This document shows, one piece after another, positions 1 to 64,000 of a stretch of 64,000 nt of DNA. The position numbers were made by a program, and so were the translations under genes. The first letter of the stretch is position 1. The number at the start of each line of letters is the position of its first letter. Under the pieces are notes generated by a model. It had not been told where the DNA came from and ran no database searches. It saw only the letters and a program-made list of their open reading frames with translations. This DNA comes from Isoptericola halotolerans. GTDB taxonomy: Bacteria; Actinomycetota; Actinomycetes; Actinomycetales; Cellulomonadaceae. The stretch covers positions 333,930-397,929 of the forward strand of contig NZ_JABEZU010000004.1 in the NCBI RefSeq assembly GCF_013149785.1, written 5' to 3'.

Positions 1-84
1 CCGCTCCTGGGCGCCCGGGGCGCTGTCGTGCACCACGAGGGGTCGCCCGTCGGGCAGGTCGATCGTGTGCGGGTCGGTCATCAT
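1..84 (-). CDS. N-terminus of a probable alpha/beta hydrolase (partial)
   Basis: Only the first 28 codons lie in the window; the gene continues past base 1. Two adjacent ATG codons (starts at 84 and 81) are possible. The visible residues, with a short beta-strand-like segment LPDGRPLVVHDSAPG, resemble the first strands of alpha/beta-fold hydrolases, but no catalytic residue is in view, so the family call rests on this opening alone. It is divergent from the beta-lactamase gene; the 143 nt between them hold no other gene that I can see. Confidence 0.45.
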   Translation of the reverse strand, partial: MMTDPHTIDLPDGRPLVVHDSAPGAQER

Positions 85-227
85 GCGGTCCTCTCGTCGG
101 ACAGGTCGACCTCCGTCCGCGCGGGGACTCATCGGTGCCCCCCTGGGCCCGTGCCGGGCACCTCCCGTGGCAGTCTTCCTCAGGAGCACCCTGCACGCAG
201 GCCCCGACCCCTGAGGAGAGAGCGTCC

Positions 228-1295
228 GTGCCATACCCCCGCAGACCGGCCCTGGCTGGCCTGGTCGTCCTGGCACTGGCGGCCTGCACGGCGGCCGAGC
301 CGTCCGCAGCCGGACCGCCGACGGGCCCGACCGACGGTCCCACCGCGAGCCCCACCACCTCGGCTCCCGCGCCGAGCCCGACGGCGGACGGCGCACCCGC
401 CGTCGACGACGCGATGGCGGCCCTCGAGGAGGAGTACGAGGCCCGCATCGGGGTCGCCGCGCTCGACACGGGCACCGGTGAGCGCGTCGAGCACCGGGCC
501 GACGAGCGCTGGGGCTACGCCTCGACGATCAAGGTCTTCGTCGCGGCCGAGCTGCTGCGCACCACCACCGCCGAGCAGCGGGCCGAGCGGGTCACCTGGT
601 CGGCGCAGGAGGTGGAGGTCGCCGGCTACTCCCCGGTGACCGGCGAGCACCTCGACGACGGCCTGACCCTCGACGAGCTGGCCGAGGCGGCCGTCCGCGA
701 GAGCGACAACGCGGCCACCAACCTGCTCTTCGAGCGCATCGGCGGCCCCGACGGCCTGCGTGCGGCGTTCGAGCTGCTCGATGACACGACGACCGAGCCG
801 GTGCGCACGGAGCCCGACCTGAACACGGTCGAGCCGGGCAGCACCGACGACACGACCACGCCGGCCGCGTTCACCGCCGACCTCGACACGATCCTGCACG
901 GCGGGTGGCTCGCGCCGGAGGATGCCGACCTGCTCCTCGGGTGGATGACGGGCAACGCCACGGGCGACTCGCTGGTCCGCGCGGGTGCGCCGGAGGGCTG
1001 GACGGTCGCGGACAAGTCCGGGGGCGCGGGCGCGCTGCGCCACGACGTCGCCGTCGTCACGCCCCCGGGCCGTGACCCCGTCGTGGTGACGATCCTCACC
1101 GAGCGGGACGACCCGGACGCAGGCACGGACGACGAGCTGGTCGCACGGACCGCAGCCGCCGTCCTGGACCGGCTCAGCCAGCGGTCCGGGCGTCACGGCA
1201 GCTCGCGGGTCAGCGCCACCGGCGCCGGGTGCCGGTGGTCCTGCAGGTCGACGCGCCGCGTGCCGCAGTCGACGCAGCGCACGTACAGGACGTGA
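228..1295 (+). CDS. Class A beta-lactamase, probable lipoprotein
   Basis: This is a 355-residue serine beta-lactamase that would hydrolyse beta-lactams outside the membrane. The GTG at 228 is preceded by GAGGAGAG and gives a signal peptide ending in a lipobox (LALAAC), then a Pro/Thr/Ser-rich linker. All class A motifs are present in order: STIK (Ser70-xx-Lys), SDN, the omega-loop EPDLN carrying the general-base Glu166, and KSG in place of KTG. The catalytic domain should end near DRLSQ. About 38 further residues, rich in Arg and Ser, run into a gene on the other strand (1193-1393), so the tail is probably read-through to the first in-frame stop rather than a domain. Confidence 0.9.
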   Translation: MPYPRRPALAGLVVLALAACTAAEPSAAGPPTGPTDGPTASPTTSAPAPSPTADGAPAVDDAMAALEEEYEARIGVAALDTGTGERVEHRADERWGYASTIKVFVAAELLRTTTAEQRAERVTWSAQEVEVAGYSPVTGEHLDDGLTLDELAEAAVRESDNAATNLLFERIGGPDGLRAAFELLDDTTTEPVRTEPDLNTVEPGSTDDTTTPAAFTADLDTILHGGWLAPEDADLLLGWMTGNATGDSLVRAGAPEGWTVADKSGGAGALRHDVAVVTPPGRDPVVVTILTERDDPDAGTDDELVARTAAAVLDRLSQRSGRHGSSRVSATGAGCRWSCRSTRRVPQSTQRTYRT

Positions 1296-1393
1296 CCGGT
1301 CGAGACCGGGTGGCTCGACTCGACGATCCAGCCGTGCTCGTGCGTGGCCGCCGTCGTCAGGTGCTGTTCGCCGTGGGTCTCGAGAGTCGTCAT
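1193..1393 (-). CDS. Small protein with a CxxC zinc-ribbon-like motif
   Basis: This is a 66-residue protein with the core YVRCVDCGTRRVDL, in which a CxxC pair sits on a beta-turn as in small zinc ribbons. A His-rich N-terminal half (HGEQHL, THEHGW) could supply the other ligands. I do not recognise the family. Its 3' end overlaps the beta-lactamase gene by about 100 nt in convergent orientation, and its ATG lies 26 nt from the divergent CGNR regulator gene, so the two may share a promoter region. A real coding gene is likely but not certain. Confidence 0.6.
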   Translation of the reverse strand: MTTLETHGEQHLTTAATHEHGWIVESSHPVSTGHVLYVRCVDCGTRRVDLQDHRHPAPVALTRELP

Positions 1394-1419
1394 GCCACCC
1401 AGCGTGGTGTCATGGTCTT

Positions 1420-2055
1420 GTGCATCTCAACCCTTACGGCGAGTACGCGGTCCTGCTCGCCGCGTCGCTCGCCGACGACTGGCCCGCCGACCGCGACGGC
1501 ATCGAGGCCCGCGCCCGCGAGTTCGGCATGACCATGGCCTTCCCCGTCGCACCCGACGACCACGCGCGCACCCGGCGCGTCGTCGACGACTGGCTCGCCG
1601 TCGTCGACGCCGACGACCCCGGCGAGCGGGCCCGCCTCCTCAACGCCCAGATGGCCGCCGCCGCCGCCTACCCGCGCCTCACCGACCACGACGGCGAGGG
1701 ATGGCACCTGCACTACCGCGACGACGACCAGTCGCTGCCCCACGTGCTGCACGCCGTCATCAGCGTCGGCACGGCCCTGCACCTGACCACCCGCGGCATG
1801 CACCGCCTGCGCCGGTGCGAGGCAGGGACGGAACCTGGCGACCCGTGCACCGCCGTCGTCGTCGACGTCACCCGCAACGGACGACGGCGCTACTGCTCGG
1901 TCCGGTGCGCCAACCGGGCCGCCGTCCGCCGGCACCGGACCCGTGCACGCGCCGGGAACCGCGCCTCCGTCGACCTCCCCCGAGGCGACCAGCTCACCGA
2001 ATCGCCAGCGATGACCGTGCGCTCCAGGCAACCCCCCACTACCGTGGCGCCATGA
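1420..2055 (+). CDS. CGNR zinc-finger (ABATE-domain) transcriptional regulator
   Basis: This is a 211-residue protein of the ABATE/CGNR family. The GTG start gives the family's usual opening LNPYGEYAVLLAASL. Near residues 130-165 the CGNR zinc finger is visible: a Cys, a second Cys after GDP, then CSVRCANRAAVRRHR, where the name-giving CGNR is CANR. The basic helix after it is the expected DNA-binding part. Family members are regarded as transcription factors with a possible stress-linked N-terminal ligand domain. The stop overlaps the start of the response regulator by ATGA, so the two are co-translated. That is an unusual partner for this family. Confidence 0.85.
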   Translation: MHLNPYGEYAVLLAASLADDWPADRDGIEARAREFGMTMAFPVAPDDHARTRRVVDDWLAVVDADDPGERARLLNAQMAAAAAYPRLTDHDGEGWHLHYRDDDQSLPHVLHAVISVGTALHLTTRGMHRLRRCEAGTEPGDPCTAVVVDVTRNGRRRYCSVRCANRAAVRRHRTRARAGNRASVDLPRGDQLTESPAMTVRSRQPPTTVAP

Positions 2056-2891
2056 CCGCCGGACCGGAACAGCAACGCACGGACGCCGCCGGCCACGAAC
2101 GCACCGCGGTCATCGTCGAGGACGACGCCGAGATCCGGGCACTCCTCGACGAGGTCCTCACGCAGGCCGGGTTCGTGACGTACACCGCCGTCGACGGTCA
2201 CAGCGGCGTGGAGCTCGTGACGCGCACGAACCCCCTGGTGACCACGCTCGACGTCTCCCTGCCCGACATCGACGGGTTCGAGGTGTGCCGCCGGATCCGC
2301 GCCGTGTCGAACACCTTCGTGGTCATGCTCACCGCCCGCACCGACGAGATCGACGCCCTCATGGGCCTCGACGCCGGCGCGGACGACTACCAGACCAAGC
2401 CGTTCCGCCCCCGCGAGCTCCGCGCCCGCATCGAGGCGATGCTGCGCCGCCAGCGCCGTGCCGACCCGCCGGGCGCCCTGTCGACCGGCTCCGCCCCGGA
2501 CGGCGTCCCGGCGCCCGCACCGGCCCTGGCGCTGCCCCACGCCTCGGGCGCGACGGAGGCCTCGGCCATCGGCACCATCGACGGCCTCCTCGTCGACACA
2601 GCGGGCCGCACCGTCAGCGTGGACGGCGAGGAGGTGCACCTGACCCGCAGCGAGTTCGACCTCCTGGCCGCCCTCGCCCGCGCCCCGGGCCGCGTGCTGT
2701 CCAAGGACACGCTCGTCAGGGTCCTGTGGGGCGACGAGTACGACGCCGGCACCCTGGTCACCCCCGCCGACCGACGCAGCATCGAGGTCCACATGGCGAA
2801 CCTGCGGCGCAAGATCGGTGACGACCCTTCCTCACCGCGCTGGATCCGCACGGTCCGCGGGGTCGGCTACCGCTTCGACCACCGGCCCTGA
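2052..2891 (+). CDS. OmpR-family response regulator
   Basis: This is a 279-residue two-domain regulator. The receiver (about residues 17-135) has the acidic pair EDD, the phosphoacceptor Asp in TLDVSLPDIDG, a conserved Thr in LTART and the Lys in TKPF. A Pro/Ala-rich linker of about 40 residues leads to a winged-helix DNA-binding domain (about 185-279) with LTRSEFDLL and a C-terminal RTVRGVGYRF, both typical of OmpR/PhoB. The start ATG overlaps the CGNR gene stop. It sits beside two Hpt proteins and a hybrid kinase and may be the DNA-binding output of that relay. A candidate operator of 11-bp repeats lies at 3403-3435. Confidence 0.93.
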   Translation: MTAGPEQQRTDAAGHERTAVIVEDDAEIRALLDEVLTQAGFVTYTAVDGHSGVELVTRTNPLVTTLDVSLPDIDGFEVCRRIRAVSNTFVVMLTARTDEIDALMGLDAGADDYQTKPFRPRELRARIEAMLRRQRRADPPGALSTGSAPDGVPAPAPALALPHASGATEASAIGTIDGLLVDTAGRTVSVDGEEVHLTRSEFDLLAALARAPGRVLSKDTLVRVLWGDEYDAGTLVTPADRRSIEVHMANLRRKIGDDPSSPRWIRTVRGVGYRFDHRP

Positions 2892-3373
2892 CCGAGCGCG
2901 GCCCGCACCAGGGCCGCCGCCGTCTGCGCCTCGTCCATCACGTCGCGCGCCAGACTGCGGGCGGACGCCACGTCGTCGTCGCCCCGGCCCTCGTCCAGCG
3001 CCGCCTGGCAACGCCACGCAGCCTGGGCGAAGTCGTCCAGACCCAGCATCACCGCCGAGCTGTGCAGCGTCAGCAGCCGCACCCGCGCGGCCTCCCGGTC
3101 ACCACGCGCCAACGCGTTGCGGCAGGAGGTCAGGCGGCGAGGGAGCAGCTCGAGCCAGATGGACGCGAACCGGTCCACCGCCGACTCGTCCCCCTCGAGC
3201 TCGTCGACCAGGCCCTGCCACGCCCGGGCCACGGCCGCGACGGGCTCGGGGCCGATCATGTCCGACGGGCGGTCGGCGCGCCCGGCGCGGCGGGACGTGA
3301 CAGGCGTCGCGCGCGCAGGACGGTCATGTCGGACTCCAGGGTCGATCGGCGTCATCCCCTCGATCGTGGCCAA
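2867..3373 (-). CDS. Hpt-domain phosphotransfer protein
   Basis: This is a protein of up to 168 residues with a histidine phosphotransfer helix bundle: the segment LLTLHSSAVMLGLDDFAQAAW carries the likely phosphorylated His and the small residues that follow it in Hpt domains. The longest frame begins with TTG at 3373 after GAGGTGGG. An internal ATG in the sequence MIGPEP is an alternative that would remove an Arg-rich, poorly structured N-terminus. The last 25 nt overlap the convergent response regulator gene. With the second Hpt and the receiver at 3783-4169 it forms the separate modules of a multistep phosphorelay. Confidence 0.75.
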   Translation of the reverse strand: MATIEGMTPIDPGVRHDRPARATPVTSRRAGRADRPSDMIGPEPVAAVARAWQGLVDELEGDESAVDRFASIWLELLPRRLTSCRNALARGDREAARVRLLTLHSSAVMLGLDDFAQAAWRCQAALDEGRGDDDVASARSLARDVMDEAQTAAALVRAALGQGRWSKR

Positions 3374-3402
3374 CCCACCTCGCGGAGGGCTGCCGATCTC
3401 AG

Positions 3403-3435
3403 CAGGATTCGCTCAGGATCCGCTCAAGATCACCG
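3403..3435. promoter_or_regulatory. Three 11-bp direct repeats, candidate OmpR-type operator
   Basis: The repeats are CAGGATTCGCT (3403-3413), CAGGATCCGCT (3414-3424) and a degenerate CAAGATCACCG (3425-3435). They are exactly adjacent with an 11-bp period. OmpR/PhoB-family regulators bind head-to-tail to such 11-bp repeats. The site is just upstream of the leftward Hpt gene that starts at or below 3373, and an OmpR-family regulator is encoded next to it. Binding is inferred. Confidence 0.5.
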
Positions 3436-3450
3436 CAGCAGCACCCCTGG

Positions 3451-3786
3451 TCAGCGACGACGCAGGTCCTGCACCGTCGCTCGCAGGCGGCCCAGGGCCG
3501 GGACACGCCGCGCGGAGCGCCCGTCACGCAGGAGGGACTCGAGGTCCCGGGCGGCCTCGGCGAGCTCACCGTCACCGAACGTCCCGGCCGACCCGGCGAT
3601 CGAGTGGCACAGCAGGACCGCCTCGTCACGCGCCGCGACGTCGAACAGGTCCTCGCCGGGCGGGACCAGGTCCAGGACACGGTCGGCACGTTCGAGGTTG
3701 CGCCGACGGGCGGCGGCGGCGAGGCGCGCCACCGCGTCGTCCATCGCGTCGCCCCCGGCACCGCTGCCGGGCGGTCCGGCGCTCAT
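3451..3786 (-). CDS. Second Hpt-domain phosphotransfer protein
   Basis: This 111-residue protein is close to the size of a single Hpt domain. The segment LLCHSIAGSAGTFGDGELAE is a near-consensus Hpt motif, with the phospho-accepting His followed by the conserved Gly-Ser-Ala-Gly turn. The ATG at 3786 overlaps the stop of the upstream receiver gene by ATGA. It therefore very likely takes phosphate from, or gives it to, that receiver. It has no DNA-binding or catalytic domain. Confidence 0.88.
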   Translation of the reverse strand: MSAGPPGSGAGGDAMDDAVARLAAAARRRNLERADRVLDLVPPGEDLFDVAARDEAVLLCHSIAGSAGTFGDGELAEAARDLESLLRDGRSARRVPALGRLRATVQDLRRR

Positions 3787-4169
3787 GACGACCAGCCGAG
3801 GACGTCGGCGAGCCGTCCGGGCAGACCGAGCGGGTCGAAGGGCTTGGTGATCACCCCGACCGCCCCCAGACCGTCGAGCCGGTCGATGTCCTGCGACCCC
3901 ACCTTCGCGGTGAGGAAGACGACGGGCACCTCCCGCAGCTCGTCGATGGTGCGCATCCACGCCAGCACGGTCGGTCCGTCGAGGGTCGGCATCATGACGT
4001 CGAGCAGGACGACGTCCGGTCGTACCCGCAGCGCGAGCTCGACGCCGTCGGCGCCGTCGCCCGCGGTCTGCACGTCGTGCCCTCCGACGGCGGACAGGGC
4101 CAGGGCCGCGACCTCGCGGATCGACGGGTCGTCGTCGACGACCACCACGCACCGCCCGCTGCTTCCCAC
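3783..4169 (-). CDS. Single-domain response regulator (CheY-like)
   Basis: This is a 128-residue lone receiver domain: acidic pair DDD after VVVV, phosphoacceptor Asp in VVLLDVMMPTLDG, Thr in FLTAK and the Lys in TKPFDP. There is no output domain, so it probably acts as a phosphate shuttle or on a protein target. I chose the GTG at 4169 because it precedes the domain by about eight residues and has GGAG just upstream. It is divergent from the hybrid kinase (138 nt between them) and coupled to the downstream Hpt gene. Confidence 0.88.
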   Translation of the reverse strand: MGSSGRCVVVVDDDPSIREVAALALSAVGGHDVQTAGDGADGVELALRVRPDVVLLDVMMPTLDGPTVLAWMRTIDELREVPVVFLTAKVGSQDIDRLDGLGAVGVITKPFDPLGLPGRLADVLGWSS

Positions 4170-4307
4170 GTGCTCCGTCCCCCCCGGTGACCGGATGTCG
4201 TCGACCGTACCGCGCGCGCGCCCCGCGCGCCCGTCACACCACGTCAGGACGCCGTCGCCCGCCCGCGAGGACGCGCGTCGGGAGGGGTGGTCCCCTACGC
4301 TCGGGCC

Positions 4308-7259
4308 ATGGGCGAGGCTCGAGGCGCGACAGCACGGGCGTACGGCGCCTTCCTGCGCTGGAGCTGGGCCACCGGGGCCGCCTTCCTCGTGATCGCCGTC
4401 ATCCTCGCCGGACCCTTCGCTGCGTCCCTGCGCGAGATGACCTCCTGGACAGCCCTGGTGGTGGCCGCCATCCTGGCGTCGTTGAGCTGTGGCTGGCGTG
4501 CCGCCCGCTCGACGGGGCGCCGTCGCCGCGCCTGGGGGGCGCTCTCGCTCGGTGGCGCCGTCGGCCTCCTGGGCAACGTGTACGCCGGCGTCGTCGGCGA
4601 CCCGGCGACGGGCGACATCGCCTACATCGCCGCGCTGCTGCTCGGCATCTTCGGCCTCGCCTCCTTCCCCACCGTGCGCCCGCGCGGCCAGGAGGTCGTG
4701 CGGATGCTGCTCGACGGCGTCGTGGTCGGCGGGTCCGTGCTGTACATCGCCGTCTTCGCCGTCGTCCTCGGCGAGCGCGACTTCTCCGCGGAACCGGCCC
4801 TGAGCGCCTACGTCCTGCCGGTGGTCGACGCGCTGCTCGCCACTCTCGCCGTGCTGGTCATGACCCGCTCCAGCGCCGGGGAACGGGTACCGCTGGCGCT
4901 CGTCGGTGGCGGGTTCGTGCTCTTCGCCGTCTCCGACGTCTCGTTCGCGCTCGTCTCCGCCACGGGCGGCTTCGCGTTCGGCAGCCCCGTGGACCTGGGC
5001 TGGGTCGGCGGGTACACCGCCATCGCCGTGGCCGCCCGGCACCCGGCGGCGTCCGGCAGCCCGGTCGACACCCGACGGCGGGACGGCTCGCCGGTGCTCG
5101 GGACCGTCGTGACGTTCCTGCTGTTCCTCGCCGCCGCGCTCGTCCGCGTCGTCCAGTCGGGGGCGAACTTCCCCTGGGTGGCGAACGCCCTGTGGATCGC
5201 CGTGCTGGTGGCCGTCGTGGCACGGCAGATCCTCGTGGTCGTGGACAACGAGTCGCTGCGCCACGGCCTCGAACGACGGGTCGAGGAACGCACCGCACAG
5301 CTGCGCGCGCTCGCCGGAGAACGCGAGCGCACCCTCGAGTCGGTCGCGGACGGCATCTACGGCGTCGACGCCGCGGGCCTGCTGACCTTCGTCAACGCCG
5401 CCGGAGCCCGAACCCTCGGCGCCACCCCGGACGACCTGATCGGGCGCTCCGCGCACGGGACGTTCCACGCGCCGAAGTCCGACGGAACACCGTTCTCGGC
5501 CGAGGGGTGCTACATCACCGAGGCGGTGCGTGACGGCGTCACCACCACCTCCGAGCAGGACGTCTACCGGCGCCTGGACGGCAAGGTCGTCCCGGTCGAG
5601 GTCACCGCCAGCCCGCTGCGCGACGACGGCGTGATCCGCGGTGCCGTCGTCGTCTTCCGCGACGTCACCGAGCGCCGCGAGCTGGAACGCATCAAGGACG
5701 AGTTCGTCTCCGTCGTCAGCCACGAGCTGCGCACCCCCCTCACGTCGATCCGTGGCGCGCTGGGTCTCCTGGACAGCGGCGTGCTGCAGGAGACGCCCGA
5801 GAGGGCACGCCGCATGGTCCACATCGCCCTGACCAGCAGCGAGCGCCTGGGCCGGCTGGTGGACGACATCCTCGACATCGAGCGCATGACCGCCGGCACG
5901 ACACCGCTGGAGCTGGCCGACCACGCGGTGGACGAGCTGGTGGCCACCGCGGTGGAGCAGGTCGTGATCCTCGCGGAGAACGCCGGGATCACCCTCGAGC
6001 ACGTACCGTCCGACGAGCACGTCAGGGCCGACGCCGACCGGATCGTGCAGACCCTCGTCAACCTGTTGTCCAACGCGGTCAAGTTCTCCCCGGCCGGCAG
6101 CACCGTGCGCACCAGCGCCGCCCCGGTCGGAGACATGATCGAGGTGCGCGTCGACGACCCGGGGCGTGGGATCCCGCCCGCGAAGCTGGAGGCCGTGTTC
6201 CGCCGCTTCGAGCAGGTCGACGCCTCCGACGCCCGCGAACGCGGCGGCACCGGGCTCGGCCTGCCCATCGCCCGCAGCATCGTCGACCGGCACGGCGGCC
6301 GGATCTGGGCCGTCAGCGACGGCGTGGGGACCGGGACGAGCGTGCGGTTCACGTTGCGGCGCGGCGGACGCTCCAGCGCTCGCCCCGGGACGGCACGACC
6401 CGGGAGCGCCCCCGCGGTGCGAGCCCCGCGGCCGACGGCGGTGCAGCGGGCCGGCGCGGACGGCCGGGACCGCCCCCGCGTGGTCGTCGTGGACGACGAC
6501 CCGTACGTCGTGGAGGTGCTGAGCGCCCTGCTGGAGGACCGCGGGTACGAGGCCGTCGGCATCACCGACGGTCGTGCCGCCCTGGAGCTCGTCGCCGAGG
6601 AGCACCCCGCGGCGATCGTCCTCGACCTGGCGATGCCCGGTACGGACGGGGCGGAGGTGCTGGCCGAGCTGCGGCACGCCGCCGCGACGGCACGGGTCCC
6701 GGTCGTCGTGGTCTCGGGGACCGATCCGGCCGACGCCCGGGAGACGGCCGTGCTCGCCGACGGGTGGCTGGTCAAGCCCGTCGACCCGGCCCGGCTGCTG
6801 AGCACGGTGCGGGACGTGATCCGGCTGCGTCCCCACCACGAACGGATCCTGGTGGTCGAGGACGACGACGACCTGCGCGGGGTCGTGGCCTCGGTGCTCG
6901 AGGGCGGCGGGCTGATGGTCACCCAGGCACGCACGGCCGGCGAGGCCCACGAGGCGCTGTCCGTCGTGCGACCGGACCTGGTGGTGCTCGACCTGATGCT
7001 CCCGGACCGCCCCGGCCACGAGCTCGTGGAGGCGCTGCGGCGCGACGGCCGCCTGCAACGGGTACCGATCGTGGTCTACTCCGGTGCGCAGCTCGACGCG
7101 CGGGAGCGCGAGGACCTCCGTCGAAGCCGTACTGTCTTCCTGGCCAAGGAGCACGTGGCCCCGGAGCAGCTCCTCCACCCCGTGCTCGACCTCCTTGACG
7201 CCGTCGCCGGCCGACCCGGCGCCGATCCCCCCGACGACCCACCCTCGAGGACCTCATGA
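4308..7259 (+). CDS. Membrane hybrid histidine kinase with PAS and two C-terminal receivers
   Basis: About 983 residues. The N-terminal third contains about eight or nine hydrophobic spans, a sensor region I cannot assign to a named family. A helical linker (VEERTAQLRAL) leads to a PAS domain (about residues 340-460) and then the kinase core: H-box FVSVVSHELRTPLTSIRG, N-box NLLSNAVKFS, G1 DDPGRGIP and G2 GGTGLGLPIA. Two receivers follow. The first has DDD, VLDLAMPGTDG and VKPVD. The second has EDDDD, VLDLMLPDRPG and a Lys in FLAKE. Two receivers, two separate Hpt proteins and two further regulators nearby suggest a branched phosphorelay. A GTG at 4287 is an alternative start, but its ribosome site would be adjacent to it. 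The 3' end overlaps the next gene. Confidence 0.92.
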   Translation: MGEARGATARAYGAFLRWSWATGAAFLVIAVILAGPFAASLREMTSWTALVVAAILASLSCGWRAARSTGRRRRAWGALSLGGAVGLLGNVYAGVVGDPATGDIAYIAALLLGIFGLASFPTVRPRGQEVVRMLLDGVVVGGSVLYIAVFAVVLGERDFSAEPALSAYVLPVVDALLATLAVLVMTRSSAGERVPLALVGGGFVLFAVSDVSFALVSATGGFAFGSPVDLGWVGGYTAIAVAARHPAASGSPVDTRRRDGSPVLGTVVTFLLFLAAALVRVVQSGANFPWVANALWIAVLVAVVARQILVVVDNESLRHGLERRVEERTAQLRALAGERERTLESVADGIYGVDAAGLLTFVNAAGARTLGATPDDLIGRSAHGTFHAPKSDGTPFSAEGCYITEAVRDGVTTTSEQDVYRRLDGKVVPVEVTASPLRDDGVIRGAVVVFRDVTERRELERIKDEFVSVVSHELRTPLTSIRGALGLLDSGVLQETPERARRMVHIALTSSERLGRLVDDILDIERMTAGTTPLELADHAVDELVATAVEQVVILAENAGITLEHVPSDEHVRADADRIVQTLVNLLSNAVKFSPAGSTVRTSAAPVGDMIEVRVDDPGRGIPPAKLEAVFRRFEQVDASDARERGGTGLGLPIARSIVDRHGGRIWAVSDGVGTGTSVRFTLRRGGRSSARPGTARPGSAPAVRAPRPTAVQRAGADGRDRPRVVVVDDDPYVVEVLSALLEDRGYEAVGITDGRAALELVAEEHPAAIVLDLAMPGTDGAEVLAELRHAAATARVPVVVVSGTDPADARETAVLADGWLVKPVDPARLLSTVRDVIRLRPHHERILVVEDDDDLRGVVASVLEGGGLMVTQARTAGEAHEALSVVRPDLVVLDLMLPDRPGHELVEALRRDGRLQRVPIVVYSGAQLDAREREDLRRSRTVFLAKEHVAPEQLLHPVLDLLDAVAGRPGADPPDDPPSRTS

Positions 7260-7759
7260 CCGACCCTCTGACGATCCGTGTCAGCACCGGCACCGGCACC
7301 GGCCGGACCACCCTCGCGGCCTTCGACGCCGCCCTCGTCGCCGCCGGTGTCGGCGACTTCAACCTGGTCCGGCTGAGCTCGGTGGTCCCGCCGGGCAGCA
7401 CGATCCTCGACGTGGACGCCGCAGGACAGCTGGCCGGGCAGCACGGCGACGCGCTCTTCTGCGTGTACGCCGAGGCCCACGCCTCCCTGCCGGGCCACGA
7501 GGCGTGGGCGGGCGTCGCCTGGTCACGGCGCGACGACGGCAGCGGCGCCGGCCTCTTCGTGGAGCACGAGGGCCCCTCGCACGAGCAGGTCGCGACCGAC
7601 CTGACCCACAGCCTGGAGGACCTGTCGGCCACCCGCGGTGGCGCCTACCACCCCGAGGGCCGACGCGTCACCGGCATCACCTGCGACACGCTGCCGGTGT
7701 GCGCCGTCGTCGTCGCGACCTTCCGGCGCGCCGGGTGGGAAGGTCTGGCCGATGGCTGA
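7256..7759 (+). CDS. Pyruvoyl-dependent arginine decarboxylase-like protein
   Basis: This is a 167-residue protein of the PvlArgDC family, which self-cleaves at a Ser-Ser bond to create a pyruvoyl group and decarboxylates arginine to agmatine. The segment FNLVRLSSVVPPGSTIL matches the family's processing region, with the SerSer pair in place. The catalytic part downstream (FCVYAEAHASLPG, VFVEHEG-like stretch) is also recognisable. The start ATG overlaps the kinase stop (ATGA) and the 3' end overlaps the GNAT gene by 8 nt. Substrate specificity cannot be read from sequence; the fold and cleavage site are what I can support. Confidence 0.75.
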   Translation: MTDPLTIRVSTGTGTGRTTLAAFDAALVAAGVGDFNLVRLSSVVPPGSTILDVDAAGQLAGQHGDALFCVYAEAHASLPGHEAWAGVAWSRRDDGSGAGLFVEHEGPSHEQVATDLTHSLEDLSATRGGAYHPEGRRVTGITCDTLPVCAVVVATFRRAGWEGLADG

Positions 7760-8291
7760 CGTCACGATCGAGCCCGTCGTCCAGGGGCCGGTCGCCGACC
7801 GCTTCTGGGAGCTGTACCTCGAGGCCTTCGAACCCCTGCGCACCCGTGCCGCCGCACGGCACGTGCTGCACCGCGAGGAGTTCGACGACGAGATGGCCGA
7901 CCCCCGCATCCTCAAGCTGCTCGCCCACGACGACGCCGGCGAGTCGGTCGGGCTGACCACGCTCGCGACCGACCTCGCCGCCGTGCCGTGGGTCAGCCCG
8001 GAGTTCTTCGCCGCCCGGTACCCCGAGCACGCCGCCCGCGGAGCCGTCTGGTACGTCGGCTTCACCCTCGCCCACCCGGGGCGCCGGGCGACCCGCACCT
8101 TCATGGACATGATCGACGCGCTCGTCGCCCACCTGGCCGAGCACCGCGTGGTGTGCGCCTACGACGTCTCCCGGTTCAACGACGACGGCCTGCGGTTCGC
8201 CGACAACCTGCGCCGCCACCTCGAGCGCACCCAGGACGTCACCGTGGAGACGGTCGACCGGCAGACGTACTACGCGACGACGTTCCACTGA
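7752..8291 (+). CDS. GNAT-family N-acetyltransferase
   Basis: A 179-residue protein with the layout of a GNAT acetyltransferase: a substrate-binding N-terminal half (FWELYLEAFEPLR) and a beta-strand/acetyl-CoA-loop region around WYVGFTLAHPGRRATRTFMDM. The Q/RxxGxG/A acetyl-CoA signature is not canonical. It is translationally coupled to the arginine decarboxylase-like gene, so an amine product such as agmatine is a possible acceptor, which is only an inference. Its 3' end overlaps the converging flavin reductase gene by about 50 nt. Confidence 0.65.
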   Translation: MADVTIEPVVQGPVADRFWELYLEAFEPLRTRAAARHVLHREEFDDEMADPRILKLLAHDDAGESVGLTTLATDLAAVPWVSPEFFAARYPEHAARGAVWYVGFTLAHPGRRATRTFMDMIDALVAHLAEHRVVCAYDVSRFNDDGLRFADNLRRHLERTQDVTVETVDRQTYYATTFH

Positions 8292-8787
8292 TTCCCGTGA
8301 CGCTGCCGTAGGCGCGCTGGTGGTGCACGAGCGGGTCCGACGACGGGCCCTCCAGCACCTCCGACACCTGCACGACGAACAGGTCGCTCGCCCCGACGTC
8401 GTGCACCGCGACGACCCGCCCCAGGAGGCTCCACCGGGCGCCGGGCACGTGCGGGCGGCCGGCACCCCCGGCGACGGTGCTCGCGTCCCAGCGCCCCGGG
8501 TCGCCCCGGCGCGCGTACCGGTCGGCGACATCCCCCTGCCCGGCGCCGAGCAGGTTCACCGAGATCTCCGGCGTCCGGCGCAGCGCCGCCAGCCGGGAGG
8601 AGCGGCGGTCGACGCAGAAGACCAGCAGCGGCGGGTCGAGCGACGCCGCGTTCACCGAGGTCACCGTCATCCCGCCCGTCCCGTCCGGCCCGGACCACAG
8701 GACCACCGAGACCGCCGCCGGCTGGTCGGCGAACACCGTGCGCAGCCCGGTCCCGAGGGAGACGAGCTCTTCCGGCGGGCTCGTCAC
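8239..8787 (-). CDS. Flavin reductase (HpaC-like) of the metallophore operon
   Basis: A 182-residue protein of the flavin-reductase-like split-barrel family, which reduces FMN or FAD with NAD(P)H and hands the reduced flavin to a partner monooxygenase. Visible family features are the opening motif MTVTSVNAASLDPPLLVFCV, the RRSSRLAALR flavin-binding stretch and a C-terminal barrel around DLFVVQVSEVLEG. The GTG at 8787 overlaps the stop of the upstream exporter gene (GTGA), so it belongs to the NRPS operon. The luciferase-like monooxygenase at 39114-40217 is its most likely partner. The final residues overlap the convergent GNAT gene and are probably not part of the fold. Confidence 0.85.
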   Translation of the reverse strand: MTSPPEELVSLGTGLRTVFADQPAAVSVVLWSGPDGTGGMTVTSVNAASLDPPLLVFCVDRRSSRLAALRRTPEISVNLLGAGQGDVADRYARRGDPGRWDASTVAGGAGRPHVPGARWSLLGRVVAVHDVGASDLFVVQVSEVLEGPSSDPLVHHQRAYGSVTGISGTSSRSTSAGRPSPR

Positions 8788-10574
8788 GACGCGTCCACGA
8801 GCTGCCAGCCGGCCGCCTCCTGCTGCGTGGTCCACAGCCGTCGGTAGAGCCCGTCGACGGCGACGAGCTCGTCGTGGCGACCGCGCTGGACGACCCGGCC
8901 GCTCTCCAGGACGACGACGGCGTCGGCCTCGACGACGGAACGTAGCCGGTGCGCCACCACCACGACGGTGCGGGTCTCGGCGAGACGACGCAGCCCGGCG
9001 GTGATCGCCTCGTCGTGGACGGCGTCGAGCGAGGACGTCACCTCGTCGAGCACCAGCACCGGCGCCCCGGTGAGGACAGCGCGGGCCAGCGCCACCCGTT
9101 GCCGCTCGCCGCCGGAGAGCATCGAGCCGCGCGGCCCCACCGGGGCGTCCAGGCCACCGTCCCGGGTCGCGACCAGCTCGGTCAGCCCTGCCTGCCCGAC
9201 GGCGTCGAGCAGCTCGGCCTCGCTCGCCCTCGGCCGGCCCACCTGCAGGTTGTGCCGCAGCGAGCCGTCCAGCAGCACGCAGTCCTGTGGGACGACCGCC
9301 ACGAGGTCGAGCAGCTGGTCGGCGGAGAACCGGCGCACGTCCGTGCCGGCGACGGTGACGACGCCCTGCGTCGCGTCGGCCGTGCGGGCGACCAGCATGG
9401 CCAGCGTGGTCTTTCCCGCCCCCGAGGGCCCGACCAGGGCGGTCATCCCCGGAGCGGAGACCTCCAGGTCGACGTCCCGCACCGCCCACTCCGCGTCCGG
9501 GCCGTCGCCGTAGCGGTGCGAGACCCCCTGGAAGGCCACTGGCACGGCAGCACCCGGTCTACCGCCCGGCGCACCGTCGGGCAGCGGTACGCCGTCGTCC
9601 GCCGGAGCAGGCTGCCCGTGCCCGGCGTCCCGCGCCGCGGCGAACACCTCGTTGAGCTGCGCCAGGGAACGTCGGGTCATCCGCATCCCCGCGGCCAGCG
9701 CCGCGGCGGCGGAGACGGCGTCCACCACCCGCAGCCCCAGCACCAGCACCGCCAGCAGCTCGACGACACCCGTCGCGCCGTCCGCGAACCGCACCGCTGA
9801 CACCCCGACCGCGACCAGGAAGACCGCCGTGGTGAGGAGCTCGTGCACCAGCACGGCGGGCACCGCCACCCGGATCAGCCGCCGGTCCGCGGCACGCTGC
9901 GCCACGAGGGTGTCGCCCAGCCGCCCGCGGTCCTGCGACAGCCTCCCGAAGGCGCGCAGCACCGGCTGCGCCCGGACGAACTCCAGGACGCGCTCCGCCG
10001 TCGTGTCGGCCAGGTGGTGCCGACCGCCGTCGGCCGCCGCCACCATCCGGTCGGTGAGCAGGATCGACGCCACGAGCAGCGGCGTGCCCGCGAGGAGGAC
10101 CAGGCCCACGACCGGGTCGACGACGAGCAGCCCGCCCACCAGGACGACCGGGGCCACCACCGCCGTCACCAGCGGGCGCAGGAAGTGCGCGGGGACGTTC
10201 ATCGTGGCGGTCACCGTCCCCCCGGCGAGCCGCGCCACCTCACCGGACCGGCCGCGACGGAACCAGGACCGGGGCAGCCGGTCGACCGCCGCGGCGAGGC
10301 GGGCCTGGAGCGCCCGGCCGATGTCGGCACCCACCAGGAACGCTCCCCGCTGGACCAGGACCGAGACCGCCGTGGCGGCCAGGGCCACCACGATGAGCAC
10401 GACGAGGGCTCGCAGGGGATCTGCGGCCGACGGCACGAGCACGGCGCGCAGCAGGGGGACGAGGCACAGCAGGGCGCCCGCCTGCAGCCCCGCGGCGAGG
10501 ACCATCCACCCCACGAGGCGCAGCACCGGCCCGCGGTGCTGCGGTCCGAGGGCCTGGAACATCTCGGCGATCAT
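8784..10574 (-). CDS. ABC transporter half-protein (permease-ATPase), YbtQ/IrtB-like
   Basis: This is a 596-residue half-transporter: an N-terminal six-helix membrane domain (about residues 1-310) and a C-terminal ATPase with Walker A GPSGAGKTT, signature LSGGERQRVALARA, Walker B VLVLDE and the H-loop His in VVVVAHRL. GGAGG precedes the ATG at 10574. It is coupled by ATGA overlap to the first half-transporter, with which it most likely forms a heterodimer. Such pairs sit in siderophore clusters (yersiniabactin YbtPQ, mycobactin IrtAB, coelibactin). Some import the metal-loaded molecule and some export the free one. Because this cluster also has an Opp/Nik-type importer, I favour export here, but direction is not decided by sequence. 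Confidence 0.88.
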   Translation of the reverse strand: MIAEMFQALGPQHRGPVLRLVGWMVLAAGLQAGALLCLVPLLRAVLVPSAADPLRALVVLIVVALAATAVSVLVQRGAFLVGADIGRALQARLAAAVDRLPRSWFRRGRSGEVARLAGGTVTATMNVPAHFLRPLVTAVVAPVVLVGGLLVVDPVVGLVLLAGTPLLVASILLTDRMVAAADGGRHHLADTTAERVLEFVRAQPVLRAFGRLSQDRGRLGDTLVAQRAADRRLIRVAVPAVLVHELLTTAVFLVAVGVSAVRFADGATGVVELLAVLVLGLRVVDAVSAAAALAAGMRMTRRSLAQLNEVFAAARDAGHGQPAPADDGVPLPDGAPGGRPGAAVPVAFQGVSHRYGDGPDAEWAVRDVDLEVSAPGMTALVGPSGAGKTTLAMLVARTADATQGVVTVAGTDVRRFSADQLLDLVAVVPQDCVLLDGSLRHNLQVGRPRASEAELLDAVGQAGLTELVATRDGGLDAPVGPRGSMLSGGERQRVALARAVLTGAPVLVLDEVTSSLDAVHDEAITAGLRRLAETRTVVVVAHRLRSVVEADAVVVLESGRVVQRGRHDELVAVDGLYRRLWTTQQEAAGWQLVDAS

Positions 10575-12346
10575 GAACGCGCCTCCATCGGTTCGGCGTC
10601 GGCACCGGTGGCGCCGTCGTGCCCGTGCGCACGCCAGAGCGCCGCGTAGCGCCCGGCGTCGTCGGTCAGCAGCTCGTCGTGCGTCCCGCGCTGGACCACG
10701 CGCCCGTCGTCCAGGACGACGATCTGGTCGACGTGACGGACGGTGGACAGGCGGTGCGCCACCACCACGACGGTGCGCCCGCGGGCCAGGTGCGACAGCG
10801 CCCGCTGCACGTGCGCCTCGGACTCGGCGTCGGCGTAGGCCGTCGCCTCGTCGAGGACGAGGACGGGGGTGTCGGCCAGCAGCGCCCGTGCGACGGAGAT
10901 CCGCTGCGCCTCGCCCTGGGAGAACTCGACGTCGCGGCCGATCTCCGCGTCGTAGCCGCGCGGTTCCGCCAGGACCCGGTCGTGGATGCCGGCCGAGCGT
11001 GCCGCGGCGACCACGTCCTCGCGCCCGACGCCGGGGCGACCGCACGCGACGGCGTCGTGCACGCTGCCGCGCAGCAGGACGACGTCCTGGAAGACGAAGC
11101 CGACCCGTGCGTACAGCTGCTCCGTCGTCAGGTCGCGCAGGTCGACGCCACCGAGCGTGATGCGGCCGGAGTCGACGTCCTCGAACCGGGCCAGCAGCGC
11201 GGCCAGCGTCGACTTGCCCGCCCCCGAGGCGCCCACGACGGCGGTGACCGTCCCCGGCTCGCACCCGAACGACACCTCGTGCAGCACGGGGCGCTCGGCG
11301 TCGTAGCCGAACGTCACGTCCTCCAGCCGCAGGCCGTGACCGTCCGGCTCCGCCGTCGCCCGGCCCGGGGTCGGCATCGTGGGCAGGTCCAGGACCTCCT
11401 GCACCGACGCGGCGGCCGCCATGCCGCTGCGCAGCGCCGGGAGCCTCGTCCCGACCGTGCTCACCGGGGCGGTGCACAACGGTGCCAGCACGACCGCGGG
11501 CACCAGCACGGGCACGACCGCCGCGACGTCCGTCAGCCCCGCCGCGACGAGCCCGACGGCGGTGAGCACCACGACGAGGATCGCGGTGAGCGGCAGGGCG
11601 AGGACGAAGGCGACCGCCGTCGTCGTGCTGGTCTGCCCGACCCACGAGCGGAAGAAACCGTGGAAGTCCTCGCCGGCCTGCTCGAGCCGCCGTGCCTGAC
11701 CGCCGCGGCGGGCGTAGAGACGCACCACGTCGATGCACTCCACCGTCTCGACCGCGGCCCCGTTGAGCTCTGCCATCCGGCGCCCGAACTCGGCCATCCG
11801 CTGCCCGGACCCGCGCATCGTGGCCTGGAACGTCCAGACCGCCACGACGACCAGCACGAGGAGCGGCAGCCCAAGGAGCGGCCGCGTGGCGAGCAGGTAG
11901 ACGAGCACCGTCACCGGGACGGTCACGGCTCCCACGGCGTCGAGCAGCGCGTGCGCGACGAGGTGGTGCATCGACCCGGTGTCGTCCTGCACCGCCTTCT
12001 TGACCCGGCCGGCGTCGGTACCGGCGAACCAGCCGAGCCGCACCCGGGAGAGTCGGTCCACCAGACGCGCCCGCAGCGAGAGCTGCAGGTCGCTGTCGGC
12101 CAGGTGGCTGACCGTCGTCGCCGCCCCGACCAGCACCGCGGCGGCGAGCAGCGCCGCACCGGCCCAGCCGACGCTCGCCACGACCTCGGCACGGCCCACC
12201 GGAGACCCGCCCGTGGCCGCGTCGGCGGCCCGGGCGCCCAGCTCGGCCAGGACGATCAGCGCGACCGTCCCGACCACGCTCCCCGCCGCCTGCAGCACCG
12301 TCGCCGTGAGCAGCCTGCCCCGGACCGGCCCCAGTACCTGTCTCAC
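10571..12346 (-). CDS. ABC transporter half-protein (permease-ATPase), YbtP/IrtA-like
   Basis: This is a 591-residue partner of the half-transporter at 8784-10574. The membrane domain occupies about residues 1-320. The ATPase has Walker A GASGAGKST, Walker B VLVLDEAT and the H-loop in VVVVAHRLSTV. Its signature motif reads FSQGEAQRISVARA, with SQGEA in place of the usual SGGQ/SGGE, as seen in the degenerate half of some asymmetric heterodimers. The GTG at 12346 overlaps the NRPS stop (GTGA), and the GAGGAGG ribosome site lies inside the last codons of that NRPS. Confidence 0.87.
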   Translation of the reverse strand: MRQVLGPVRGRLLTATVLQAAGSVVGTVALIVLAELGARAADAATGGSPVGRAEVVASVGWAGAALLAAAVLVGAATTVSHLADSDLQLSLRARLVDRLSRVRLGWFAGTDAGRVKKAVQDDTGSMHHLVAHALLDAVGAVTVPVTVLVYLLATRPLLGLPLLVLVVVAVWTFQATMRGSGQRMAEFGRRMAELNGAAVETVECIDVVRLYARRGGQARRLEQAGEDFHGFFRSWVGQTSTTTAVAFVLALPLTAILVVVLTAVGLVAAGLTDVAAVVPVLVPAVVLAPLCTAPVSTVGTRLPALRSGMAAAASVQEVLDLPTMPTPGRATAEPDGHGLRLEDVTFGYDAERPVLHEVSFGCEPGTVTAVVGASGAGKSTLAALLARFEDVDSGRITLGGVDLRDLTTEQLYARVGFVFQDVVLLRGSVHDAVACGRPGVGREDVVAAARSAGIHDRVLAEPRGYDAEIGRDVEFSQGEAQRISVARALLADTPVLVLDEATAYADAESEAHVQRALSHLARGRTVVVVAHRLSTVRHVDQIVVLDDGRVVQRGTHDELLTDDAGRYAALWRAHGHDGATGADAEPMEARS

Positions 12347-15300
12347 AGCGCACCCTCCTCGATCTGTCCCGCGCCGAGCCGTGACAGCTCGGCCGCGACG
12401 GCGTCCACCGTGGGCTGCTGCAGGAAGGCACGGACCGTGTAGTCCACGTCCCACCGCCGGCCGGCCGCCTGGACGAAGCGCAGCGCGGCGAGGCTGTTGC
12501 CCCCGGCGGTGAAGAAGTTCGTCCGGTCGCCGTCGACGACGACCCCCACCTCGGCCCACAGCCTGGCGACCTCGCCGGCCAGCCCGACGAGCTCGGCCGG
12601 CTCGGCCGGCACCGCGCCGGGGTCGCGTCCGGCGCTGTGCCCGGCGGCGTGCCCGGCGAAGGTGGCGGCGAGCTCCGCGGCGACGGCGGCACGATCCAGC
12701 TTGCCGTTGGCTGTCAGCGGCAGCTCGTCGACGGCGACCACCCGCGCGGGGACGGCGGACGGCGGCAGGTCCTCGCGCAGCAGGTCGCGCAGCGCGGTCT
12801 CGTCGACCTGCGCCTCCGCTCCGGTGGTCACCATCGCCAGCAGCCGCGACCGGTCGTCGGCCAGGACGGCGACCCCTCTCTCGACTCCCGGGAGACGTTC
12901 CAGCGCCGCCTCGACCTCGCCGAGCTCGACCCGGTGCCCGCCCACCTTGACCTGGGCGTCGCACCGCCCGCAGAACTCCAGGGTGCCGTCCGGCCAGTAG
13001 CGGCCCAGGTCACCGGTCCGGTACCAGCGGCGTCCGGCGTCGACGACGAACTTCTCCGCCGTGAGCCCGGGGTCCCCGCAGTAGCCGCGGGCCAGGCCCG
13101 CGCCGCCGATCCACAGCTCGCCGACGACGCGGTCGGGCCGGTCGCGACGCAGGTCGTCGACGACCCGGAACTCCTGGTTGGACAGCGGGCGCCCGTACGG
13201 CACCGACGGCCAGTGCGGCTCGGCCCGGTCGAACGGCTGAGCGTTCGACCAGATGGCCGCCTCGGTGGCGCCGCCGAGGGCCAGCAGCCGGGCCTGCGGA
13301 GCCTGTGCCGCCGACCGCTCGGCCAGGTCCAGGCCCACCCAGTCGCCGGAGAGCAGCACCTGACGCAACGAGGCGAGCGAAGCGGACCCGTCGTGCCGCT
13401 CCGCCACGCCGAGCAGCAGGTCGTACAGCAGGGGGACGCTGTTCCACCACGTCACCCCGTGGAGGCTCACGAGCTCGGCCCAGCGCTCCGCGTCGCGCCG
13501 GTCGGCCTCGCTCGGCAGCACCAGCTCCGCGCCGACGGCAAGAGTGCCGAAGACGTCGAACACCGACAGGTCGAAGTCCAGCGCCGCCGAGCCGAGCACC
13601 ACGTCGTCCGCGGTGAGGCCGCAGCGCTCGACCAGGTCGTCGACGGTGTTCGCCGCCGCGGCGTGCGTGATCTCCACCCCCTTCGGCTCCCCGGTCGAGC
13701 CGGAGGTGAAGATGACGTAGGCGACCTCGTGCGGGTCCCCGGCGTGGGGAGCGCCGAGCGGCTCCGCCCCCGTGAGGTCCTCGAGACCCTCGACCGTGTG
13801 CACGAGCCGGGCCGACGCCGCGATGCGGCCGACCCGCGCGGGCGGCTGGTCGACGCCGACCGGGACGTACGCCCCGCCGGCGGCCAGCACGGCGAGCGCC
13901 GCCAGCACCTGGTCGGGGCCCTTCGGCATCCGCACCCCGACGCGGTCACCCGGTCGGACCCCCCGGTCCCGCAGCGCCCCGGCGAGCTCGAGCACCCGCG
14001 GGCGCAGGTCGCGGTGGCTGACCGTGGTCCCGTCGGCCCCGCGCAGCGCGACCCCGTCGCGCCCGGTCGAGGCGTCCAGCACGGCCCCGTGCAGCGTGCG
14101 GGGCTCGCGCACCACGGCGGTGTCGTTGACCTCGTCACGCACGGCTCGCTGCCCGATCGGCAGCGTGTCCAGCACCCGGGCGACCCGCTCGACGACGGAG
14201 TCGTCGTCCTGGGTGCAGGCCGTGATCGCGTCGCGGTACAGCGAGAACATCGCGTCGACGACGCCGTCGGCGAAGAGCCCGACGACGGAGTCCCACGTGA
14301 CGAGCAGACCGCCCTCGGACTCGGTCACCTGGTTGTCGAGGGTCACCTGCGGCGACTGGGAGATGCCGTGGACACGGCGCCCGAAGGACGGCGACATGTC
14401 CATGCCGACCCCCGGGCCCCCGACGCCGAGGCCGCTGGTGAACACCACCGGGACCGACTCGAGGCGGCCGTTGAGGCGGGTGAGCTCGCGCAGCAGCCAC
14501 GAGGACTCCACCTCGCGGTGGTCCAGGTCCTCGGCGAGCCTGGCCTGCAGGGCGGTGGCCGCCTGCTGCCAGTCGGCGCCGTCGCCCGGTCGGTAGTCCG
14601 CGAGGGACACGGTGGTGAAGTCGCCGAGGACGCGGTAGATGTCGGGGTGCACCTCGCGCCGGTTGAACATGGTCAGCGTCACCGTCAGGTCAGCGCGGTC
14701 GCTCCACCGGCCGAGGACGTGCGCGTACAGCGCGAGCAGCACCGTCGACGGGGTCAGCCGCAGCCGGCGGGCGAGCTGTTGCAGGCGTCCCCAGTCCTGC
14801 GGGTCGAGGCGGTGCTGGCGGCGCTCGAACCGCGGTGCCGCCTCGTCCACGGTGCGGCTCAGCGGGAGGGTCGGCCCGGGCGGCAGCTCGGCGAGCCGCC
14901 GGCGCCAGTACTGCTGGTCGGCGTCGACGGCCGCCGGGTCGGGGCGGTGCTGCAGCACGTAGTCGCGGAAGGACAGCTCGATCGGGGCGAGCTCGGCGCC
15001 CGGGTCCCCGACGAGCAGGTCGAGCTCGGTGAAGAGCGTCATGATCGACAGGGCGTCGAACACGATGTAGTCGAGCCCGACCGCCAGGCGCTCCCCGTCC
15101 GGGTGACGGACGAGCTCGAGGTGCCACAGCGGCGGCCGGGACAGGTCGAGCATCTGGTGGGACCACTCGTCGCGCAGTCGTCCGAGCTCGGTCGCGGACC
15201 CCACCTCGCGGACGGGCAGCTCCCACTGCTCCCCACCGGGCAGCTCCGGGTGGATGGTCAGCATCCCGTCGGCGGCGACGCTCGTGCGCAGCATCTCGTG

Positions 15301-18300
15301 GCGCGCCACGAGCCGGCGCCAGGCGCCCTCGAGGGCGGCGACGTCGAACCCGCCGGGTGGGGGGTCGAACTCGGCGTACTGCCAGGTGCCGACCCCGCCC
15401 AGCGGCAGCGCCGGGTCCCGGCCGAGCAGGTAGGCCTGCTGGACGTCCGTGCCGGGGAAGGGCAGGTGCCGCTCCTCGGGTCGCGGCTCGACCGGCCGGA
15501 CGACGCCGGACGCGACACCCCGCCCCGTGACGTGCCCGTCGCCTCCGGGGCCTTCGCCGGGCTCGACCGGCCAGGTCAGGGACGCCGCGTACTCCGCCAG
15601 GCTGGTGGCGCGCAGCAGCGCGGAGACGCGGGCGCCCTGCGCCCCCCGGCGGCGCAGCGCGGCCGTCGCGCGCGTGGCGAGCAGGGAGTCGCCTCCCAGG
15701 GAGAAGAAGTCGTCCCCGCAGCCGATCGGCCGCGGCGGGTCGAGCAGCTCGGCCCACACCTCGGCGACCTGCCGCTCCGAGGCGGTGCCGGGGGGCCTCC
15801 CGGCCGTCCCGCCGCCGCCCTGGTCGCCGTCGAGCGCCGCGTCGACCAGGGTCTCGACCGCGGAGCCGAGGACCTTGCCGTTGGCCGACAGGGGCAGCTC
15901 GGGGACGACGACCACGGGGTCGCAGACCATGTACCCCGGGACGGCCTCGGCCAACCCGGCGCGCAGATCCTGCGCGGACGGCCGCGGCTCGCGGGCGGCG
16001 ACCACCGCCGCGAGGCGGGTCGCCCCCCGCCGGTGCACGGCCCGCACGGCGGCGTCAGTGACACCGGGCATCGCACGCAGGGCGGACTCGATCTCCCCGG
16101 GCTCGATGCGGTGGCCGAGCAGCTGCAGCTGCGCGTCGCGGCGGCCGTGGAACAGCAGCGTCCCGTCGTCGCGGTACGAGGCGAGGTCGCCGGTGCGGTA
16201 CCAGCGCTCGCCGTCGACAGTCACGAACTTCTCCGCGGTGGCCTCCGGGCGCCCGCGGTACCCCTCGGCGAGCCCGGCACCGCCCATCCACAGCTCGCCG
16301 ACCACCTCGTCGCGGCAGTCCTCGCCGCGGTCGTCGACCACCCGGCACCGGACGTTGTCCAGCGGCACGCCCCAGGGGACGCCGTCGGGCAGCGCGCCGG
16401 CGGGGGAGCCGATCTCCGCGACGGTCGAGTGGATCGCCGCCTCTGTCATCCCGCCGAGCGCCAGGAAGCGCCCGCGGGGCGCGACGGTGTGGAAGCGGTC
16501 GGCCAGGTCGGTGGGGACGAGGTCCCCGCCGAGCAGCGCGGCGCGCAGCGTCACGTCGGAGGTGTCCGACGGCGCGGCGGCCAGCAGCAGCCCGAGCAGC
16601 GCGGGCACGCTGTTCCACACGGTGACGCGGTGCTGCCCGATCAGCCGCCACCACGCCTCCGGGTCCCGGCGCTCGTCCTCGCCGACCAGCACGGCGGTGC
16701 CGCCCACGGCGAGGGGGGCGAACAGGTCGTAGACGCTGAGGTCGAACTCCAGCGCGGACAGCGCGAGCGTCGCGTCGTCCGGTCCGAGCCCGAGGTGCCG
16801 GTTGAGCGCCGCGATCGTGTTCATGGCGGCCGCGTGGCTGACCTCGACGCCCTTGGGCTCGCCGGTCGAGCCGGAGGTGAACAGGACGTAGGCCGGGCGG
16901 CTCCCCTCCGTGGCCGGGTCGCTGCGCGGCCCGCCGTCCGACCCGCCGTCCGACCCGTCCTGGGGGGCGGACGCGACGGCGTCGTCGTAGGTGGTGGCGT
17001 CGATCGTCGCGACGACGTCCCCGACGCGCCGCATCGTGGCCGCGCGCGCCGCCGGCTGGTCGACGCTGATCGGCAGGTACGTCGCGCCCGCCCGCAGCAC
17101 GCCGAGCACGGCCACCGCCTGCGCGCGACCCTTCGGCAGCGTGACGGCGACGGTGCGCCCCGCGCCGACGGACCGCGCGCGCAACCACGCGGCCACCCCG
17201 GCGCTGGCCGCCGCCAGCTCGGCGTAGGTCATCGTGCCGTGCGCGTCGGCCACGGCCACCCGGTCCCGCCACGCGGGGTCCAGCTCGGCCACGGTCGTGT
17301 GCAGCAGCTGCGGGGGGTGGGCGACGGCGGTGTCGTTGACCCGGTCACGCACCTGCCGCGACGTCGCGGGCAGGCCGCCCGGCGCGGGCCGCTGCCACGC
17401 TCCGGGATCGGCCAGCAGGTCATCGATCAGGGAGCGGTAGAAGGCGAAGGCCGCGTCGGCGACACCGTCGCGCAGCACGTCGTCGCGGACGTCCCAGTTG
17501 ACCAGGAGCCCGTCGCGGAACTCGGTGACCTGCGCGTCCAACCACACCTGAGGACCTTGGGAGATGATCCAGACGGGCTCGCCGAACGTCTCGCACACCG
17601 TCCGCTCGTAGAGCTCGCCCAGGCCGATCGCGCTGGTGTAGACCACGGGCGCCAGCACCGGCGCCCCGTCCTGCCGTGCCTTGTCCCGCAGGACCTCGAC
17701 CCCCGGGTGGCTGCCGTGCGACACGGCCTGCGCGAGCCCGTCCGCGACCGCGCGGGTCCGGTCCGCCATCGTGGCGGGACGGCGCAGGTCGACCTCCAGG
17801 AGGACCGACGACGAGAAGTCGCCCACGAGCGCGCCGACGTCCGGGTGGATCTCGTCGCGGCCGAAGAGCGGCAGGTTGAGCACGAAGTGCCCGCTGCTGC
17901 TCCAGGCGCCCACCGTCTCCGCGAAGACGGTGGCCAGCACGGCCGCCGGGGTGACGCCGTGCTCGGCGGCCCGCCGCCCGAGCGTCTCGACCTGCTCCGG
18001 GCCGAGCCGGTGGTGCAGGCGACGGCTGCGCGCCGGGCGGTCGCCGGCCGCGGCAGCCACGGGGAGCTGCGGCCCGCCGGGCAGCGTGCCGAGGCGGCCA
18101 CGCCAGTACTCCGCGTCGGCGCGGCGGTCGTCCGTGCGGTCGCGGTGCTCGGTGGCCAGGTAGTCGGCGAACCCCAGGCCGGGCTCCGGCCGGGCGGCCA
18201 CCTGCTCGGGCTCGGCGTACGCCGCGCGCAGGTCCGCCAGCAGGATGCGCATGCTCAGGGCGTCGGCGGCGACCATGTCGAGGTCCAGGTGCAGCCGGGT

Positions 18301-18999
18301 CCGTCCGCCCGGCAGGAGGCTGAGCGCCACCATCAGCACCTGCCCGGCCGCGATGTCGAGGTGCTGGTGGGTGTAGCGGTCGCGCAGCTCGTCGAGCCGC
18401 GCGGCGACCGCCGCGTCGCCGAGTGAGCGCAGGTCGTGGACCTCGACGTCGCCGTTCGGGCTCGCCGCCGGCTCCCCGCCGACGGGCGTGGTGACGGCCA
18501 GCCCGTCGTCGCCGAACCGGGTGCGCAGCATGCCGTGGCGGGTGACGAGCACCGCGAGCGCCCGGCGCAGCCGGGCGGGGTCGACGTCGCGCCCGTCGAG
18601 CTCGACGTAGTAGTGCGCGGCGACGCCTCCCCAGGGCTGGTCCGGGTCGCGGCCGATCCAGTACGCGTGCTGCATGGTCGCCAACGGGTAGGGCTCGCCG
18701 TCGGGCACGCGCAGGACGTCGGTCCCGGGCGCGGCAGGGGCTGTCTCCTGCGGGGGCGTGACGATCCGGGACCACTCGCGCAGCGTGGGGGTGGCAGCCA
18801 GCTCGTCGAACCGGGCGCGGACGCCTTGGCGGCGCCAGCCGCCGATCAGCCGGATCAGGGCGAGGGAGTCGAGCCCGTGCGCGAAGAGGTTGTCGTCGTC
18901 GCCGGGAGTGCCGCCGGTGTCGGGGAGGGCGGCGGTGACGGTCTCGCGCAGCCACCGCGGCACGGCGGGCTGGTCGGTGAGGGTGGCGGGCTCGGTCAT
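12343..18999 (-). CDS. NRPS: ArCP-Cy-A(Cys)-PCP-Cy-A(Cys)-PCP
   Basis: This is a 2218-residue synthetase that begins metallophore assembly. Domains in order: aryl carrier protein (Ser about 45 in HGLDSLAL); cyclization domain 1 with DxxxxDxxS as DMVAADALS (about 240); adenylation 1 (FTSGSTGEPKG about 705); carrier 1 (GGDSLL about 1103); cyclization domain 2 with DYIVFDALS (about 1313); adenylation 2 (about 1763); carrier 2 (GGNSLAAL about 2166). The adenylation 2 pocket reads D-L-F-N-L-S-L-I-W, essentially the known cysteine code. Adenylation 1 reads D-L-Y-N-L-G-L-I-H, cysteine-like with two changes. Heterocyclization of two cysteines into thiazolines on an aryl acid is expected. There is no thioesterase, so the chain passes to the second NRPS. 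Architecture resembles HMWP2/PchE and the predicted coelibactin NRPS. Confidence 0.93.
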   Translation of the reverse strand: MTEPATLTDQPAVPRWLRETVTAALPDTGGTPGDDDNLFAHGLDSLALIRLIGGWRRQGVRARFDELAATPTLREWSRIVTPPQETAPAAPGTDVLRVPDGEPYPLATMQHAYWIGRDPDQPWGGVAAHYYVELDGRDVDPARLRRALAVLVTRHGMLRTRFGDDGLAVTTPVGGEPAASPNGDVEVHDLRSLGDAAVAARLDELRDRYTHQHLDIAAGQVLMVALSLLPGGRTRLHLDLDMVAADALSMRILLADLRAAYAEPEQVAARPEPGLGFADYLATEHRDRTDDRRADAEYWRGRLGTLPGGPQLPVAAAAGDRPARSRRLHHRLGPEQVETLGRRAAEHGVTPAAVLATVFAETVGAWSSSGHFVLNLPLFGRDEIHPDVGALVGDFSSSVLLEVDLRRPATMADRTRAVADGLAQAVSHGSHPGVEVLRDKARQDGAPVLAPVVYTSAIGLGELYERTVCETFGEPVWIISQGPQVWLDAQVTEFRDGLLVNWDVRDDVLRDGVADAAFAFYRSLIDDLLADPGAWQRPAPGGLPATSRQVRDRVNDTAVAHPPQLLHTTVAELDPAWRDRVAVADAHGTMTYAELAAASAGVAAWLRARSVGAGRTVAVTLPKGRAQAVAVLGVLRAGATYLPISVDQPAARAATMRRVGDVVATIDATTYDDAVASAPQDGSDGGSDGGPRSDPATEGSRPAYVLFTSGSTGEPKGVEVSHAAAMNTIAALNRHLGLGPDDATLALSALEFDLSVYDLFAPLAVGGTAVLVGEDERRDPEAWWRLIGQHRVTVWNSVPALLGLLLAAAPSDTSDVTLRAALLGGDLVPTDLADRFHTVAPRGRFLALGGMTEAAIHSTVAEIGSPAGALPDGVPWGVPLDNVRCRVVDDRGEDCRDEVVGELWMGGAGLAEGYRGRPEATAEKFVTVDGERWYRTGDLASYRDDGTLLFHGRRDAQLQLLGHRIEPGEIESALRAMPGVTDAAVRAVHRRGATRLAAVVAAREPRPSAQDLRAGLAEAVPGYMVCDPVVVVPELPLSANGKVLGSAVETLVDAALDGDQGGGGTAGRPPGTASERQVAEVWAELLDPPRPIGCGDDFFSLGGDSLLATRATAALRRRGAQGARVSALLRATSLAEYAASLTWPVEPGEGPGGDGHVTGRGVASGVVRPVEPRPEERHLPFPGTDVQQAYLLGRDPALPLGGVGTWQYAEFDPPPGGFDVAALEGAWRRLVARHEMLRTSVAADGMLTIHPELPGGEQWELPVREVGSATELGRLRDEWSHQMLDLSRPPLWHLELVRHPDGERLAVGLDYIVFDALSIMTLFTELDLLVGDPGAELAPIELSFRDYVLQHRPDPAAVDADQQYWRRRLAELPPGPTLPLSRTVDEAAPRFERRQHRLDPQDWGRLQQLARRLRLTPSTVLLALYAHVLGRWSDRADLTVTLTMFNRREVHPDIYRVLGDFTTVSLADYRPGDGADWQQAATALQARLAEDLDHREVESSWLLRELTRLNGRLESVPVVFTSGLGVGGPGVGMDMSPSFGRRVHGISQSPQVTLDNQVTESEGGLLVTWDSVVGLFADGVVDAMFSLYRDAITACTQDDDSVVERVARVLDTLPIGQRAVRDEVNDTAVVREPRTLHGAVLDASTGRDGVALRGADGTTVSHRDLRPRVLELAGALRDRGVRPGDRVGVRMPKGPDQVLAALAVLAAGGAYVPVGVDQPPARVGRIAASARLVHTVEGLEDLTGAEPLGAPHAGDPHEVAYVIFTSGSTGEPKGVEITHAAAANTVDDLVERCGLTADDVVLGSAALDFDLSVFDVFGTLAVGAELVLPSEADRRDAERWAELVSLHGVTWWNSVPLLYDLLLGVAERHDGSASLASLRQVLLSGDWVGLDLAERSAAQAPQARLLALGGATEAAIWSNAQPFDRAEPHWPSVPYGRPLSNQEFRVVDDLRRDRPDRVVGELWIGGAGLARGYCGDPGLTAEKFVVDAGRRWYRTGDLGRYWPDGTLEFCGRCDAQVKVGGHRVELGEVEAALERLPGVERGVAVLADDRSRLLAMVTTGAEAQVDETALRDLLREDLPPSAVPARVVAVDELPLTANGKLDRAAVAAELAATFAGHAAGHSAGRDPGAVPAEPAELVGLAGEVARLWAEVGVVVDGDRTNFFTAGGNSLAALRFVQAAGRRWDVDYTVRAFLQQPTVDAVAAELSRLGAGQIEEGAL

Positions 19000-19054
19000 C
19001 GCAGCAGGGCTCCCGGTCGGTCGCGGTCGAGGGTGGGGTGCGCGGCGAGCCGGG

Positions 19055-20683
19055 TCACGGCCGGACGGCCTCGCGCAGGGCGGCCTTGTCGATCTTCGCG
19101 ACGGCGGTCAGCGGGACGTCGTCGACGATGGTGAAGCTCTCGGGGATCTTGTAGGCGGCCAGGCCGCGCTCGCGCAGGTGCACGCTCAGGGCCGCCGCGT
19201 CGGGGGCGGGGCCGCCCGGCCGGGGGCGCACGGCCGCGGCCACCCGCTCGCCGTACAGCGGGTCCGGCACGCCGAAGACGGCCGCGATCTCGACCAGCGG
19301 GTGGGTCACGAGGTGACTCTCGACCTCGGCGGGGGCGACCTTCTCGCCGCCCCGGTTGATCTGTTCCTTGACCCGTCCGACGACGACGAGGTGGCCGGAG
19401 TCGAGCCGGCGCACGAGGTCGCCGGTGCGGTAGAAGCCGTCGGGGGTGAACGCGACGGCGTCGTGCTCGGCGGCCCGCCAGTACCCCCGCAGCGTGTACG
19501 GCCCGCGGGTGAGCAGCTCGCCCGGCTCACCGGGGGCCACGTCCCGGCCCTCGCCGTCGACGACGCGCACCTCGTCACCGGGCGACATCGGCACGCCCTG
19601 CGTGGTGGTGACGAGCTCGTCCGGGTCGTCCAGGCCCGTGTAGCAGATGAGCCCCTCGGCCATGCCGTAGACCTGCTGGAGCGTGGCGCCGAACGCCGGG
19701 CCGACCCTCGCCGCGACGTCGTCGGGCAGGCGTGCGGAGCCGACGTCGACGACCTGCACGCTCGAGGTGTCCCGGCCGCCGAAGCCGATCTCCTCGACGT
19801 ACAGGCCCGCCAGGGGCGGGTTGAGCGTCAGGGACGTGACCCGCTCCGCCTCGACGAGGTCGAGCACGGTGTCCGGGCTGGGGTCTCGCGCCAGCACGAC
19901 CGTGCCGCCCGCGCTCAGGGTCCCGAGCGCGCCGGGGCAGCACCAGGAATAGTTGAAGGCGACGGGCAGCGCAGCCAGGAACACCGTGTCTGGGCCCATC
20001 CCGCACCGTTCGGCGCTGAGCCGTGCGTTGTAGAGGTAGTCGTCGTGGGTGCGGGGGATGAGCTTGGGCAGCCCGGTGGTCCCGCCGGACAGCAGGAGCA
20101 GGGCGAGGTCGCGGCTGGAGACGGCGAGGTCGGGGACGGCAGGGTCGGCCGCGGCGAGCAGCCGGTCGTAGGCGACGGCGTCGCGATCGCCGACCTCACC
20201 CACGATGACGACCAGCGGCGCCTCCCGGCCGGCCCGGACGCGCGCGGCGGCGAGGTGGTCCGCCAGGGTGCGGTGGTCGAAGCCCTGGTGGACGTCGGTG
20301 GTGACGTAGGCGCGGGCGTCGGCGAGGTCCGTCAGGTGCTCGAGCTCCGCGGACCGGTGGGCGGGCATCGCATGGACGGGGACGGCCCCGAGGTGCTGCA
20401 GCGCGAACCAGGTCGTGAGGAACTCGGCCACGTTCGGCAGCTGGACGACGACCCGGTCGCCCCGCCGGACGCCGTGGTCGGCGAGCCCGCCGGCGACGGC
20501 GCGCGACTCGGCGACGAGGTCGGCGTAGGTGAGCCGGCGGCGGTGGTCGACGACGGCGACGTGCTCGGGGCGACGTGCCGCCCAGCGTCCCAGCGCGGCC
20601 GAGAAGGTCTCCCCGGCCCACCACCCGGCCTGGTGGTAACGCTCGGCGTCCTCGGCGGGCCAGCCCGGCCAGTCCTTGCTCAC
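19055..20683 (-). CDS. Aryl-acid AMP ligase (DhbE/EntE/VisB-like) for the NRPS starter
   Basis: This is a 542-residue stand-alone adenylation enzyme that activates an aromatic carboxylic acid and loads the ArCP of the adjacent NRPS. The AMP-binding loop is LLSGGTTGLPK, with GLICYTGL and YRTGDLVRR downstream and the catalytic Lys in VAKIDKAAL at the C-terminus. The aryl pocket reads AFNYSWCCPG (about residue 246), where DhbE-type enzymes have AHNYPLSSPG. The Asn that contacts the ring hydroxyl is kept, the preceding His is Phe, and the position linked to salicylate versus dihydroxybenzoate is Cys. The starter is therefore not dihydroxybenzoate by this logic; salicylate or 3-hydroxypicolinate would fit. 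The GTG at 20683 has GGAGG ahead of it. It is first in the leftward operon, below a Zur-like site. Confidence 0.9.
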   Translation of the reverse strand: MSKDWPGWPAEDAERYHQAGWWAGETFSAALGRWAARRPEHVAVVDHRRRLTYADLVAESRAVAGGLADHGVRRGDRVVVQLPNVAEFLTTWFALQHLGAVPVHAMPAHRSAELEHLTDLADARAYVTTDVHQGFDHRTLADHLAAARVRAGREAPLVVIVGEVGDRDAVAYDRLLAAADPAVPDLAVSSRDLALLLLSGGTTGLPKLIPRTHDDYLYNARLSAERCGMGPDTVFLAALPVAFNYSWCCPGALGTLSAGGTVVLARDPSPDTVLDLVEAERVTSLTLNPPLAGLYVEEIGFGGRDTSSVQVVDVGSARLPDDVAARVGPAFGATLQQVYGMAEGLICYTGLDDPDELVTTTQGVPMSPGDEVRVVDGEGRDVAPGEPGELLTRGPYTLRGYWRAAEHDAVAFTPDGFYRTGDLVRRLDSGHLVVVGRVKEQINRGGEKVAPAEVESHLVTHPLVEIAAVFGVPDPLYGERVAAAVRPRPGGPAPDAAALSVHLRERGLAAYKIPESFTIVDDVPLTAVAKIDKAALREAVRP

Positions 20684-20750
20684 GACGGTCCTCTCCTCCC
20701 GGTGACAGGTGCGGCGCACCGTGGGGGCCGCATCCCCGGGGCAGCCTAGT

Positions 20751-20777
20751 CGATAATGATTACGAGAATGATTTTCA
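20751..20777. promoter_or_regulatory. Tandem Zur-like boxes in the divergent ligase/NRPS promoter
   Basis: The sequence CGAGAATGATTTTCA (20763-20777) matches the actinobacterial Zur palindrome TGAAAATGATTTTCA at 13 of 15 positions. An overlapping upstream copy, CGATAATGATTACGA (20751-20765), matches at 10 of 15. The two share GAnAATGATT with a 12-bp offset. They sit in the 135-bp gap between the leftward ligase operon and the rightward NRPS operon, so one site could repress both. The consensus is from memory. DtxR/IdeR-type iron boxes (TTAGGTTAGGCTAACC-like) are not seen here. Confidence 0.7.
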
Positions 20778-20818
20778 GTTAGAGTCACCACCACCACGAC
20801 GACGGGAGTGTGAGCATC

Positions 20819-23800
20819 GTGTCGATCGCCGCAGCGATCACCGACCTGGCACAGGACGGTGTCGGCCTCTGGGCCGACGGGGAACAGCTTCGATTCCGGG
20901 CCCCGGCAGGCTCGCTCGACGCGGGTCGCAAGGCCTGGTTGACCGAGAACAAGGCGGAGGTGCTCGCCCACCTGCGCCACGTCGGCGCCACCCGCGAGAC
21001 CCCGACGACGGCGCTCGCGAGCGCCGACCGCCCCGGCCCGGCCCTCGTCCCCGCCCCCGAGGACCGGCACCGACCCTTCCCCCTCACCGAGCTCCAGGCG
21101 GCCTACCTGCTCGGGCGCGGATCGGCGTTCGAGTACGGCGGCGTCGCCTGCCACGCCTACCTCGAGCTGCGGTACGACCGGCCCGAGCAGCGCGCCCGGC
21201 TGACCGACGGACGCCTCGACGTCGCATGGCGGGCCGTGGTGTCGGCGCACGACATGCTGCGCGCCGTCATCCACACCGACGGGTTCCAGAGCGTCCTGCC
21301 CGAGGTCACGGCGCCGGCGGTGCCCGTGCACCGGGGCGAGCTCGCCGACGAGGTCCGCGAGCGCCTCGAGCAGCGCGTCCCGCAGCCGGACCGCTGGCCG
21401 CTGATCGCCGTCGAGGTCACCGACCACGACGACCACACGCTCCTGCACCTGTCCGTCGACCTCGTCGTGCTCGACCACGCGAGCCTGCACCTGCTGGTCA
21501 CCGAGCTCGAGGCGCGCCTCTTCGACGACGCCGCTCCCGAGCCGCCAGGATGCACGTTCCGCGACTACGTCGTCGCCCGGCGCGGCGAGCTGGACGGTCC
21601 GCAGCACGAGCGCGACCGGGCCTACTGGCAGGAGCGGCTCGCCACGCTGCCGCCCGCCCCCGAGCTGCCGCGCGCCGAGTGGGCCACCACGCCGCCGCCG
21701 GCCGGCCGGCCGTTCCGCCGCCACGCCACCCTCCTGGACCCCGTCCGCACGGCCACCCTGACCGAGCGCGCGCGGGAGGCGGGCCTGAGCCTGTCGACGG
21801 TCCTGCTGACCTGCTACGCCGAGGTCGTCGGACGCTGGAGCCGGCGCCCCGGGTTCACCGTCGTCATCCCCACGTTCACCCGGGAGATCGCCGGAGACAC
21901 CCGGCCGCACCCCGACATCGACCGCGTGCTGGGCGACTTCACCGCCACCGAGCTGCTCGCGGTCGACACCGCCGGCCCCGCCACGCCCGTCGAGCGGGGC
22001 AGGAGGCTGCAGGCGCAGCTCCTGGAGGACCTCGCGCACCGCAGCTTCAGCGGCTCGCAGGTGCAGACCGAGCGCAGCCGCGACGACGGCAACCCCGAGC
22101 TGTTCCCCGTCGTCTTCACCTCGACCGTCGACCAGGACCTGCCGCCCACCGCGGGACGGGTCGCCCACGCCCGGACGCAGTCGCCGCAGGTCTGGCTCGA
22201 CTGCCAGGTGATGCGCGACGGCGACGGCCTCGTGCTGTCCTGGGACGTGCGCGACGGCGTCCTGCCCGACGGCGTCACCGACGACATGTTCTCCGCCTGG
22301 GTCGACCTGGTCGACCGGCTCGTCGACGACCCTTCGACCTGGTCCGACCCGGACCCGGTCCGGCTCCCCGCCGCCGACCGGGCGCGACGCGAGGCCGCCA
22401 ACGCCACCGACGCGCCGCTGCCGGACGGCCTGCTGCACGACGACGTGCTCACCGTGGCGCGCACCGCCCCGGACCGCACCGCCGTCGTCGGCGCCGACGG
22501 CTCGCTGACGTTCGGCGAGCTCGTGGGCCGCGCCCGCGGGGTCGCGCACGCACTCACCGCCGAGGGCGTCGCCCCGCAGGACCGGGTCGCGATCGTCATG
22601 GACAAGTGTCCCGAGCAGGTCGTGGCCGCGCTGGGCGTCCTGCTGGCCGGTGCGGTCTACGTGCCGGTCGAGACCACGTCCCCCGCCTCCCGGCGCGCCG
22701 CCATCGTCGCGGACGCCGGCGCGACCGCCGTGCTGACCGTCGCGGCGCTGCGCACCGCCGCGTCGCAGGGCGTGGACGTGCCCGTGGTCGCCGTCGACGA
22801 GGTACCGCCGCGCGACGACGCCCCGAGCACGAGCACCACGCCGGACGACCTCGCGTACGTCATCTACACCTCTGGCTCCACCGGGACGCCGAAGGGCGTC
22901 ATGATCGCGCACCGCGCGGCCCGCAACACCTGCGTGGACGTCGACGAGAGGTTCGCCGTCGGTCCGCAGGACGCCGTCCTGGGGCTGGCCGGCCTCGGGT
23001 TCGACCTGTCGGTGTGGGACGTCTTCGGCGTCCTGGGTGCCGGGGGGCGCCTCGTGCTGCCCGCGGCGGACCGGCGCGGCGACGCCGCCCACTGGGCCGA
23101 GCTCGTCGAGCAGCACGGCGTGACCCTGTGGAACACGGTGCCCGGCCAGCTCCAGATGCTGTCCGACTACGCCCGTTCCTCCGGCGCCGCCCAGCTGCGC
23201 ACGCTGCGCCTCGCGCTGCTGTCCGGCGACTGGATCCCGGTGACGCTGCCGGACCAGGTCCGTGAGCAGCTCCCCGGCCTGGAGGTCGTCAGCCTCGGTG
23301 GCGCCACGGAGGGCGCCATCTGGTCGATCTGGCACCCGGTCGGGGCCGTGGACCGCGAGCGCCCGAGCATCCCGTACGGCACCCCGCTGCGCAACCAGCG
23401 GTTCGCGGTGCGCGACCACCGCGGCCGGGACGCCCCCGCCTGGGTCCCCGGCGAGCTGGAGATCATCGGTGCGGGCGTCGCCGACGGCTACCTCGGCGAC
23501 CCCGAGCGCACCGGCGAGCGGTTCGGCGTCGGAACCGACGGTCTGCGCACCTACCGCACCGGCGACGTCGGCCGGTGGGTGGGGGACGGCACCCTGGAGT
23601 TCCTGGGCCGCGAGGACTCCCAGGTCAAGATCCGCGGCTACCGGATCGAGCTGGCCGAGGTCGAGGCCGCGGTGCTGGACCACCCCGGCGTCGGGCAGGC
23701 CGCCGTCGTCGTGGACGACGAGCGCCGCCACCTGGTCGCCGCCGTCGAACCGGCCGCCCGCCCCGTGCCGGACCCCTCCGCCGAGCCCGCGGTGGCCTCG

Positions 23801-26317
23801 CTCCGGACCCGCCTGGTCACCCCCCGGGTCGACAGCGCGGCGGTCGCCGCCTCGGTGGAGGCCGCCGACCAGGTCGGCCTCGACGTCATCGTCACCACCC
23901 TCGCCCCGGCGCTGGGGGACGGTGCCGCGCTGACCGCCGAGGAGATCAGCGACCGGCTCGACGTCGCCCCCGAGATGCGGTCCGTGGTGCGCCGCTGGCT
24001 GCGCGTCCTGACGCGCCACGACCTCGCGTTCGCCGACGGACCCCGGCACCGCCTCGCCCCCGAGGCGTCCGACCGGCCCGTCGACCGGCACGCGGACGAG
24101 CTCGCCGCCCGTGCCGGCGCCGCCGGCTGGAGCACCGCCCTGCCGGAGCTCCTGGCGCGCTGCGGCAAGGAGATGCCCGCGCTGCTGCGCGGGGAACGGG
24201 ACATCCGCTCGCTGCTGGTCGACGCCCCCGGCACCGGCGAGCAGGCCGGGACCGCCGTGATGGCCGCCGCCTACCGGCACAACCTCGCCGTCGCCGAGCT
24301 CACCGACGCCCTCGCCGTCGCGATCGGCGAGCAGTGTGCCCTGGTCGACGGCGCCACCGTCCTGGAGGTCGGCGCCGGGGCGGGCGACACCACCGAGGCC
24401 GTCGTCGCCGCGACGGCCAGCCTGGACGTGACGGTCGTGGCCACCGACGCCTCCCCGCTGGCCGCGGCCCGGCTCGCCGAGCGGTTCGACGGCGTCGAGC
24501 AGGTGCGCTGCGAACGGTTCGACCCCGACGTCGACCTGTCGGCGCAGGGCCGCGAGCCCTGCTCCGTCGACGTCGTGATCGCCGCCCACAGCCTGCACAC
24601 GTGCCGCGACGTCCCGGCGGCGCTCGCCCGGCTCGTCGAGCTGCTCCGCCCCGGCGGATGGCTCGTGGTCGTGGACAACGTGCGCGACGACGACCCGGCG
24701 CTCGCCGTGTCGATGGAGCTGCTGGAGATGACGCACGGGCCGTTCGACGACCGGCGGGCGTCCTCGGACCGGCTGTTCCTGGACACCGCGGAGCTGCACG
24801 ACGCCCTGGAGGCGGCCGGGGCGGTGCCCGTCGTCTCGGGACCGGCACCGGAGGACGGCCTGGCCACCGCCGGCCAGCACCTCGTGCTGGCCCGCGCCAA
24901 GCCCGACCGCACCCCGGTGCGCGCCGAGGACGTGGAGCGCTCGGTGCGCCGACGGCTGCCCGAGTACATGGTGCCCTCCCGGTGGCGGGTGCTGGACCGG
25001 TTGCCGACCACGGCCAACAGGAAGGTCGACCGCGCCGCCCTGCTGGCCCTGGCCGGCCCGCGCGCCACCGAGGCCGCGGCGGGTGCCGACGAGCCGATGT
25101 CCGTCATGGAGCGCCAGATCGCCGGCCTGTGGGCCGAGCTCCTGGGGCTCGACCACGTGGGCCGCGACGACGACTTCTTCGCCCTCGGCGGCGACTCGCT
25201 GCTGGTCGCGCGGTTCGTCGGTCTGCTGCGCGAGCGCGTCCCGGACGTCATCGCCGTGCAGTGGGAGGTCGTGCTGCGGCACATGCTGCGTCAGCCGACC
25301 GTGGCCCACCTGGCCCGGTACCTCACCGAGGTGTCCCGGGCGCAGGACCCCGCCGCCGCGGCCCCCACGGCCGTGCGCACCAGCCCGCTGGTGCCGCTGC
25401 ACGGCTCGGGCGACGGCCCGACGACGGTGCTGGTCCACGCCGGCACCGGCACGGCGATGCCGTACCGGGCCCTCGTCACCGACATCCGCCGGCGCTCGGC
25501 AGGGACGTCCTCGATCGCGGCCCTGGAGATCTGCGACCTCGCAGCGTTCCAGGACGACGACCCGGACGGCCTCATCGAGCGGATCGCCGCGGACTACGCC
25601 GAGGCGCTGGTGTCCTCCGACCCCGGCGAGATCCACCTGGTCGGGTACTGCCTCGGCGGGCTGATCGCCACCGAGGTCGCCCGGCACCTCGCCGACCGCG
25701 GGCACGACGTGCGGTCCCTGACCGTCGTGTCGAGCCACAGCCCCGCGTTCCGGCTCGACGACGAGGTCCTGGCCGAGTACTCGTTCTCGGTCATGATGGG
25801 CATCGACCCGGCCGACCTCGGCTATCCGGGCGACGAGCTGCGCGTCGCGCAGGCGACCGACGAGGTGCTGCGCCGCTCCCCGGGGGTCATCCCCGACGGC
25901 GGGCTCGCCGCCCTCGACGGCGACTTCGCCGACGTCGGCGCCGCCTTCGGGGCCCTGGCGGAGCTGACCGTGGAGCAGCGCGTCGAGCGCATGTGCGAGG
26001 CCGTGCCGGCCGACGCCGGCATGTACTCGCCCGAGCACATGATGCGGCTGCTGCGCACGTTCCGGCAGTCCGTCTTCGCGATCTCGCGCTACCGCCCCGA
26101 CCCCTACCTGGGCGACGTCACCTTCTGCCGGCACAGCGGCACGTACCCCTTTCCGGGCAGCAAGGAGGCCGTCACCGCCCAGTGGGAGCAGGTGGTGCTC
26201 GGCGACCTCGACATCCTCGACGTCGCCGGCGACCACTTCACGTGCCTGACGTCCGAGAACTCGGCCGGGATCGTGGAGATCCTGCAGCGCACGACCGACG
26301 GGGCGGTGCTGCGATGA
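20819..26317 (+). CDS. NRPS: TubC docking-Cy-A-MT-PCP-TE (PchF/HMWP1-end-like)
   Basis: This is a 1832-residue terminal synthetase. Residues 1-50 form a TubC-type N-terminal docking domain (VGLWADGEQLRFRAP). A cyclization domain follows (DLVVLDHAS about 217). The adenylation domain (YTSGSTGTPKG about 687) has pocket residues D-L-W-N-L-S-L-I-W, cysteine-like. A methyltransferase is inserted between adenylation motifs A8 and A10, with SAM motif VLEVGAGAG about 1183. The carrier (GGDSLL about 1460) and a thioesterase complete it. The thioesterase nucleophile elbow is GYCLGG (about 1611), with Cys in place of Ser. It should add and cyclize a third cysteine, methylate it and release the product. 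I prefer the GTG at 20819 because GGGAG sits 10 nt upstream; a GTG at 20810 is too close to it. Confidence 0.92.
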   Translation: MSIAAAITDLAQDGVGLWADGEQLRFRAPAGSLDAGRKAWLTENKAEVLAHLRHVGATRETPTTALASADRPGPALVPAPEDRHRPFPLTELQAAYLLGRGSAFEYGGVACHAYLELRYDRPEQRARLTDGRLDVAWRAVVSAHDMLRAVIHTDGFQSVLPEVTAPAVPVHRGELADEVRERLEQRVPQPDRWPLIAVEVTDHDDHTLLHLSVDLVVLDHASLHLLVTELEARLFDDAAPEPPGCTFRDYVVARRGELDGPQHERDRAYWQERLATLPPAPELPRAEWATTPPPAGRPFRRHATLLDPVRTATLTERAREAGLSLSTVLLTCYAEVVGRWSRRPGFTVVIPTFTREIAGDTRPHPDIDRVLGDFTATELLAVDTAGPATPVERGRRLQAQLLEDLAHRSFSGSQVQTERSRDDGNPELFPVVFTSTVDQDLPPTAGRVAHARTQSPQVWLDCQVMRDGDGLVLSWDVRDGVLPDGVTDDMFSAWVDLVDRLVDDPSTWSDPDPVRLPAADRARREAANATDAPLPDGLLHDDVLTVARTAPDRTAVVGADGSLTFGELVGRARGVAHALTAEGVAPQDRVAIVMDKCPEQVVAALGVLLAGAVYVPVETTSPASRRAAIVADAGATAVLTVAALRTAASQGVDVPVVAVDEVPPRDDAPSTSTTPDDLAYVIYTSGSTGTPKGVMIAHRAARNTCVDVDERFAVGPQDAVLGLAGLGFDLSVWDVFGVLGAGGRLVLPAADRRGDAAHWAELVEQHGVTLWNTVPGQLQMLSDYARSSGAAQLRTLRLALLSGDWIPVTLPDQVREQLPGLEVVSLGGATEGAIWSIWHPVGAVDRERPSIPYGTPLRNQRFAVRDHRGRDAPAWVPGELEIIGAGVADGYLGDPERTGERFGVGTDGLRTYRTGDVGRWVGDGTLEFLGREDSQVKIRGYRIELAEVEAAVLDHPGVGQAAVVVDDERRHLVAAVEPAARPVPDPSAEPAVASLRTRLVTPRVDSAAVAASVEAADQVGLDVIVTTLAPALGDGAALTAEEISDRLDVAPEMRSVVRRWLRVLTRHDLAFADGPRHRLAPEASDRPVDRHADELAARAGAAGWSTALPELLARCGKEMPALLRGERDIRSLLVDAPGTGEQAGTAVMAAAYRHNLAVAELTDALAVAIGEQCALVDGATVLEVGAGAGDTTEAVVAATASLDVTVVATDASPLAAARLAERFDGVEQVRCERFDPDVDLSAQGREPCSVDVVIAAHSLHTCRDVPAALARLVELLRPGGWLVVVDNVRDDDPALAVSMELLEMTHGPFDDRRASSDRLFLDTAELHDALEAAGAVPVVSGPAPEDGLATAGQHLVLARAKPDRTPVRAEDVERSVRRRLPEYMVPSRWRVLDRLPTTANRKVDRAALLALAGPRATEAAAGADEPMSVMERQIAGLWAELLGLDHVGRDDDFFALGGDSLLVARFVGLLRERVPDVIAVQWEVVLRHMLRQPTVAHLARYLTEVSRAQDPAAAAPTAVRTSPLVPLHGSGDGPTTVLVHAGTGTAMPYRALVTDIRRRSAGTSSIAALEICDLAAFQDDDPDGLIERIAADYAEALVSSDPGEIHLVGYCLGGLIATEVARHLADRGHDVRSLTVVSSHSPAFRLDDEVLAEYSFSVMMGIDPADLGYPGDELRVAQATDEVLRRSPGVIPDGGLAALDGDFADVGAAFGALAELTVEQRVERMCEAVPADAGMYSPEHMMRLLRTFRQSVFAISRYRPDPYLGDVTFCRHSGTYPFPGSKEAVTAQWEQVVLGDLDILDVAGDHFTCLTSENSAGIVEILQRTTDGAVLR

Positions 26318-27531
26318 GCGGGGCGCCGGGAACGACCGTGCCGACCGTCGCCGTCGTCGGGGCGACCGGTTCCATCGGCGGCGAGCTGGTGCGCCTGCTC
26401 GCGGCCGACCGTGGCGCCGCCACGACGGGCCCGCTGCGGCTGCGTCTGGGCGGGCGCCGGGCGGACGCCCTGCGCGCCACCGCCGCGGGGCTCACCGCGA
26501 CCGCGAGCCACGGGCGCACGACCGTGGAGACGCAGGAGTGCGACCTGTGGGACGACAGGTCGCTGGCGGCGTTCTGCGCGGGGGCCGACGTCGTGGTGTC
26601 GGTGGCCGGCCCGACCTACCGGGTCGGTGGCCGGGTGGCGCTGGCCGCCGTCGCCGCCGGGGCCGGCTACGTCGACGTCGGGGGAGACGACCCGCTGCTC
26701 GAGTCGCTCGCCCGCCGGGCGCCCGGCGGGCCGGGGACACCGACCGTCGTGGCCTCCTCCGGTGCGCTGCCCGGGGCGTCGGCACTGCTGCCCCGGCACC
26801 TGGCCTCGCTGCTGCCGCAGGGCGACTCCCTGACCGCGCACGTCGGAGGCATGGAGTCCTGCTCGGCCACCGTCGCGGAGGACATGCTGCTCTCCCTGAG
26901 CCGGGGCGGCCCGGACGGCACCCCGTTCGGCACTCCCTCGGCGGCCTGGTTCGCCGGGGAGGTGCGGCAGCGGGCCCTCGAGGTCGCTCCCGCCCACCGG
27001 GTGCCCGGCGCCCGCGGCCCGGTGATCGGTCAGCCGTTCCTCAGCGCCGAGACGGCCCGCCTGGCGGCCGCGCTGGGGCTGCGCTCGGCGCAGTGGTGGA
27101 ACCTGTGGCCCGACGGTCACGCCTGGTCGGTGCTGTCGACCCTGCCGGTCCTCCTGCAGGACCCGACCACCTCCACCCGCGACGTCGTCGGCTACCTGTG
27201 CCGCGCCGCCGAGCTCGACGTGCTGGGCCGCCGGCCGTGGTACCTGATGCGCTTCCGCCTGGAGCACACCGCGTCCGGGCGAGCGACGGTCGCCGAGCTG
27301 CGCACCGACTCCTCGTCGCTGGTCACCGCGCTGGTCGCCGCACGGGCGGTCCGCACGGTGCTCGCCCGGCCGCGGCTCGGCGCGGGGTTCGCCGCGGACC
27401 TCCTCGACCCCGCCGAGGTGGTCGCCGACCTGGAGAGCCATCCTCGGATCGACCTGCGGGTCGGCCCCGGGGACGCACCCGTGCTCGCACCGGTGGCCGC
27501 GGCGGCGCCGGTCGAGGAGGGGGCGCTGTGA
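26314..27531 (+). CDS. Saccharopine-dehydrogenase-like NAD(P)-binding oxidoreductase
   Basis: This is a 405-residue protein starting with a Rossmann motif VAVVGATGSIGGELV, followed by DVVVSVAGPTYRVGG, the pattern of the saccharopine dehydrogenase/trans-acting enoyl reductase-like family. It is ATGA-coupled to the NRPS and GTGA-coupled to the imide reductase. Its role is not obvious; a redox step on a thiazoline or on the released chain is possible. I recall an uncharacterised oxidoreductase at the same place in the coelibactin cluster. The last codons, encoding EEGAL, carry the GAGGAGG ribosome site for the next gene. Confidence 0.8.
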   Translation: MSGAPGTTVPTVAVVGATGSIGGELVRLLAADRGAATTGPLRLRLGGRRADALRATAAGLTATASHGRTTVETQECDLWDDRSLAAFCAGADVVVSVAGPTYRVGGRVALAAVAAGAGYVDVGGDDPLLESLARRAPGGPGTPTVVASSGALPGASALLPRHLASLLPQGDSLTAHVGGMESCSATVAEDMLLSLSRGGPDGTPFGTPSAAWFAGEVRQRALEVAPAHRVPGARGPVIGQPFLSAETARLAAALGLRSAQWWNLWPDGHAWSVLSTLPVLLQDPTTSTRDVVGYLCRAAELDVLGRRPWYLMRFRLEHTASGRATVAELRTDSSSLVTALVAARAVRTVLARPRLGAGFAADLLDPAEVVADLESHPRIDLRVGPGDAPVLAPVAAAAPVEEGAL

Positions 27532-29414
27532 GCCCGACGCCCCCGCGGTCGGTGGTCGTCTGCGGCAGCCGGTTCGGTCGCTTCTCCGCCGAGGCGGTCG
27601 ACCGCCACCCCGGGCTGCGCCTGGTCGCGGTGCTCGGGCGCGGCTCTGCCGCCTCGCGCGCGCTCGCCGAGCGCCACGGCGTGCCGCTGGTCACCGCGGT
27701 GGCGGACTGCCCGCCCACCGACCTGGCCTGCGTGGCCGTCGGCTCGACCATCCAGGACGGTCCCGGCAGCGAGATCGCCACCGCATGGCTGGAGCGGGGC
27801 GTCCACGTCGTGCAGGAGCACCCGGTGCACCCTCGCGAGCTCGCCGACCTGCTGCGCACCGCGCGCCGCACCGGCACCTCCTACCGGATGAACCTGCACT
27901 ACCGGTGGGTGGACCCCGCGCCGTCGTTCCTGGACTCCGCCGCCAGGCTGCGCGACCGCCAGGCGCCGCTCTTCGCCGACGTCGTCACCCCGGTGCACCT
28001 GCTGCTGCCCGTGCTCGACCTGCTCGCCGGAGCCCTCGGGGCCGCGCGGCCGGTCGTGGTGGGGGACGTGCTCACCGAGCAGGGCGGCTCGCCCTTCACC
28101 GTCCTGACCCTGTCGCTCGGCGGGGTGCCGGTGACGCTGCGCGTCCAGAACCAGCTGTGCCCCGGCGACCGGGACAACCACACGGTGTGCTGGCCGCGCC
28201 TCGCCGTCGGGTTCCCCGCGGGCGTGCTGACGCTGGCCGACCTGCACGGGCCCGTGGAGTGGGCGCCCCGCTGGCAGATCGGCGGCCGGGGCCCGCAGAC
28301 GGCGACGGACGAGCCGACCGTGTCGACGACGGGCGCCCCGGGCACCTTCGACGAGGTCTTCTCCGAGCGGTGGCCTGCTGCGCTGGTGCGGGTGCTCGAC
28401 GAGCTCTGCGAGGACGTCGACACCGGCCGCGACCCGCTGCGCGCCGCGGCGTGGACGATGTCCGTCGTCCAGCTGTGGCACCAGGTCGCCGAGGCGCTCG
28501 GCCCGCCCGAGGTCGTCGACGCCCGCCCGGTCGCGCTGCTGGGCACCGCCGCCGTCCTCGACCTGCCGGCCGGCGCCTCGACACCGGCCGCCACCTCCGC
28601 CCCGCCCGTGCCGCAAGCGCCGTCCGTGCCGGGAGCGCCGGACGCGGACGCTCCGGGCTGGGAGCCGTACGTCGACGAGGCCGAGTTCTTCGACCTGGCG
28701 GCCGCCGGCCACGTCGGCCCGGTCAGCGCACCCCTGGTCGTCGAGGCGCTGGCCGGCGCGCCGGTCGGCCCCGGCCGCCCGGTGGTCGAGATCGGCGCCG
28801 GGACCGGCCTGCTCACCGTGGTCGCGGCGTCGGCCCTGCCCGCGGACGTGCCGTGGTGGGCCGCCGAGCCGGCGGGGCCCATGCGTGCCGTGCTCATGGC
28901 CCGGGTGCTCGACCACGGCCTGGGGCGGCGCGTCACCGTGCTGCCCGACGACGCCGCCTCCGTGGCGCTGCCCGAGCGCGCCGGGGCGGTCCTGCTCTGC
29001 GGTGTCCTGGGCCACCTCGACGACCGCGAGCACGACCGCCTCTGGGCCCGGCTGGGCGAGCACCTCGCCCCCGGGGCACCCGTGGTGGTCGAGCTGATGC
29101 ACCTCGCCACCCCGCAGCACGTCGACGAGGCCGAGCTCGCCACCCGGCAGGTCGGCCGGCACTCCTACCACTGGCGGTGGTCCGCGCGGCCCGACGGCCC
29201 CGACCACGTGCGGATGTCGAGCCGCTGGCAGGTCCGTACCCCGGACGGCCCGGACCGCGAGAGCACGGCGTCCCACCGGTGGCGCACCAGCTCCCTGGCC
29301 GACGTCGCCGCGGTCGCCGGACAGCACGGCTTCGCCCTCGACGCCGACCTGTCGCACCCCACGTCCACCCCGATGGCCGTCTTCCGGCTCACGCCCCAGG
29401 AGAGTCATGTCTGA
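27528..29414 (+). CDS. Thiazolinyl imide reductase fused to a SAM methyltransferase
   Basis: This is a 628-residue fusion. Residues 1 to about 350 are a Gfo/Idh/MocA-type reductase like Irp3/YbtU/PchG: Rossmann start VVVCGSRFGRF, then VHVVQEHPVHPREL, which carries the conserved His-Pro. These enzymes reduce one thiazoline to a thiazolidine on the carrier protein, using NADPH. After a Pro/Ala linker (about 350-375), residues about 380-628 form a methyltransferase with VVEIGAGTGLLT and a post-motif acidic strand. Its C-terminal fold resembles the separate methyltransferase at 31415-32119. Most homologous reductases that I know are single-domain and about 350-390 residues long, so the fusion is unusual. 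Confidence 0.85.
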   Translation: MSPTPPRSVVVCGSRFGRFSAEAVDRHPGLRLVAVLGRGSAASRALAERHGVPLVTAVADCPPTDLACVAVGSTIQDGPGSEIATAWLERGVHVVQEHPVHPRELADLLRTARRTGTSYRMNLHYRWVDPAPSFLDSAARLRDRQAPLFADVVTPVHLLLPVLDLLAGALGAARPVVVGDVLTEQGGSPFTVLTLSLGGVPVTLRVQNQLCPGDRDNHTVCWPRLAVGFPAGVLTLADLHGPVEWAPRWQIGGRGPQTATDEPTVSTTGAPGTFDEVFSERWPAALVRVLDELCEDVDTGRDPLRAAAWTMSVVQLWHQVAEALGPPEVVDARPVALLGTAAVLDLPAGASTPAATSAPPVPQAPSVPGAPDADAPGWEPYVDEAEFFDLAAAGHVGPVSAPLVVEALAGAPVGPGRPVVEIGAGTGLLTVVAASALPADVPWWAAEPAGPMRAVLMARVLDHGLGRRVTVLPDDAASVALPERAGAVLLCGVLGHLDDREHDRLWARLGEHLAPGAPVVVELMHLATPQHVDEAELATRQVGRHSYHWRWSARPDGPDHVRMSSRWQVRTPDGPDRESTASHRWRTSSLADVAAVAGQHGFALDADLSHPTSTPMAVFRLTPQESHV

Positions 29415-30651
29415 GTCCCTCACCCGCCCCGACGCCCCGACCCGGGGCAACCGCTCCGGCCCGCAGGACCGGCTGGCGTTCCCGGTGCCGCGCTCGTGCC
29501 CGTTCTCCCCGCCCGAGGACTACGCGCGGCTGCGCGAGCACGACCCCGCCCCGCACGTGGAGATCTCCGGCGGGCGCCCCGCACGCCTGCTCACCCGGTA
29601 CGAGGACGTGCGCCGGTTCCTCGCCGACCGCACCACCAGCGCCGACGCGCGCGACGAGGCCCTGCCCGCCCTGGGGCTCGGCGAGCGGGAGGCTGCCGCG
29701 AAGTCGCGGCCCTTCCTGCGCACCGACCCGCCGGACCACACCCGCCAGCGGCGGATCCTCCAGGCCCAGTTCACCGTGCGGCGCGTGGCCCGCATGGCCG
29801 ACGGGATCCGCGAGCGCGCCGACCACCTCGTCGAGGCGCTCCGGCCCCGGGGCCGCGCCGACGTCGTGAGCGACTACGCCAACGTGGTGTCCACCTCGAC
29901 CGTCCTGGGCCTGATGGGGCTGCCCGACGACGACCCCGACTTCTTCCGCGAGATCACCCGCATCTCCGGGGGGCGCCAGAGCACCGAGGCGGAGGTGACC
30001 GCCGCGCTCGGCACGCTGTTCGGCACGCTCGACGAGCACATCTCGCTGCGGTCGCAGGAACCGGGCGAGGATCTGCTGTCCGCCCTCGTGCAGAACCACC
30101 TGCTCACCGGCGAGGTGACCCGCCACGAGCTGCTGTCCACCGTCGGGATCACGATCATCGCCGGCCGCGAGACCACCACGTCGATGATCGCGCTGAGCAC
30201 CTGGAAGCTGCTGCAGGACCCGGCGGCCCGGGCCGTCGCCGAGGCCGGCGGCGAGGCCATGAAGCCGCTGGTCGAGGAGCTCCTGCGCCTGCTGAGCGTC
30301 GCCGACTCCATCCCCATCCGAGTGGCCGGCACCGACCACGAGATCGCCGGCTCCGCCGACCCGGTCCGCCAGGGCGAGGGCGTGATCTCCCTCCTCGCGG
30401 CGGCGAACCACGACCCCGCGGCCTTCCCCGACCCCGACCGGCTGTTCCCGGACCGGACGCCGAACCACCACCTGGCGTTCGGGTTCGGCATCCACCAGTG
30501 CATCGGTCAGCACCTGGCCCGCCTCGAGCTGCAGGTCGCCCTGCACAGCCTGTTCGCCGGGCTGCCCGGCCTGGAGCTCGCCGGTGACGACGTCGCGCTC
30601 AACAACGACGCCGCCACCTTCGGCATCGAGGAGCTGCCGGTCCGATGGTGA
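29407..30651 (+). CDS. Cytochrome P450 (CYP105-like) tailoring enzyme
   Basis: A 414-residue soluble P450. The heme-binding loop FGFGIHQCIGQHLAR carries the Cys ligand, the I-helix has AGRETTT for oxygen activation, and the K-helix ExxR lies near EELLRLL. It probably hydroxylates or otherwise oxidises the NRPS product. The coelibactin cluster of S. coelicolor has a P450 (CYP105N1) at the corresponding place. The start overlaps the upstream fusion gene by 8 nt. The ferredoxin encoded at 36946-37182, of the 3Fe-4S type used by CYP105 enzymes, is the likely electron donor. Confidence 0.93.
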   Translation: MSESLTRPDAPTRGNRSGPQDRLAFPVPRSCPFSPPEDYARLREHDPAPHVEISGGRPARLLTRYEDVRRFLADRTTSADARDEALPALGLGEREAAAKSRPFLRTDPPDHTRQRRILQAQFTVRRVARMADGIRERADHLVEALRPRGRADVVSDYANVVSTSTVLGLMGLPDDDPDFFREITRISGGRQSTEAEVTAALGTLFGTLDEHISLRSQEPGEDLLSALVQNHLLTGEVTRHELLSTVGITIIAGRETTTSMIALSTWKLLQDPAARAVAEAGGEAMKPLVEELLRLLSVADSIPIRVAGTDHEIAGSADPVRQGEGVISLLAAANHDPAAFPDPDRLFPDRTPNHHLAFGFGIHQCIGQHLARLELQVALHSLFAGLPGLELAGDDVALNNDAATFGIEELPVRW

Positions 30652-31418
30652 GCACCGCACCCCGCCCCTCCGTGCGCCGGTGGGTGCCCCGGCCCTCGGC
30701 CCCCGTCCGCCTCGTCTGCTTCCCCCACGCCGGCGGCGGCGCGACCGCCTACCGTGACTGGGCGTCCGCGCTCCCCGACACCGTCGAGGTGCTGTCCGTG
30801 CAGTACCCAGGCCGCGAGGACCGCTCCGCCGACCCCCTGCCCGCCTCCATGCCCGACCTCGTCGCCCAGCTCGCCGCGGACCTGCGCCCCTTCTGGGACC
30901 GCACCACCGTCGTGTTCGGGCACAGCATGGGCGCCGCGGTCGCCTACGAGACGGTGCGGGCGCTGCGCTCCGCAGCGCGCCCCGAGCCCGACCACCTGGT
31001 CGTCTCCGGACGGCGCGCCCCCGACCGTTTCCTCGGCGGGGACGTGCACCGAGGCGGCGAGGCCGCCCTGCGTGCCGAGCTCGAACGGCTCGGCGGCACC
31101 CCGCCGGAGGTCCTCGCCGACCCCGACCTGTCCGCCGTCATCCTGCGGTACGTCCACCACGACTACCGCCTCGTCGAGAACCACCACCCACAGCCCGGAC
31201 CGCCCCTGGCCTGCCCGACGACGGTCGTGCTGGCCCAGGACGACCCGTTGCTGCGCGCCGAGCACGTCGCCGACTGGCACCGCCTCACCACCGGGCACAC
31301 CGACGTCGTCGAGCTGCCCGGCGACCACTTCTACCTGGTACCGCACCGCGACGCGCTGCTGCGGGTGATCCTGGACCGCCTCGACCCGGCGCTGACCACC
31401 ACCGGGGTCGGCCCGTGA
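30645..31418 (+). CDS. Type II thioesterase
   Basis: This is a 257-residue alpha/beta hydrolase of the editing thioesterase family that clears mischarged carrier proteins in NRPS systems. Visible are the family start VRLVCFPHAGGGATAYRDW, the nucleophile elbow GHSMGA with the catalytic Ser, and the catalytic His in ELPGDHFYLV. I used the ATG at 30645, 11 nt after GAGGAG; a GTG at 30648 overlapping the P450 stop is also possible. It is GTGA-coupled to the downstream methyltransferase. Confidence 0.92.
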   Translation: MVSTAPRPSVRRWVPRPSAPVRLVCFPHAGGGATAYRDWASALPDTVEVLSVQYPGREDRSADPLPASMPDLVAQLAADLRPFWDRTTVVFGHSMGAAVAYETVRALRSAARPEPDHLVVSGRRAPDRFLGGDVHRGGEAALRAELERLGGTPPEVLADPDLSAVILRYVHHDYRLVENHHPQPGPPLACPTTVVLAQDDPLLRAEHVADWHRLTTGHTDVVELPGDHFYLVPHRDALLRVILDRLDPALTTTGVGP

Positions 31419-32119
31419 GCTACGACCAGATCGCCGAGTTCTACGACCTCGTCGCCGCCCGGCAGTCGCTGAGCACCGGACCCGCCCTCGCCGACGTGCT
31501 GCGCGGCCTGCCGATGACGGACGCACCCGTCGTCGAGGTCGGGGCGGGGACCGGCCGGGTGACCCGGACGATCGCCGCGGCGATCGCGGACGTCGACATC
31601 CTCGCGGTGGAACCGTCGGCGCCGATGCGCGCCGTGCTCACCTCGCGCGCCTGGGCCGACCCCGACCTGCGGGCCCGGGTCACCGTCAGCGCCCGGTCGG
31701 CACCGGACCTCGACCTGCCCGGCCGCATCCTGTGCGCCGTCGTCTTCGGCGTGGCCGGCCACCTGGAGCGGCCCGAGCGCACCGAGCTGTGGCGGCGGCT
31801 GTCGCAACGCCTCGTGCCCGGCGGGTGCCTCGTGGTCGAGCTCATGGGGTCGGCCCGGGCGATGCCCCCGACCCGCACCGTGCACGAGACGGTCGGCCGC
31901 CTGACGTACGAGTGGTGGGTCTCGGCCGAGCCCGTGGGCGACGGCGTCGTGCGGCACGTCAACTGGTGGCGGGTCCTCGAGGGCGACCGGGTGTGCCGGG
32001 AGGTCGGCGACGAGCACCTGTGGCACGTCCTCGAACCGGAGGAGCTGGCGGCCGAGAGCGGGCTGCGCGCCCGCACGGTCGGCACCGGGGCGGACTCCCT
32101 CGTGGTCCTGGAGGCCTGA
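31415..32119 (+). CDS. SAM-dependent methyltransferase
   Basis: This is a 234-residue class I methyltransferase. It opens with YDQIAEFYDLVA, the SAM-binding motif is VVEVGAGTGRVT, and an acidic residue ends the second strand (AVEPSAPMRAVL). The C-terminal half resembles the methyltransferase domain fused to the imide reductase, including a hydrophobic strand after WHVLEPEEL. It is the last gene of the rightward operon and ends 12 nt from the converging importer ATPase. With the domain in NRPS 2 and the fused copy, the cluster encodes three methyltransferase units; which atoms they methylate cannot be read from sequence. Confidence 0.88.
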   Translation: MSYDQIAEFYDLVAARQSLSTGPALADVLRGLPMTDAPVVEVGAGTGRVTRTIAAAIADVDILAVEPSAPMRAVLTSRAWADPDLRARVTVSARSAPDLDLPGRILCAVVFGVAGHLERPERTELWRRLSQRLVPGGCLVVELMGSARAMPPTRTVHETVGRLTYEWWVSAEPVGDGVVRHVNWWRVLEGDRVCREVGDEHLWHVLEPEELAAESGLRARTVGTGADSLVVLEA

Positions 32120-32131
32120 GTCCGTCGCTCC

Positions 32132-33526
32132 CTACCCCGGGACGTCGATCTCGGTGGTGCGGTGCGCCCACCGGGCCACCTCGTCCCGGTCGTGCGTGAT
32201 GAGCACGACGGCGGTGCCGTCCGCCCGGAGCGCGTCGACCGCCTCCAGGACGGACGTCGCGGTCGCGGCGTCCAGCGCCGAGGTGATCTCGTCGCAGATC
32301 AGCACGGCCGGCCGGCAGGCCAGCGCACGGGCCACGGCGACGCGCTGGCGCTCGCCGCCGGAGAGCTCGCCGGCCCGGCGCGGGAGCATGTCATGGTGCA
32401 GCCGCACCGCCGCGAGCAGGCCGGCCGGCTCGTCGGCCAGCTCGTCCGCCGTCCGGGCCCGCCCGCCGGCGGCCAGGGCACGGCGCAGGGTCCGCCGCAC
32501 CGTCTCGGCCGGGTTGAGCGAGCCGGTCGCGTCCTGGGGGACGAGCTGCACCGCGCGGCGCTGGTCGCCGCTGCGGGCGCCGAGCGTGGCGGGCAGCGGC
32601 CGGCCGTGCAGCTCGAGGGTTCCGCCGTCCCGGCGGTGCAGCCCGACCAGGACGCGCGCCAGCGTGCTCTTGCCCGCACCGGACGGCCCGACGACGGCGG
32701 CCGTCGTGCCGGCGGTCAGGCGCAGGTCCACCGGGGCCAGCGCCGGGCGGCCGCGGTGGCCCGCGCGCAGCCCGCGGGCCACGAGCACCTCGCGGGAGTG
32801 GTCGCCGTCGGTCCGCCGGACGGACTCCTCCGGGGTGGCGACGGCGGTCTCGCGCACCGCACCGGCCTCGACGTGCAGCACGCGGTCGGCGCTGCGCGCG
32901 AGCGCGGAGCGGTCGTGGGTGATGAGCAGCACCGAGCAGTCGGCGGCGCGCTCCGCGACGAGGCCGGCCAGCAGCTCGGCGCTGGCCGTGTCCAGGCCGG
33001 ACGTCGGTTCGTCGAGGACGAGCAGCCGCGGGCGGTGGACGACGGCGAGCGCGAACGCCGCCCGGCGGACCTGCCCCCCGGAGAGCTGGTGGGGCAGGCG
33101 CCCGGCGGAGCCGTCAGGGAGCCCGAGCCGCTGCAGCGCGTCGTCGACGTCGGCACGGGTCAGCCGCCGGCCGCACCGGTGGGCGCGTTCGCGCAGCTGT
33201 GCCCCGATGCTCCACGCAGGGTTCAGCTCGACCGCCGGGTCCTGGCCCAGGTAGGCGACGACGTCGGTGCGCAGCGTCCGCCGGTCCGCGGGGGAGAACG
33301 GGTCGAGCCCGGCCACCCGCACCGTCCCGGCGTCGCGCCGCAGGCCCGGACGCAGGTGCCCGAGGAGCGTGGACGCCAGGGTGGTCTTGCCCGCGCCGCT
33401 GGCACCGACGAGGCCGACCACCTCGCCGTCGGCGATCCGCAACGAGGCCCCGTCGAGGATCCTGCGCCCGCCCGCGCTGACCGTCAGCCGGTCCACGGTC
33501 GCCAGGGCGTCCTGGTCGCGGGTCAT
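32132..33526 (-). CDS. Opp/Nik-type ABC importer ATPase, two domains fused
   Basis: This 464-residue protein contains two complete ATPase domains, equivalent to OppD-OppF or NikD-NikE joined. Domain 1 has Walker A GASGAGKTT, signature LSGGQVRR and Walker B LLVLDEPT. Domain 2 has GPSGAGKST, LSGGERQRV and VLICDEIT. ATG overlaps the permease stop (ATGA). It powers the importer formed with the two permeases and the binding protein. Its end converges with the tailoring operon, leaving 12 nt with no visible terminator hairpin. Confidence 0.93.
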   Translation of the reverse strand: MTRDQDALATVDRLTVSAGGRRILDGASLRIADGEVVGLVGASGAGKTTLASTLLGHLRPGLRRDAGTVRVAGLDPFSPADRRTLRTDVVAYLGQDPAVELNPAWSIGAQLRERAHRCGRRLTRADVDDALQRLGLPDGSAGRLPHQLSGGQVRRAAFALAVVHRPRLLVLDEPTSGLDTASAELLAGLVAERAADCSVLLITHDRSALARSADRVLHVEAGAVRETAVATPEESVRRTDGDHSREVLVARGLRAGHRGRPALAPVDLRLTAGTTAAVVGPSGAGKSTLARVLVGLHRRDGGTLELHGRPLPATLGARSGDQRRAVQLVPQDATGSLNPAETVRRTLRRALAAGGRARTADELADEPAGLLAAVRLHHDMLPRRAGELSGGERQRVAVARALACRPAVLICDEITSALDAATATSVLEAVDALRADGTAVVLITHDRDEVARWAHRTTEIDVPG

Positions 33527-34386
33527 GCGGTCACCCTCCCGAGGCGGGCGGCGGCCCGGTCCGCGACGACGGTGACGCCGACGATGAGCAGGACGAGCAG
33601 CGCGGAGGGGACGACGACGGCCCACGGGTTGAGCGAGATGCCCGGCAGGTTCTCCTGGACCATCAGCCCCCAGTCCGGCCACGGGGCGCCGCGGCCCAGC
33701 CCGAGGAACCCGGCGGTCGCGCTCAGGTGCAGGGCCGTGGTGAACCGCAGGCCCGTCTCGGCGGCGACCGGCGGTGCGAGGTTGGGCAGGACGTCGTGCA
33801 GCATCACCGTCCACCAGCGGTCCCCGCGCGCCCGGGCGACCTCGACGTACCCCGCCCCGGAGATCTGGCGGGCGACGGCCCGCAGGACCCTGGTGGAGTA
33901 CGGCACGCTGACGACGGCGACGCCCACCATGAGCACGAGGTCGTCGCCGGGGAAGGCCGCGGCCAGCAGCAGCAGGACGAGCAGCCCCGGCATCACCCCG
34001 AGCGCGTCCACCCCCCGCATCACGACACCACCGGCCCGGGGGAAGAGCAGGGCGGGCAGGACCCCGAGCAGGACGGCCGCCACCACACCGATGACGGTGG
34101 CCCCGGCCGCGACGAGCACGAGACGGGCACCGCCGTGCAGCACTCGCAGGGCGACGTCGCGGCCGATGCCGTCCGTGCCGAGCAGCCGGCCGTCCACGCC
34201 CGGCGCGGTGTAGGGCAGACCGACCTGTGCCGTCGGCGACCCGGGCCACAGCGGACCGAGGAGCGCCAGCAACGCCACGGCGAGGAGCACGGCCAGTCCC
34301 AGCCCGCCCGCAGCCCTCCGCGTGCGGCGTCCGAGCGGGACGGGCACGGCGAGCCGTGGGCGGGCCGTCCGACGTCGTGTGCTCAT
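33523..34386 (-). CDS. Importer permease, DppC/NikC (OppC) type
   Basis: A 287-residue inner-membrane protein with an N-terminal cytoplasmic segment, about six spans and the EAA-loop region around YVEVARARGDRWWTVMLHDVL typical of OppC-type permeases. It pairs with the OppB-type permease, whose stop it overlaps by ATGA, and with the fused ATPase. In this cluster it probably forms the channel for metal-bound metallophore or a metal complex rather than peptides. Confidence 0.92.
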   Translation of the reverse strand: MSTRRRTARPRLAVPVPLGRRTRRAAGGLGLAVLLAVALLALLGPLWPGSPTAQVGLPYTAPGVDGRLLGTDGIGRDVALRVLHGGARLVLVAAGATVIGVVAAVLLGVLPALLFPRAGGVVMRGVDALGVMPGLLVLLLLAAAFPGDDLVLMVGVAVVSVPYSTRVLRAVARQISGAGYVEVARARGDRWWTVMLHDVLPNLAPPVAAETGLRFTTALHLSATAGFLGLGRGAPWPDWGLMVQENLPGISLNPWAVVVPSALLVLLIVGVTVVADRAAARLGRVTA

Positions 34387-35348
34387 CGTCGCTCCCGGGG
34401 GTCCACGAGGCCCGCGACGAGGTCACCGAGCAGCAGGCTGGCCAGTGCCAGGGCGGCGAGGACCAGAGTGATGCCCTGCACCATGACCAGGTCCTGACGA
34501 CCGACGGCCTGCTGCAGCTCGAGTCCGATCCCGGGGTAGTTGAAGACGAGCTCCACCACGATCGACCCGCCGATGAGGCCACCGAACAGCACCGCGACGA
34601 CCTGGATCACGGGCTGGACGGCGTTCGGCAGCACGTGGCGCACGGCCAGCGCCCCGCCGGTCACCCCGCGCAGGCGCGCCGCCTCGACGTAGCGGGTCGC
34701 CGCGACGCCCGCCGTCGTCGACCGCATCATGCGCGCCGACAGCCCGAAGCCCAGGGGGACCAGGCTGAGGACCGGCAGCACCATCGCGGCGGGGGCGTCC
34801 CACGGCCGCCCGCCGAGCGGGGCCGTGGAGACCTGCGGGAACCAGCCGAGCGTCGTGGCCAGCACGACGATGAGCAGCACCGTCATCACGAACTCAGGGA
34901 TCGCGACGACGACGACGCTCAGCCCCGTCACGGCGCGGTCCGCGCGCCGCCCCGGCCGCATGCCCGCCAGGAGTCCGGCCGCGACGCCCAGCGGGGCCGC
35001 CACCAGCAGGGCGACCCCGGCCAGGACGACCGAGTTCGGCAGGCGCTCGCCGACGACGTCCGCCACGGGGCGACCGGAGATCGCACTGACCCCCAGATCG
35101 CCCCGCAGCGCACCGCCGAGCCACTCCAGGTACCGCTCCGGGGCGGGCCGATCCAGCCCGAGGTCCGCCCGCAGCCGGGCCACCTCCGCCGGGTCGGCGT
35201 CGGGGCCGGCGAGCCGGGCCGCGGCGTCGCCCGGCAGCACGTCCGTCACGGTGAAGATCACCGCGGACAGCAGCAGCAGGGTCGCCGCCGCCAGGAGCAG
35301 GCGGCCGAGGACCCACCCGACCCGGCCGGTCAGGAGGTCTGGAGTCAT
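34383..35348 (-). CDS. Importer permease, DppB/NikB (OppB) type
   Basis: A 321-residue permease with the OppB pattern: first transmembrane span, then the extracytoplasmic segment with LRADLGLDRPAPERYLEWL and GDLGVS, then five more spans and an EAA-like loop at RYVEAARLRGV. It lies 10 nt after the binding-protein gene and overlaps the second permease gene. The family moves peptides, nickel or opine-type metallophores; the neighbourhood favours a metal chelate. Confidence 0.93.
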   Translation of the reverse strand: MTPDLLTGRVGWVLGRLLLAAATLLLLSAVIFTVTDVLPGDAAARLAGPDADPAEVARLRADLGLDRPAPERYLEWLGGALRGDLGVSAISGRPVADVVGERLPNSVVLAGVALLVAAPLGVAAGLLAGMRPGRRADRAVTGLSVVVVAIPEFVMTVLLIVVLATTLGWFPQVSTAPLGGRPWDAPAAMVLPVLSLVPLGFGLSARMMRSTTAGVAATRYVEAARLRGVTGGALAVRHVLPNAVQPVIQVVAVLFGGLIGGSIVVELVFNYPGIGLELQQAVGRQDLVMVQGITLVLAALALASLLLGDLVAGLVDPRERR

Positions 35349-35358
35349 CGGAGAGGGC

Positions 35359-36945
35359 TCAGGACAGGGACGCCTCGGAGAAGTCCGGCCACGACCGCAG
35401 CACCACTCCCGAGACGGCGGCGGAGCTCGCGCTCACCGACGGCAGGAACACCGGCGTGATGCCGTTGCCCTCGTCCCACATCAGCTCCTGGGCCTCACGG
35501 GCCTTGGCGGCCCGCTCGTCCGCGTCGGCGGTGCCACGGGCGGCGAAGATCAGCTCGTCGATGTCGGGCCGGTCGAAGCCGAAGGCGCTCGGCGCGCCGG
35601 CGACGCGGGTCGAGGTGTACCCCGACAGCAGCGGGGTGGCCGGGCTGTAGCCCGCGGCGAAGTCGGCCGAGAAGTAGGACTCCATGTCGGAGTAGAGCTG
35701 GCCCTGGGGGAGGGAGTTGAGCTCCACCTCGACGCCGATCTCGGAGAGCTGCTGGGCCACGACGGTGGACACCTCGTTCATGCCCTCGATCTCGGAGCCC
35801 GTGGTGAGCGTGACACGCATACCCTCGGCCCCTGCCTTGCGCAGCAGGTCGCGGGCGGCCTCGGGGTCGTGCTCGCGCTGCGGGATGTCCGACGCGTAGT
35901 CCGGGAAGCCCTTGGCGGGCAGGTCGTTGCCGACCTCGGCGCGCCCGTACAGGACGGTGTCCACGATAGCCTGGCGGTCGATCGCCAGCTTGAAGGCGCG
36001 GCGCACGTCCACGTCCTCGAACGGCTCGTGGTTCATGTTCATCGCGAAGTTCAGGGCCGTCAGGTACGGCTCCTGGGTCGACTCGACCACGATGCTGTCG
36101 TCGCCCTCGAGCGTCCGGGCCCGCACCGGACCGATGTCGCCGGCGAAGTCGACGTCGCCGGACTGCAGCGCCGCGACGCGGGCGTCCGTGGCGGGGATCC
36201 CGCGCAGCTCCAGCCCGTCGAGGAGCGTGCCGCCGCCGTAGTAGTCGTCGAAGCGGGCCAGAGCGGTCCCCTCGCCGGGGACGAACTCCGTGATCTGGAA
36301 CGGTCCGCAGCTCGGCGTCTCGACCGTGAACTCCTCGGTGCCCTCGCGGACGATGAAGCTGTTCTGGCAGAGCAGGAGGTGGCCGTCGGCGATGGGCTGC
36401 AGCGTCGGCAGCTCGAGGGTGAGGTCGTCGAGGACGCGGGCCGAGTCGAGGTCGAAGTTCTGCCCGACCGTCTGGAGGTAGGGCAGCGCGGGCAGGACCA
36501 TCGGCAGCTGGAGGGAGTGCAGGACGTCGGCGGCCGTCAGCGTGCTCCCGTCGGTGAACTGCACGCCGGGCCGCAGCTTCACCGTGTAGGTCGACAGGTC
36601 GCCGGCCGCGGTGATCTGCTCCGCGACCCCGAGCCGGACGCCGTCCTCGCCGCTGGGGTCGAGCGAGCCGAGCTGGCCGTGCACCGAGCGCATCCGCACC
36701 GAGTCGAGGGTGGTGGGCCCGAGGAGGATGTTGAGGCTCTCCTGGGCACCTCCGCCGAGGAAGGCTGCGCGCAGCGTCCCGCCGGCGGTCCCTCCGCCGG
36801 CTGCGGTCGTCGCCGGGGCAGGGGAGGAGGAGGGGGAGCCGGAGATGGCGCAGCCGGCGAGGCCGGCCGCCAGTCCGAGGCCACCGGCGAGCAGCAGCCC
36901 GCGTCGGGTCAGCATCGCGTCGTTCATCGTGGATCGTGGTCCCAT
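35359..36945 (-). CDS. Family 5 solute-binding lipoprotein of the importer
   Basis: This 528-residue extracellular binding protein is of the OppA/NikA/CntA class. The N-terminus has a twin-Arg (TRRG), a hydrophobic stretch and a lipobox LAGC, followed by a Ser/Pro/Ala linker, so it is a membrane-anchored lipoprotein, possibly Tat-exported. The family core is recognisable at TVKLRPGVQFTDGSTLTAAD and RRAFKLAIDRQAIV. The ATG at 36945 directly follows the ferredoxin stop; an ATG at 36927 is an alternative. CntA and NikA homologues bind opine-type metallophores or metal-histidine complexes, a precedent for binding a metallophore here. Confidence 0.92.
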   Translation of the reverse strand: MGPRSTMNDAMLTRRGLLLAGGLGLAAGLAGCAISGSPSSSPAPATTAAGGGTAGGTLRAAFLGGGAQESLNILLGPTTLDSVRMRSVHGQLGSLDPSGEDGVRLGVAEQITAAGDLSTYTVKLRPGVQFTDGSTLTAADVLHSLQLPMVLPALPYLQTVGQNFDLDSARVLDDLTLELPTLQPIADGHLLLCQNSFIVREGTEEFTVETPSCGPFQITEFVPGEGTALARFDDYYGGGTLLDGLELRGIPATDARVAALQSGDVDFAGDIGPVRARTLEGDDSIVVESTQEPYLTALNFAMNMNHEPFEDVDVRRAFKLAIDRQAIVDTVLYGRAEVGNDLPAKGFPDYASDIPQREHDPEAARDLLRKAGAEGMRVTLTTGSEIEGMNEVSTVVAQQLSEIGVEVELNSLPQGQLYSDMESYFSADFAAGYSPATPLLSGYTSTRVAGAPSAFGFDRPDIDELIFAARGTADADERAAKAREAQELMWDEGNGITPVFLPSVSASSAAVSGVVLRSWPDFSEASLS

Positions 36946-37182
36946 CTAGGTCGCATGAGCAGAGCTCGAGGCCGTGGGAACGACACGCAGCGCCCCGGCA
37001 GGGCACCGCCCGACCGCCTCGAGGGCGGCGGCGGCATCCTGAGCGGTCAGCTCGTCCTGAGCGGGCGGGAGCAGGATCACCCCGCCCAGCGTGTCGTCCT
37101 GGTCGAACAGGTCTGCCGCGACCAGCACGCAGTTCCCCGAGCCGATGCACCGGCTGCGGTCGACCACGAGTCTCGTTCCCAC
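36946..37182 (-). CDS. Ferredoxin, 3Fe-4S type
   Basis: A 78-residue ferredoxin. The cluster motif is CIGSGNC, with Ser where a 4Fe-4S protein has its second Cys, and the last ligand is in RCPAGAL. This is the form that serves actinobacterial CYP105-type P450s. The GTG at 37182 begins the uptake block; a Zur-like box ends 10 nt upstream. Its likely partner is the P450 at 29407-30651. I recall a ferredoxin at the same position before the importer in the coelibactin cluster. Confidence 0.9.
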   Translation of the reverse strand: MGTRLVVDRSRCIGSGNCVLVAADLFDQDDTLGGVILLPPAQDELTAQDAAAALEAVGRCPAGALRVVPTASSSAHAT

Positions 37183-37191
37183 AGGCGGTCA

Positions 37192-37206
37192 TGATAATCA
37201 TTCCCA
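37192..37206. promoter_or_regulatory. Zur-like box before the ferredoxin-importer genes
   Basis: TGATAATCATTCCCA matches the Zur palindrome at 12 of 15 positions. Read on the other strand it is TGGGAATGATTATCA, sharing its first 11 bases with the box at 40234-40248. It lies between the end of the PPTase gene and the ferredoxin start, so the ferredoxin-importer block probably has its own zinc-responsive promoter. Confidence 0.65.
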
Positions 37207-37207
37207 A

Positions 37208-37912
37208 CTAGCGTTGACCAGTGCCCTCGGCAAAGTCCCACGCACCGAGACGATCCACGACGACGGGCGCGGCGAGGAGAGTGACGACCGCACCCCCCAC
37301 CACCCCCCAGCGCCCGTGCAGCCGCGTGCGCCCGTCCGGGAGCGGCCGCGCGAGCTCCGCCGTCGCCGCGCCCTCCGCCGCGACGCGGACGTCGACGTCG
37401 TCGGGGTCCAGCCAGCCGTCGGTCAACGGGCTGAAGATCTTGAACGCCGACTCCTTGACGCTGAACACGACCGTGGTGCCCGGCGCCTCGGGTCGTGCCC
37501 ATCCGTGCAGACGGCGGCGCTCCTGCGGGGTCAGGAGCATGTCGACGACGTCGTCGGGCAGTGGCACCGCCGCCTCGACATCGATCCCGACGCCCTGCCA
37601 GGCGGCCGCCGACCCGACGACCGCCGCGGCCACCCCCGTGCCGTGCGACATCGAACCGACGACGCCGGCCGGCCAGCGGGGTCGACGTCGCAGGTCGTGG
37701 AGGACCGGCGCCGCCGGACGGCCGAGGTCCCGCAGCGCGGCACGCGCGCAGCGCCGGGCCGAGGCGAACTGGGCGCGCCGGACAGGCACGGCGTCCGCGA
37801 CGAGGGCACGCTCGGCGGGCAGCAGACCGTCGTCGACGATCCGGTCCGTCACCCAGGCCCGCAGCGTGCCGGTGCGCCCGCCCGGCAGCAGGGTCGGGTC
37901 GAGCCGCCTCAC
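37208..37912 (-). CDS. 4'-phosphopantetheinyl transferase (EntD/Sfp type)
   Basis: This is a 234-residue PPTase that adds the phosphopantetheine arm to the carrier domains of the two NRPSs. The magnesium and CoA site is visible as GIDVEAAVPL, and the second signature as FSVKESAFKIFSPL, which corresponds to the WxxKEA motif. A third conserved stretch, GSMSHGTGVAAAVV, precedes them. The size fits the EntD group. The GTG at 37912 overlaps the FAD oxidase stop (GTGA). It has its TAG just before the Zur-like box. Confidence 0.93.
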   Translation of the reverse strand: MRRLDPTLLPGGRTGTLRAWVTDRIVDDGLLPAERALVADAVPVRRAQFASARRCARAALRDLGRPAAPVLHDLRRRPRWPAGVVGSMSHGTGVAAAVVGSAAAWQGVGIDVEAAVPLPDDVVDMLLTPQERRRLHGWARPEAPGTTVVFSVKESAFKIFSPLTDGWLDPDDVDVRVAAEGAATAELARPLPDGRTRLHGRWGVVGGAVVTLLAAPVVVDRLGAWDFAEGTGQR

Positions 37913-39117
37913 CCCCCGACGACGGCGTGCGCGCCCGTGCCGGCGAACCGGTCCGGCGCGAACGCCCCGACCGGCAACGACGTCCGGCCCTCGACGATCC
38001 CCTCGGCCACGGCCTCGCCGATGCCCGCCGAGTGCTTGAAGCCGTGCGCGTTGCAGCCGCCGGCCACCCAGACCTGCCGCCCGTCGTCGACGGGTCCGAT
38101 CACGAACTGGCCGTCCCGGGTCCGGTCGTACGGGCAGGCGGCGCCCGTCACGCCCTCGGCGCGCACCCCGGGGAAGGCGACCGGTGCCCGCTCGAGCACC
38201 GGCGCCCAGTCCTGCGGAGCGAGCGGCCGCACCTCGCCGTCGGGCGGTAGCGGTGTCGCGGCCTCGACCCCGAGCTTGACGACCGTCGGGTCCGCGCCGG
38301 GGAGGACGCCGTGCCCCCACAGCACCCGCCCGTCGTCGAGCTCGCGCATGAAGACCGGCAGGTCGTCGACGCCCAGGCCGGCCGGGTCGTCGACCCGCAG
38401 GAACGTCATCGGCATGACGACGGTGCGCCAGCCCGCGGCCTGCACGAGGCCGGGTGCCAGGTCCGGCAGGAGGCCGGCGTTGCCGACGCCGGCGGCGAGC
38501 ACGAGCACGTCCGCGTCGATCGTCCCGCCGTCGTCCGGCCCGTGCCCGGACCACTCGACCCGGACCCCGCCCGCGCGTCGTTCGGCCCGGCGCACCGTGA
38601 CGCCGGTGCGGAGCCTGGCGCCGGCGTCGCGCGCCTGCTCGAGGGCCCCGCGGATCACCTGGTCGACGTCGAGGAGCGCGGCCTCCGGCTCGACGACGGC
38701 CAGGTGCCCGTCGGGCAGGGTGGCGTGGCCGGGGTACCGGCGTCGGACGTCCGCCGCCTCCAGCACCTCGACGGGCAGGCCGTGGAGCCTGGCGGCAAGC
38801 CGGGCTCCGCTGACCACGGGCCCGTCCGGAGGGCCCAGCAGCATGCCGCCGTCCGAGACTCGCAGGCGACGCCCGGAGCGGTCGGCGAGCCCGCGCCACA
38901 GCTCGTCGGAGCGCCGGGCCACCTCGACGAGGTCGGGGTGCTCCAGGCAGGCCGTGCGGAACATCCTCGTCGCCCCTCCGGACGAGCCGAAGCCGTGGGG
39001 AGGGGCGTGCCGGTCGAGCCCGACGACGTCGGCCCCGCGCCGCGCGAGGCGCCACGCGACGTGCGCACCCCAGGCACCGAGCCCGACGACGACCACCCGC
39101 ACCGGGGCGCGGCTCAC
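37909..39117 (-). CDS. FAD oxidase of the monomeric sarcosine oxidase/NikD family
   Basis: This is a 402-residue flavoenzyme. The N-terminal dinucleotide fold is VVVVGLGAWGAHVAWRLA with an acidic residue ending the second strand (VGLDRH), followed by the family's GSSGGATRMFR. Near the C-terminus, ACPYDRTRDGQFVIG aligns with the sarcosine oxidase/NikD segment in which the Cys binds FAD covalently, and GFKHSAGIGE follows. NikD oxidises piperideine-2-carboxylate to picolinate. Beside a lysine-type aminotransferase and a flavin monooxygenase, the best guess is aromatisation of a lysine-derived ring to (hydroxy)picolinate. An N-methyl amino acid oxidase cannot be excluded. The start is GTGA-coupled to the luciferase-like gene. 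Confidence 0.83.
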   Translation of the reverse strand: MSRAPVRVVVVGLGAWGAHVAWRLARRGADVVGLDRHAPPHGFGSSGGATRMFRTACLEHPDLVEVARRSDELWRGLADRSGRRLRVSDGGMLLGPPDGPVVSGARLAARLHGLPVEVLEAADVRRRYPGHATLPDGHLAVVEPEAALLDVDQVIRGALEQARDAGARLRTGVTVRRAERRAGGVRVEWSGHGPDDGGTIDADVLVLAAGVGNAGLLPDLAPGLVQAAGWRTVVMPMTFLRVDDPAGLGVDDLPVFMRELDDGRVLWGHGVLPGADPTVVKLGVEAATPLPPDGEVRPLAPQDWAPVLERAPVAFPGVRAEGVTGAACPYDRTRDGQFVIGPVDDGRQVWVAGGCNAHGFKHSAGIGEAVAEGIVEGRTSLPVGAFAPDRFAGTGAHAVVGG

Positions 39118-40217
39118 GCGGGCAGGGCCGGCGCCGCGTCCTGCGCGACGGGTGTCGTCACGGTGGCCCCGAGCCGAGGCGCGACCTCCTCGACGAGGAG
39201 GTCGAGCGCCCGGTGCGCCTTCACCGCGCCCAGGAGGCCGGGGTTGAGGTGCAGGCTGACGGTGACGTCCTCGCCGAACCACCGGCTGACGCGCCCGAGC
39301 TGGTCGGCGACGTCCTGCGGGGTGCCCGCCAGCACCGTGTCGTTGCCGAGGGCGCGGTCGAAGTCGTAGCCGCGGATCTTGTCGACGAGCTGCTCGTACC
39401 CGGCGTAGTCGGCGCTGCGGCGCGTCGACCACGAGGACACCGCGGTGGCCATGTGCTCGATGTAGTTGGCCTCCCACCGCCGACCGTCGGCGAGGGCGAC
39501 CTCCCGGTCGTCGCCGAGGTAGCACGTGTACTTGATCTGCACGCGGCCCGGGCCGTGACCGGCCGACTCCCGCGCCTCGCGGTAGGCGGCGAGCATCTCC
39601 TGCAGCTGCGGACGGGGCGTCACGGTAGGCACGACCTGCAGGTGGTAGCCGGCCCGGCCCGCGGCGACGCACGAGTCGAGGCTGGTGGTGGAGGCGACGA
39701 AGACCGGCGGGTGCGGGGCCTGGTGGGGCCGCGGATAGACTGTCACCGGGTCGAAGGTGGCCCACGGCAGGTCGGAGGACACGTCCTCCTCGGTCCACAG
39801 CCGCACGACGGTCTCGACGTTGCGGGCGAACCGCACGCGGCTCTCGTCCATGGGCACACCGAACGCGTCGAACTCGGTGGGCAGGAACGCGCGGCCGAAG
39901 CCGACGTCGAGCCGTCCGTGAGAGAGCTGGTCGAGGAGTGCCAGGGACGCGGCGAGCCGGATCGGATGACCGAACGCGGCGACGACGGCACCGGTCGTCA
40001 GCCGGATGCGCTCGGTGCGGGCGGCGATCGCCGTGAGCAGGGTGACGGGGTCGGGGCTGTAGCCCCCGTACCCGCTGAGCTGGTGCTCGACGACCTGGAC
40101 GTGCTCGAGGCCGAGCCGGTCCGCGTGGACCGAGAGCTCCATCACCTCGTCGTAGTAGTCGGCCGGCGTGCGCAGCGCCGGGTCGAAGACCGGGAAGAAG
40201 GTCAGGCCGAACTGCAT
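39114..40217 (-). CDS. Luciferase-like (LLM) flavin-dependent monooxygenase
   Basis: A 367-residue TIM-barrel flavoenzyme of the bacterial luciferase family, which hydroxylates substrates using reduced flavin supplied by a separate reductase. Features are the opening MQFGLTFFPVFDPA, the EHQLSGYGGYSPDP loop, IRLTTGAVVAAFGHPIRLA and GRLDVGFGRAF. The ATG at 40217 is favoured over the GTG at 40223 because GGAGG lies five bases before it. It is first in a three-gene coupled unit with the FAD oxidase and PPTase, divergent from the aminotransferase across a Zur-like box. Proposed job: C-3 hydroxylation of the lysine-derived ring with the flavin reductase at 8239-8787. Confidence 0.87.
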   Translation of the reverse strand: MQFGLTFFPVFDPALRTPADYYDEVMELSVHADRLGLEHVQVVEHQLSGYGGYSPDPVTLLTAIAARTERIRLTTGAVVAAFGHPIRLAASLALLDQLSHGRLDVGFGRAFLPTEFDAFGVPMDESRVRFARNVETVVRLWTEEDVSSDLPWATFDPVTVYPRPHQAPHPPVFVASTTSLDSCVAAGRAGYHLQVVPTVTPRPQLQEMLAAYREARESAGHGPGRVQIKYTCYLGDDREVALADGRRWEANYIEHMATAVSSWSTRRSADYAGYEQLVDKIRGYDFDRALGNDTVLAGTPQDVADQLGRVSRWFGEDVTVSLHLNPGLLGAVKAHRALDLLVEEVAPRLGATVTTPVAQDAAPALPA

Positions 40218-40233
40218 CTCCACCTCCGCCTAA

Positions 40234-40248
40234 TGGGAATGATTCTCG
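40234..40248. promoter_or_regulatory. Zur-like box in the divergent monooxygenase/aminotransferase promoter
   Basis: TGGGAATGATTCTCG matches the Zur palindrome at 11 of 15 positions. It sits in the 71-bp gap between the luciferase-like gene and the DegT-family gene. On the rightward side it is followed by TAGAGT (40257-40262), a possible -10 element, so occupancy would block initiation. It would place the starter-acid genes under the same control as the NRPS genes. Confidence 0.65.
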
Positions 40249-40288
40249 TTCTACAGTAGAGTACGGTCGACCGTCGTCAGGGGAGCCC

Positions 40289-41536
40289 ATGACCATCTCG
40301 CAGAGCCACGCCACCGGCCGGCACTACCGCGTCGCGGCACCGCCGCGCGGCAGCGTGCTCGGCCAGGCGGAGATCGACGCGCTGACCGCGGTGCTGGAGG
40401 ACGGCGCCAGCCTCAGCGCTGCGAGCCGGCGCGAAGAGTTCGAGGCCGAGCTCGCCGCCCTGGTCGGCTGCCGGCACGCCCTGACCGTCACCAGCGGCAC
40501 CGTCGCCCTCGAGATCGCCATCCGCCTGCTCGACCTGCAGGCCGGCGACGAGGTCGTCGTCACGCCGCAGACCTTCCAGGCCACCGCCCAGCCGCTGCTC
40601 GACTCGCCCGCGACGGTCCGCTTCTGCGACGTCGACCCGGTCACCCTCAACCTCGACCCCGACGTCCTGGCCGGTCTGCTCACCGAGCGCACCCGCGCGG
40701 TGATCCTCGTGCACTACGGCGGCCGACCGGCGGCCATGCCGGCGATCACCGCCCTGGCCCACGCCCACGGTGCGCTGGTCGTCGAGGACTGCGCGCACGC
40801 CCTCGGTGCCTCGACCCCCGAGGGCGCACCCGGCTCGCTGGGTGACATCGGGTGCTTCAGCTTCCACTCCTCGAAGAACATCACCACCCTCGGCGAAGGT
40901 GGTCTCATCACGCTGCACGACGACGCCCTCGCCCACCGGGTGCGCCGCATCCGCGACAACCGCATCGACATCCGCCTCAGCGAGACCGACCGGTCGGCGC
41001 CCTTCACCGAGCTGCGGCCGTGGCTCATCTACGCCGACGAGCTCGACAACGGCGTCAGCGAGATCCGGCGCTCCGGCACCAACGCGACGCTCTCCGAGGC
41101 AGCCTGCGCGGTCGGGCTGGCCCAGCTCGAGAGGCTGCCGCGGATGATCGCCCGACGCGCCGCGATCGTGGACCGGCTCGACGCCGTCGTCGCCGACGTG
41201 CCGGGGTTCACCGTCCAGGGACCGACACCCGGCGTCCGCAGCGCGCACCACCTCTACACCGCGTTCTGCGAGCTCGGCGCGCCGGCGCGCCACCAGGTGC
41301 TCACCGACCTCGACCACGCCGGGGTCCAGGTCCAGCTGCGCTACGCACCGCTGCACCTCACCCCCGAGTGGCAGCTGCGCGGGCACCGCCGCGGCGAGTG
41401 CCCCGTCGCCGAGCGCGACTGGGACGAGCGGCACCTCAACCTTCCCTGCCAGCCCACCCTCACCGACGACCAGGTCGACGTCCTCGCCACCGAGCTCGAC
41501 CGGGCGCTGCGCGCCGCGTCGTCCCGTTACGCCTGA
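40289..41536 (+). CDS. DegT/DnrJ/EryC1-family aminotransferase, candidate lysine 2-aminotransferase
   Basis: This is a 415-residue PLP enzyme. The Schiff-base Lys is in CFSFHSSKNITTLGEGG, the cofactor-contacting acidic pair is in VVEDCAHALGA, and the N-terminal TSGTVALEIA holds the phosphate. Family members aminate nucleotide sugars or act on amino acids. No sugar genes are nearby. As I recall, the lysine 2-aminotransferases that start picolinate and 3-hydroxypicolinate synthesis (NikC, VisA type) belong to this family, and an oxidase and a two-component monooxygenase are encoded next door. I infer conversion of lysine to the 2-keto acid, which closes to piperideine-2-carboxylate. It is transcribed away from the luciferase-like gene. 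Confidence 0.85.
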   Translation: MTISQSHATGRHYRVAAPPRGSVLGQAEIDALTAVLEDGASLSAASRREEFEAELAALVGCRHALTVTSGTVALEIAIRLLDLQAGDEVVVTPQTFQATAQPLLDSPATVRFCDVDPVTLNLDPDVLAGLLTERTRAVILVHYGGRPAAMPAITALAHAHGALVVEDCAHALGASTPEGAPGSLGDIGCFSFHSSKNITTLGEGGLITLHDDALAHRVRRIRDNRIDIRLSETDRSAPFTELRPWLIYADELDNGVSEIRRSGTNATLSEAACAVGLAQLERLPRMIARRAAIVDRLDAVVADVPGFTVQGPTPGVRSAHHLYTAFCELGAPARHQVLTDLDHAGVQVQLRYAPLHLTPEWQLRGHRRGECPVAERDWDERHLNLPCQPTLTDDQVDVLATELDRALRAASSRYA

Positions 41537-41568
41537 CCCCACCACCAGAACGCAGAAGGAGCCCACCC

Positions 41569-41787
41569 GTGCCATTCATCGAGGTCAAGATCTTCGAGGA
41601 GCGCCTCACCCCCGAGACCGAGGCAGCCCTGCTGACCGAGCTGTCGGGGGCCGTGGGGCGGACCCTGGGGCCCGACGCCGAGGCCAGCACCTGGGTGGTG
41701 CTGCACGGCACCCCCGCCCAGCGGTGGGCCGTCGCGGGCGAGGTCCAGGGCCGCGCCGACCGGGACGACGTCGGGGCACCGGCCTAG
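41569..41787 (+). CDS. 4-oxalocrotonate tautomerase-type small protein
   Basis: This 72-residue protein starts GTG-CCA, so after removal of fMet it would expose an N-terminal Pro, the catalytic base of the tautomerase superfamily (PFIEVKIFEERL). Size and predicted beta-alpha-beta fold fit the 4-OT group. AGAAGGAG lies 7 nt upstream. It follows the aminotransferase by 32 nt and is probably co-transcribed. It could speed imine-enamine or keto-enol exchange of the lysine-derived ring. That role is inference; no tautomerase is known to me as a fixed part of picolinate pathways. Confidence 0.8.
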   Translation: MPFIEVKIFEERLTPETEAALLTELSGAVGRTLGPDAEASTWVVLHGTPAQRWAVAGEVQGRADRDDVGAPA

Positions 41788-41795
41788 CGTTCGCC

Positions 41796-42305
41796 TCAGG
41801 AAGAGGTGAAGTCCTCCGGACGGGTGCGCAGCTTGGCGGCGATCCGGGCCAGCGCCCTCTGCTCGGTGGCCGTCAGCGGGTCGATGACGTGCTCACGCAC
41901 GGACCGCAGGTGTGCCGGAGCCGCCTCGACCACCTTCGCGTAGCCCTGGTCCGTGAGCGCCGCGATGGTGCAGCGACGGTCGTCGGGGTCGGGGTACCGG
42001 TACGCCCAGCCGCGGGCCTCGAACCTCTTCAGGACGTTGGAGAGCCGGGGGAGCGACCCGTTGGAGAGGTAGGCGAGGTCGCTCATGACCAGACGGCGGT
42101 CCTCCGCCTCGGACATATGGCTCAGCGTCAGGTACTCGAAGAGGCTCAGGCCGGCCGCGCGCTGCACCGCCGAGTCCAGGCGACCGGGGAGCAGGAGCAT
42201 CAGCGAGACGGCTCCGGTCCACGCCTCCTTCTCGCTGGGCGAGAGCCACCGCAGCTCACCGTCGACGGCCTCGTCGACCTGTTCGTCCTGGGTCGGCTCG
42301 GGCAT
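41796..42305 (-). CDS. MarR-family transcriptional regulator
   Basis: A 169-residue winged-helix regulator. The helix-turn-helix region is MSDLAYLSNGSLPRLSNVLKRFEARGW, shown here in two parts: MSDLAYLSNGSLPRLSN and VLKRFEARGW. The wing carries YRYPDPDDRRCTIAALTDQG, the DxRR pattern of MarR. It is divergent from a RidA gene, with two related palindromes in the 94-bp gap (42322-42337 and 42366-42381), so it probably represses itself and the RidA-NmrA pair. Its end is 8 nt from the tautomerase stop, convergent with the metallophore cluster. Confidence 0.92.
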   Translation of the reverse strand: MPEPTQDEQVDEAVDGELRWLSPSEKEAWTGAVSLMLLLPGRLDSAVQRAAGLSLFEYLTLSHMSEAEDRRLVMSDLAYLSNGSLPRLSNVLKRFEARGWAYRYPDPDDRRCTIAALTDQGYAKVVEAAPAHLRSVREHVIDPLTATEQRALARIAAKLRTRPEDFTSS

Positions 42306-42321
42306 GCCCCGACTCTAGATT

Positions 42322-42381
42322 ACTTTCGGCATGAAGTGAACCGTGGTAGCTTCGTGTTGCCATTCAGTTCATGCGTGAAGT
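42322..42381. promoter_or_regulatory. Pair of related palindromes, candidate MarR operators
   Basis: ACTTTCGGCATGAAGT (42322-42337) and AGTTCATGCGTGAAGT (42366-42381) are imperfect palindromes that resemble each other, most clearly when the first is read on the opposite strand (ACTTCATGCCGAAAGT). They are 44 bp apart, close to four helix turns, in the gap between the MarR gene and the RidA gene. The second ends 18 nt before the RidA start codon. Confidence 0.55.
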
Positions 42382-42399
42382 AAAGGAAGCGAGCGACCG

Positions 42400-42828
42400 A
42401 TGACCGAGCCCCAGTTCTTCGTCACCCCCGGCTACGGTGACATGCTGCGCGAAAAGCTCCACTACCAGCAGGCCGTGCGGATCGGGGACACCGTCCATCT
42501 CTCCGGCCAGGGCGGCTGGGACGACGAGTTCCGCTTCCCCGACGACCTGCGGGACGAGATCGTCCAGGCCTTCGACAACGTCGAGCGGACCCTGGCATTG
42601 GCCGGCGCCACCTGGCGTGACGTCGTCGCCGTCGACAGCTTCCACGTCCCCACGTCGACCGACGAGATCGGCGACGAGCACACGTCCGTCATGGCCGAGC
42701 AGTTCCGGCTCCGGATGGGCGAGCGCGCACCCGTGTGGACCGAGATCGGCGTCGCCGCGCTCGGCGCCGTCGGGATGCGGGTCGAGATCCGGGTCACCGC
42801 CATCGCACCGCCCACCACCGACTCCTGA
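42400..42828 (+). CDS. RidA/YjgF-family protein (Rid7-like)
   Basis: A 142-residue Rid protein, a family that hydrolyses reactive enamine or imine intermediates. The features I can see are VRIGDTVHLSGQGG near the N-terminus, FDNVERTLALAGATWRDVV in the middle and an Ile-Gly-Val strand near GERAPVWTEIGV. The Arg that marks RidA proper is not evident at its expected place near the C-terminus, so a non-RidA subfamily is likely. It is followed 25 nt later by an NmrA-like gene and is divergent from the MarR regulator. Confidence 0.87.
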   Translation: MTEPQFFVTPGYGDMLREKLHYQQAVRIGDTVHLSGQGGWDDEFRFPDDLRDEIVQAFDNVERTLALAGATWRDVVAVDSFHVPTSTDEIGDEHTSVMAEQFRLRMGERAPVWTEIGVAALGAVGMRVEIRVTAIAPPTTDS

Positions 42829-42853
42829 ACCCCTCACCGACGGAGGTCTCAAG

Positions 42854-43696
42854 ATGCGCATCCTGATCACCGGGGTCCGCGGCAAGACAGGTTCCGCGCT
42901 GGCCGACCGGCTGGCGCCGCGCGACGACGTCGAGCTCCGGGGCGGCAGCAGCGACCCCGCGCTCGTCGACCATGACGGCGTCGTCCCGGTCGAGCTCTCG
43001 TGGGACCGGCCGGACGGCTGGGCTCGCGCGAACGCCGGGGTGGATGCCGTCTTCGTCGTGGTCCCGCTCCGCGAAGACGCACCCGGCCTCGTCGCGTCCT
43101 TCCTGGCAACCACCCCGGCCTCGGCCCATGTCGTGCTGCTCTCCGAGCGCGACCCCGAGCACTCAGGGTCGCAGGGCTGGTCGGCGACGGTGGAGCGTGC
43201 CGTGCGCGAGAGCGGACGGTCGTGGACCATGCTGCGGCCAGGATGGTTCATGCAGGTCCTCACGGACCCACGCTTCGTCGGTGACGAGATCGCCGACGGC
43301 CGGTTCCCCTTCCCGCACGCGGACGCCCGCATGGCGTGGATCGACACGCGTGACATCGCCGAGGTCGCCGAGCTTGCGCTGACCGACCGCGAGCACGCAG
43401 GCCAGACCTACGAGCTGTCCGGCCCGGAAGCCGTACCGCCCGCCCGGACGGCGGCGCTCCTCTCGGCCGCGCTGGGCCGGGACGTCGACTACACCGAGCT
43501 CGGGACCGAGGAGTCCCTGGAGGGCCTGAGCGGGTTCGAGCGGGACCTGACCGCCCTGACCTACGAACGGGTGCGTGCCGGGGACTTCGCCGTCGTCACG
43601 GACGCCGTGTCCCACCTGACCAGGCGACCGGCACGCTCCCTGGAACGGTTCGTCGCGGACGCCGCAGCCGCAGGCGCCTGGTCGAGGACGCCCTGA
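42854..43696 (+). CDS. NmrA-like NAD(P)-binding protein
   Basis: A 280-residue atypical short-chain dehydrogenase-like protein of the NmrA/ergot-alkaloid-type group. The Rossmann start is MRILITGVRGKTGSALADRL, followed by VDAVFVVVPL and a substrate region with MLRPGWFMQ and WIDTRDIAEVAELAL. CGGAGG lies 8 nt before the ATG. Such proteins reduce small substrates or act as redox sensors. With the RidA protein it forms a small MarR-controlled unit of unknown purpose, perhaps detoxification. Confidence 0.87.
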   Translation: MRILITGVRGKTGSALADRLAPRDDVELRGGSSDPALVDHDGVVPVELSWDRPDGWARANAGVDAVFVVVPLREDAPGLVASFLATTPASAHVVLLSERDPEHSGSQGWSATVERAVRESGRSWTMLRPGWFMQVLTDPRFVGDEIADGRFPFPHADARMAWIDTRDIAEVAELALTDREHAGQTYELSGPEAVPPARTAALLSAALGRDVDYTELGTEESLEGLSGFERDLTALTYERVRAGDFAVVTDAVSHLTRRPARSLERFVADAAAAGAWSRTP

Positions 43697-43717
43697 GGCA
43701 CCTCTGATCCCTGGTCC

Positions 43718-44089
43718 TCAGACGTCAGCCAGCAGCGCTCTCAGGATCTCGGCGTGCCGGCGCAGGAACCCACGCTCGTCGAGCCGCTTGCGGCGCAGCC
43801 AGCCGGAGACCTCGCTGTTGAGCTTGCTCGCGTTGCACGACCGGCACGCCGGGACGACGTTCGTCAACGTGTAGCGCCCGCCGCGGGAGATCGGCAGGAC
43901 GCAGTCCTTCTGGAGGGCCGTCCCGCTCCCACCGCAGTAGGCGCAGCCGCCCCACGCCGAGACGAGAGCGGCCCACTGCGCCGCGCTGAGGTCGTTCTCG
44001 ACCCGACCGAGCCGCCGTTGCCGACGTTTGGCGTAGCGAGCACGCGTCGCGGCCGAGGCGCCGCTGGGGAACCTTCGCCGGCCGCTCAC
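43718..44089 (-). CDS. HNH endonuclease-family protein
   Basis: This 123-residue protein has the HNH fold markers: CAYCGG and CRSCN as the two zinc-binding CxxC pairs, with the central DCVLPISRGG (His replaced by an LP turn) and LTNVVPAC between them. The usual DHxxP is here DCVLP, so the first catalytic His is missing or displaced. It may bind DNA without cleaving well. It starts with GTG and has no strong ribosome site. There is no restriction or phage partner nearby. Confidence 0.75.
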   Translation of the reverse strand: MSGRRRFPSGASAATRARYAKRRQRRLGRVENDLSAAQWAALVSAWGGCAYCGGSGTALQKDCVLPISRGGRYTLTNVVPACRSCNASKLNSEVSGWLRRKRLDERGFLRRHAEILRALLADV

Positions 44090-44197
44090 AGGACGACGCT
44101 ACCCCGACGACCGCTCCCAGCTCTCGCACCCGCCGGGGCTGTCTCTGCGCAAGCTCATGCCCGCCCCATCGCGCGCCGAGCATGCCCTGACCACCGT

Positions 44198-44253
44198 CGA
44201 ACATGCCCTCAGCGCCCGTCCGTCCAACCAGACGGGCCCCCATGGCATGTTCG
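44198..44253. repeat. Nested inverted repeat in the HNH/tRNA-Leu gap
   Basis: The outer arms CGAACATGCC (44198-44207) and GGCATGTTCG (44244-44253) are perfect complements. Inside them CCCGTC (44215-44220) pairs with GACGGG (44231-44236). The 247-nt gap between the HNH gene and tRNA-Leu (44090-44336) holds this, the tRNA terminator and no gene that I can see. Confidence 0.55.
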
Positions 44254-44292
44254 GCCACCACGACGGGGCTGGTGACGGCTTCCGGGGACGAC

Positions 44293-44327
44293 GAAGCCCC
44301 CGACCGGATGAACCGGTCGGGGGCTTC
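44293..44327 (-). terminator. Hairpin terminator downstream of tRNA-Leu
   Basis: A perfect 15-bp stem, GAAGCCCCCGACCGG paired with CCGGTCGGGGGCTTC, closes a five-base loop (ATGAA). It lies 9 nt beyond the 3' end of the leftward tRNA-Leu. No long T-tract follows, as is common in high-GC actinobacteria. Confidence 0.8.
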
Positions 44328-44336
44328 GCAACCACG

Positions 44337-44420
44337 TGCGCGAGGGGGGAGTTGAACCCCCACGCCCTTTCGGGCACACGGACCTGAACCGTGCGCGTCT
44401 GCCTATTCCGCCACTCGCGC
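44337..44420 (-). tRNA. tRNA-Leu (CAG)
   Basis: The 84-nt cloverleaf reads from GCGCGAG at 44420 to CTCGCGC and discriminator A at 44337. The anticodon loop TTCAGGT sits on the stem CACGG/CCGTG, giving anticodon CAG. A long variable arm (TGCCCGAAAGGGCGT) marks it as a class II tRNA. The T arm contains GGTTCAA. CCA is not encoded. TAATCT on the coding strand (44436-44431) is a possible -10 element 11 nt upstream. Confidence 0.96.
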
Positions 44421-44696
44421 GTGCCGTTGGAGATTAGCACGCACCGGCCCTCGGATCCCAACCCGATCCGCCCCGGACGGCAGGGACCTGCGTCACACCG
44501 CGTACCGGCTCGACCCGCCGTCAGGGGCCCCGACGTGCCGTCACCTGCGCACCGTGACACGGTCGTGACCTCGGCACGCGGGTCTACCCGAGGGATTCGC
44601 ACGAAATCCACAGGTTTCCGGGCGCGGGTGGTGCGCCCCTGCCTACGATCTGGATAGTCTGCCCGCGACAGGCACGGGCGGACGAGGGGAGGTGGC

Positions 44697-45416
44697 ATGG
44701 GAGCGCTGGACCGCTTCGAGAAGAGCGTCGAACGGCTGATGAACAACGCGTTCGCCAAGGTCGGGCGCGGCGGCGAGGTCAAGGCGGTGGAGCTGGCGAG
44801 CAGGCTGCGTCGCGAGATCGACGACCGTGCCGCCGTCGTCGGCCACGACCGGACGGTCGCGCCGAACGAGTTCACCATCGAGCTGAGCCCGAACGACTTC
44901 GGTCAGGTGCAGTCGTGGGGCGCGGAGACGCTCGCGGACGAGCTCGCGACCAACCTCACCGAGTACGCGGCCTCGCAGCACTACGCGTTCGTCGGTCCGG
45001 TGAGCGTGACGTTCGAGGAGCACCAGGAGCTCTCGGGCGGCCGGTTCCAGCTGCGTTCGGCCACGGTGCGCGGCAACGTCGCGCCCGCGACGAACCCGGC
45101 GCCGAGCACCCGCCACCCCCTCATCGACATCGACGGGCAGCGCTACCTCCTGACCGGCCCCGTGACGGTCATCGGCCGTGACGCCGAGGCCGACATCGTC
45201 GTCGACGACCCGGGCGTCTCGCGCCGCCACCTGGAGATCCGCGTCGCGCCCGAGGGCGTCGTCGCGACGGACCTCGGGTCCACCAACGGCCTGTTCGTCG
45301 AGGGTCACCAGGTCCCGGCCGCGACTCTCCTGGACGGCAACACCATGACCATCGGTCGTACCCGGATCATGTTCTGGACCGGCACGTCGGCCGGCCGCCC
45401 CAACGAGGACTGGTGA
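44697..45416 (+). CDS. fhaA: FhaA: DUF3662 and FHA domain protein
   Basis: This 239-residue protein has an N-terminal DUF3662 domain (MGALDRFEKSVERLMNNAF; residues about 1-125) and a C-terminal FHA domain (about 150-230) with IGRDAEADIVV, SRRHLEI and LGSTNGLFVEG, the phosphothreonine-binding loops. In mycobacteria FhaA binds phosphorylated partners of PknA/PknB and regulates cell wall synthesis. GGGAGGTGGC precedes the ATG. It is the first gene of an operon running to pknB. The 276 nt upstream of it, back to tRNA-Leu, contain no gene that I can see and presumably hold the operon promoter. Confidence 0.96.
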   Translation: MGALDRFEKSVERLMNNAFAKVGRGGEVKAVELASRLRREIDDRAAVVGHDRTVAPNEFTIELSPNDFGQVQSWGAETLADELATNLTEYAASQHYAFVGPVSVTFEEHQELSGGRFQLRSATVRGNVAPATNPAPSTRHPLIDIDGQRYLLTGPVTVIGRDAEADIVVDDPGVSRRHLEIRVAPEGVVATDLGSTNGLFVEGHQVPAATLLDGNTMTIGRTRIMFWTGTSAGRPNEDW

Positions 45417-45426
45417 TCGACCGAGG

Positions 45427-45915
45427 ATGAGCGAGCTGACGTTCACCCTGCTGCGGCTGGGATACCTGGTGCTGCTCTGGGTGTTCGTGCTCTCGGCGGT
45501 CGCGGTCCTGCGCCGCGACCTCGCCCTGCGTTCCCCTCGCTCGCGCAAGCGGTCCGACGACGGCGGCACACCTGCCGCTGCACCGGCGGCGGCCGGGAGC
45601 GGCTCGCCCGCACCGCGCAGCTCCGGTCCGTCCCGGCTGGTGGTCACCACCGGCCCGCTGGCCGGTACGACGCTGCCGCTGTCCACGTCGTCGATCCTCA
45701 TCGGCCGCGCCCCGAGCTGCACCCTGGTCCTCGACGACGACTACTCGTCGTCCCGCCACGCCCGCATCTTCCCGCAGGGGGACCAGTGGTACGTCGAGGA
45801 CCTCGGCTCGACGAACGGCACCTTCATCGGCGACCAGCAGGTCACCTCCCCGATCCACCTCGCACCGGGGGTCGGCGTGCAGATCGGCCGATCCGTCGTC
45901 GAGCTGCAGGGGTGA
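45427..45915 (+). CDS. fhaB: FhaB/FipA: membrane-anchored FHA domain protein
   Basis: A 162-residue protein with one N-terminal transmembrane helix (LRLGYLVLLWVFVLSAVAVL), a short Arg/Ser/Pro linker and a C-terminal FHA domain (IGRAPSCTLVLDDD, SSRHARI, LGSTNGTFIG). In the M. tuberculosis pathway the homologue (FipA) is phosphorylated by PknA and links PknB signalling to cell division. It lies 10 nt after fhaA and 7 nt before pstP. Confidence 0.95.
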   Translation: MSELTFTLLRLGYLVLLWVFVLSAVAVLRRDLALRSPRSRKRSDDGGTPAAAPAAAGSGSPAPRSSGPSRLVVTTGPLAGTTLPLSTSSILIGRAPSCTLVLDDDYSSSRHARIFPQGDQWYVEDLGSTNGTFIGDQQVTSPIHLAPGVGVQIGRSVVELQG

Positions 45916-45922
45916 CGCCCAC

Positions 45923-47263
45923 GTGACCCTCGCCCTGAGGTACGCCGCGCGGTCCGACGTCGGGCTGGTGCGGCAGAACAACCAGGACTCCGCGTACGCG
46001 GGACCCAACCTCCTGGTGGTCGCGGACGGCATGGGCGGTCACGCGGGCGGCGACATCGCCTCCAGCCTCGCGATCGCCGCCCTGGCCCCGCTCGACCGCT
46101 CCGAGCACGGCCCGCAGGAGGCGCTGGCCGACCTGGAGCGGACCGTCGAGCAGGCCCGCCAGGACCTGGTGCACGCCTCCGAGGTCGACCCGGACCTCGC
46201 CGGGATGGGAACCACCGTCACCGCGCTGCTCCGCTCCGGCAACACCCTCGCGATGGCGCACCTGGGCGACTCGCGCGCCTACCTGCTGCGTGACGGCGTG
46301 CTCAACCAGGTGACGGTGGACCACACGTTCGTCCAGCACCTGGTCGACACCGGTCGCATCTCCCCGGACGAGGCCGAGACCCACCCGCAGCGCAACGTCG
46401 TCATGCGCGTCCTGGGGGACTTCGACGTCGATCTCACCCCGGACATGTCGGTGCGGGAGGCGCACCCGGGGGACCGCTGGCTGCTGTGCTCCGACGGCCT
46501 GTCGGGTTTCGTGCCCGTCGAGCAGCTCGCCGAGGTCCTCACCGAGTGCGAGTCTCCCGAGGAGGCCGCGGACCTGCTGCTCACGCTCGCGATGACGGCC
46601 GGCAGCACCGACAACATCACCGTCGTCGTCGCCGACGTCGTCGACCCGGACGAGGTCGGCACGACGGCGCCGACGACCTCGACGCAGGTCGTGGGCGCTG
46701 CCGCCGGTGAGATGTCCCCCGAGCTCGCCCGCCCGGCGCCGGACGCCCCCGCCGGCAGCGGCGAGGCGGGCGACGAGGACGACGAGGACGACGAGGAGCA
46801 GGACGAGGACGACGCCGGCCGGCGCCGCAAGCGGCCGTGGGTCGGCGTGCTCGTCACTCTCGTGGTCCTGGCAGGCCTCGGCTACGGCGGCTGGTGGGTC
46901 TACGGCTGGACGCAGGAGCAGTACTACGTCGGGGTCGCGGACGGCCAGGTCGCCGTGTACCAGGGCATCCCGCAGAGCGCGGGCCCGTTCGAGCTCTCGC
47001 AGCCCGTCGAGCTGACCGGCACGTCGGTCGACGAGCTCCCCGCCTACTGGAGCGAGCGCCTGGACGGCACGATCCGTGCGTCCTCGCAGGCTGACGCCCG
47101 GGAGCGCGCCGACCGCCTCATCGACGAGGCGCTTCCCTCACCCACACTCACGCCCGAACCCAGCGCCACAGCGTCCCCGTCCGCCACCCCGTCGCCGAGC
47201 CCGGCCACCGACTCCGACCCCGAGGCCGGGCCCGACTCCGCGGACGAGGAGGCCGAGGCGTGA
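45923..47263 (+). CDS. pstP: PstP: PP2C-family Ser/Thr phosphatase
   Basis: A 446-residue membrane phosphatase opposing PknA and PknB. The PP2C domain (residues 1 to about 240) has VRQNNQDSAY, VVADGMGGHAGGD, HLGDSRAYLLRDG, SDGLSGFV and DNITVVVADV, which contain the metal-binding Asp residues. An acidic run of about 20 Asp/Glu residues and RRRKR precede a transmembrane helix near residue 310. A C-terminal extracytoplasmic domain ends in a Pro/Ser/Thr tail. The GTG start is 7 nt after fhaB, and the stop overlaps rodA by GTGA. Confidence 0.96.
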   Translation: MTLALRYAARSDVGLVRQNNQDSAYAGPNLLVVADGMGGHAGGDIASSLAIAALAPLDRSEHGPQEALADLERTVEQARQDLVHASEVDPDLAGMGTTVTALLRSGNTLAMAHLGDSRAYLLRDGVLNQVTVDHTFVQHLVDTGRISPDEAETHPQRNVVMRVLGDFDVDLTPDMSVREAHPGDRWLLCSDGLSGFVPVEQLAEVLTECESPEEAADLLLTLAMTAGSTDNITVVVADVVDPDEVGTTAPTTSTQVVGAAAGEMSPELARPAPDAPAGSGEAGDEDDEDDEEQDEDDAGRRRKRPWVGVLVTLVVLAGLGYGGWWVYGWTQEQYYVGVADGQVAVYQGIPQSAGPFELSQPVELTGTSVDELPAYWSERLDGTIRASSQADARERADRLIDEALPSPTLTPEPSATASPSATPSPSPATDSDPEAGPDSADEEAEA

Positions 47264-48852
47264 CGTCCGAGACCTCCACGGTGCAGCCTCGCCAGCGCCG
47301 TCCGCTGCGGCTCGCCGAGGTGTTCCTGCTGATCCTGGCGCTGGCCGGCGGCGTCGGCGGCTTCGCGATGGTCGGCCTGTCGATCCGCGGCGAGCTGCCC
47401 GACCAGTTCTGGTTCCGCAGCATGCTGCTCGGTCTGACGGCGCTGGTCGCCCACATCGTGCTGCGGCTGCGTGCCCCGTGGGCCGACCAGGTGATCCTGC
47501 CCGCGGTCGTGCTCCTCAACGGCATCGGTCTGTCGATGATCTGGCGGCTCGAGATCTCGGGATCCGTCGGCATGGCTCCCGCCAACGCCGCCGGCAACAT
47601 GCAAGCCACGCTCCTGGGGGCGATCATCGCCTTCGCCCTGCTGTGGATCCTCAAGGACCACCGCTGGCTGCGCCGGTACACGTACACGGCGATGGTCGTG
47701 GGTCTGGTGATGATCGCCCTGCCGCTGATCCCCGGCGTCGGCCAGGAGATCAACGGTGCGCGCATCTGGGTCACCATCGGCGGCTCCTCCCTGCAGCCCG
47801 CCGAGTTCGCGAAGATCGCCTTCGCCGTCTTCTTCGCCGGCTACCTGGTGACGAACCGGGACACCCTGGCCCTGGCCGGGCCGAAGATCCTCGGGCTGCA
47901 CCTCCCCCGGCTGCGCGACCTCGGTCCCATCCTGCTGGTCTGGGCGGCCTCCCTCGCCGTCCTCGTCCTGCAGCGTGACCTCGGGACGTCGCTGCTGTTC
48001 TTCGGGTTGTTCGTGGCGATGCTCTACCAGGCGACGGCTCGGTCGAGCTGGATGGTGCTGGGCCTGACGCTCTTCGCCGCGGGCGCGCTCGCCGCGGCCC
48101 GGGCGTTCCCGCACGTCGGTGCTCGGATCGACGTCTGGCTGCACCCGTTCGAACCGGCGCAGTACGACAGGGATCCCGGGGGGTCCTACCAGATCGTCCA
48201 GGGCCAGTTCTCGATGGCGAACGGTGGCCTGTTCGGCACAGGCTGGGGCGAGGGACGCCCGTTCCAGATCCCCTACGCCTTCTCGGACTTCATCTACGCG
48301 TCCATCGGCGAGGAGCTCGGCCTCACGGGGCTCGCCGCCATCCTGCTGACGTACCTGCTGATCGTGCAGCGTGGCCTCAAGTCGGCCCTCTCGGTGCGCG
48401 ACGGCTTCGGCAAGCTGCTCGCCTGCGGTCTCGCGTTCGTCATGGCGCTGCAGGTGTTCGTGGTGGTCGGCGGCATCACGAGGGTCATCCCGTTGACGGG
48501 TCTGACGCTGCCGTTCATGGCGCAGGGCGGTTCCTCGCTGCTCGCGAACTGGCTCGTGATCGCTCTGCTGCTCCGGATATCCGACAGTGCTCGCCGCCCG
48601 TCCGACCTGCCCGTCCGGGGTCAGGTGTCGGCGGCACCGGCCGCGCCGGAGCCCGAACCGATCCTCGTGGGTTCGCCCGGGGCCGACGGCGGCACACCGG
48701 CGGACGGCACCCCTGCGGCCGGCAGCAACCTGCCGAGACGACGGATCGCCGACCGCGCGCCCACCGACGCCGCCGGCAGCACCGGCACCGCACAGACCGA
48801 GCACATCGGCACCGACGACCCCCCGCCGTACCGAGGAGGTGAGAGCACGTGA
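47260..48852 (+). CDS. rodA: RodA/FtsW-family peptidoglycan glycosyltransferase
   Basis: A 530-residue SEDS protein with about ten membrane spans that polymerises lipid II together with a class B PBP. Family signatures are visible at WILKDH, GARIWVTIGGSSLQPAEFAK, LQRDLGTSLLFFGLF and the C-terminal GLTLPFMAQGGSSLLANW. The cytoplasmic tail (about 85 residues) is Ala/Pro-rich. Start and stop both overlap their neighbours (GTGA), so RodA and PbpA are made in step. Confidence 0.95.
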   Translation: MTSETSTVQPRQRRPLRLAEVFLLILALAGGVGGFAMVGLSIRGELPDQFWFRSMLLGLTALVAHIVLRLRAPWADQVILPAVVLLNGIGLSMIWRLEISGSVGMAPANAAGNMQATLLGAIIAFALLWILKDHRWLRRYTYTAMVVGLVMIALPLIPGVGQEINGARIWVTIGGSSLQPAEFAKIAFAVFFAGYLVTNRDTLALAGPKILGLHLPRLRDLGPILLVWAASLAVLVLQRDLGTSLLFFGLFVAMLYQATARSSWMVLGLTLFAAGALAAARAFPHVGARIDVWLHPFEPAQYDRDPGGSYQIVQGQFSMANGGLFGTGWGEGRPFQIPYAFSDFIYASIGEELGLTGLAAILLTYLLIVQRGLKSALSVRDGFGKLLACGLAFVMALQVFVVVGGITRVIPLTGLTLPFMAQGGSSLLANWLVIALLLRISDSARRPSDLPVRGQVSAAPAAPEPEPILVGSPGADGGTPADGTPAAGSNLPRRRIADRAPTDAAGSTGTAQTEHIGTDDPPPYRGGEST

Positions 48853-50312
48853 ACACGACCACCCGCCGGCTGGCGAGCATCGTCATGGTCATGTTCCTCA
48901 CGCTCCTCGTCTCCACGACGTGGATCCAGTTCTTCGCAGCCGACAGGCTCAACAGCGACCCCCGCAACGCGCGGGCGCTGTACGCGCAGTTCGGGACCGA
49001 CCGCGGGCCGATCGTCGTCGACGGCGAGGCCGTGGCGAGCTCCGTGCCCAGCGACGACGAGTGGAACTACCAGCGCGAGTACGAGCGCGGCCGCCTCTAC
49101 GCCCCGCTGACCGGGTACTACTCGCTCGTGAGCGGGACGTCCGGGATCGAACGGGCGGAGAACGACTTCCTCGCGGGCTCGGCCGACGCGCTGTGGGTCG
49201 AGCGCGTGCAGAACCTGCTCACCGGCTCGGACCCGCAGGGTTCCGCGGTGGAGCTGACGGTCGACGCGGCCGCCCAGGAGGCGGCGTGGGACGCCCTGGG
49301 TGACCAGCGGGGCGCCGTCGTCGCGCTGGAGCCGTCCACCGGCAAGATCCTCGCGATGGTCTCGAAGCCGACGTTCAACCCGAACGACCTCGCCACCCAC
49401 AACACGGGCGAGGCGAACGAGGCCTACCTGAACCTGCTGAACGACGAGAACCAGCCGCTGCTGAGCCGGGCCACGGCCACCACCCAGCCGCCCGGGTCGA
49501 CGTTCAAGCTGATCACGGCCGCGGCGGCCCTGGAGAGCGGGGACTACGCGCCGGACACCGTCGTCGACGCTCCGTCGACCTACACCCTGACCGGCACGAG
49601 GACGGACGTGGGCAACTTCGGCGGCACGTCGTGCGCGTCGTCGGGCCAGATGACGCTCGCCGACGCGATGCGCATCTCCTGCAACACCGCGTTCCTCGAC
49701 CTCGGTGGCGACCTCGGTGCGGAGGCGATGAACGAGCAGGCGGAGAAGTTCGGCTTCGGCTCCGGCTACGACGTCCCCTTCTCCACCGCCGCCAGCCAGT
49801 ACGACCCCGACCCGGACGAGATGTCCACCGCCCAGGTCGAGCTGTCCGGCATCGGTCAGGGCAGCGTGACGTCGACGCCGCTGCAGGTGGCGATGGTCTC
49901 CGCCGCGATCGCGAACGGGGGCGAGGTGATGGCGCCGTACTCCGTCGACACCATCCGCGACGCCGAGCTGCAGGTGGTCTCCGAGACGCGTCCCTCCAGC
50001 AACGGCCGCGCGATCTCCGAGGAGACGGCGTCCCAGCTCACGGACATGATGGTCAGCGTCGTGGAGGACGGCTCCGGCACCACCGCGCAGATCCCCGGGG
50101 TCACCGTGGCGGGCAAGACGGGCACGGCGCAGCACGGCGACAACTCCGCCCCTCCGCACGTGTGGTTCACCGGCTTCGCGCCGGCGGACGACCCGCAGGT
50201 GGCCGTCGCGGTGCTGGTGGAGGAGGGCGGGACCCTGGGAGGCTCGGCCACGGGCGGCCGGGTCGCGGCTCCCATCGCGAAGGCGGTCATCGAGGCGGTG
50301 CTGAACGGATGA
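48849..50312 (+). CDS. pbpA: PbpA: class B penicillin-binding protein
   Basis: A 487-residue transpeptidase with one N-terminal membrane anchor. Active-site motifs are STFK (about residue 217, in QPPGSTFKLITA), SCN in MRISCNTAF, and KTG in VAGKTGTAQHGD. It crosslinks septal or lateral peptidoglycan with RodA; the M. tuberculosis PbpA is a PknB substrate. Its GTG overlaps the rodA stop and its TGA overlaps the pknA ATG. Confidence 0.95.
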   Translation: MNTTTRRLASIVMVMFLTLLVSTTWIQFFAADRLNSDPRNARALYAQFGTDRGPIVVDGEAVASSVPSDDEWNYQREYERGRLYAPLTGYYSLVSGTSGIERAENDFLAGSADALWVERVQNLLTGSDPQGSAVELTVDAAAQEAAWDALGDQRGAVVALEPSTGKILAMVSKPTFNPNDLATHNTGEANEAYLNLLNDENQPLLSRATATTQPPGSTFKLITAAAALESGDYAPDTVVDAPSTYTLTGTRTDVGNFGGTSCASSGQMTLADAMRISCNTAFLDLGGDLGAEAMNEQAEKFGFGSGYDVPFSTAASQYDPDPDEMSTAQVELSGIGQGSVTSTPLQVAMVSAAIANGGEVMAPYSVDTIRDAELQVVSETRPSSNGRAISEETASQLTDMMVSVVEDGSGTTAQIPGVTVAGKTGTAQHGDNSAPPHVWFTGFAPADDPQVAVAVLVEEGGTLGGSATGGRVAAPIAKAVIEAVLNG

Positions 50313-51745
50313 GACCCTCGATCGGGCTCTCGCTGGGGGAGCGCTACCGCCTCACCCGCCAGATCGCCGTCGGCGGCATGGGCGAGGTCTGGGTGGCCGA
50401 CGACGGCTACCTCGGCCGGGACGTCGCGGTCAAGGTGCTTCGCGAGGAGTTCACCGGCAACGAGGACTTCCTCAAGCGACTGCGTACCGAGGCGCGCAAC
50501 AGCGCCGCCCTGTCGCACCCGAACATCGCGCAGATGTACGACTACGGCGAGCAGGACGGCGCCGGGTTCCTCGTCATGGAGCTGGTGCTGGGCGAGCCCC
50601 TCGCGGACCTGCTCGAACGCGAGCCCGTGGTCACGCCGCGCAAGCTGCTCCCCATCCTGTCGGCGACAGCCCGCGGCCTGCACCATGCCCACAAGGCCAA
50701 GGTGGTCCACCGGGACGTCAAGCCGGGCAACATCCTGCTGGAGCACGACGGTGGTGTGAAGATCACCGACTTCGGCGTTTCCCTGGCCGCGAACCAGGCG
50801 ACGATGACGGCGACCGGCATGGTCATGGGCACCGCGCAGTACCTCTCGCCCGAGCAGGCCGTCGGCCAGCCCGCGACGGCCGCCTCGGACCTCTACGCGC
50901 TGGGGATCGTCGCCTACGAGGGCACGGTGGGCAAGCGTCCCTTCACCGGGTCGACGCCGGTGGACATCGCCGTCGCGCACGTCAACAACGCGGTGCCGCC
51001 CCTGCCGCCGACGGTCCATCCCGGGCTGAACGACGTCATCATGCGGATGCTCGCGAAGGACCCGAACAAGAGACCCTCCTCCGGCGCCGCGCTGGCCGAC
51101 GAGCTGGACGCGCTCGCCCGCGAGATCGCCGAGGACCCGCTCGGCGCCCGTTCGCGCGCCGCTCGCCGTGCCGCCCGCACGGGACGCCCGGCACCGGTCC
51201 GGCACGCACGGCCCGACGACGCCGTCCCCCCTCCACGCTCGCTCGATCCGGTGGCGGCCGACGCGCCGGCCCGCGCGCCGTCGACCCCCGACTCCGTCCC
51301 GCCGGCGTCACCCCGCAGCTATCCCGCCCGCCGCGACCTGCGCTCGGGCGGCACCCAGCGGCCCACCCCGCCGCAGGGAGACCCTCGCACGCGGGCCGCG
51401 GCCCGCAGCGACGCGACCCGCACGACGGCGTCGCGCTCGTCGCGCAGCACCCCCACCCCCGTCCGCAGCTCGACGACGACGGGGCAGCGGCTCGGCCCGC
51501 TCGGTCGCCTCTCCTGGCCGCTGCTGGCCCTGCTCGGCCTGCTCGGCGTGCTGCTCGTCGCGACGCTCCTGAGCGGGGTGTTCGGCGGCGACGACGGCGA
51601 TGCCGCCGCGCTGCCGCTCCTGGCAGGGAGTGCACTGATGACTCGACCCGCGCGCCGCCGGGCGATGACCGACCCCGACTCTGGGATGATGCTCCCGGAC
51701 CCGTCGCACCCCGTCGGTGCGACAACGACCCAGAAGGACGTCTGA
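50309..51745 (+). CDS. pknA: PknA: membrane Ser/Thr protein kinase
   Basis: This 478-residue kinase has its catalytic domain in residues about 12-275: glycine loop IAVGGMGEV, VAVKVL with the ATP-binding Lys, catalytic HRDVKPGNIL, DFGVSL and MGTAQYLSPEQ in the activation segment. A long basic Ala/Pro/Arg linker leads to one transmembrane helix (WPLLALLGLLGVLLVATLL), followed by an outside tail of about 50 residues with no PASTA repeats, as in mycobacterial PknA. The ATG overlaps the pbpA stop, and the stop directly precedes pknB. Confidence 0.94.
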   Translation: MRPSIGLSLGERYRLTRQIAVGGMGEVWVADDGYLGRDVAVKVLREEFTGNEDFLKRLRTEARNSAALSHPNIAQMYDYGEQDGAGFLVMELVLGEPLADLLEREPVVTPRKLLPILSATARGLHHAHKAKVVHRDVKPGNILLEHDGGVKITDFGVSLAANQATMTATGMVMGTAQYLSPEQAVGQPATAASDLYALGIVAYEGTVGKRPFTGSTPVDIAVAHVNNAVPPLPPTVHPGLNDVIMRMLAKDPNKRPSSGAALADELDALAREIAEDPLGARSRAARRAARTGRPAPVRHARPDDAVPPPRSLDPVAADAPARAPSTPDSVPPASPRSYPARRDLRSGGTQRPTPPQGDPRTRAAARSDATRTTASRSSRSTPTPVRSSTTTGQRLGPLGRLSWPLLALLGLLGVLLVATLLSGVFGGDDGDAAALPLLAGSALMTRPARRRAMTDPDSGMMLPDPSHPVGATTTQKDV

Positions 51746-53818
51746 GTGGTGGACAACACGCCCCGAGTACTCGCGGGCCGGTACGAGGTCGGTGAGCTCA
51801 TCGGCCGCGGTGGCATGGCCGAGGTGCACATCGGTCACGACACGCGCCTCGGCCGCACCGTCGCGATCAAGGTGCTGCGTTCCGACCTCGCCCGCGACCC
51901 GTCGTTCCTCGCCCGGTTCCGGCGCGAGGCGCAGTCGGCGGCCGCGCTGAACCACCCGGCGATCGTCGCGGTCTACGACACCGGCGAGGACACCTCCACC
52001 GACGCGACCGGGAACCAGGTCCACATCCCGTTCATCGTCATGGAGTACGTCGAGGGCCACACGGTCCGCGACATCCTGGCCGACGGTGCCGCCGTGCCCA
52101 TCGAGGAGGCCGTGGAGATCACGGTCGGCATCCTCAGCGCGCTGGAGTACTCCCACCACGCGGGCATCGTGCACCGTGACATCAAGCCGGCCAACGTGAT
52201 GATCACGCCGACGGGCGCGGTCAAGGTGATGGACTTCGGCATCGCGCGGGCGATGGCGGACTCCGCCGCCACCATGACCCAGGGGCAGGCCGTCATCGGC
52301 ACCGCCCAGTACCTCTCGCCCGAGCAGGCTCGGGGCGAGCAGGTCGACGCCCGCAGCGACCTGTACTCCACCGGCTGCGTGCTCTTCGAGCTCCTCACCG
52401 GCCGGCCGCCGTTCGTCGGGGACTCCCCGGTGGCGCTGGCCTACCAGCACGTGGGTCAGGAGCCGCAGCGGCCCAGCGAGATCGCCAACGACGTCCCCGA
52501 GGTGCTCGACCGGATCACCCTCACCGCGCTCACGAAGGACCGCGACCAGCGGTACTCGTCGGCCGGCGAGTTCCGGTCGGACCTCGAGGCTGCGATGCGA
52601 GGCGGTCATGTCATGGCGCCGGGCCTCGGCGCGCTCGGGGCCGGTGCCGCCGCGGGGTACGCCGCCACGCAGGTGCTGGGCGACCCGAACGGCACCCAGG
52701 TGATGTCCCCGGCCGGCGAGCCCTCGCCGTGGGGTCAGACCGGCCTTCCGGCGGACCAGACGGCCGTCGGGACCCCCGCCGAGGCGGACGAGGAGGACAA
52801 GGGGAGCCGCAAGTGGCTCTGGTGGACCCTCATCGGCGTCGGTGTCCTGGCTCTGGCTGCCATCCTGTTCTTCTGGCTCAGCGGGGGAGAGGACGATCCC
52901 GACCTCGTCACGGTGCCCGAGCTCACGGCGAACATGAGCCGGACGGACGCCCAGCGCGCCATCGAGGACGTGGGGCTGGTCTACTCCGAGCGCGTCGAGG
53001 AGTCCGAGGAGCCCGAGAACACCCTGACCCGCTCCGATCCCGCCAGCGGTGAGGAGGTCGAGGCAGGCTCCCAGGTGGTCGTGTTCTTCTCCGGCGGACC
53101 GGAGACGTTCCCGATGCCCGACGTCACAGGGATGAGCCAACAGCAGGCCGAGAACGAGATCGAGGACGCAGGCCTCCAGGTCGGCAGCGTCGACGAGGAG
53201 GGCAGCGGATCGGTCTCCGAGGGCGACGTCATCTCCTCGGACCCGTCGCCCGGTGCCGCCGTCAACCCGGGGGACACCGTCGACCTCGTGATCTCGAACG
53301 GCCAGGTCCAGCTCCCGGACCTTCGCGGCATGACGCAGTCGGAGGCCGAGAGCCGCCTCGACGAGCTCGGGTTCAGCTCGACGATCACCACGCAGCCGGT
53401 CCAAGACCCGAACGACGTCGGACGGGTGGTCGACCAGTCGCCGAGCGCGGGATCCGTCCGCCAGGACACCCGCGTCGAGCTGACCATCGGTGGCGAACCC
53501 GAGATCGAGAGGGTCACGGTCCCCGACGTGGTCGGACGGACGGCCGACGACGCCGAGGAGATGCTGGGCGGCCAGACCAACCTCAGCGCGGTCCAGCGCA
53601 CGGCATCCTCGGCCGACTACTGCCCCGGCTTCGTCTCCGCCCAGGACCCGCCGGCCGGGACGGAGCTCGACGAGGGCTCGAACGTCACGATCACCGTGTC
53701 GACGGGCGCGGAGGGCCAGGACTGCAGCGCCGGTGAGGCCACGCCGGCCCCGCCGCAGGACGACGAGGAGCCGGGCTTCGGCTTCGGCGGCGACGACGAG
53801 GACCCCGAGGACGACTGA
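51746..53818 (+). CDS. pknB: PknB: PASTA-domain Ser/Thr protein kinase
   Basis: A 690-residue receptor kinase. The kinase domain (about 10-275) has GRGGMAEV, VAIKVL, HRDIKPANVM and DFGIARAM. A juxtamembrane linker leads to a transmembrane helix (LWWTLIGVGVLALAAILFFW, about 355-375), then four PASTA repeats (for example VPELTANMSRTDAQRAIED and LPDLRGMTQSEAESRLDEL) that sense muropeptides or lipid II. The tail is acidic. The first codon directly follows the pknA stop; two GTG codons in a row (51746, 51749) are possible starts. It closes the operon and converges with trpG across 30 nt. Confidence 0.96.
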   Translation: MVDNTPRVLAGRYEVGELIGRGGMAEVHIGHDTRLGRTVAIKVLRSDLARDPSFLARFRREAQSAAALNHPAIVAVYDTGEDTSTDATGNQVHIPFIVMEYVEGHTVRDILADGAAVPIEEAVEITVGILSALEYSHHAGIVHRDIKPANVMITPTGAVKVMDFGIARAMADSAATMTQGQAVIGTAQYLSPEQARGEQVDARSDLYSTGCVLFELLTGRPPFVGDSPVALAYQHVGQEPQRPSEIANDVPEVLDRITLTALTKDRDQRYSSAGEFRSDLEAAMRGGHVMAPGLGALGAGAAAGYAATQVLGDPNGTQVMSPAGEPSPWGQTGLPADQTAVGTPAEADEEDKGSRKWLWWTLIGVGVLALAAILFFWLSGGEDDPDLVTVPELTANMSRTDAQRAIEDVGLVYSERVEESEEPENTLTRSDPASGEEVEAGSQVVVFFSGGPETFPMPDVTGMSQQQAENEIEDAGLQVGSVDEEGSGSVSEGDVISSDPSPGAAVNPGDTVDLVISNGQVQLPDLRGMTQSEAESRLDELGFSSTITTQPVQDPNDVGRVVDQSPSAGSVRQDTRVELTIGGEPEIERVTVPDVVGRTADDAEEMLGGQTNLSAVQRTASSADYCPGFVSAQDPPAGTELDEGSNVTITVSTGAEGQDCSAGEATPAPPQDDEEPGFGFGGDDEDPEDD

Positions 53819-53848
53819 CACGTCCTCCCGCGCCGCGGGTGGCGCCGC

Positions 53849-54502
53849 TCAGCCCTGGTGGACGAGCGGCGCCATCCCGGCGGACCGTTCCACGGCGCCG
53901 GCGTCGCCGCACACGGCGAGCCAGTTGGCGAGCAGGCGGTGGCCGCCCTCGGTCAGCACCGACTCGGGGTGGAACTGCACCCCGTGCAGCGGCAGCTCAC
54001 GGTGCTGGACGCCCATGACGACGTCGCCGCCCGTGGTGCAGGTGACCTCGAGCTCGTCGGGCACCGTGGCCGGCTCCACCGCGAGCGAGTGGTAGCGCGT
54101 CGCCGTGAAGGGTGAGCCCAGGCCGTCGAGGACGCCGACGCCCTGGTGCTCCACCTGGCTCGTCTTGCCGTGCATGAGCTCGGCCGCGTGCGACACGGTC
54201 GCCCCGTAGACCTCGGCGAGGGCCTGGTGCCCGAGGCAGACGCCCAGCATCGGGGTCGCCGACCGTGCGCAGGCCCGGATCACGTCCTCCGAGGATCCCG
54301 CCTGCTTCGGCGTGCCCGGTCCCGGCGAGACGAGGACGCCGTCGAAGGGCGTGCCGTCGTCGTGCCAGAACCGGCCGTCCGCGTCGGGCTCGGGCACGGC
54401 GTCGTTGCGCACCACGGTGGTGCGGGCCCCGAGCTGGTCGAGGTAGCCGACGATCGTGTAGACGAAGGAGTCGTAGTTGTCGACGACGAGGATGGAGGTC
54501 AT
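53849..54502 (-). CDS. trpG: Class I glutamine amidotransferase (TrpG/PabA-like)
   Basis: A 217-residue amidotransferase that supplies ammonia for anthranilate or aminodeoxychorismate synthesis. The catalytic Cys is in LGVCLGHQAL, and the His-Glu pair in GVQFHPESVLTEGG. The oxyanion region is VSPGPGTP. The start MTSILVVDNYDSFVY is typical. The chorismate-binding partner is not in the window. At this site in actinobacterial genomes the gene is annotated trpG or pabA. Its ATG overlaps the stop of the upstream small membrane-protein gene. Confidence 0.95.
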   Translation of the reverse strand: MTSILVVDNYDSFVYTIVGYLDQLGARTTVVRNDAVPEPDADGRFWHDDGTPFDGVLVSPGPGTPKQAGSSEDVIRACARSATPMLGVCLGHQALAEVYGATVSHAAELMHGKTSQVEHQGVGVLDGLGSPFTATRYHSLAVEPATVPDELEVTCTTGGDVVMGVQHRELPLHGVQFHPESVLTEGGHRLLANWLAVCGDAGAVERSAGMAPLVHQG

Positions 54503-54663
54503 GGGTGCGCCTCGACGGTGTTGTCGTTGATGGGGACGTACGTGGAGAGCCAGGGGAAGAACCACTCGAAGCAGACCCAGACGAGGGCCACGGCCATCAC
54601 GAGCAGGAACAGCACCCGGAACCATGCGGGTCCTGGGAGGATACGCCACAGTCCGCCGTACAT
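54499..54663 (-). CDS. Small single-span membrane protein
   Basis: This 54-residue protein has an N-terminal amphipathic part (MYGGLWRILPGPAW), one membrane helix (VLFLLVMAVALVWVCFEWFF) and a short polar tail. Both ends overlap neighbours by ATGA (sortase stop upstream, trpG start downstream), strong evidence that it is translated. Small proteins of this sort occur at this place in related genomes; I know no function. Association with the sortase is possible. Confidence 0.75.
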   Translation of the reverse strand: MYGGLWRILPGPAWFRVLFLLVMAVALVWVCFEWFFPWLSTYVPINDNTVEAHP

Positions 54664-55451
54664 CAGGCCTCCTCGTCGCCGCTGCCGCGCACCTGGACGC
54701 CCGCCTCGATCAGCTCGATGGGGGTCCCTTCCTCGACCGGCGCCCAGTAGTCGAGCTCGCCGTAGACGATGAAGCGCTGGGCCGCCGAGTACATCGGGTG
54801 GCAGGCCGTCAACGTCAGGAGCCGGTCGGTGAGCTCGGGCACCGGCTCGCCGGGCATCAGGCCGGGCACCGGCGAGATGACCTCGACCTGGTTCGGCCAG
54901 ACGATCTCGTCCGACGTCGTGCGGTAGACGTACCAGGTGGTCTCGGTGCGGAACACCAGCGGGTCGCCCTCCTGGAGCTCCGCGACCAGGTGGTACGGCT
55001 TGCCGTAGGTGGTGCGGTGCCCGGCCGTGGCGAAGTTGCCGACGTCGCCGGGCATGGCGGTGCCGGGGTAGTGCCCGGCACCGAGCCGGTCGAGCACCCG
55101 CTCCTTGTCGATTCCCTGCGCCACCGGGGTCACGTAGTCCGCTCCCCAGCGCGGCACGTACAGCTCGGCGAAGACCGTCTCGTCCGGCGGCTCCTCCATG
55201 ACGGGAGGCTCGCCGCGGTGCTCGCCCGCGATCGCCGGACCGTCCTCGTCGTCGACGACGGACGGCGGCTCCGGCCACTCCAGCTCCGCGAGGATCTCGG
55301 TGTGCAGGCGTTCCGCCTGCACGTCCGTCCACCACAGCTGCCACACGACGAAGAGCCCGAGGAGCACCCCGGCCGTGATGAGCAGCTCGCCGAAGACGCC
55401 GACGACGCCGCTGACCACACCGCCACGGCGCTGCGGCCGCACGTGCCTCAC
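54663..55451 (-). CDS. Class E sortase
   Basis: This 262-residue transpeptidase is anchored by an N-terminal helix (GELLITAGVLLGLFVVWQLW). The catalytic His is in FATAGHRTTYG, and the Cys and Arg are in LTLTACHPMYSAAQRFIVYG, the TLxTC-type site of class E. These enzymes attach proteins with LAXTG-type signals to peptidoglycan in high-GC actinobacteria. The GTG overlaps the DUF881 stop and the TGA overlaps the small membrane-protein start. Confidence 0.94.
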   Translation of the reverse strand: MRHVRPQRRGGVVSGVVGVFGELLITAGVLLGLFVVWQLWWTDVQAERLHTEILAELEWPEPPSVVDDEDGPAIAGEHRGEPPVMEEPPDETVFAELYVPRWGADYVTPVAQGIDKERVLDRLGAGHYPGTAMPGDVGNFATAGHRTTYGKPYHLVAELQEGDPLVFRTETTWYVYRTTSDEIVWPNQVEVISPVPGLMPGEPVPELTDRLLTLTACHPMYSAAQRFIVYGELDYWAPVEEGTPIELIEAGVQVRGSGDEEA

Positions 55452-56179
55452 GAGAAGACGTCCGTCCCGTCGGGGACGGTGGCGTACCGGAGCTCCTGGC
55501 CCCCCTCGTAGGCGGGCATCTCGATGACGTCGTGCTGCTGCATGTCGTAGCCCAGTCCGATCCACTCGACGTACTGCTGGTAGATCGCCACGCCCGGGGA
55601 CGCGGCGAGCGCGGCCTGCAGGTCCTCGGGGTCACCGATGGCCTCGACGACGAAGGGAGGGGAGAAGACCTTCCCGTGCAGCAGGAGGATGTTGCCCGAG
55701 CACCGGAACGCGCTCGTCGACGTCACCCGTTCACCCTGGAGCGTCATCGCCTCCGCACCGCCCGCCCACAGGGCGTTGATGACGTGCTGGAGATCCTGCT
55801 GGTGCACCACCAGGTCGTCCGGGCGGACGTCGGGCTTCTCCAGCGCCGACAGCGGGGCGTCCTCGAGCGCGACGCTCACTCCCGCACCGGTCGCCGGCCA
55901 GGTCCCGGCCACGACGGACTCCCGGGCGCGCAGCTCCGGGTCGCGGCGCGGCACGTCGACGTCGATCGCCTCGCCCAGCCGGGTGACCTCATCGTCGAGG
56001 GCGCCGACCTGCTCGGCGAGACTCTCGACCCGTGCCGACTCGGCCGAGACCACCGAGGCAAGGTCTCCGGCGTGCCGGCTCTCCTGGTCGCCGGCGAGTC
56101 GGGCGCTGGCCGTGAAGAGCACACCGGAGAGCGCCAGCACGCAGGCCACGGACAGGCCCGAACGAAGCCGTGGTGACAT
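55448..56179 (-). CDS. DUF881-family membrane protein
   Basis: This 243-residue protein has an N-terminal signal-anchor helix (SGLSVACVLALSGVLFTASA), a coiled-coil segment (AESARVESLAEQVGALDDEV) and the DUF881 domain with VALEDAP and LWAGGAEAMTLQGERV. The family is a usual neighbour of crgA and the division genes in actinobacteria, function unknown. I chose the ATG at 56179 because AGGAGGGGG lies before it; an upstream ATG at 56221 has none. It is divergent from crgA. Confidence 0.9.
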   Translation of the reverse strand: MSPRLRSGLSVACVLALSGVLFTASARLAGDQESRHAGDLASVVSAESARVESLAEQVGALDDEVTRLGEAIDVDVPRRDPELRARESVVAGTWPATGAGVSVALEDAPLSALEKPDVRPDDLVVHQQDLQHVINALWAGGAEAMTLQGERVTSTSAFRCSGNILLLHGKVFSPPFVVEAIGDPEDLQAALAASPGVAIYQQYVEWIGLGYDMQQHDVIEMPAYEGGQELRYATVPDGTDVFS

Positions 56180-56300
56180 CGCGGTTCCCCCTCCTGGTGC
56201 CGGTCCGGTACGACTGGCCACTACGCTAGACGAAAAATCCGACGTCGGCGGTCGAGGACGACCCTCGGACGTCGCACAGCATCCCGACAGGAGTCAGCCC

Positions 56301-56555
56301 GTGTCCGAGTCGCAGCCTGCCAAGAAGAAGTCAGACCTCGGGTCGAACCCGACACCCCGCAAGTCGACGGCCAACCCGCCGTGGCTCGTCCCCACGATGC
56401 TCGGTCTGATGCTCGCGGGCCTCGCCTGGATCGTCCTCTACTACCTGACGAGCCAGAACCTCGGGCTCCCGGTGCCGCAGCTGGGCAACTGGAACCTCCT
56501 GGTCGGGTTCGTCCTGATCATCGCAGGGTTCTCGCTGACCACACGCTGGAAGTGA
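56301..56555 (+). CDS. crgA: CrgA cell-division protein
   Basis: An 84-residue protein with a basic cytoplasmic start (SQPAKKKSDLGSNPTPRK) and two membrane helices (LVPTMLGLMLAGLAWIVLYY and LLVGFVLIIAGFSLTTRW). CrgA recruits and regulates division proteins at the septum in actinobacteria. The GTG at 56301 follows ACAGGAG by 7 nt. TACGCT at 56222-56227 is a possible -10 element for the upstream region. The 77 nt after it, to the rhomboid gene, contain no gene. Confidence 0.95.
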   Translation: MSESQPAKKKSDLGSNPTPRKSTANPPWLVPTMLGLMLAGLAWIVLYYLTSQNLGLPVPQLGNWNLLVGFVLIIAGFSLTTRWK

Positions 56556-56632
56556 CACCTGCTGTACAAGTTCCGCCGGTGTGATTCCACACCTGTGCAT
56601 ATCTCTGGGGATAACTGGTACCGCAGCGGTCG

Positions 56633-57511
56633 TCAGAAGAACGCCGGGTAGTCGACGGTCGAGTACTTCCACACCGCCAGCGCGACGAGGACGACGCCGA
56701 CGGCGGCGGGGAGCGCCCAGCCGACCAGCTTCTGCTTGTCACGTGGTGCCGCCGCATAGCCGGCGCCGATCGCGAGGCCGACGACGAGCCCTCCGACGTG
56801 CGCCTGCCAGGCGATGTTCGGCACGAGGAACGGCAGCGCCATGTTGATCGCGATGAGGACGACGATCTGACCGGCGTTGCGGCCCAGGCGGCGCAGCACC
56901 GGGATGATGGCGCCGAAGAGACCGAACACGGCACCCGAGGCGCCCACCACGGGCGTGAGCCAGCTCATGCTCAGCGGGTCGGCCAGCAGGAGCACGCCCA
57001 CCGATCCGCCCAGCGCCGCGAGCAGGTACAGAGCGAGGAAGCGGCCGCGCCCGAACGCCTGCTCGAGGAACGGCCCGACGAGCCACAGGGCGTACATGTT
57101 GAACAGGATGTGCAGCGGCGTGGTCGAGTGCAGGAACGCCGCCGTGAGGAAGCGCCAGGGCTCCGCCTGCCCGACCGCCGGCGCGAAGGCCCACTGCTGG
57201 GTCCAGGCGCCACCGGTGGTCATCTGCAGCAGCCAGCTCACGACGCACAGGCCGATGATCGTCAGGGTGACGACGGGGCGCCCGCCGCGGACCGTGGCGC
57301 CGAACACGGTCCGGGCGCTGCGGGTCGACCGCGCCGCCTGGGCGACGCAGTCGACGCACTGCACACCGACCGGGGCCGGCCGCTGGCACTCGGGACAGGC
57401 CGGGCGGGCGCACCGCTGACACCGCACGTACGCCACCCGGTCGGGGTGACGCGGGCAGACCGGGGGAGCCTCGCCCTGACGATCGACGGGCGGCTGCTGC
57501 GGCGTGCTGAT
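56633..57511 (-). CDS. Rhomboid-family intramembrane protease with N-terminal zinc ribbon
   Basis: A 292-residue protein if it starts at the ATC at 57511. It has an N-terminal zinc-ribbon part (CPRH, then CQRCARPACPEC and CVDC) and a six-helix rhomboid domain with the catalytic Ser in VVGASGAVFG, the His in WQAHVGGLVVG and the oxyanion Asn in LFNMYALW. The first GTG in frame, at 57436, would cut off the CPRH half of the ribbon. The ATC lies five bases after a strong GAGGAG and gives a start (ISTPQQPP) like the MSTPxxPP of relatives, so a rare ATC start or an ATG-to-ATC sequence change is likely. It follows ppiA by 10 nt. Confidence 0.88.
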   Translation of the reverse strand: MSTPQQPPVDRQGEAPPVCPRHPDRVAYVRCQRCARPACPECQRPAPVGVQCVDCVAQAARSTRSARTVFGATVRGGRPVVTLTIIGLCVVSWLLQMTTGGAWTQQWAFAPAVGQAEPWRFLTAAFLHSTTPLHILFNMYALWLVGPFLEQAFGRGRFLALYLLAALGGSVGVLLLADPLSMSWLTPVVGASGAVFGLFGAIIPVLRRLGRNAGQIVVLIAINMALPFLVPNIAWQAHVGGLVVGLAIGAGYAAAPRDKQKLVGWALPAAVGVVLVALAVWKYSTVDYPAFF

Positions 57512-57521
57512 CGTGCGCTCC

Positions 57522-58061
57522 TCAGTCCTCGATCGTGACGCGCTCGATGACGATGTCCTCGACAGGGCGGTCGCCGGGGCGCACCTTCGTCGTGCCGATG
57601 GCGTCGACGACGGCGCGCGACTCGTCGTCGGCGACCTTGCCGAAGATGGAGTGCTTGCCGGTCAGCCAGGACGTCTCGGTCGTCGTGATGAAGAACTGCG
57701 ACCCGTTCGTGCCCTCGGTGGCGCCGGTGACCGGGTTGCGGCGCTTGCCGGCGTTGGCCATGGCGAGCAGGTACTTCTCGTCGAAGGCGAGCTCGGGGTG
57801 GATCTCGTCGTCGAAGGTGTAGCCGGGCCCGCCGGTGCCGGTGCCCAGCGGGTCGCCGCCCTGGATCATGAAGTTGTCGATCACCCGGTGGAAGATCACG
57901 CCGTCGTACAGCGGGTCGTTGCGCTCGGCGCCCGTGCGCGGGTCGGTCCAGGTCTTGGTCCCCTGGGCGAGCCCGACGAAGTTCGCGACCGTCTTCGGCG
58001 CGTGGTTCGGGAAGAGCTCGAGGCGGATGTCACCGGCGGAGGTGTGGAGAGTTGCGAACAT
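57522..58061 (-). CDS. ppiA: Cyclophilin-type peptidyl-prolyl isomerase
   Basis: A 179-residue cytoplasmic cyclophilin that isomerises Xaa-Pro bonds. The active-site Arg is in GVIFHRVIDNFMIQGGDP, followed by NGSQFFIT and HSIFGKV. It has no signal peptide. The gene is upstream of the rhomboid gene on the same strand, with 10 nt between stop and the proposed ATC start, a pairing found near gyrA in many actinobacteria. Confidence 0.96.
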   Translation of the reverse strand: MFATLHTSAGDIRLELFPNHAPKTVANFVGLAQGTKTWTDPRTGAERNDPLYDGVIFHRVIDNFMIQGGDPLGTGTGGPGYTFDDEIHPELAFDEKYLLAMANAGKRRNPVTGATEGTNGSQFFITTTETSWLTGKHSIFGKVADDESRAVVDAIGTTKVRPGDRPVEDIVIERVTIED

Positions 58062-58147
58062 GCCCCCATCCTCTCACCGAGGACCCGGTTGACTGCCACC
58101 GGGCGTGTAGCGGTGCAGCGTGCCGCATCGAGTGGCACAGTGGTCGC

Positions 58148-59050
58148 ATGGTGCAGACCCCGAAGATCGACTCCGCCAAGGTGAAGGACTCCGCAGCCGA
58201 GGTCACTGCCGCGCTCGTCGGCGCGGGATCCCGTGCCGCGGACAGTGCCAAGGACGCCGCGGGGCAGGCCAAGGACTGGGCTTCCCCGCGCGTCGACACG
58301 TTCATCGAGTGGCTCCGACCCCGCGTCGAGCAGGCATGGAACGAGAGCGTGCAGGCCGCCGCGCCACGTGTCGAGCAGGTCGCCGGCAGGACCGGCCCGC
58401 TCGTCGACAGCGCCCACGACAAGATCGTGGACGAGTACCTGCCGAAGATCGTCGACGTGTTCAACGAGGCCGCCAACCGGGCGGCGATGACCACCGAGGA
58501 AGCCACCAAGGCCGCCAAGAAGGCCGTCAAGGCCGCCGAGAAGTCGGCGCGCAAGGCACAGCGCCGGTCGCGTCGACGCAAGACGCTCGTGTGGACCGCG
58601 GTCATCGGTGGCGCCGCCGCGGCGGGCTACGCCTTCTACCGCCGGGCACAGCCGCAGAACGACCCCTGGGCCGAGCCGTGGGAGCAGTCCACCGCTCCCG
58701 ACTTCGACGGGGTGGCGCGCGACGCGCGGCACGTCGTCGGTGACGCGGCCGAGGCCGTCGGGGAGGCGGCCGGAGCTGCCGTCGCCAAGGGCAAGGAGGC
58801 GTCGGAGAAGCTCTCGGGCAAGGCGGCCGAGGTGAAGGACGACGTCACCGAGGCCGTCCAGGACGTGAAGGAGAAGACGACGGCGCGCACGTCGCGTGCG
58901 CGCAGGTCGACCACCACGGCGGCGAAGGACGCCGTCTCCGACGCGGCCGACGCCGCGAAGAAGGCCACCGACGCCGCCGAGACGAAGGCGGACGAGGCCG
59001 TCGACGCGGCCGACGACGCCGCCAAGAAGGCGACCGACGACAAGAAGTAG
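58148..59050 (+). CDS. Ala/Lys-rich helical-repeat protein with one membrane span
   Basis: A 300-residue protein rich in Ala, Lys, Asp and Glu. Long amphipathic helices flank a central basic stretch (KAQRRSRRRK) and one membrane helix (LVWTAVIGGAAAAGYAFYRR, about residues 143-162). The C-terminal third is LEA- or apolipoprotein-like (DAADAAKKATDAAETKADEA). I do not recognise a named family beyond this. No clear ribosome site precedes the ATG; a GTG one codon later is possible. A strong hairpin follows the stop. Confidence 0.82.
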   Translation: MVQTPKIDSAKVKDSAAEVTAALVGAGSRAADSAKDAAGQAKDWASPRVDTFIEWLRPRVEQAWNESVQAAAPRVEQVAGRTGPLVDSAHDKIVDEYLPKIVDVFNEAANRAAMTTEEATKAAKKAVKAAEKSARKAQRRSRRRKTLVWTAVIGGAAAAGYAFYRRAQPQNDPWAEPWEQSTAPDFDGVARDARHVVGDAAEAVGEAAGAAVAKGKEASEKLSGKAAEVKDDVTEAVQDVKEKTTARTSRARRSTTTAAKDAVSDAADAAKKATDAAETKADEAVDAADDAAKKATDDKK

Positions 59051-59071
59051 CGTCACGACGACGCGTCGAGC

Positions 59072-59115
59072 ACGACGAGAGCCTCCGCCCCGTCCGGGGC
59101 GGAGGCTCTCGTCGT
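59072..59115. terminator. Perfect 21-bp hairpin, probable terminator
   Basis: ACGACGAGAGCCTCCGCCCC plus G (59072-59092) is exactly complementary to 59095-59115, with only TC between the arms. It lies 21 nt beyond the stop of the helical-repeat gene and can act on both strands. Confidence 0.85.
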
Positions 59116-59202
59116 CCTGCGGTGCCGGTGGGCGGAGTCGCACATCGTGGAGGTGGAGGCCGCCCGGGCCGCGTGCGACGACGCGGCACCCCTCCTCGCA
59201 CG

Positions 59203-59239
59203 CCAGAGGCCCTCCACCACGACGGGAGAGGGCCTCTGG
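59203..59239 (-). terminator. Hairpin terminator downstream of tRNA-Ala
   Basis: A 12-bp perfect stem, CCAGAGGCCCTC with GAGGGCCTCTGG, encloses a 13-nt loop. It lies 12 nt beyond the 3' end of the leftward tRNA-Ala. Confidence 0.75.
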
Positions 59240-59251
59240 GACGAAGTTCTG

Positions 59252-59324
59252 TGGAGCCAAGGGGACTCGAACCCCTAACCCCCTGCTTGCAAAGCAGGTG
59301 CGCTACCAATTGCGCCATGGCCCC
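59252..59324 (-). tRNA. tRNA-Ala (TGC)
   Basis: The 73-nt cloverleaf runs from GGGGCCA at 59324 to TGGCTCC and discriminator A at 59252, with one G-U pair in the acceptor stem. Anticodon loop TTTGCAA on the stem CCTGC/GCAGG gives TGC. The T arm contains GGTTCGA. CCA is present only in part from the flanking bases. Confidence 0.97.
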
Positions 59325-59334
59325 CGGGGGAGTG

Positions 59335-59454
59335 TCAGTCGAGGGAGTCGGTGACCTCGGTCCACAGGTCACGGTCGGCCGCGTCGGACGACACCCGGCG
59401 CCAGACCAGGTATCCCGCCGCAGCGGCGAGCAGGACGACGAACAGCTTCTTCAT
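59335..59454 (-). CDS. DLW-39 family small protein
   Basis: Exactly 39 residues: a short membrane-type helix (MKKLFVVLLAAAAGYLVWRR) followed by a soluble tail with DLWTEVTD, the tripeptide that names the DLW-39 family of actinobacterial peptides. It lies between tRNA-Ala and tRNA-Ile, its usual place. The start is an ATG after GGAG on the minus strand. Function is unknown. Confidence 0.92.
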   Translation of the reverse strand: MKKLFVVLLAAAAGYLVWRRVSSDAADRDLWTEVTDSLD

Positions 59455-59480
59455 GCTGGACCTCCGCGTCTGCCAGGGAG

Positions 59481-59554
59481 TGGGGCTAGGAGGACTTGAA
59501 CCTCCGACCTCTTCCTTATCAGGGAAGCGCTCTAACCGTCTGAGCTATAGCCCC
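59481..59554 (-). tRNA. tRNA-Ile (GAT)
   Basis: The 74-nt cloverleaf runs from GGGGCTA at 59554 to TAGCCCC and discriminator A at 59481. Anticodon loop CTGATAA on stem CTTCC/GGAAG gives GAT. The T arm contains GGTTCAA. It is followed by the DLW-39 gene and tRNA-Ala. Confidence 0.97.
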
Positions 59555-59670
59555 TCCGCACGCGTCCGTAGAACGCGTGCAGCACGGAACATTACCGCAC
59601 CCGGCGCCTGGTCCCCAAACCGCAGCAGGGTTGCCGCAGTGTGACGTCCATCGCGCCGGGAGCCGTCCCG

Positions 59671-60572
59671 TCAGTCGTCCGTCAGCGTCAGGTGCACACC
59701 ACCGACGAGAGCCGCCGTGATGTTGTACAGGATCGCCATGATCGTGGCGAGGGCCGTGAACAGCACCATGTTGACCAGTGCGATCAACGTGGCCAGCGAG
59801 ATCATCCGGTCGAACTCGACGAACTGCATGATGTCGATCGTCTGCGGCCCCATGGTCTCGACGAGGAAGTCCTGGATCACCGCGAACGTCCCGAAGGAGT
59901 TCAGCGAGTACCAGACGACGCCCGTGGCGACGACGATCATGATGCCGACCGCGACGGACAGCAGGAACGCGAGCTTCATGATCGACCAGGGGTCGACGCG
60001 CGAGACCGACAGACGCACGCGGCGAGGGCTGCCGACCTCGGCCGGAGCGGCCGGCTGAGCCTGCGGCTGCGCCGTGCCGGCGGCGTACTGCGCCCCGCCC
60101 GGTGATGCCTCGGGGGCCGCGGTGCCGTGCACCCCGCCTGCCGAGTAGTGCATCTCGGGGCGCGGACCGCTCTGCGTCGACGAGGCCGACGGCGCTGAGG
60201 TGCTCGGCGTGCCGGCGTTCGCGGCGTCGGGCGCGTCGGACCCCGTGCTCGACGACGCCGAGGTGGCGGACTGCACCTTCTTGGCCGCGCTGCGGGCGGC
60301 CGCCAGGGCGGCGGCGGCCGCCTTCACGGCACCCTCCTTGACGGTGGAGCCGTTCTCCGGCGGCGCGGCCGGGGAGGAGACGTCGGCCGGTGCCGGCGGG
60401 GGAGCCACCGAGGCCACCGGTGTCGCGGCCGGCACTCCGGACTGCGCAGCGGCGCCCGGCGCCGTCGAGCCGTTGGCGGTCGGAGCCGCCGGCACGGGGG
60501 GCATCTGCTGGGTGCTGTCCGCAGCCAGTGCCGTCGTCGTCCCCGTGCGCCCCGCCGTGTTGTCGCTGGCCA

Positions 60573-60573
<1 letters not shown>
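59671..60573 (-). CDS. DUF3566 membrane protein downstream of gyrA
   Basis: A 300-residue protein. About 175 residues of Ala/Pro/Ser/Thr-rich low-complexity sequence precede a DUF3566 domain with two membrane spans (LAFLLSVAVGIMIVVATGVV and ALVNMVLFTALATIMAILYN) and end near VGGVHLTLTDD. The family is a constant neighbour of gyrA in actinobacteria; the mycobacterial member (Rv0007) is linked to cell-wall growth. Its ATG overlaps the gyrA stop (ATGA). Confidence 0.93.
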
Positions 60574-63206
<2,633 letters not shown>

Positions 63207-63269
63207 CGTGTCTCCGTTCCTTCCTGCGCCGCCCGGGCGCGGGTCCTGCCTCGATCAGTCCTGAAGCTT

Positions 63270-63300
63270 GTGTACAACTGCGTGTTCAATGCCTGTACAC
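63270..63300. repeat. Short inverted repeat in the gyrB-gyrA gap
   Basis: GTGTACA (63270-63276) and TGTACAC (63294-63300) are exact complements, separated by 17 nt, in the 105-nt gap after gyrB. It could be a weak hairpin or a protein site; it lacks a GC-rich stem, so a terminator is unlikely. Confidence 0.35.
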
Positions 63301-63311
63301 GCAGCTCCCGG

Positions 63312-64000
63312 TCAGATGTCGAGGAACCGGACGTCCTTGGCGTTGCGCTGGATGAAGCTGCGGCGGGACTCGACGTCCTCGCCCATCAGGACCGAGAAGA
63401 TCTCGTCCGCCGCCGCGGCGTCGTCCATGGTGACCTGCAGCAACGTGCGGTGCTCCGGGTCCATCGTGGTGTCCCAGAGCTCGGTGTAGTCCATCTCGCC
63501 CAGACCCTTGTAGCGCTGGATCCCGTTCTCCTTCGGGATCCGCTTGCCCGCGGCGATCCCCTGCTGCAGGAACGCGTCGCGCTCCCGGTCGGAGTACACG
63601 TAGTCGTGCGGGGCGTTCGTCCACTTGAGCCTGTACAACGGCGGCTGGGCCAGGTACACGTGCCCGTGCTCGATGAGCGGGCGCATGTACCGGAACAGCA
63701 GGGTCAGCAGCAGGGTGCAGATGTGCTGGCCGTCGACGTCGGCGTCGGCCATGAGCACGATCTTGTGGTAGCGCAGCTTCACGAGGTCGAAGTCCTCGCC
63801 GATGCCCGTGCCGAACGCCGTGATCAGGGCCTGCACCTCGGCGTTCGACAGGGCCTTGTCGAGCCGCGCGCGCTCCACGTTGAGGATCTTGCCGCGCAGC
63901 GGCAGGATCGCCTGGTGGTGCGGGTCGCGGCCACGCACCGCCGAGCCGCCGGCCGAGTCACCCTCCACGATGTAGATCTCGCACTCTTCGGGACGGTTCG
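63312..64000 (-). CDS. gyrB: DNA gyrase subunit B, C-terminal part (partial)
   Basis: About 229 C-terminal residues; the 5' part is beyond the window. The TOPRIM metal site is visible as EGDSAGGSA and DADVDGQHI, with [14 protein letters not shown] between them, and [20 protein letters not shown] and the end [19 protein letters not shown] are typical. It provides the ATPase and TOPRIM parts of gyrase with GyrA. Its position before gyrA indicates that dnaA and the replication origin lie a few kilobases further right. Confidence 0.98.

Follow-up and report, generated by a model that had tools for sequence, protein, structure and literature searches.

Two described lines of biosynthesis appear to meet in the locus analysed here. 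The coelibactin genes of Streptomyces coelicolor (SCO7676-92) are reported to be repressed by zinc-Zur, and coelibactin itself was described as still unisolated as of 2023; sorangibactin, which had to be purified under mild conditions and comes from the myxobacterial srb genes (PMC10127202), belongs to the same metallophore family. A four-enzyme pathway to 3-hydroxypicolinate has been described separately (PMC11481915), and pristinamycin I is reported to begin from this acid (PMC9854754).

Gene content and limits of the Isoptericola cluster

Within a 64,000-nucleotide stretch of Isoptericola halotolerans DNA (the window), Pfam profiles and reading frames identify positions 8239-41787 as an NRPS metallophore cluster of the coelibactin/sorangibactin type. 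Since window flanks 2015-8292 and 41808-43665 lie only 883 bp apart in a genome of the same genus (G403), the cluster constitutes a 33.5 kb island, the ends of which nearly match the limits set by an initial annotation of this DNA. A search for boundary direct repeats found no 11-mer common to both 300-base boundary stretches. Pfam matches and open frames agree with the genes that the initial annotation had named and with their positions. Inspection of the island also revealed genes absent from that account: two half ABC transporters, a saccharopine-dehydrogenase-like gene, a type II thioesterase, an SBP-DppBCDF importer, a second methyltransferase, a ferredoxin, a phosphopantetheinyl transferase (PPTase), a 4-oxalocrotonate-tautomerase-family (4-OT) protein and a methyltransferase fused to the imine reductase. 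The features are, by window coordinates and strand:

8239..8787, -, flavin reductase (HpaC/RutF-like), putative FMNH2 supplier for the luciferase-like monooxygenase (PF01613, 3.7e-24)
8784..10574, -, half ABC transporter B, read as IrtAB/YbtPQ-like (PF00005, PF00664)
10571..12346, -, half ABC transporter A, start approximate (PF00005, PF00664)
12343..18999, -, NRPS1, ArCP-Cy-A-PCP-Cy-A-PCP (A1 code DLYNLGLIHK, A2 code DLFNLSLIWK)
19055..20683, -, aryl-AMP ligase (TIGR02275, 580 bits, under its cut-off of 723.55)
20763..20777, putative Zur box between ligase (-) and NRPS2 (+) (palindrome match)
20810..26317, +, NRPS2, TubC_N-Cy-A-MT-PCP-TE (A code DLWNLSLIWK, Cys type)
26314..27531, +, saccharopine-dehydrogenase-like oxidoreductase, read as SrbE-like (open frame; no NCBIfam match)
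27528..29414, +, thiazolinyl imine reductase fused to methyltransferase (TIGR01761, PF01408, PF21390, PF13649)
29407..30651, +, cytochrome P450, SrbH/CYP105N1 counterpart by position (PF00067)
30645..31418, +, type II thioesterase (PF00975)
31415..32119, +, methyltransferase (PF08242)
32132..33526, -, DppD-DppF-like double ATPase (PF00005 in two stretches)
33523..34386, -, DppC-like permease (PF00528)
34383..35348, -, DppB-like permease (PF00528, PF19300)
35359..36945, -, family 5 solute-binding lipoprotein, putative metal-metallophore receptor (PF00496, 1.3e-67)
36946..37182, -, ferredoxin-like protein, putative P450 partner (open frame and Cys motif)
37192..37206, putative Zur box upstream of the ferredoxin-SBP-Dpp genes (palindrome match)
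37208..37948, -, PPTase, start uncertain (PF17837, PF01648)
37909..39117, -, sarcosine-oxidase-family FAD enzyme (DAO), putative 3-hydroxypicolinate-pathway dehydrogenase (PF01266)
39114..40217, -, luciferase-like FMN monooxygenase (Luc), putative 3-hydroxylase (PF00296)
40234..40248, putative Zur box between the luciferase-like gene (-) and DegT (+) (by composition, relaxed pattern)
40289..41536, +, DegT-family aminotransferase, putative L-lysine 2-aminotransferase, HpaA-like (PF01041, 1.1e-90)
41569..41787, +, 4-OT protein, Pro after the first codon (PF01361)

Homologues of the saccharopine-dehydrogenase-like protein occur in 26 of 392 Streptomyces genomes (E<=1e-40); we mapped the loci of 18 of these 26, and 13 proved to be core coelibactin-type loci. 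Likeness to coelibactin is meant here as likeness to these loci, none of which was equated with the S. coelicolor locus. They share with the window the SBP-DppBCDF importer, the ferredoxin, the ligase, the two NRPSs, the saccharopine-dehydrogenase-like protein and the imine reductase, together with methyltransferases, the P450, the type II thioesterase, the half ABC transporter pair, the promoter Zur box and the Cys-type TE. Homologues of half ABC transporters A and B (44-47% and 38-42% identity) occur in 11/18 loci each, a ferredoxin homologue adjoins the cluster in 12, and the P450 has counterparts of 43-53% identity in the 13 core relatives, one match being partial. The NRPS2 TE motif, GYCLGG, places Cys at the nucleophile position, and a GYC motif is found in 14 of the 18; the imine reductase scores 249 bits against TIGR01761 (cut-off 188.8). 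The window departs from these loci in that DegT, Luc, DAO, flavin reductase and 4-OT genes replace the salicylate synthase, in a Zur box internal to this cassette, in its divergent NRPS1 and NRPS2, and in the fusion of imine reductase to methyltransferase. Its gene and domain content also matches SrbC, D, E, F, G, H, I and K as described for sorangibactin (PMC10127202), with the same NRPS domain order, a Cys-type TE, a saccharopine-dehydrogenase-like protein, two methyltransferases, a P450 and an imine reductase; counterparts of SrbB (salicylate synthase) and the VOC protein SrbJ were not seen in the window.

The ligase, two NRPSs, imine reductase and P450 thus form a core of the coelibactin kind, in the domain order that the initial annotation had claimed. 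Its prediction of an aryl acid plus three cysteines needs revision at the first module: because code DLYNLGLIHK differs from those of modules 2 and 3, which are of the Cys type, and because the sorangibactin homologue is described as incorporating Ser at this point (PMC10127202), module 1 probably takes Ser or Thr rather than Cys.

The starter cassette and the aryl-acid supply

A chorismate-binding gene lies by the cluster in 14 of the 18 Streptomyces loci, and both of the two that were tested are TIGR03494 salicylate synthases. As the initial annotation had stated, no such synthase is present among the window ORFs scanned. Our search of the whole window genome covered chorismate-binding proteins, salicylate synthase, PchB and isochorismate synthase; nothing reaches the TIGR03494 cut-off, no PchB-type protein reaches its own, and the only chorismate-binding proteins are TrpE, an isochorismate synthase and a PabB-like protein. 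Conversely, the 18 mapped loci contain no DegT, DAO or 4-OT match at E<=1e-6, and a single partial Luc match (29%, in G629).

The DegT aminotransferase, luciferase-like monooxygenase, FAD oxidase and flavin reductase on which the initial annotation had built its starter pathway are all present by Pfam, and by their families they provide candidates for the lysine 2-aminotransferase, the FMN monooxygenase with its flavin reductase, and the FAD dehydrogenase of the 3-hydroxypicolinate pathway. That list of four was incomplete, as the 4-OT protein, with Pro after its first codon, accompanies DegT in 13/13 homologous loci, which points to it as an invariant component of the cassettes of 3-hydroxypicolinate type encountered here. 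The label "NikD-like" for the oxidase was likewise loose; we dropped it as too specific, sarcosine oxidase being far the better match (184.5 bits, against 64.6 for NikD). The flavin reductase stays under the cut-off of every NCBIfam FerA, HpaC and RutF model. Luc is 54-62% identical to its cassette homologues and DegT 52-58% identical to 13 of them, three on the plasmids described next, whose Luc proteins group with that of the window in a clade with 99/99 support; the branches of window DegT and DAO carry a long-branch flag (1.15 and 1.41), leaving the tree placement of both proteins unsure.

In each of the three plasmids, genes for a P450, a cyclodeaminase, an AMP-ligase, DegT and 4-OT follow one another, and in two of the three, pabB-type, chorismate-mutase and prephenate-dehydrogenase genes stand beside this row; Luc, an adjoining solA-type FAD gene and a PPTase gene lie at a distance of 57-61 kb, joined by a flavin reductase gene in two of the three. 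By this gene content we assign the plasmids to the pristinamycin I (3-hydroxypicolinate-primed) type. A reading of Luc-DAO loci without DegT as another pathway was dropped for the plasmids once DegT, ligase and 4-OT were found 57-61 kb away; for loci L047, L049, L050 and L052 it may still hold. The L048 Luc is identical to that of an S. xanthii plasmid and was taken as the same record.

A related-locus search with the luciferase-like protein returned five loci, two of them useful. A partial contig of Streptomyces sp. SID3343 combines the same cassette with a coelibactin-type cluster, so that the proposed pyridine head on a Zur-controlled scaffold, put forward as new in the initial annotation, is not a sole case. 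As a caution from this second case, SID3343 does encode a salicylate synthase elsewhere, on another contig. The pSGZL locus of Streptomyces sp. 769 has the same cassette with a single NRPS, which carries a Cys-type A code (DLYNLSLIWK) and aligns with window NRPS2 61-1507 at 42%; unlike the window, it has one NRPS gene, no Dpp or half ABC matches and no Zur box within 2 mismatches, and would represent a desferrithiocin-like locus.

The aryl-AMP ligase

In DhbE numbering, the window ligase has F234, Y236, C240, S307 and A308. Ser307 is found in 13/13 cassette ligases (the window and all 12 others), versus 0/17 salicylate, DHB and background ligases; Ser307 together with Cys240, the pair seen in the pristinamycin-type plasmid ligases, also occurs in 4/18 coelibactin-like ligases with no starter assigned (G626, G703, G491, G525). 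Cys240 argues against 2,3-dihydroxybenzoate as substrate, since the DHB reference ligases have Ser240. Phe234 had seemed diagnostic of 3-hydroxypicolinate against the DHB and salicylate references, and was abandoned when all 13 core coelibactin ligases proved to have it. Phylogenetically, the window ligase lies inside the coelibactin clade (support 100/99) and outside the SnbA-type clade; SnbA-type ligases, although they share Ser307, are a separate lineage. The 3-hydroxypicolinate pathway of pristinamycin I, virginiamycin S and siderochelin, as described in the literature, has the same enzyme types and a Ser307 ligase; the window differs in its Zur boxes, its Cy-domain metallophore line and its non-SnbA-clade ligase.

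The ligase tree separates the window from SID3343, but a single clade is not rejected by the AU test (p 0.213), so the two cases may reflect either one swap or two independent ones. With two, both the exchange of starter supply and the change in the ligase would have taken place twice.

Zinc control and the predicted product

The Zur palindrome has two matches in the window against 0.01 expected from shuffling, and a third site, recovered by composition and by a relaxed pattern, lies inside the starter cassette. The same motif stands near the genome's own L28/type-B L31 genes and near a zinc-type ABC binding protein and a CobW-type GTPase, the last two scoring below equivalog cut-offs. This match to the genome's own zinc genes supports the Zur control that the initial annotation had proposed, through three putative sites. 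A box in the ligase/NRPS promoter is present in 13/13 core coelibactin-type loci and 0/5 of the other relatives, and no Zur box occurs in any of the cassette loci that belong to other families than coelibactin (0/9).

Gene content, the pristinamycin-I-type cassettes, the lack of a genomic salicylate synthase over cut-off, the ligase residues and the Zur boxes together support the core proposal, namely that a coelibactin-type metallophore under Zur control has a 3-hydroxypicolinate-type starter pathway of its own. We consider it likely that the cluster makes and imports a zinc-binding member of the coelibactin/sorangibactin metallophore family with 3-hydroxypicolinate in place of salicylate as its head. 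DegT would convert lysine to the 2-keto acid, which would cyclise to piperideine-2-carboxylate; the luciferase-like enzyme and flavin reductase would hydroxylate C3, the FAD enzyme would aromatise the ring and the 4-OT protein may tautomerise an intermediate. The ligase would then load 3-hydroxypicolinate onto the ArCP, module 1 would add Ser or Thr to give an oxazoline that the P450 could oxidise, and modules 2 and 3 would add Cys to give thiazolines, to be reduced by the imine reductase and methylated, before release by the Cys-type TE. The Dpp-type system and the half ABC pair may move the metal complex, and Zur is predicted to repress all five transcription units at sufficient zinc.

An ordinary salicylate-primed metallophore, fed from elsewhere beside a lysine cassette that is vestigial or works towards a different product, would fit the coelibactin-type phylogeny of the ligase and the salicylate synthase on another contig of SID3343. 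We regard it as very improbable, given that neither a salicylate synthase nor a PchB reaches its cut-off in the window genome, that this genome has one ligase of this kind (E<=1e-120), and that the island holds the cassette genes as open frames, a Zur box lying among them. About equally improbable is a starter other than 3-hydroxypicolinate, such as picolinate or a different lysine-derived heterocycle (for example, a partly reduced 3-hydroxy ring): the 99/99 Luc clade and the Ser307/Cys240 pair both tie the locus to the pristinamycin-type plasmids, even though substrates are not readable from sequence and DAO and DegT diverge from their homologues.

Somewhat less remote, though still unlikely, is a product that answers to zinc control but serves as an antibiotic or chelates iron instead of acting as a zincophore. 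3-Hydroxypyridyl-thiazolines, desferrithiocin among them, bind iron. A review describes improved or altered iron transport by pyochelin analogues obtained through 3-hydroxypicolinate feeding, and coelibactin had yet to be isolated as of 2023; the three Zur boxes, the presence of importer genes within the cluster and the reported zinc-Zur repression of the S. coelicolor genes weigh on the side of a zinc metallophore.

As to origin, we lean slightly towards a history in which a zinc-controlled assembly line exchanged its salicylate synthase for the lysine-to-3-hydroxypicolinate cassette shared with streptogramins and wired it to Zur, the resident ligase being retuned by a change of residue 307 to Ser. 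If so, the locus would offer a naturally occurring exchange of the starter unit on a zincophore assembly line, for which the cassette, ligase residue 307 and a Zur box may suffice. The predicted product, a 3-hydroxypyridyl oxazol(in)e/thiazoline zinc ligand, has no prior description among the matches listed from the openly licensed PMC literature. With coelibactin itself unisolated as of 2023, a variant with a lysine-labelled, pyridine-containing head would give a new handle on the products of the family.

Gene content and limits of the cluster

Pfam and frame analysis of the window verified every gene named in the initial annotation and added further cluster genes.

Genes of the cluster (8239-41787), by block from left to right
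Leftmost block, minus strand: flavin reductase, two half ABC transporters, NRPS1 (ArCP-Cy-A-PCP-Cy-A-PCP), aryl-AMP ligase
Second block, plus strand: NRPS2 (Cy-A-MT-PCP-TE), saccharopine-dehydrogenase (DH)-like protein, imine reductase-methyltransferase fusion, P450, type II TE, methyltransferase
Third block, minus strand: DppDF, DppC, DppB, solute-binding protein (SBP), ferredoxin, PPTase, FAD oxidase (DAO), luciferase-like monooxygenase (Luc)
Rightmost block, plus strand: DegT aminotransferase, 4-OT protein

In the same-genus genome G403, the counterparts of the left flank (2015-8292, 80% identical) and the right flank (41808-43665, 90%) lie only 883 bp apart, so that the cluster, within limits nearly those originally assigned, occurs as a whole or not at all; it is a discrete island. 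The 883-bp gap holds one frame, read as alpha/beta-hydrolase-like. G403 and G411 are the two genomes, among 17 others of the genus, in which RidA, to the right of the cluster, found a match (E<=1e-15); in G411 the right flank alone was matched within the 30 kb fetched. GC content is 75.6% in the island, 74.0% to its left and 70.9% to its right. Among 98 relatives searched, the FAD oxidase occurs at E<=1e-70 only in the window's own genome; the saccharopine-DH-like protein was matched at E<=1e-30 in 2 of 148 genomes, the own genome and one weak match. About 3 kb from the island, the stretch 44336-64000 carries FhaA, PP2C, PbpA-type and PknB-type genes, which we take to be an arrangement of origin-near actinobacterial chromosomes, and three tRNA genes.

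Scaffold family and predicted backbone

The account of sorangibactin (PMC10127202) describes the same NRPS domain order as in the window, together with a TE that has a Cys nucleophile, a saccharopine-DH-like protein, two methyltransferases, a P450, an imine reductase and a salicylate synthase, SrbB. Relatives were sought with the saccharopine-DH-like protein in 392 Streptomyces genomes (E<=1e-40); 26 matched, and 18 of these were mapped over up to 60 kb around each match. All biosynthetic genes were matched in 13 of the 18, the core loci, at 34-61% identity (the P450 match of G835 being partial). The imine reductase and methyltransferase, which in the window share a single open frame (27528-29414) joined by a Pro/Ala-rich linker, appear in the core loci as separate matches. 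SBP-DppBCDF genes were present in 12 of the 18 and the half-ABC pair in 11. A chorismate-binding gene adjoins the cluster in 14 (the core loci and G629), and the two products tested, those of G522 (419 bits) and G722 (424 bits), are both salicylate synthases by TIGR03494 (cut-off 325). DegT, DAO and 4-OT had no match at E<=1e-6 in any of the 18 mapped relatives, among which Luc had one partial match (29%), in G629. Four loci (G626, G703, G491 and G525) have no chorismate-binding gene in the fetched stretch and show other gene differences too; these stretches (L179-L187, L191-L193) hold coelibactin-like NRPS pairs, with neither a salicylate synthase nor a 3-hydroxypicolinate (3-HPA) cassette.

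The A-domain codes of the window are DLYNLGLIHK (module 1), DLFNLSLIWK (module 2) and DLWNLSLIWK (module 3), the latter two being Cys-like on what we assume to be the code positions and the cysteine signature. Of the 18 relatives, all but G629 share Gly301 and His331 of the module 1 code in their own first modules (17 of 18). In sorangibactin, the first module was assigned serine by labelling and cysteine by prediction (PMC10127202). This likeness leads us to expect Ser or Thr at position 1 followed by two Cys, in place of the three cysteines first proposed. By analogy with the homocysteine thiolactone of sorangibactin, there may be a further C-terminal unit.

Starter cassette and aryl-AMP ligase

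Formation of 3-HPA is described as requiring a lysine 2-aminotransferase, an FAD dehydrogenase, an FMN monooxygenase and an FMN reductase (PMC11481915), and 3-HPA is the starter of pristinamycin I, with SnbA and HpaA (PMC9854754). By homology, the window holds all four enzyme types. The pathway has reportedly been reconstituted in vitro (cited in PMC11481915). At E<=1e-90, Luc homologues were found in 27 of 392 Streptomyces genomes; across the phylum, 3 of 396 genomes have one, the window's own among them. A tree was built from 28 Luc rows, of which 27 are different. The window groups there with 18 rows from loci of the cassette or streptogramin type (clade support 99/99), and the nine remaining rows (46-54% identity) lie outside. 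The contexts inspected were those of 16 Streptomyces loci, among which L048 repeats the S. xanthii plasmid; of two loci in G246 and one in G107; of L015 and L016; and of five loci on plasmids. Of the inspected loci, 13 have a DegT homologue (52-58%) with a 4-OT gene nearby, whose product carries Pro after the first codon in all 13. The 4-OT protein (41569-41787 in the window) is thus constant beside DegT in 13/13 homologous cassettes; the described pathway counts four enzymes only.

On three Streptomyces plasmids, genes for a P450, a cyclodeaminase, an AMP-ligase, DegT and a 4-OT protein stand in a row, adjoined on two of them by pabB-type, chorismate-mutase and prephenate-dehydrogenase genes. 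This make-up is presumably that of pristinamycin I biosynthesis. At a distance of 57-61 kb from the row, the same plasmids carry Luc, solA-type FAD and PPTase genes, and two of these three stretches also include a flavin reductase. On plasmid pSGZL of Streptomyces sp. 769, locus L063 (10931-22303) pairs a cassette of the 3-HPA type with a single NRPS, whose code is of the Cys type and which aligns with NRPS2 over Cy-A-MT-PCP (L010 and L054 have comparable NRPS matches). Such a composition would be expected of a desferrithiocin cluster.

A salicylate synthase elsewhere in the genome, which the initial annotation had set against its own proposal, was not found at the family cut-off. The genome (100% complete by the tool's figure) encodes three chorismate-binding proteins, namely TrpE (equivalog cut-offs), an isochorismate synthase (TIGR00543 subfamily cut-off) and a PabB-like protein below cut-off, of which the best scores 177 of 325 bits as a salicylate synthase; the sole PchB-like match is also under cut-off (49 of 73 bits).

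Numbered as in DhbE, the residues of the window ligase are F234, Y236, C240, S307 and A308. Ser307 is present in 13/13 ligases beside a cassette (window, L015, L016 and ten SnbA-type, of which three come from the pristinamycin-type plasmids) and in 0/17 others, comprising four PDB references and 13 background ligases (15 rows minus L009 and L011, recurring cassette loci). From DhbE-type structures, residue 307 presumably lines the acyl pocket. In the 18 coelibactin-like ligases this position is Gly in 10, Ala in 4 and Ser in 4, the last being those of G626, G703, G491 and G525, which also have H234, A236 and S308 and to which no starter is assigned. Cys240 speaks against 2,3-dihydroxybenzoate, because both DHB-ligase references have Ser240. 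Phe234 was rejected as a sign of 3-HPA because it is found in all 13 core coelibactin ligases. The ligase tree sets the ten SnbA-type ligases in a clade of their own (100/100) and puts those of the window and L015 within the coelibactin clade (100/99), which is best explained by a resident ligase that would have been retuned in place. Constraining the window and L015 to a single clade lowers the likelihood by 7.57 log units, a difference that the AU test does not reject (p 0.213), so the two may go back to one event or to two. According to a review, pyochelin analogues were obtained by feeding 3-HPA, so this starter can be used by a salicylate line.

L015, a 15.2 kb contig of Streptomyces sp. 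SID3343, carries SBP-DppBCDF, 4-OT, DegT, Luc, DAO, the ligase and the start of NRPS1, in a gene order different from that of the window. The same genome has a salicylate synthase (383 bits) on a separate 6 kb contig (L209), and L015 is therefore weakened as independent confirmation. On L209 the synthase gene lies between frames read as TetR-like and MetE-like, and no siderophore gene was seen on the 6 kb. The original observation is confirmed, and a 3-HPA starter on a coelibactin-type line is supported, by homology and context throughout, through the four enzyme types, the cassette homologues and the lack of a salicylate synthase at cut-off, with corrections that include the cysteine count.

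Predicted zinc control

In Streptomyces coelicolor, the Zur motif is given as tGaNNatSatNNtCa and coelibactin as repressed by zinc-Zur (PMC5472717). When three mismatches are allowed, TGAAAATNATTTTCA has two matches in the window against 0.01 expected, and a third site was located by base composition. One of the three boxes separates ligase from NRPS2, one precedes ferredoxin-SBP-Dpp and one stands between Luc and DegT; five transcription units can therefore be served by them. A scan of the whole genome with the related pattern TGRNAATGATTNTCA, at up to two mismatches and counting both strands, yielded 27 rows, versus 2 for the reversed control. Besides the window boxes, five other strong sites were inspected: three adjoin classical Zur-kind genes, namely L28 with type-B L31, which exceed their cut-offs, an ABC binding protein of the zinc type and a GTPase of the CobW type, these last two staying under the equivalog cut-offs. 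The other two sites stand by a FecCD/BtuC-type permease and an unassigned methyltransferase. The three predicted boxes and the motif's recurrence by L28/type-B L31 support the proposed zinc regulation.

Within two mismatches, TGANAATNATTNTCA places a box at the ligase/NRPS1 promoter in all 13 core loci and L015, and in 0/5 other coelibactin-like loci; none of nine cassette loci outside the coelibactin family has any box. Two Streptomyces cassettes, L051 (G610) and L055 (G687), have a window-like half-ABC pair adjoining DegT/4-OT, without a Zur box, and possibly represent further 3-HPA metallophores under other control. In the own genome, locus L085 (G000:C2, around 689446) has a Zur-like box upstream of a FecCD/BtuC-type permease, a possible further zinc or metallophore importer.
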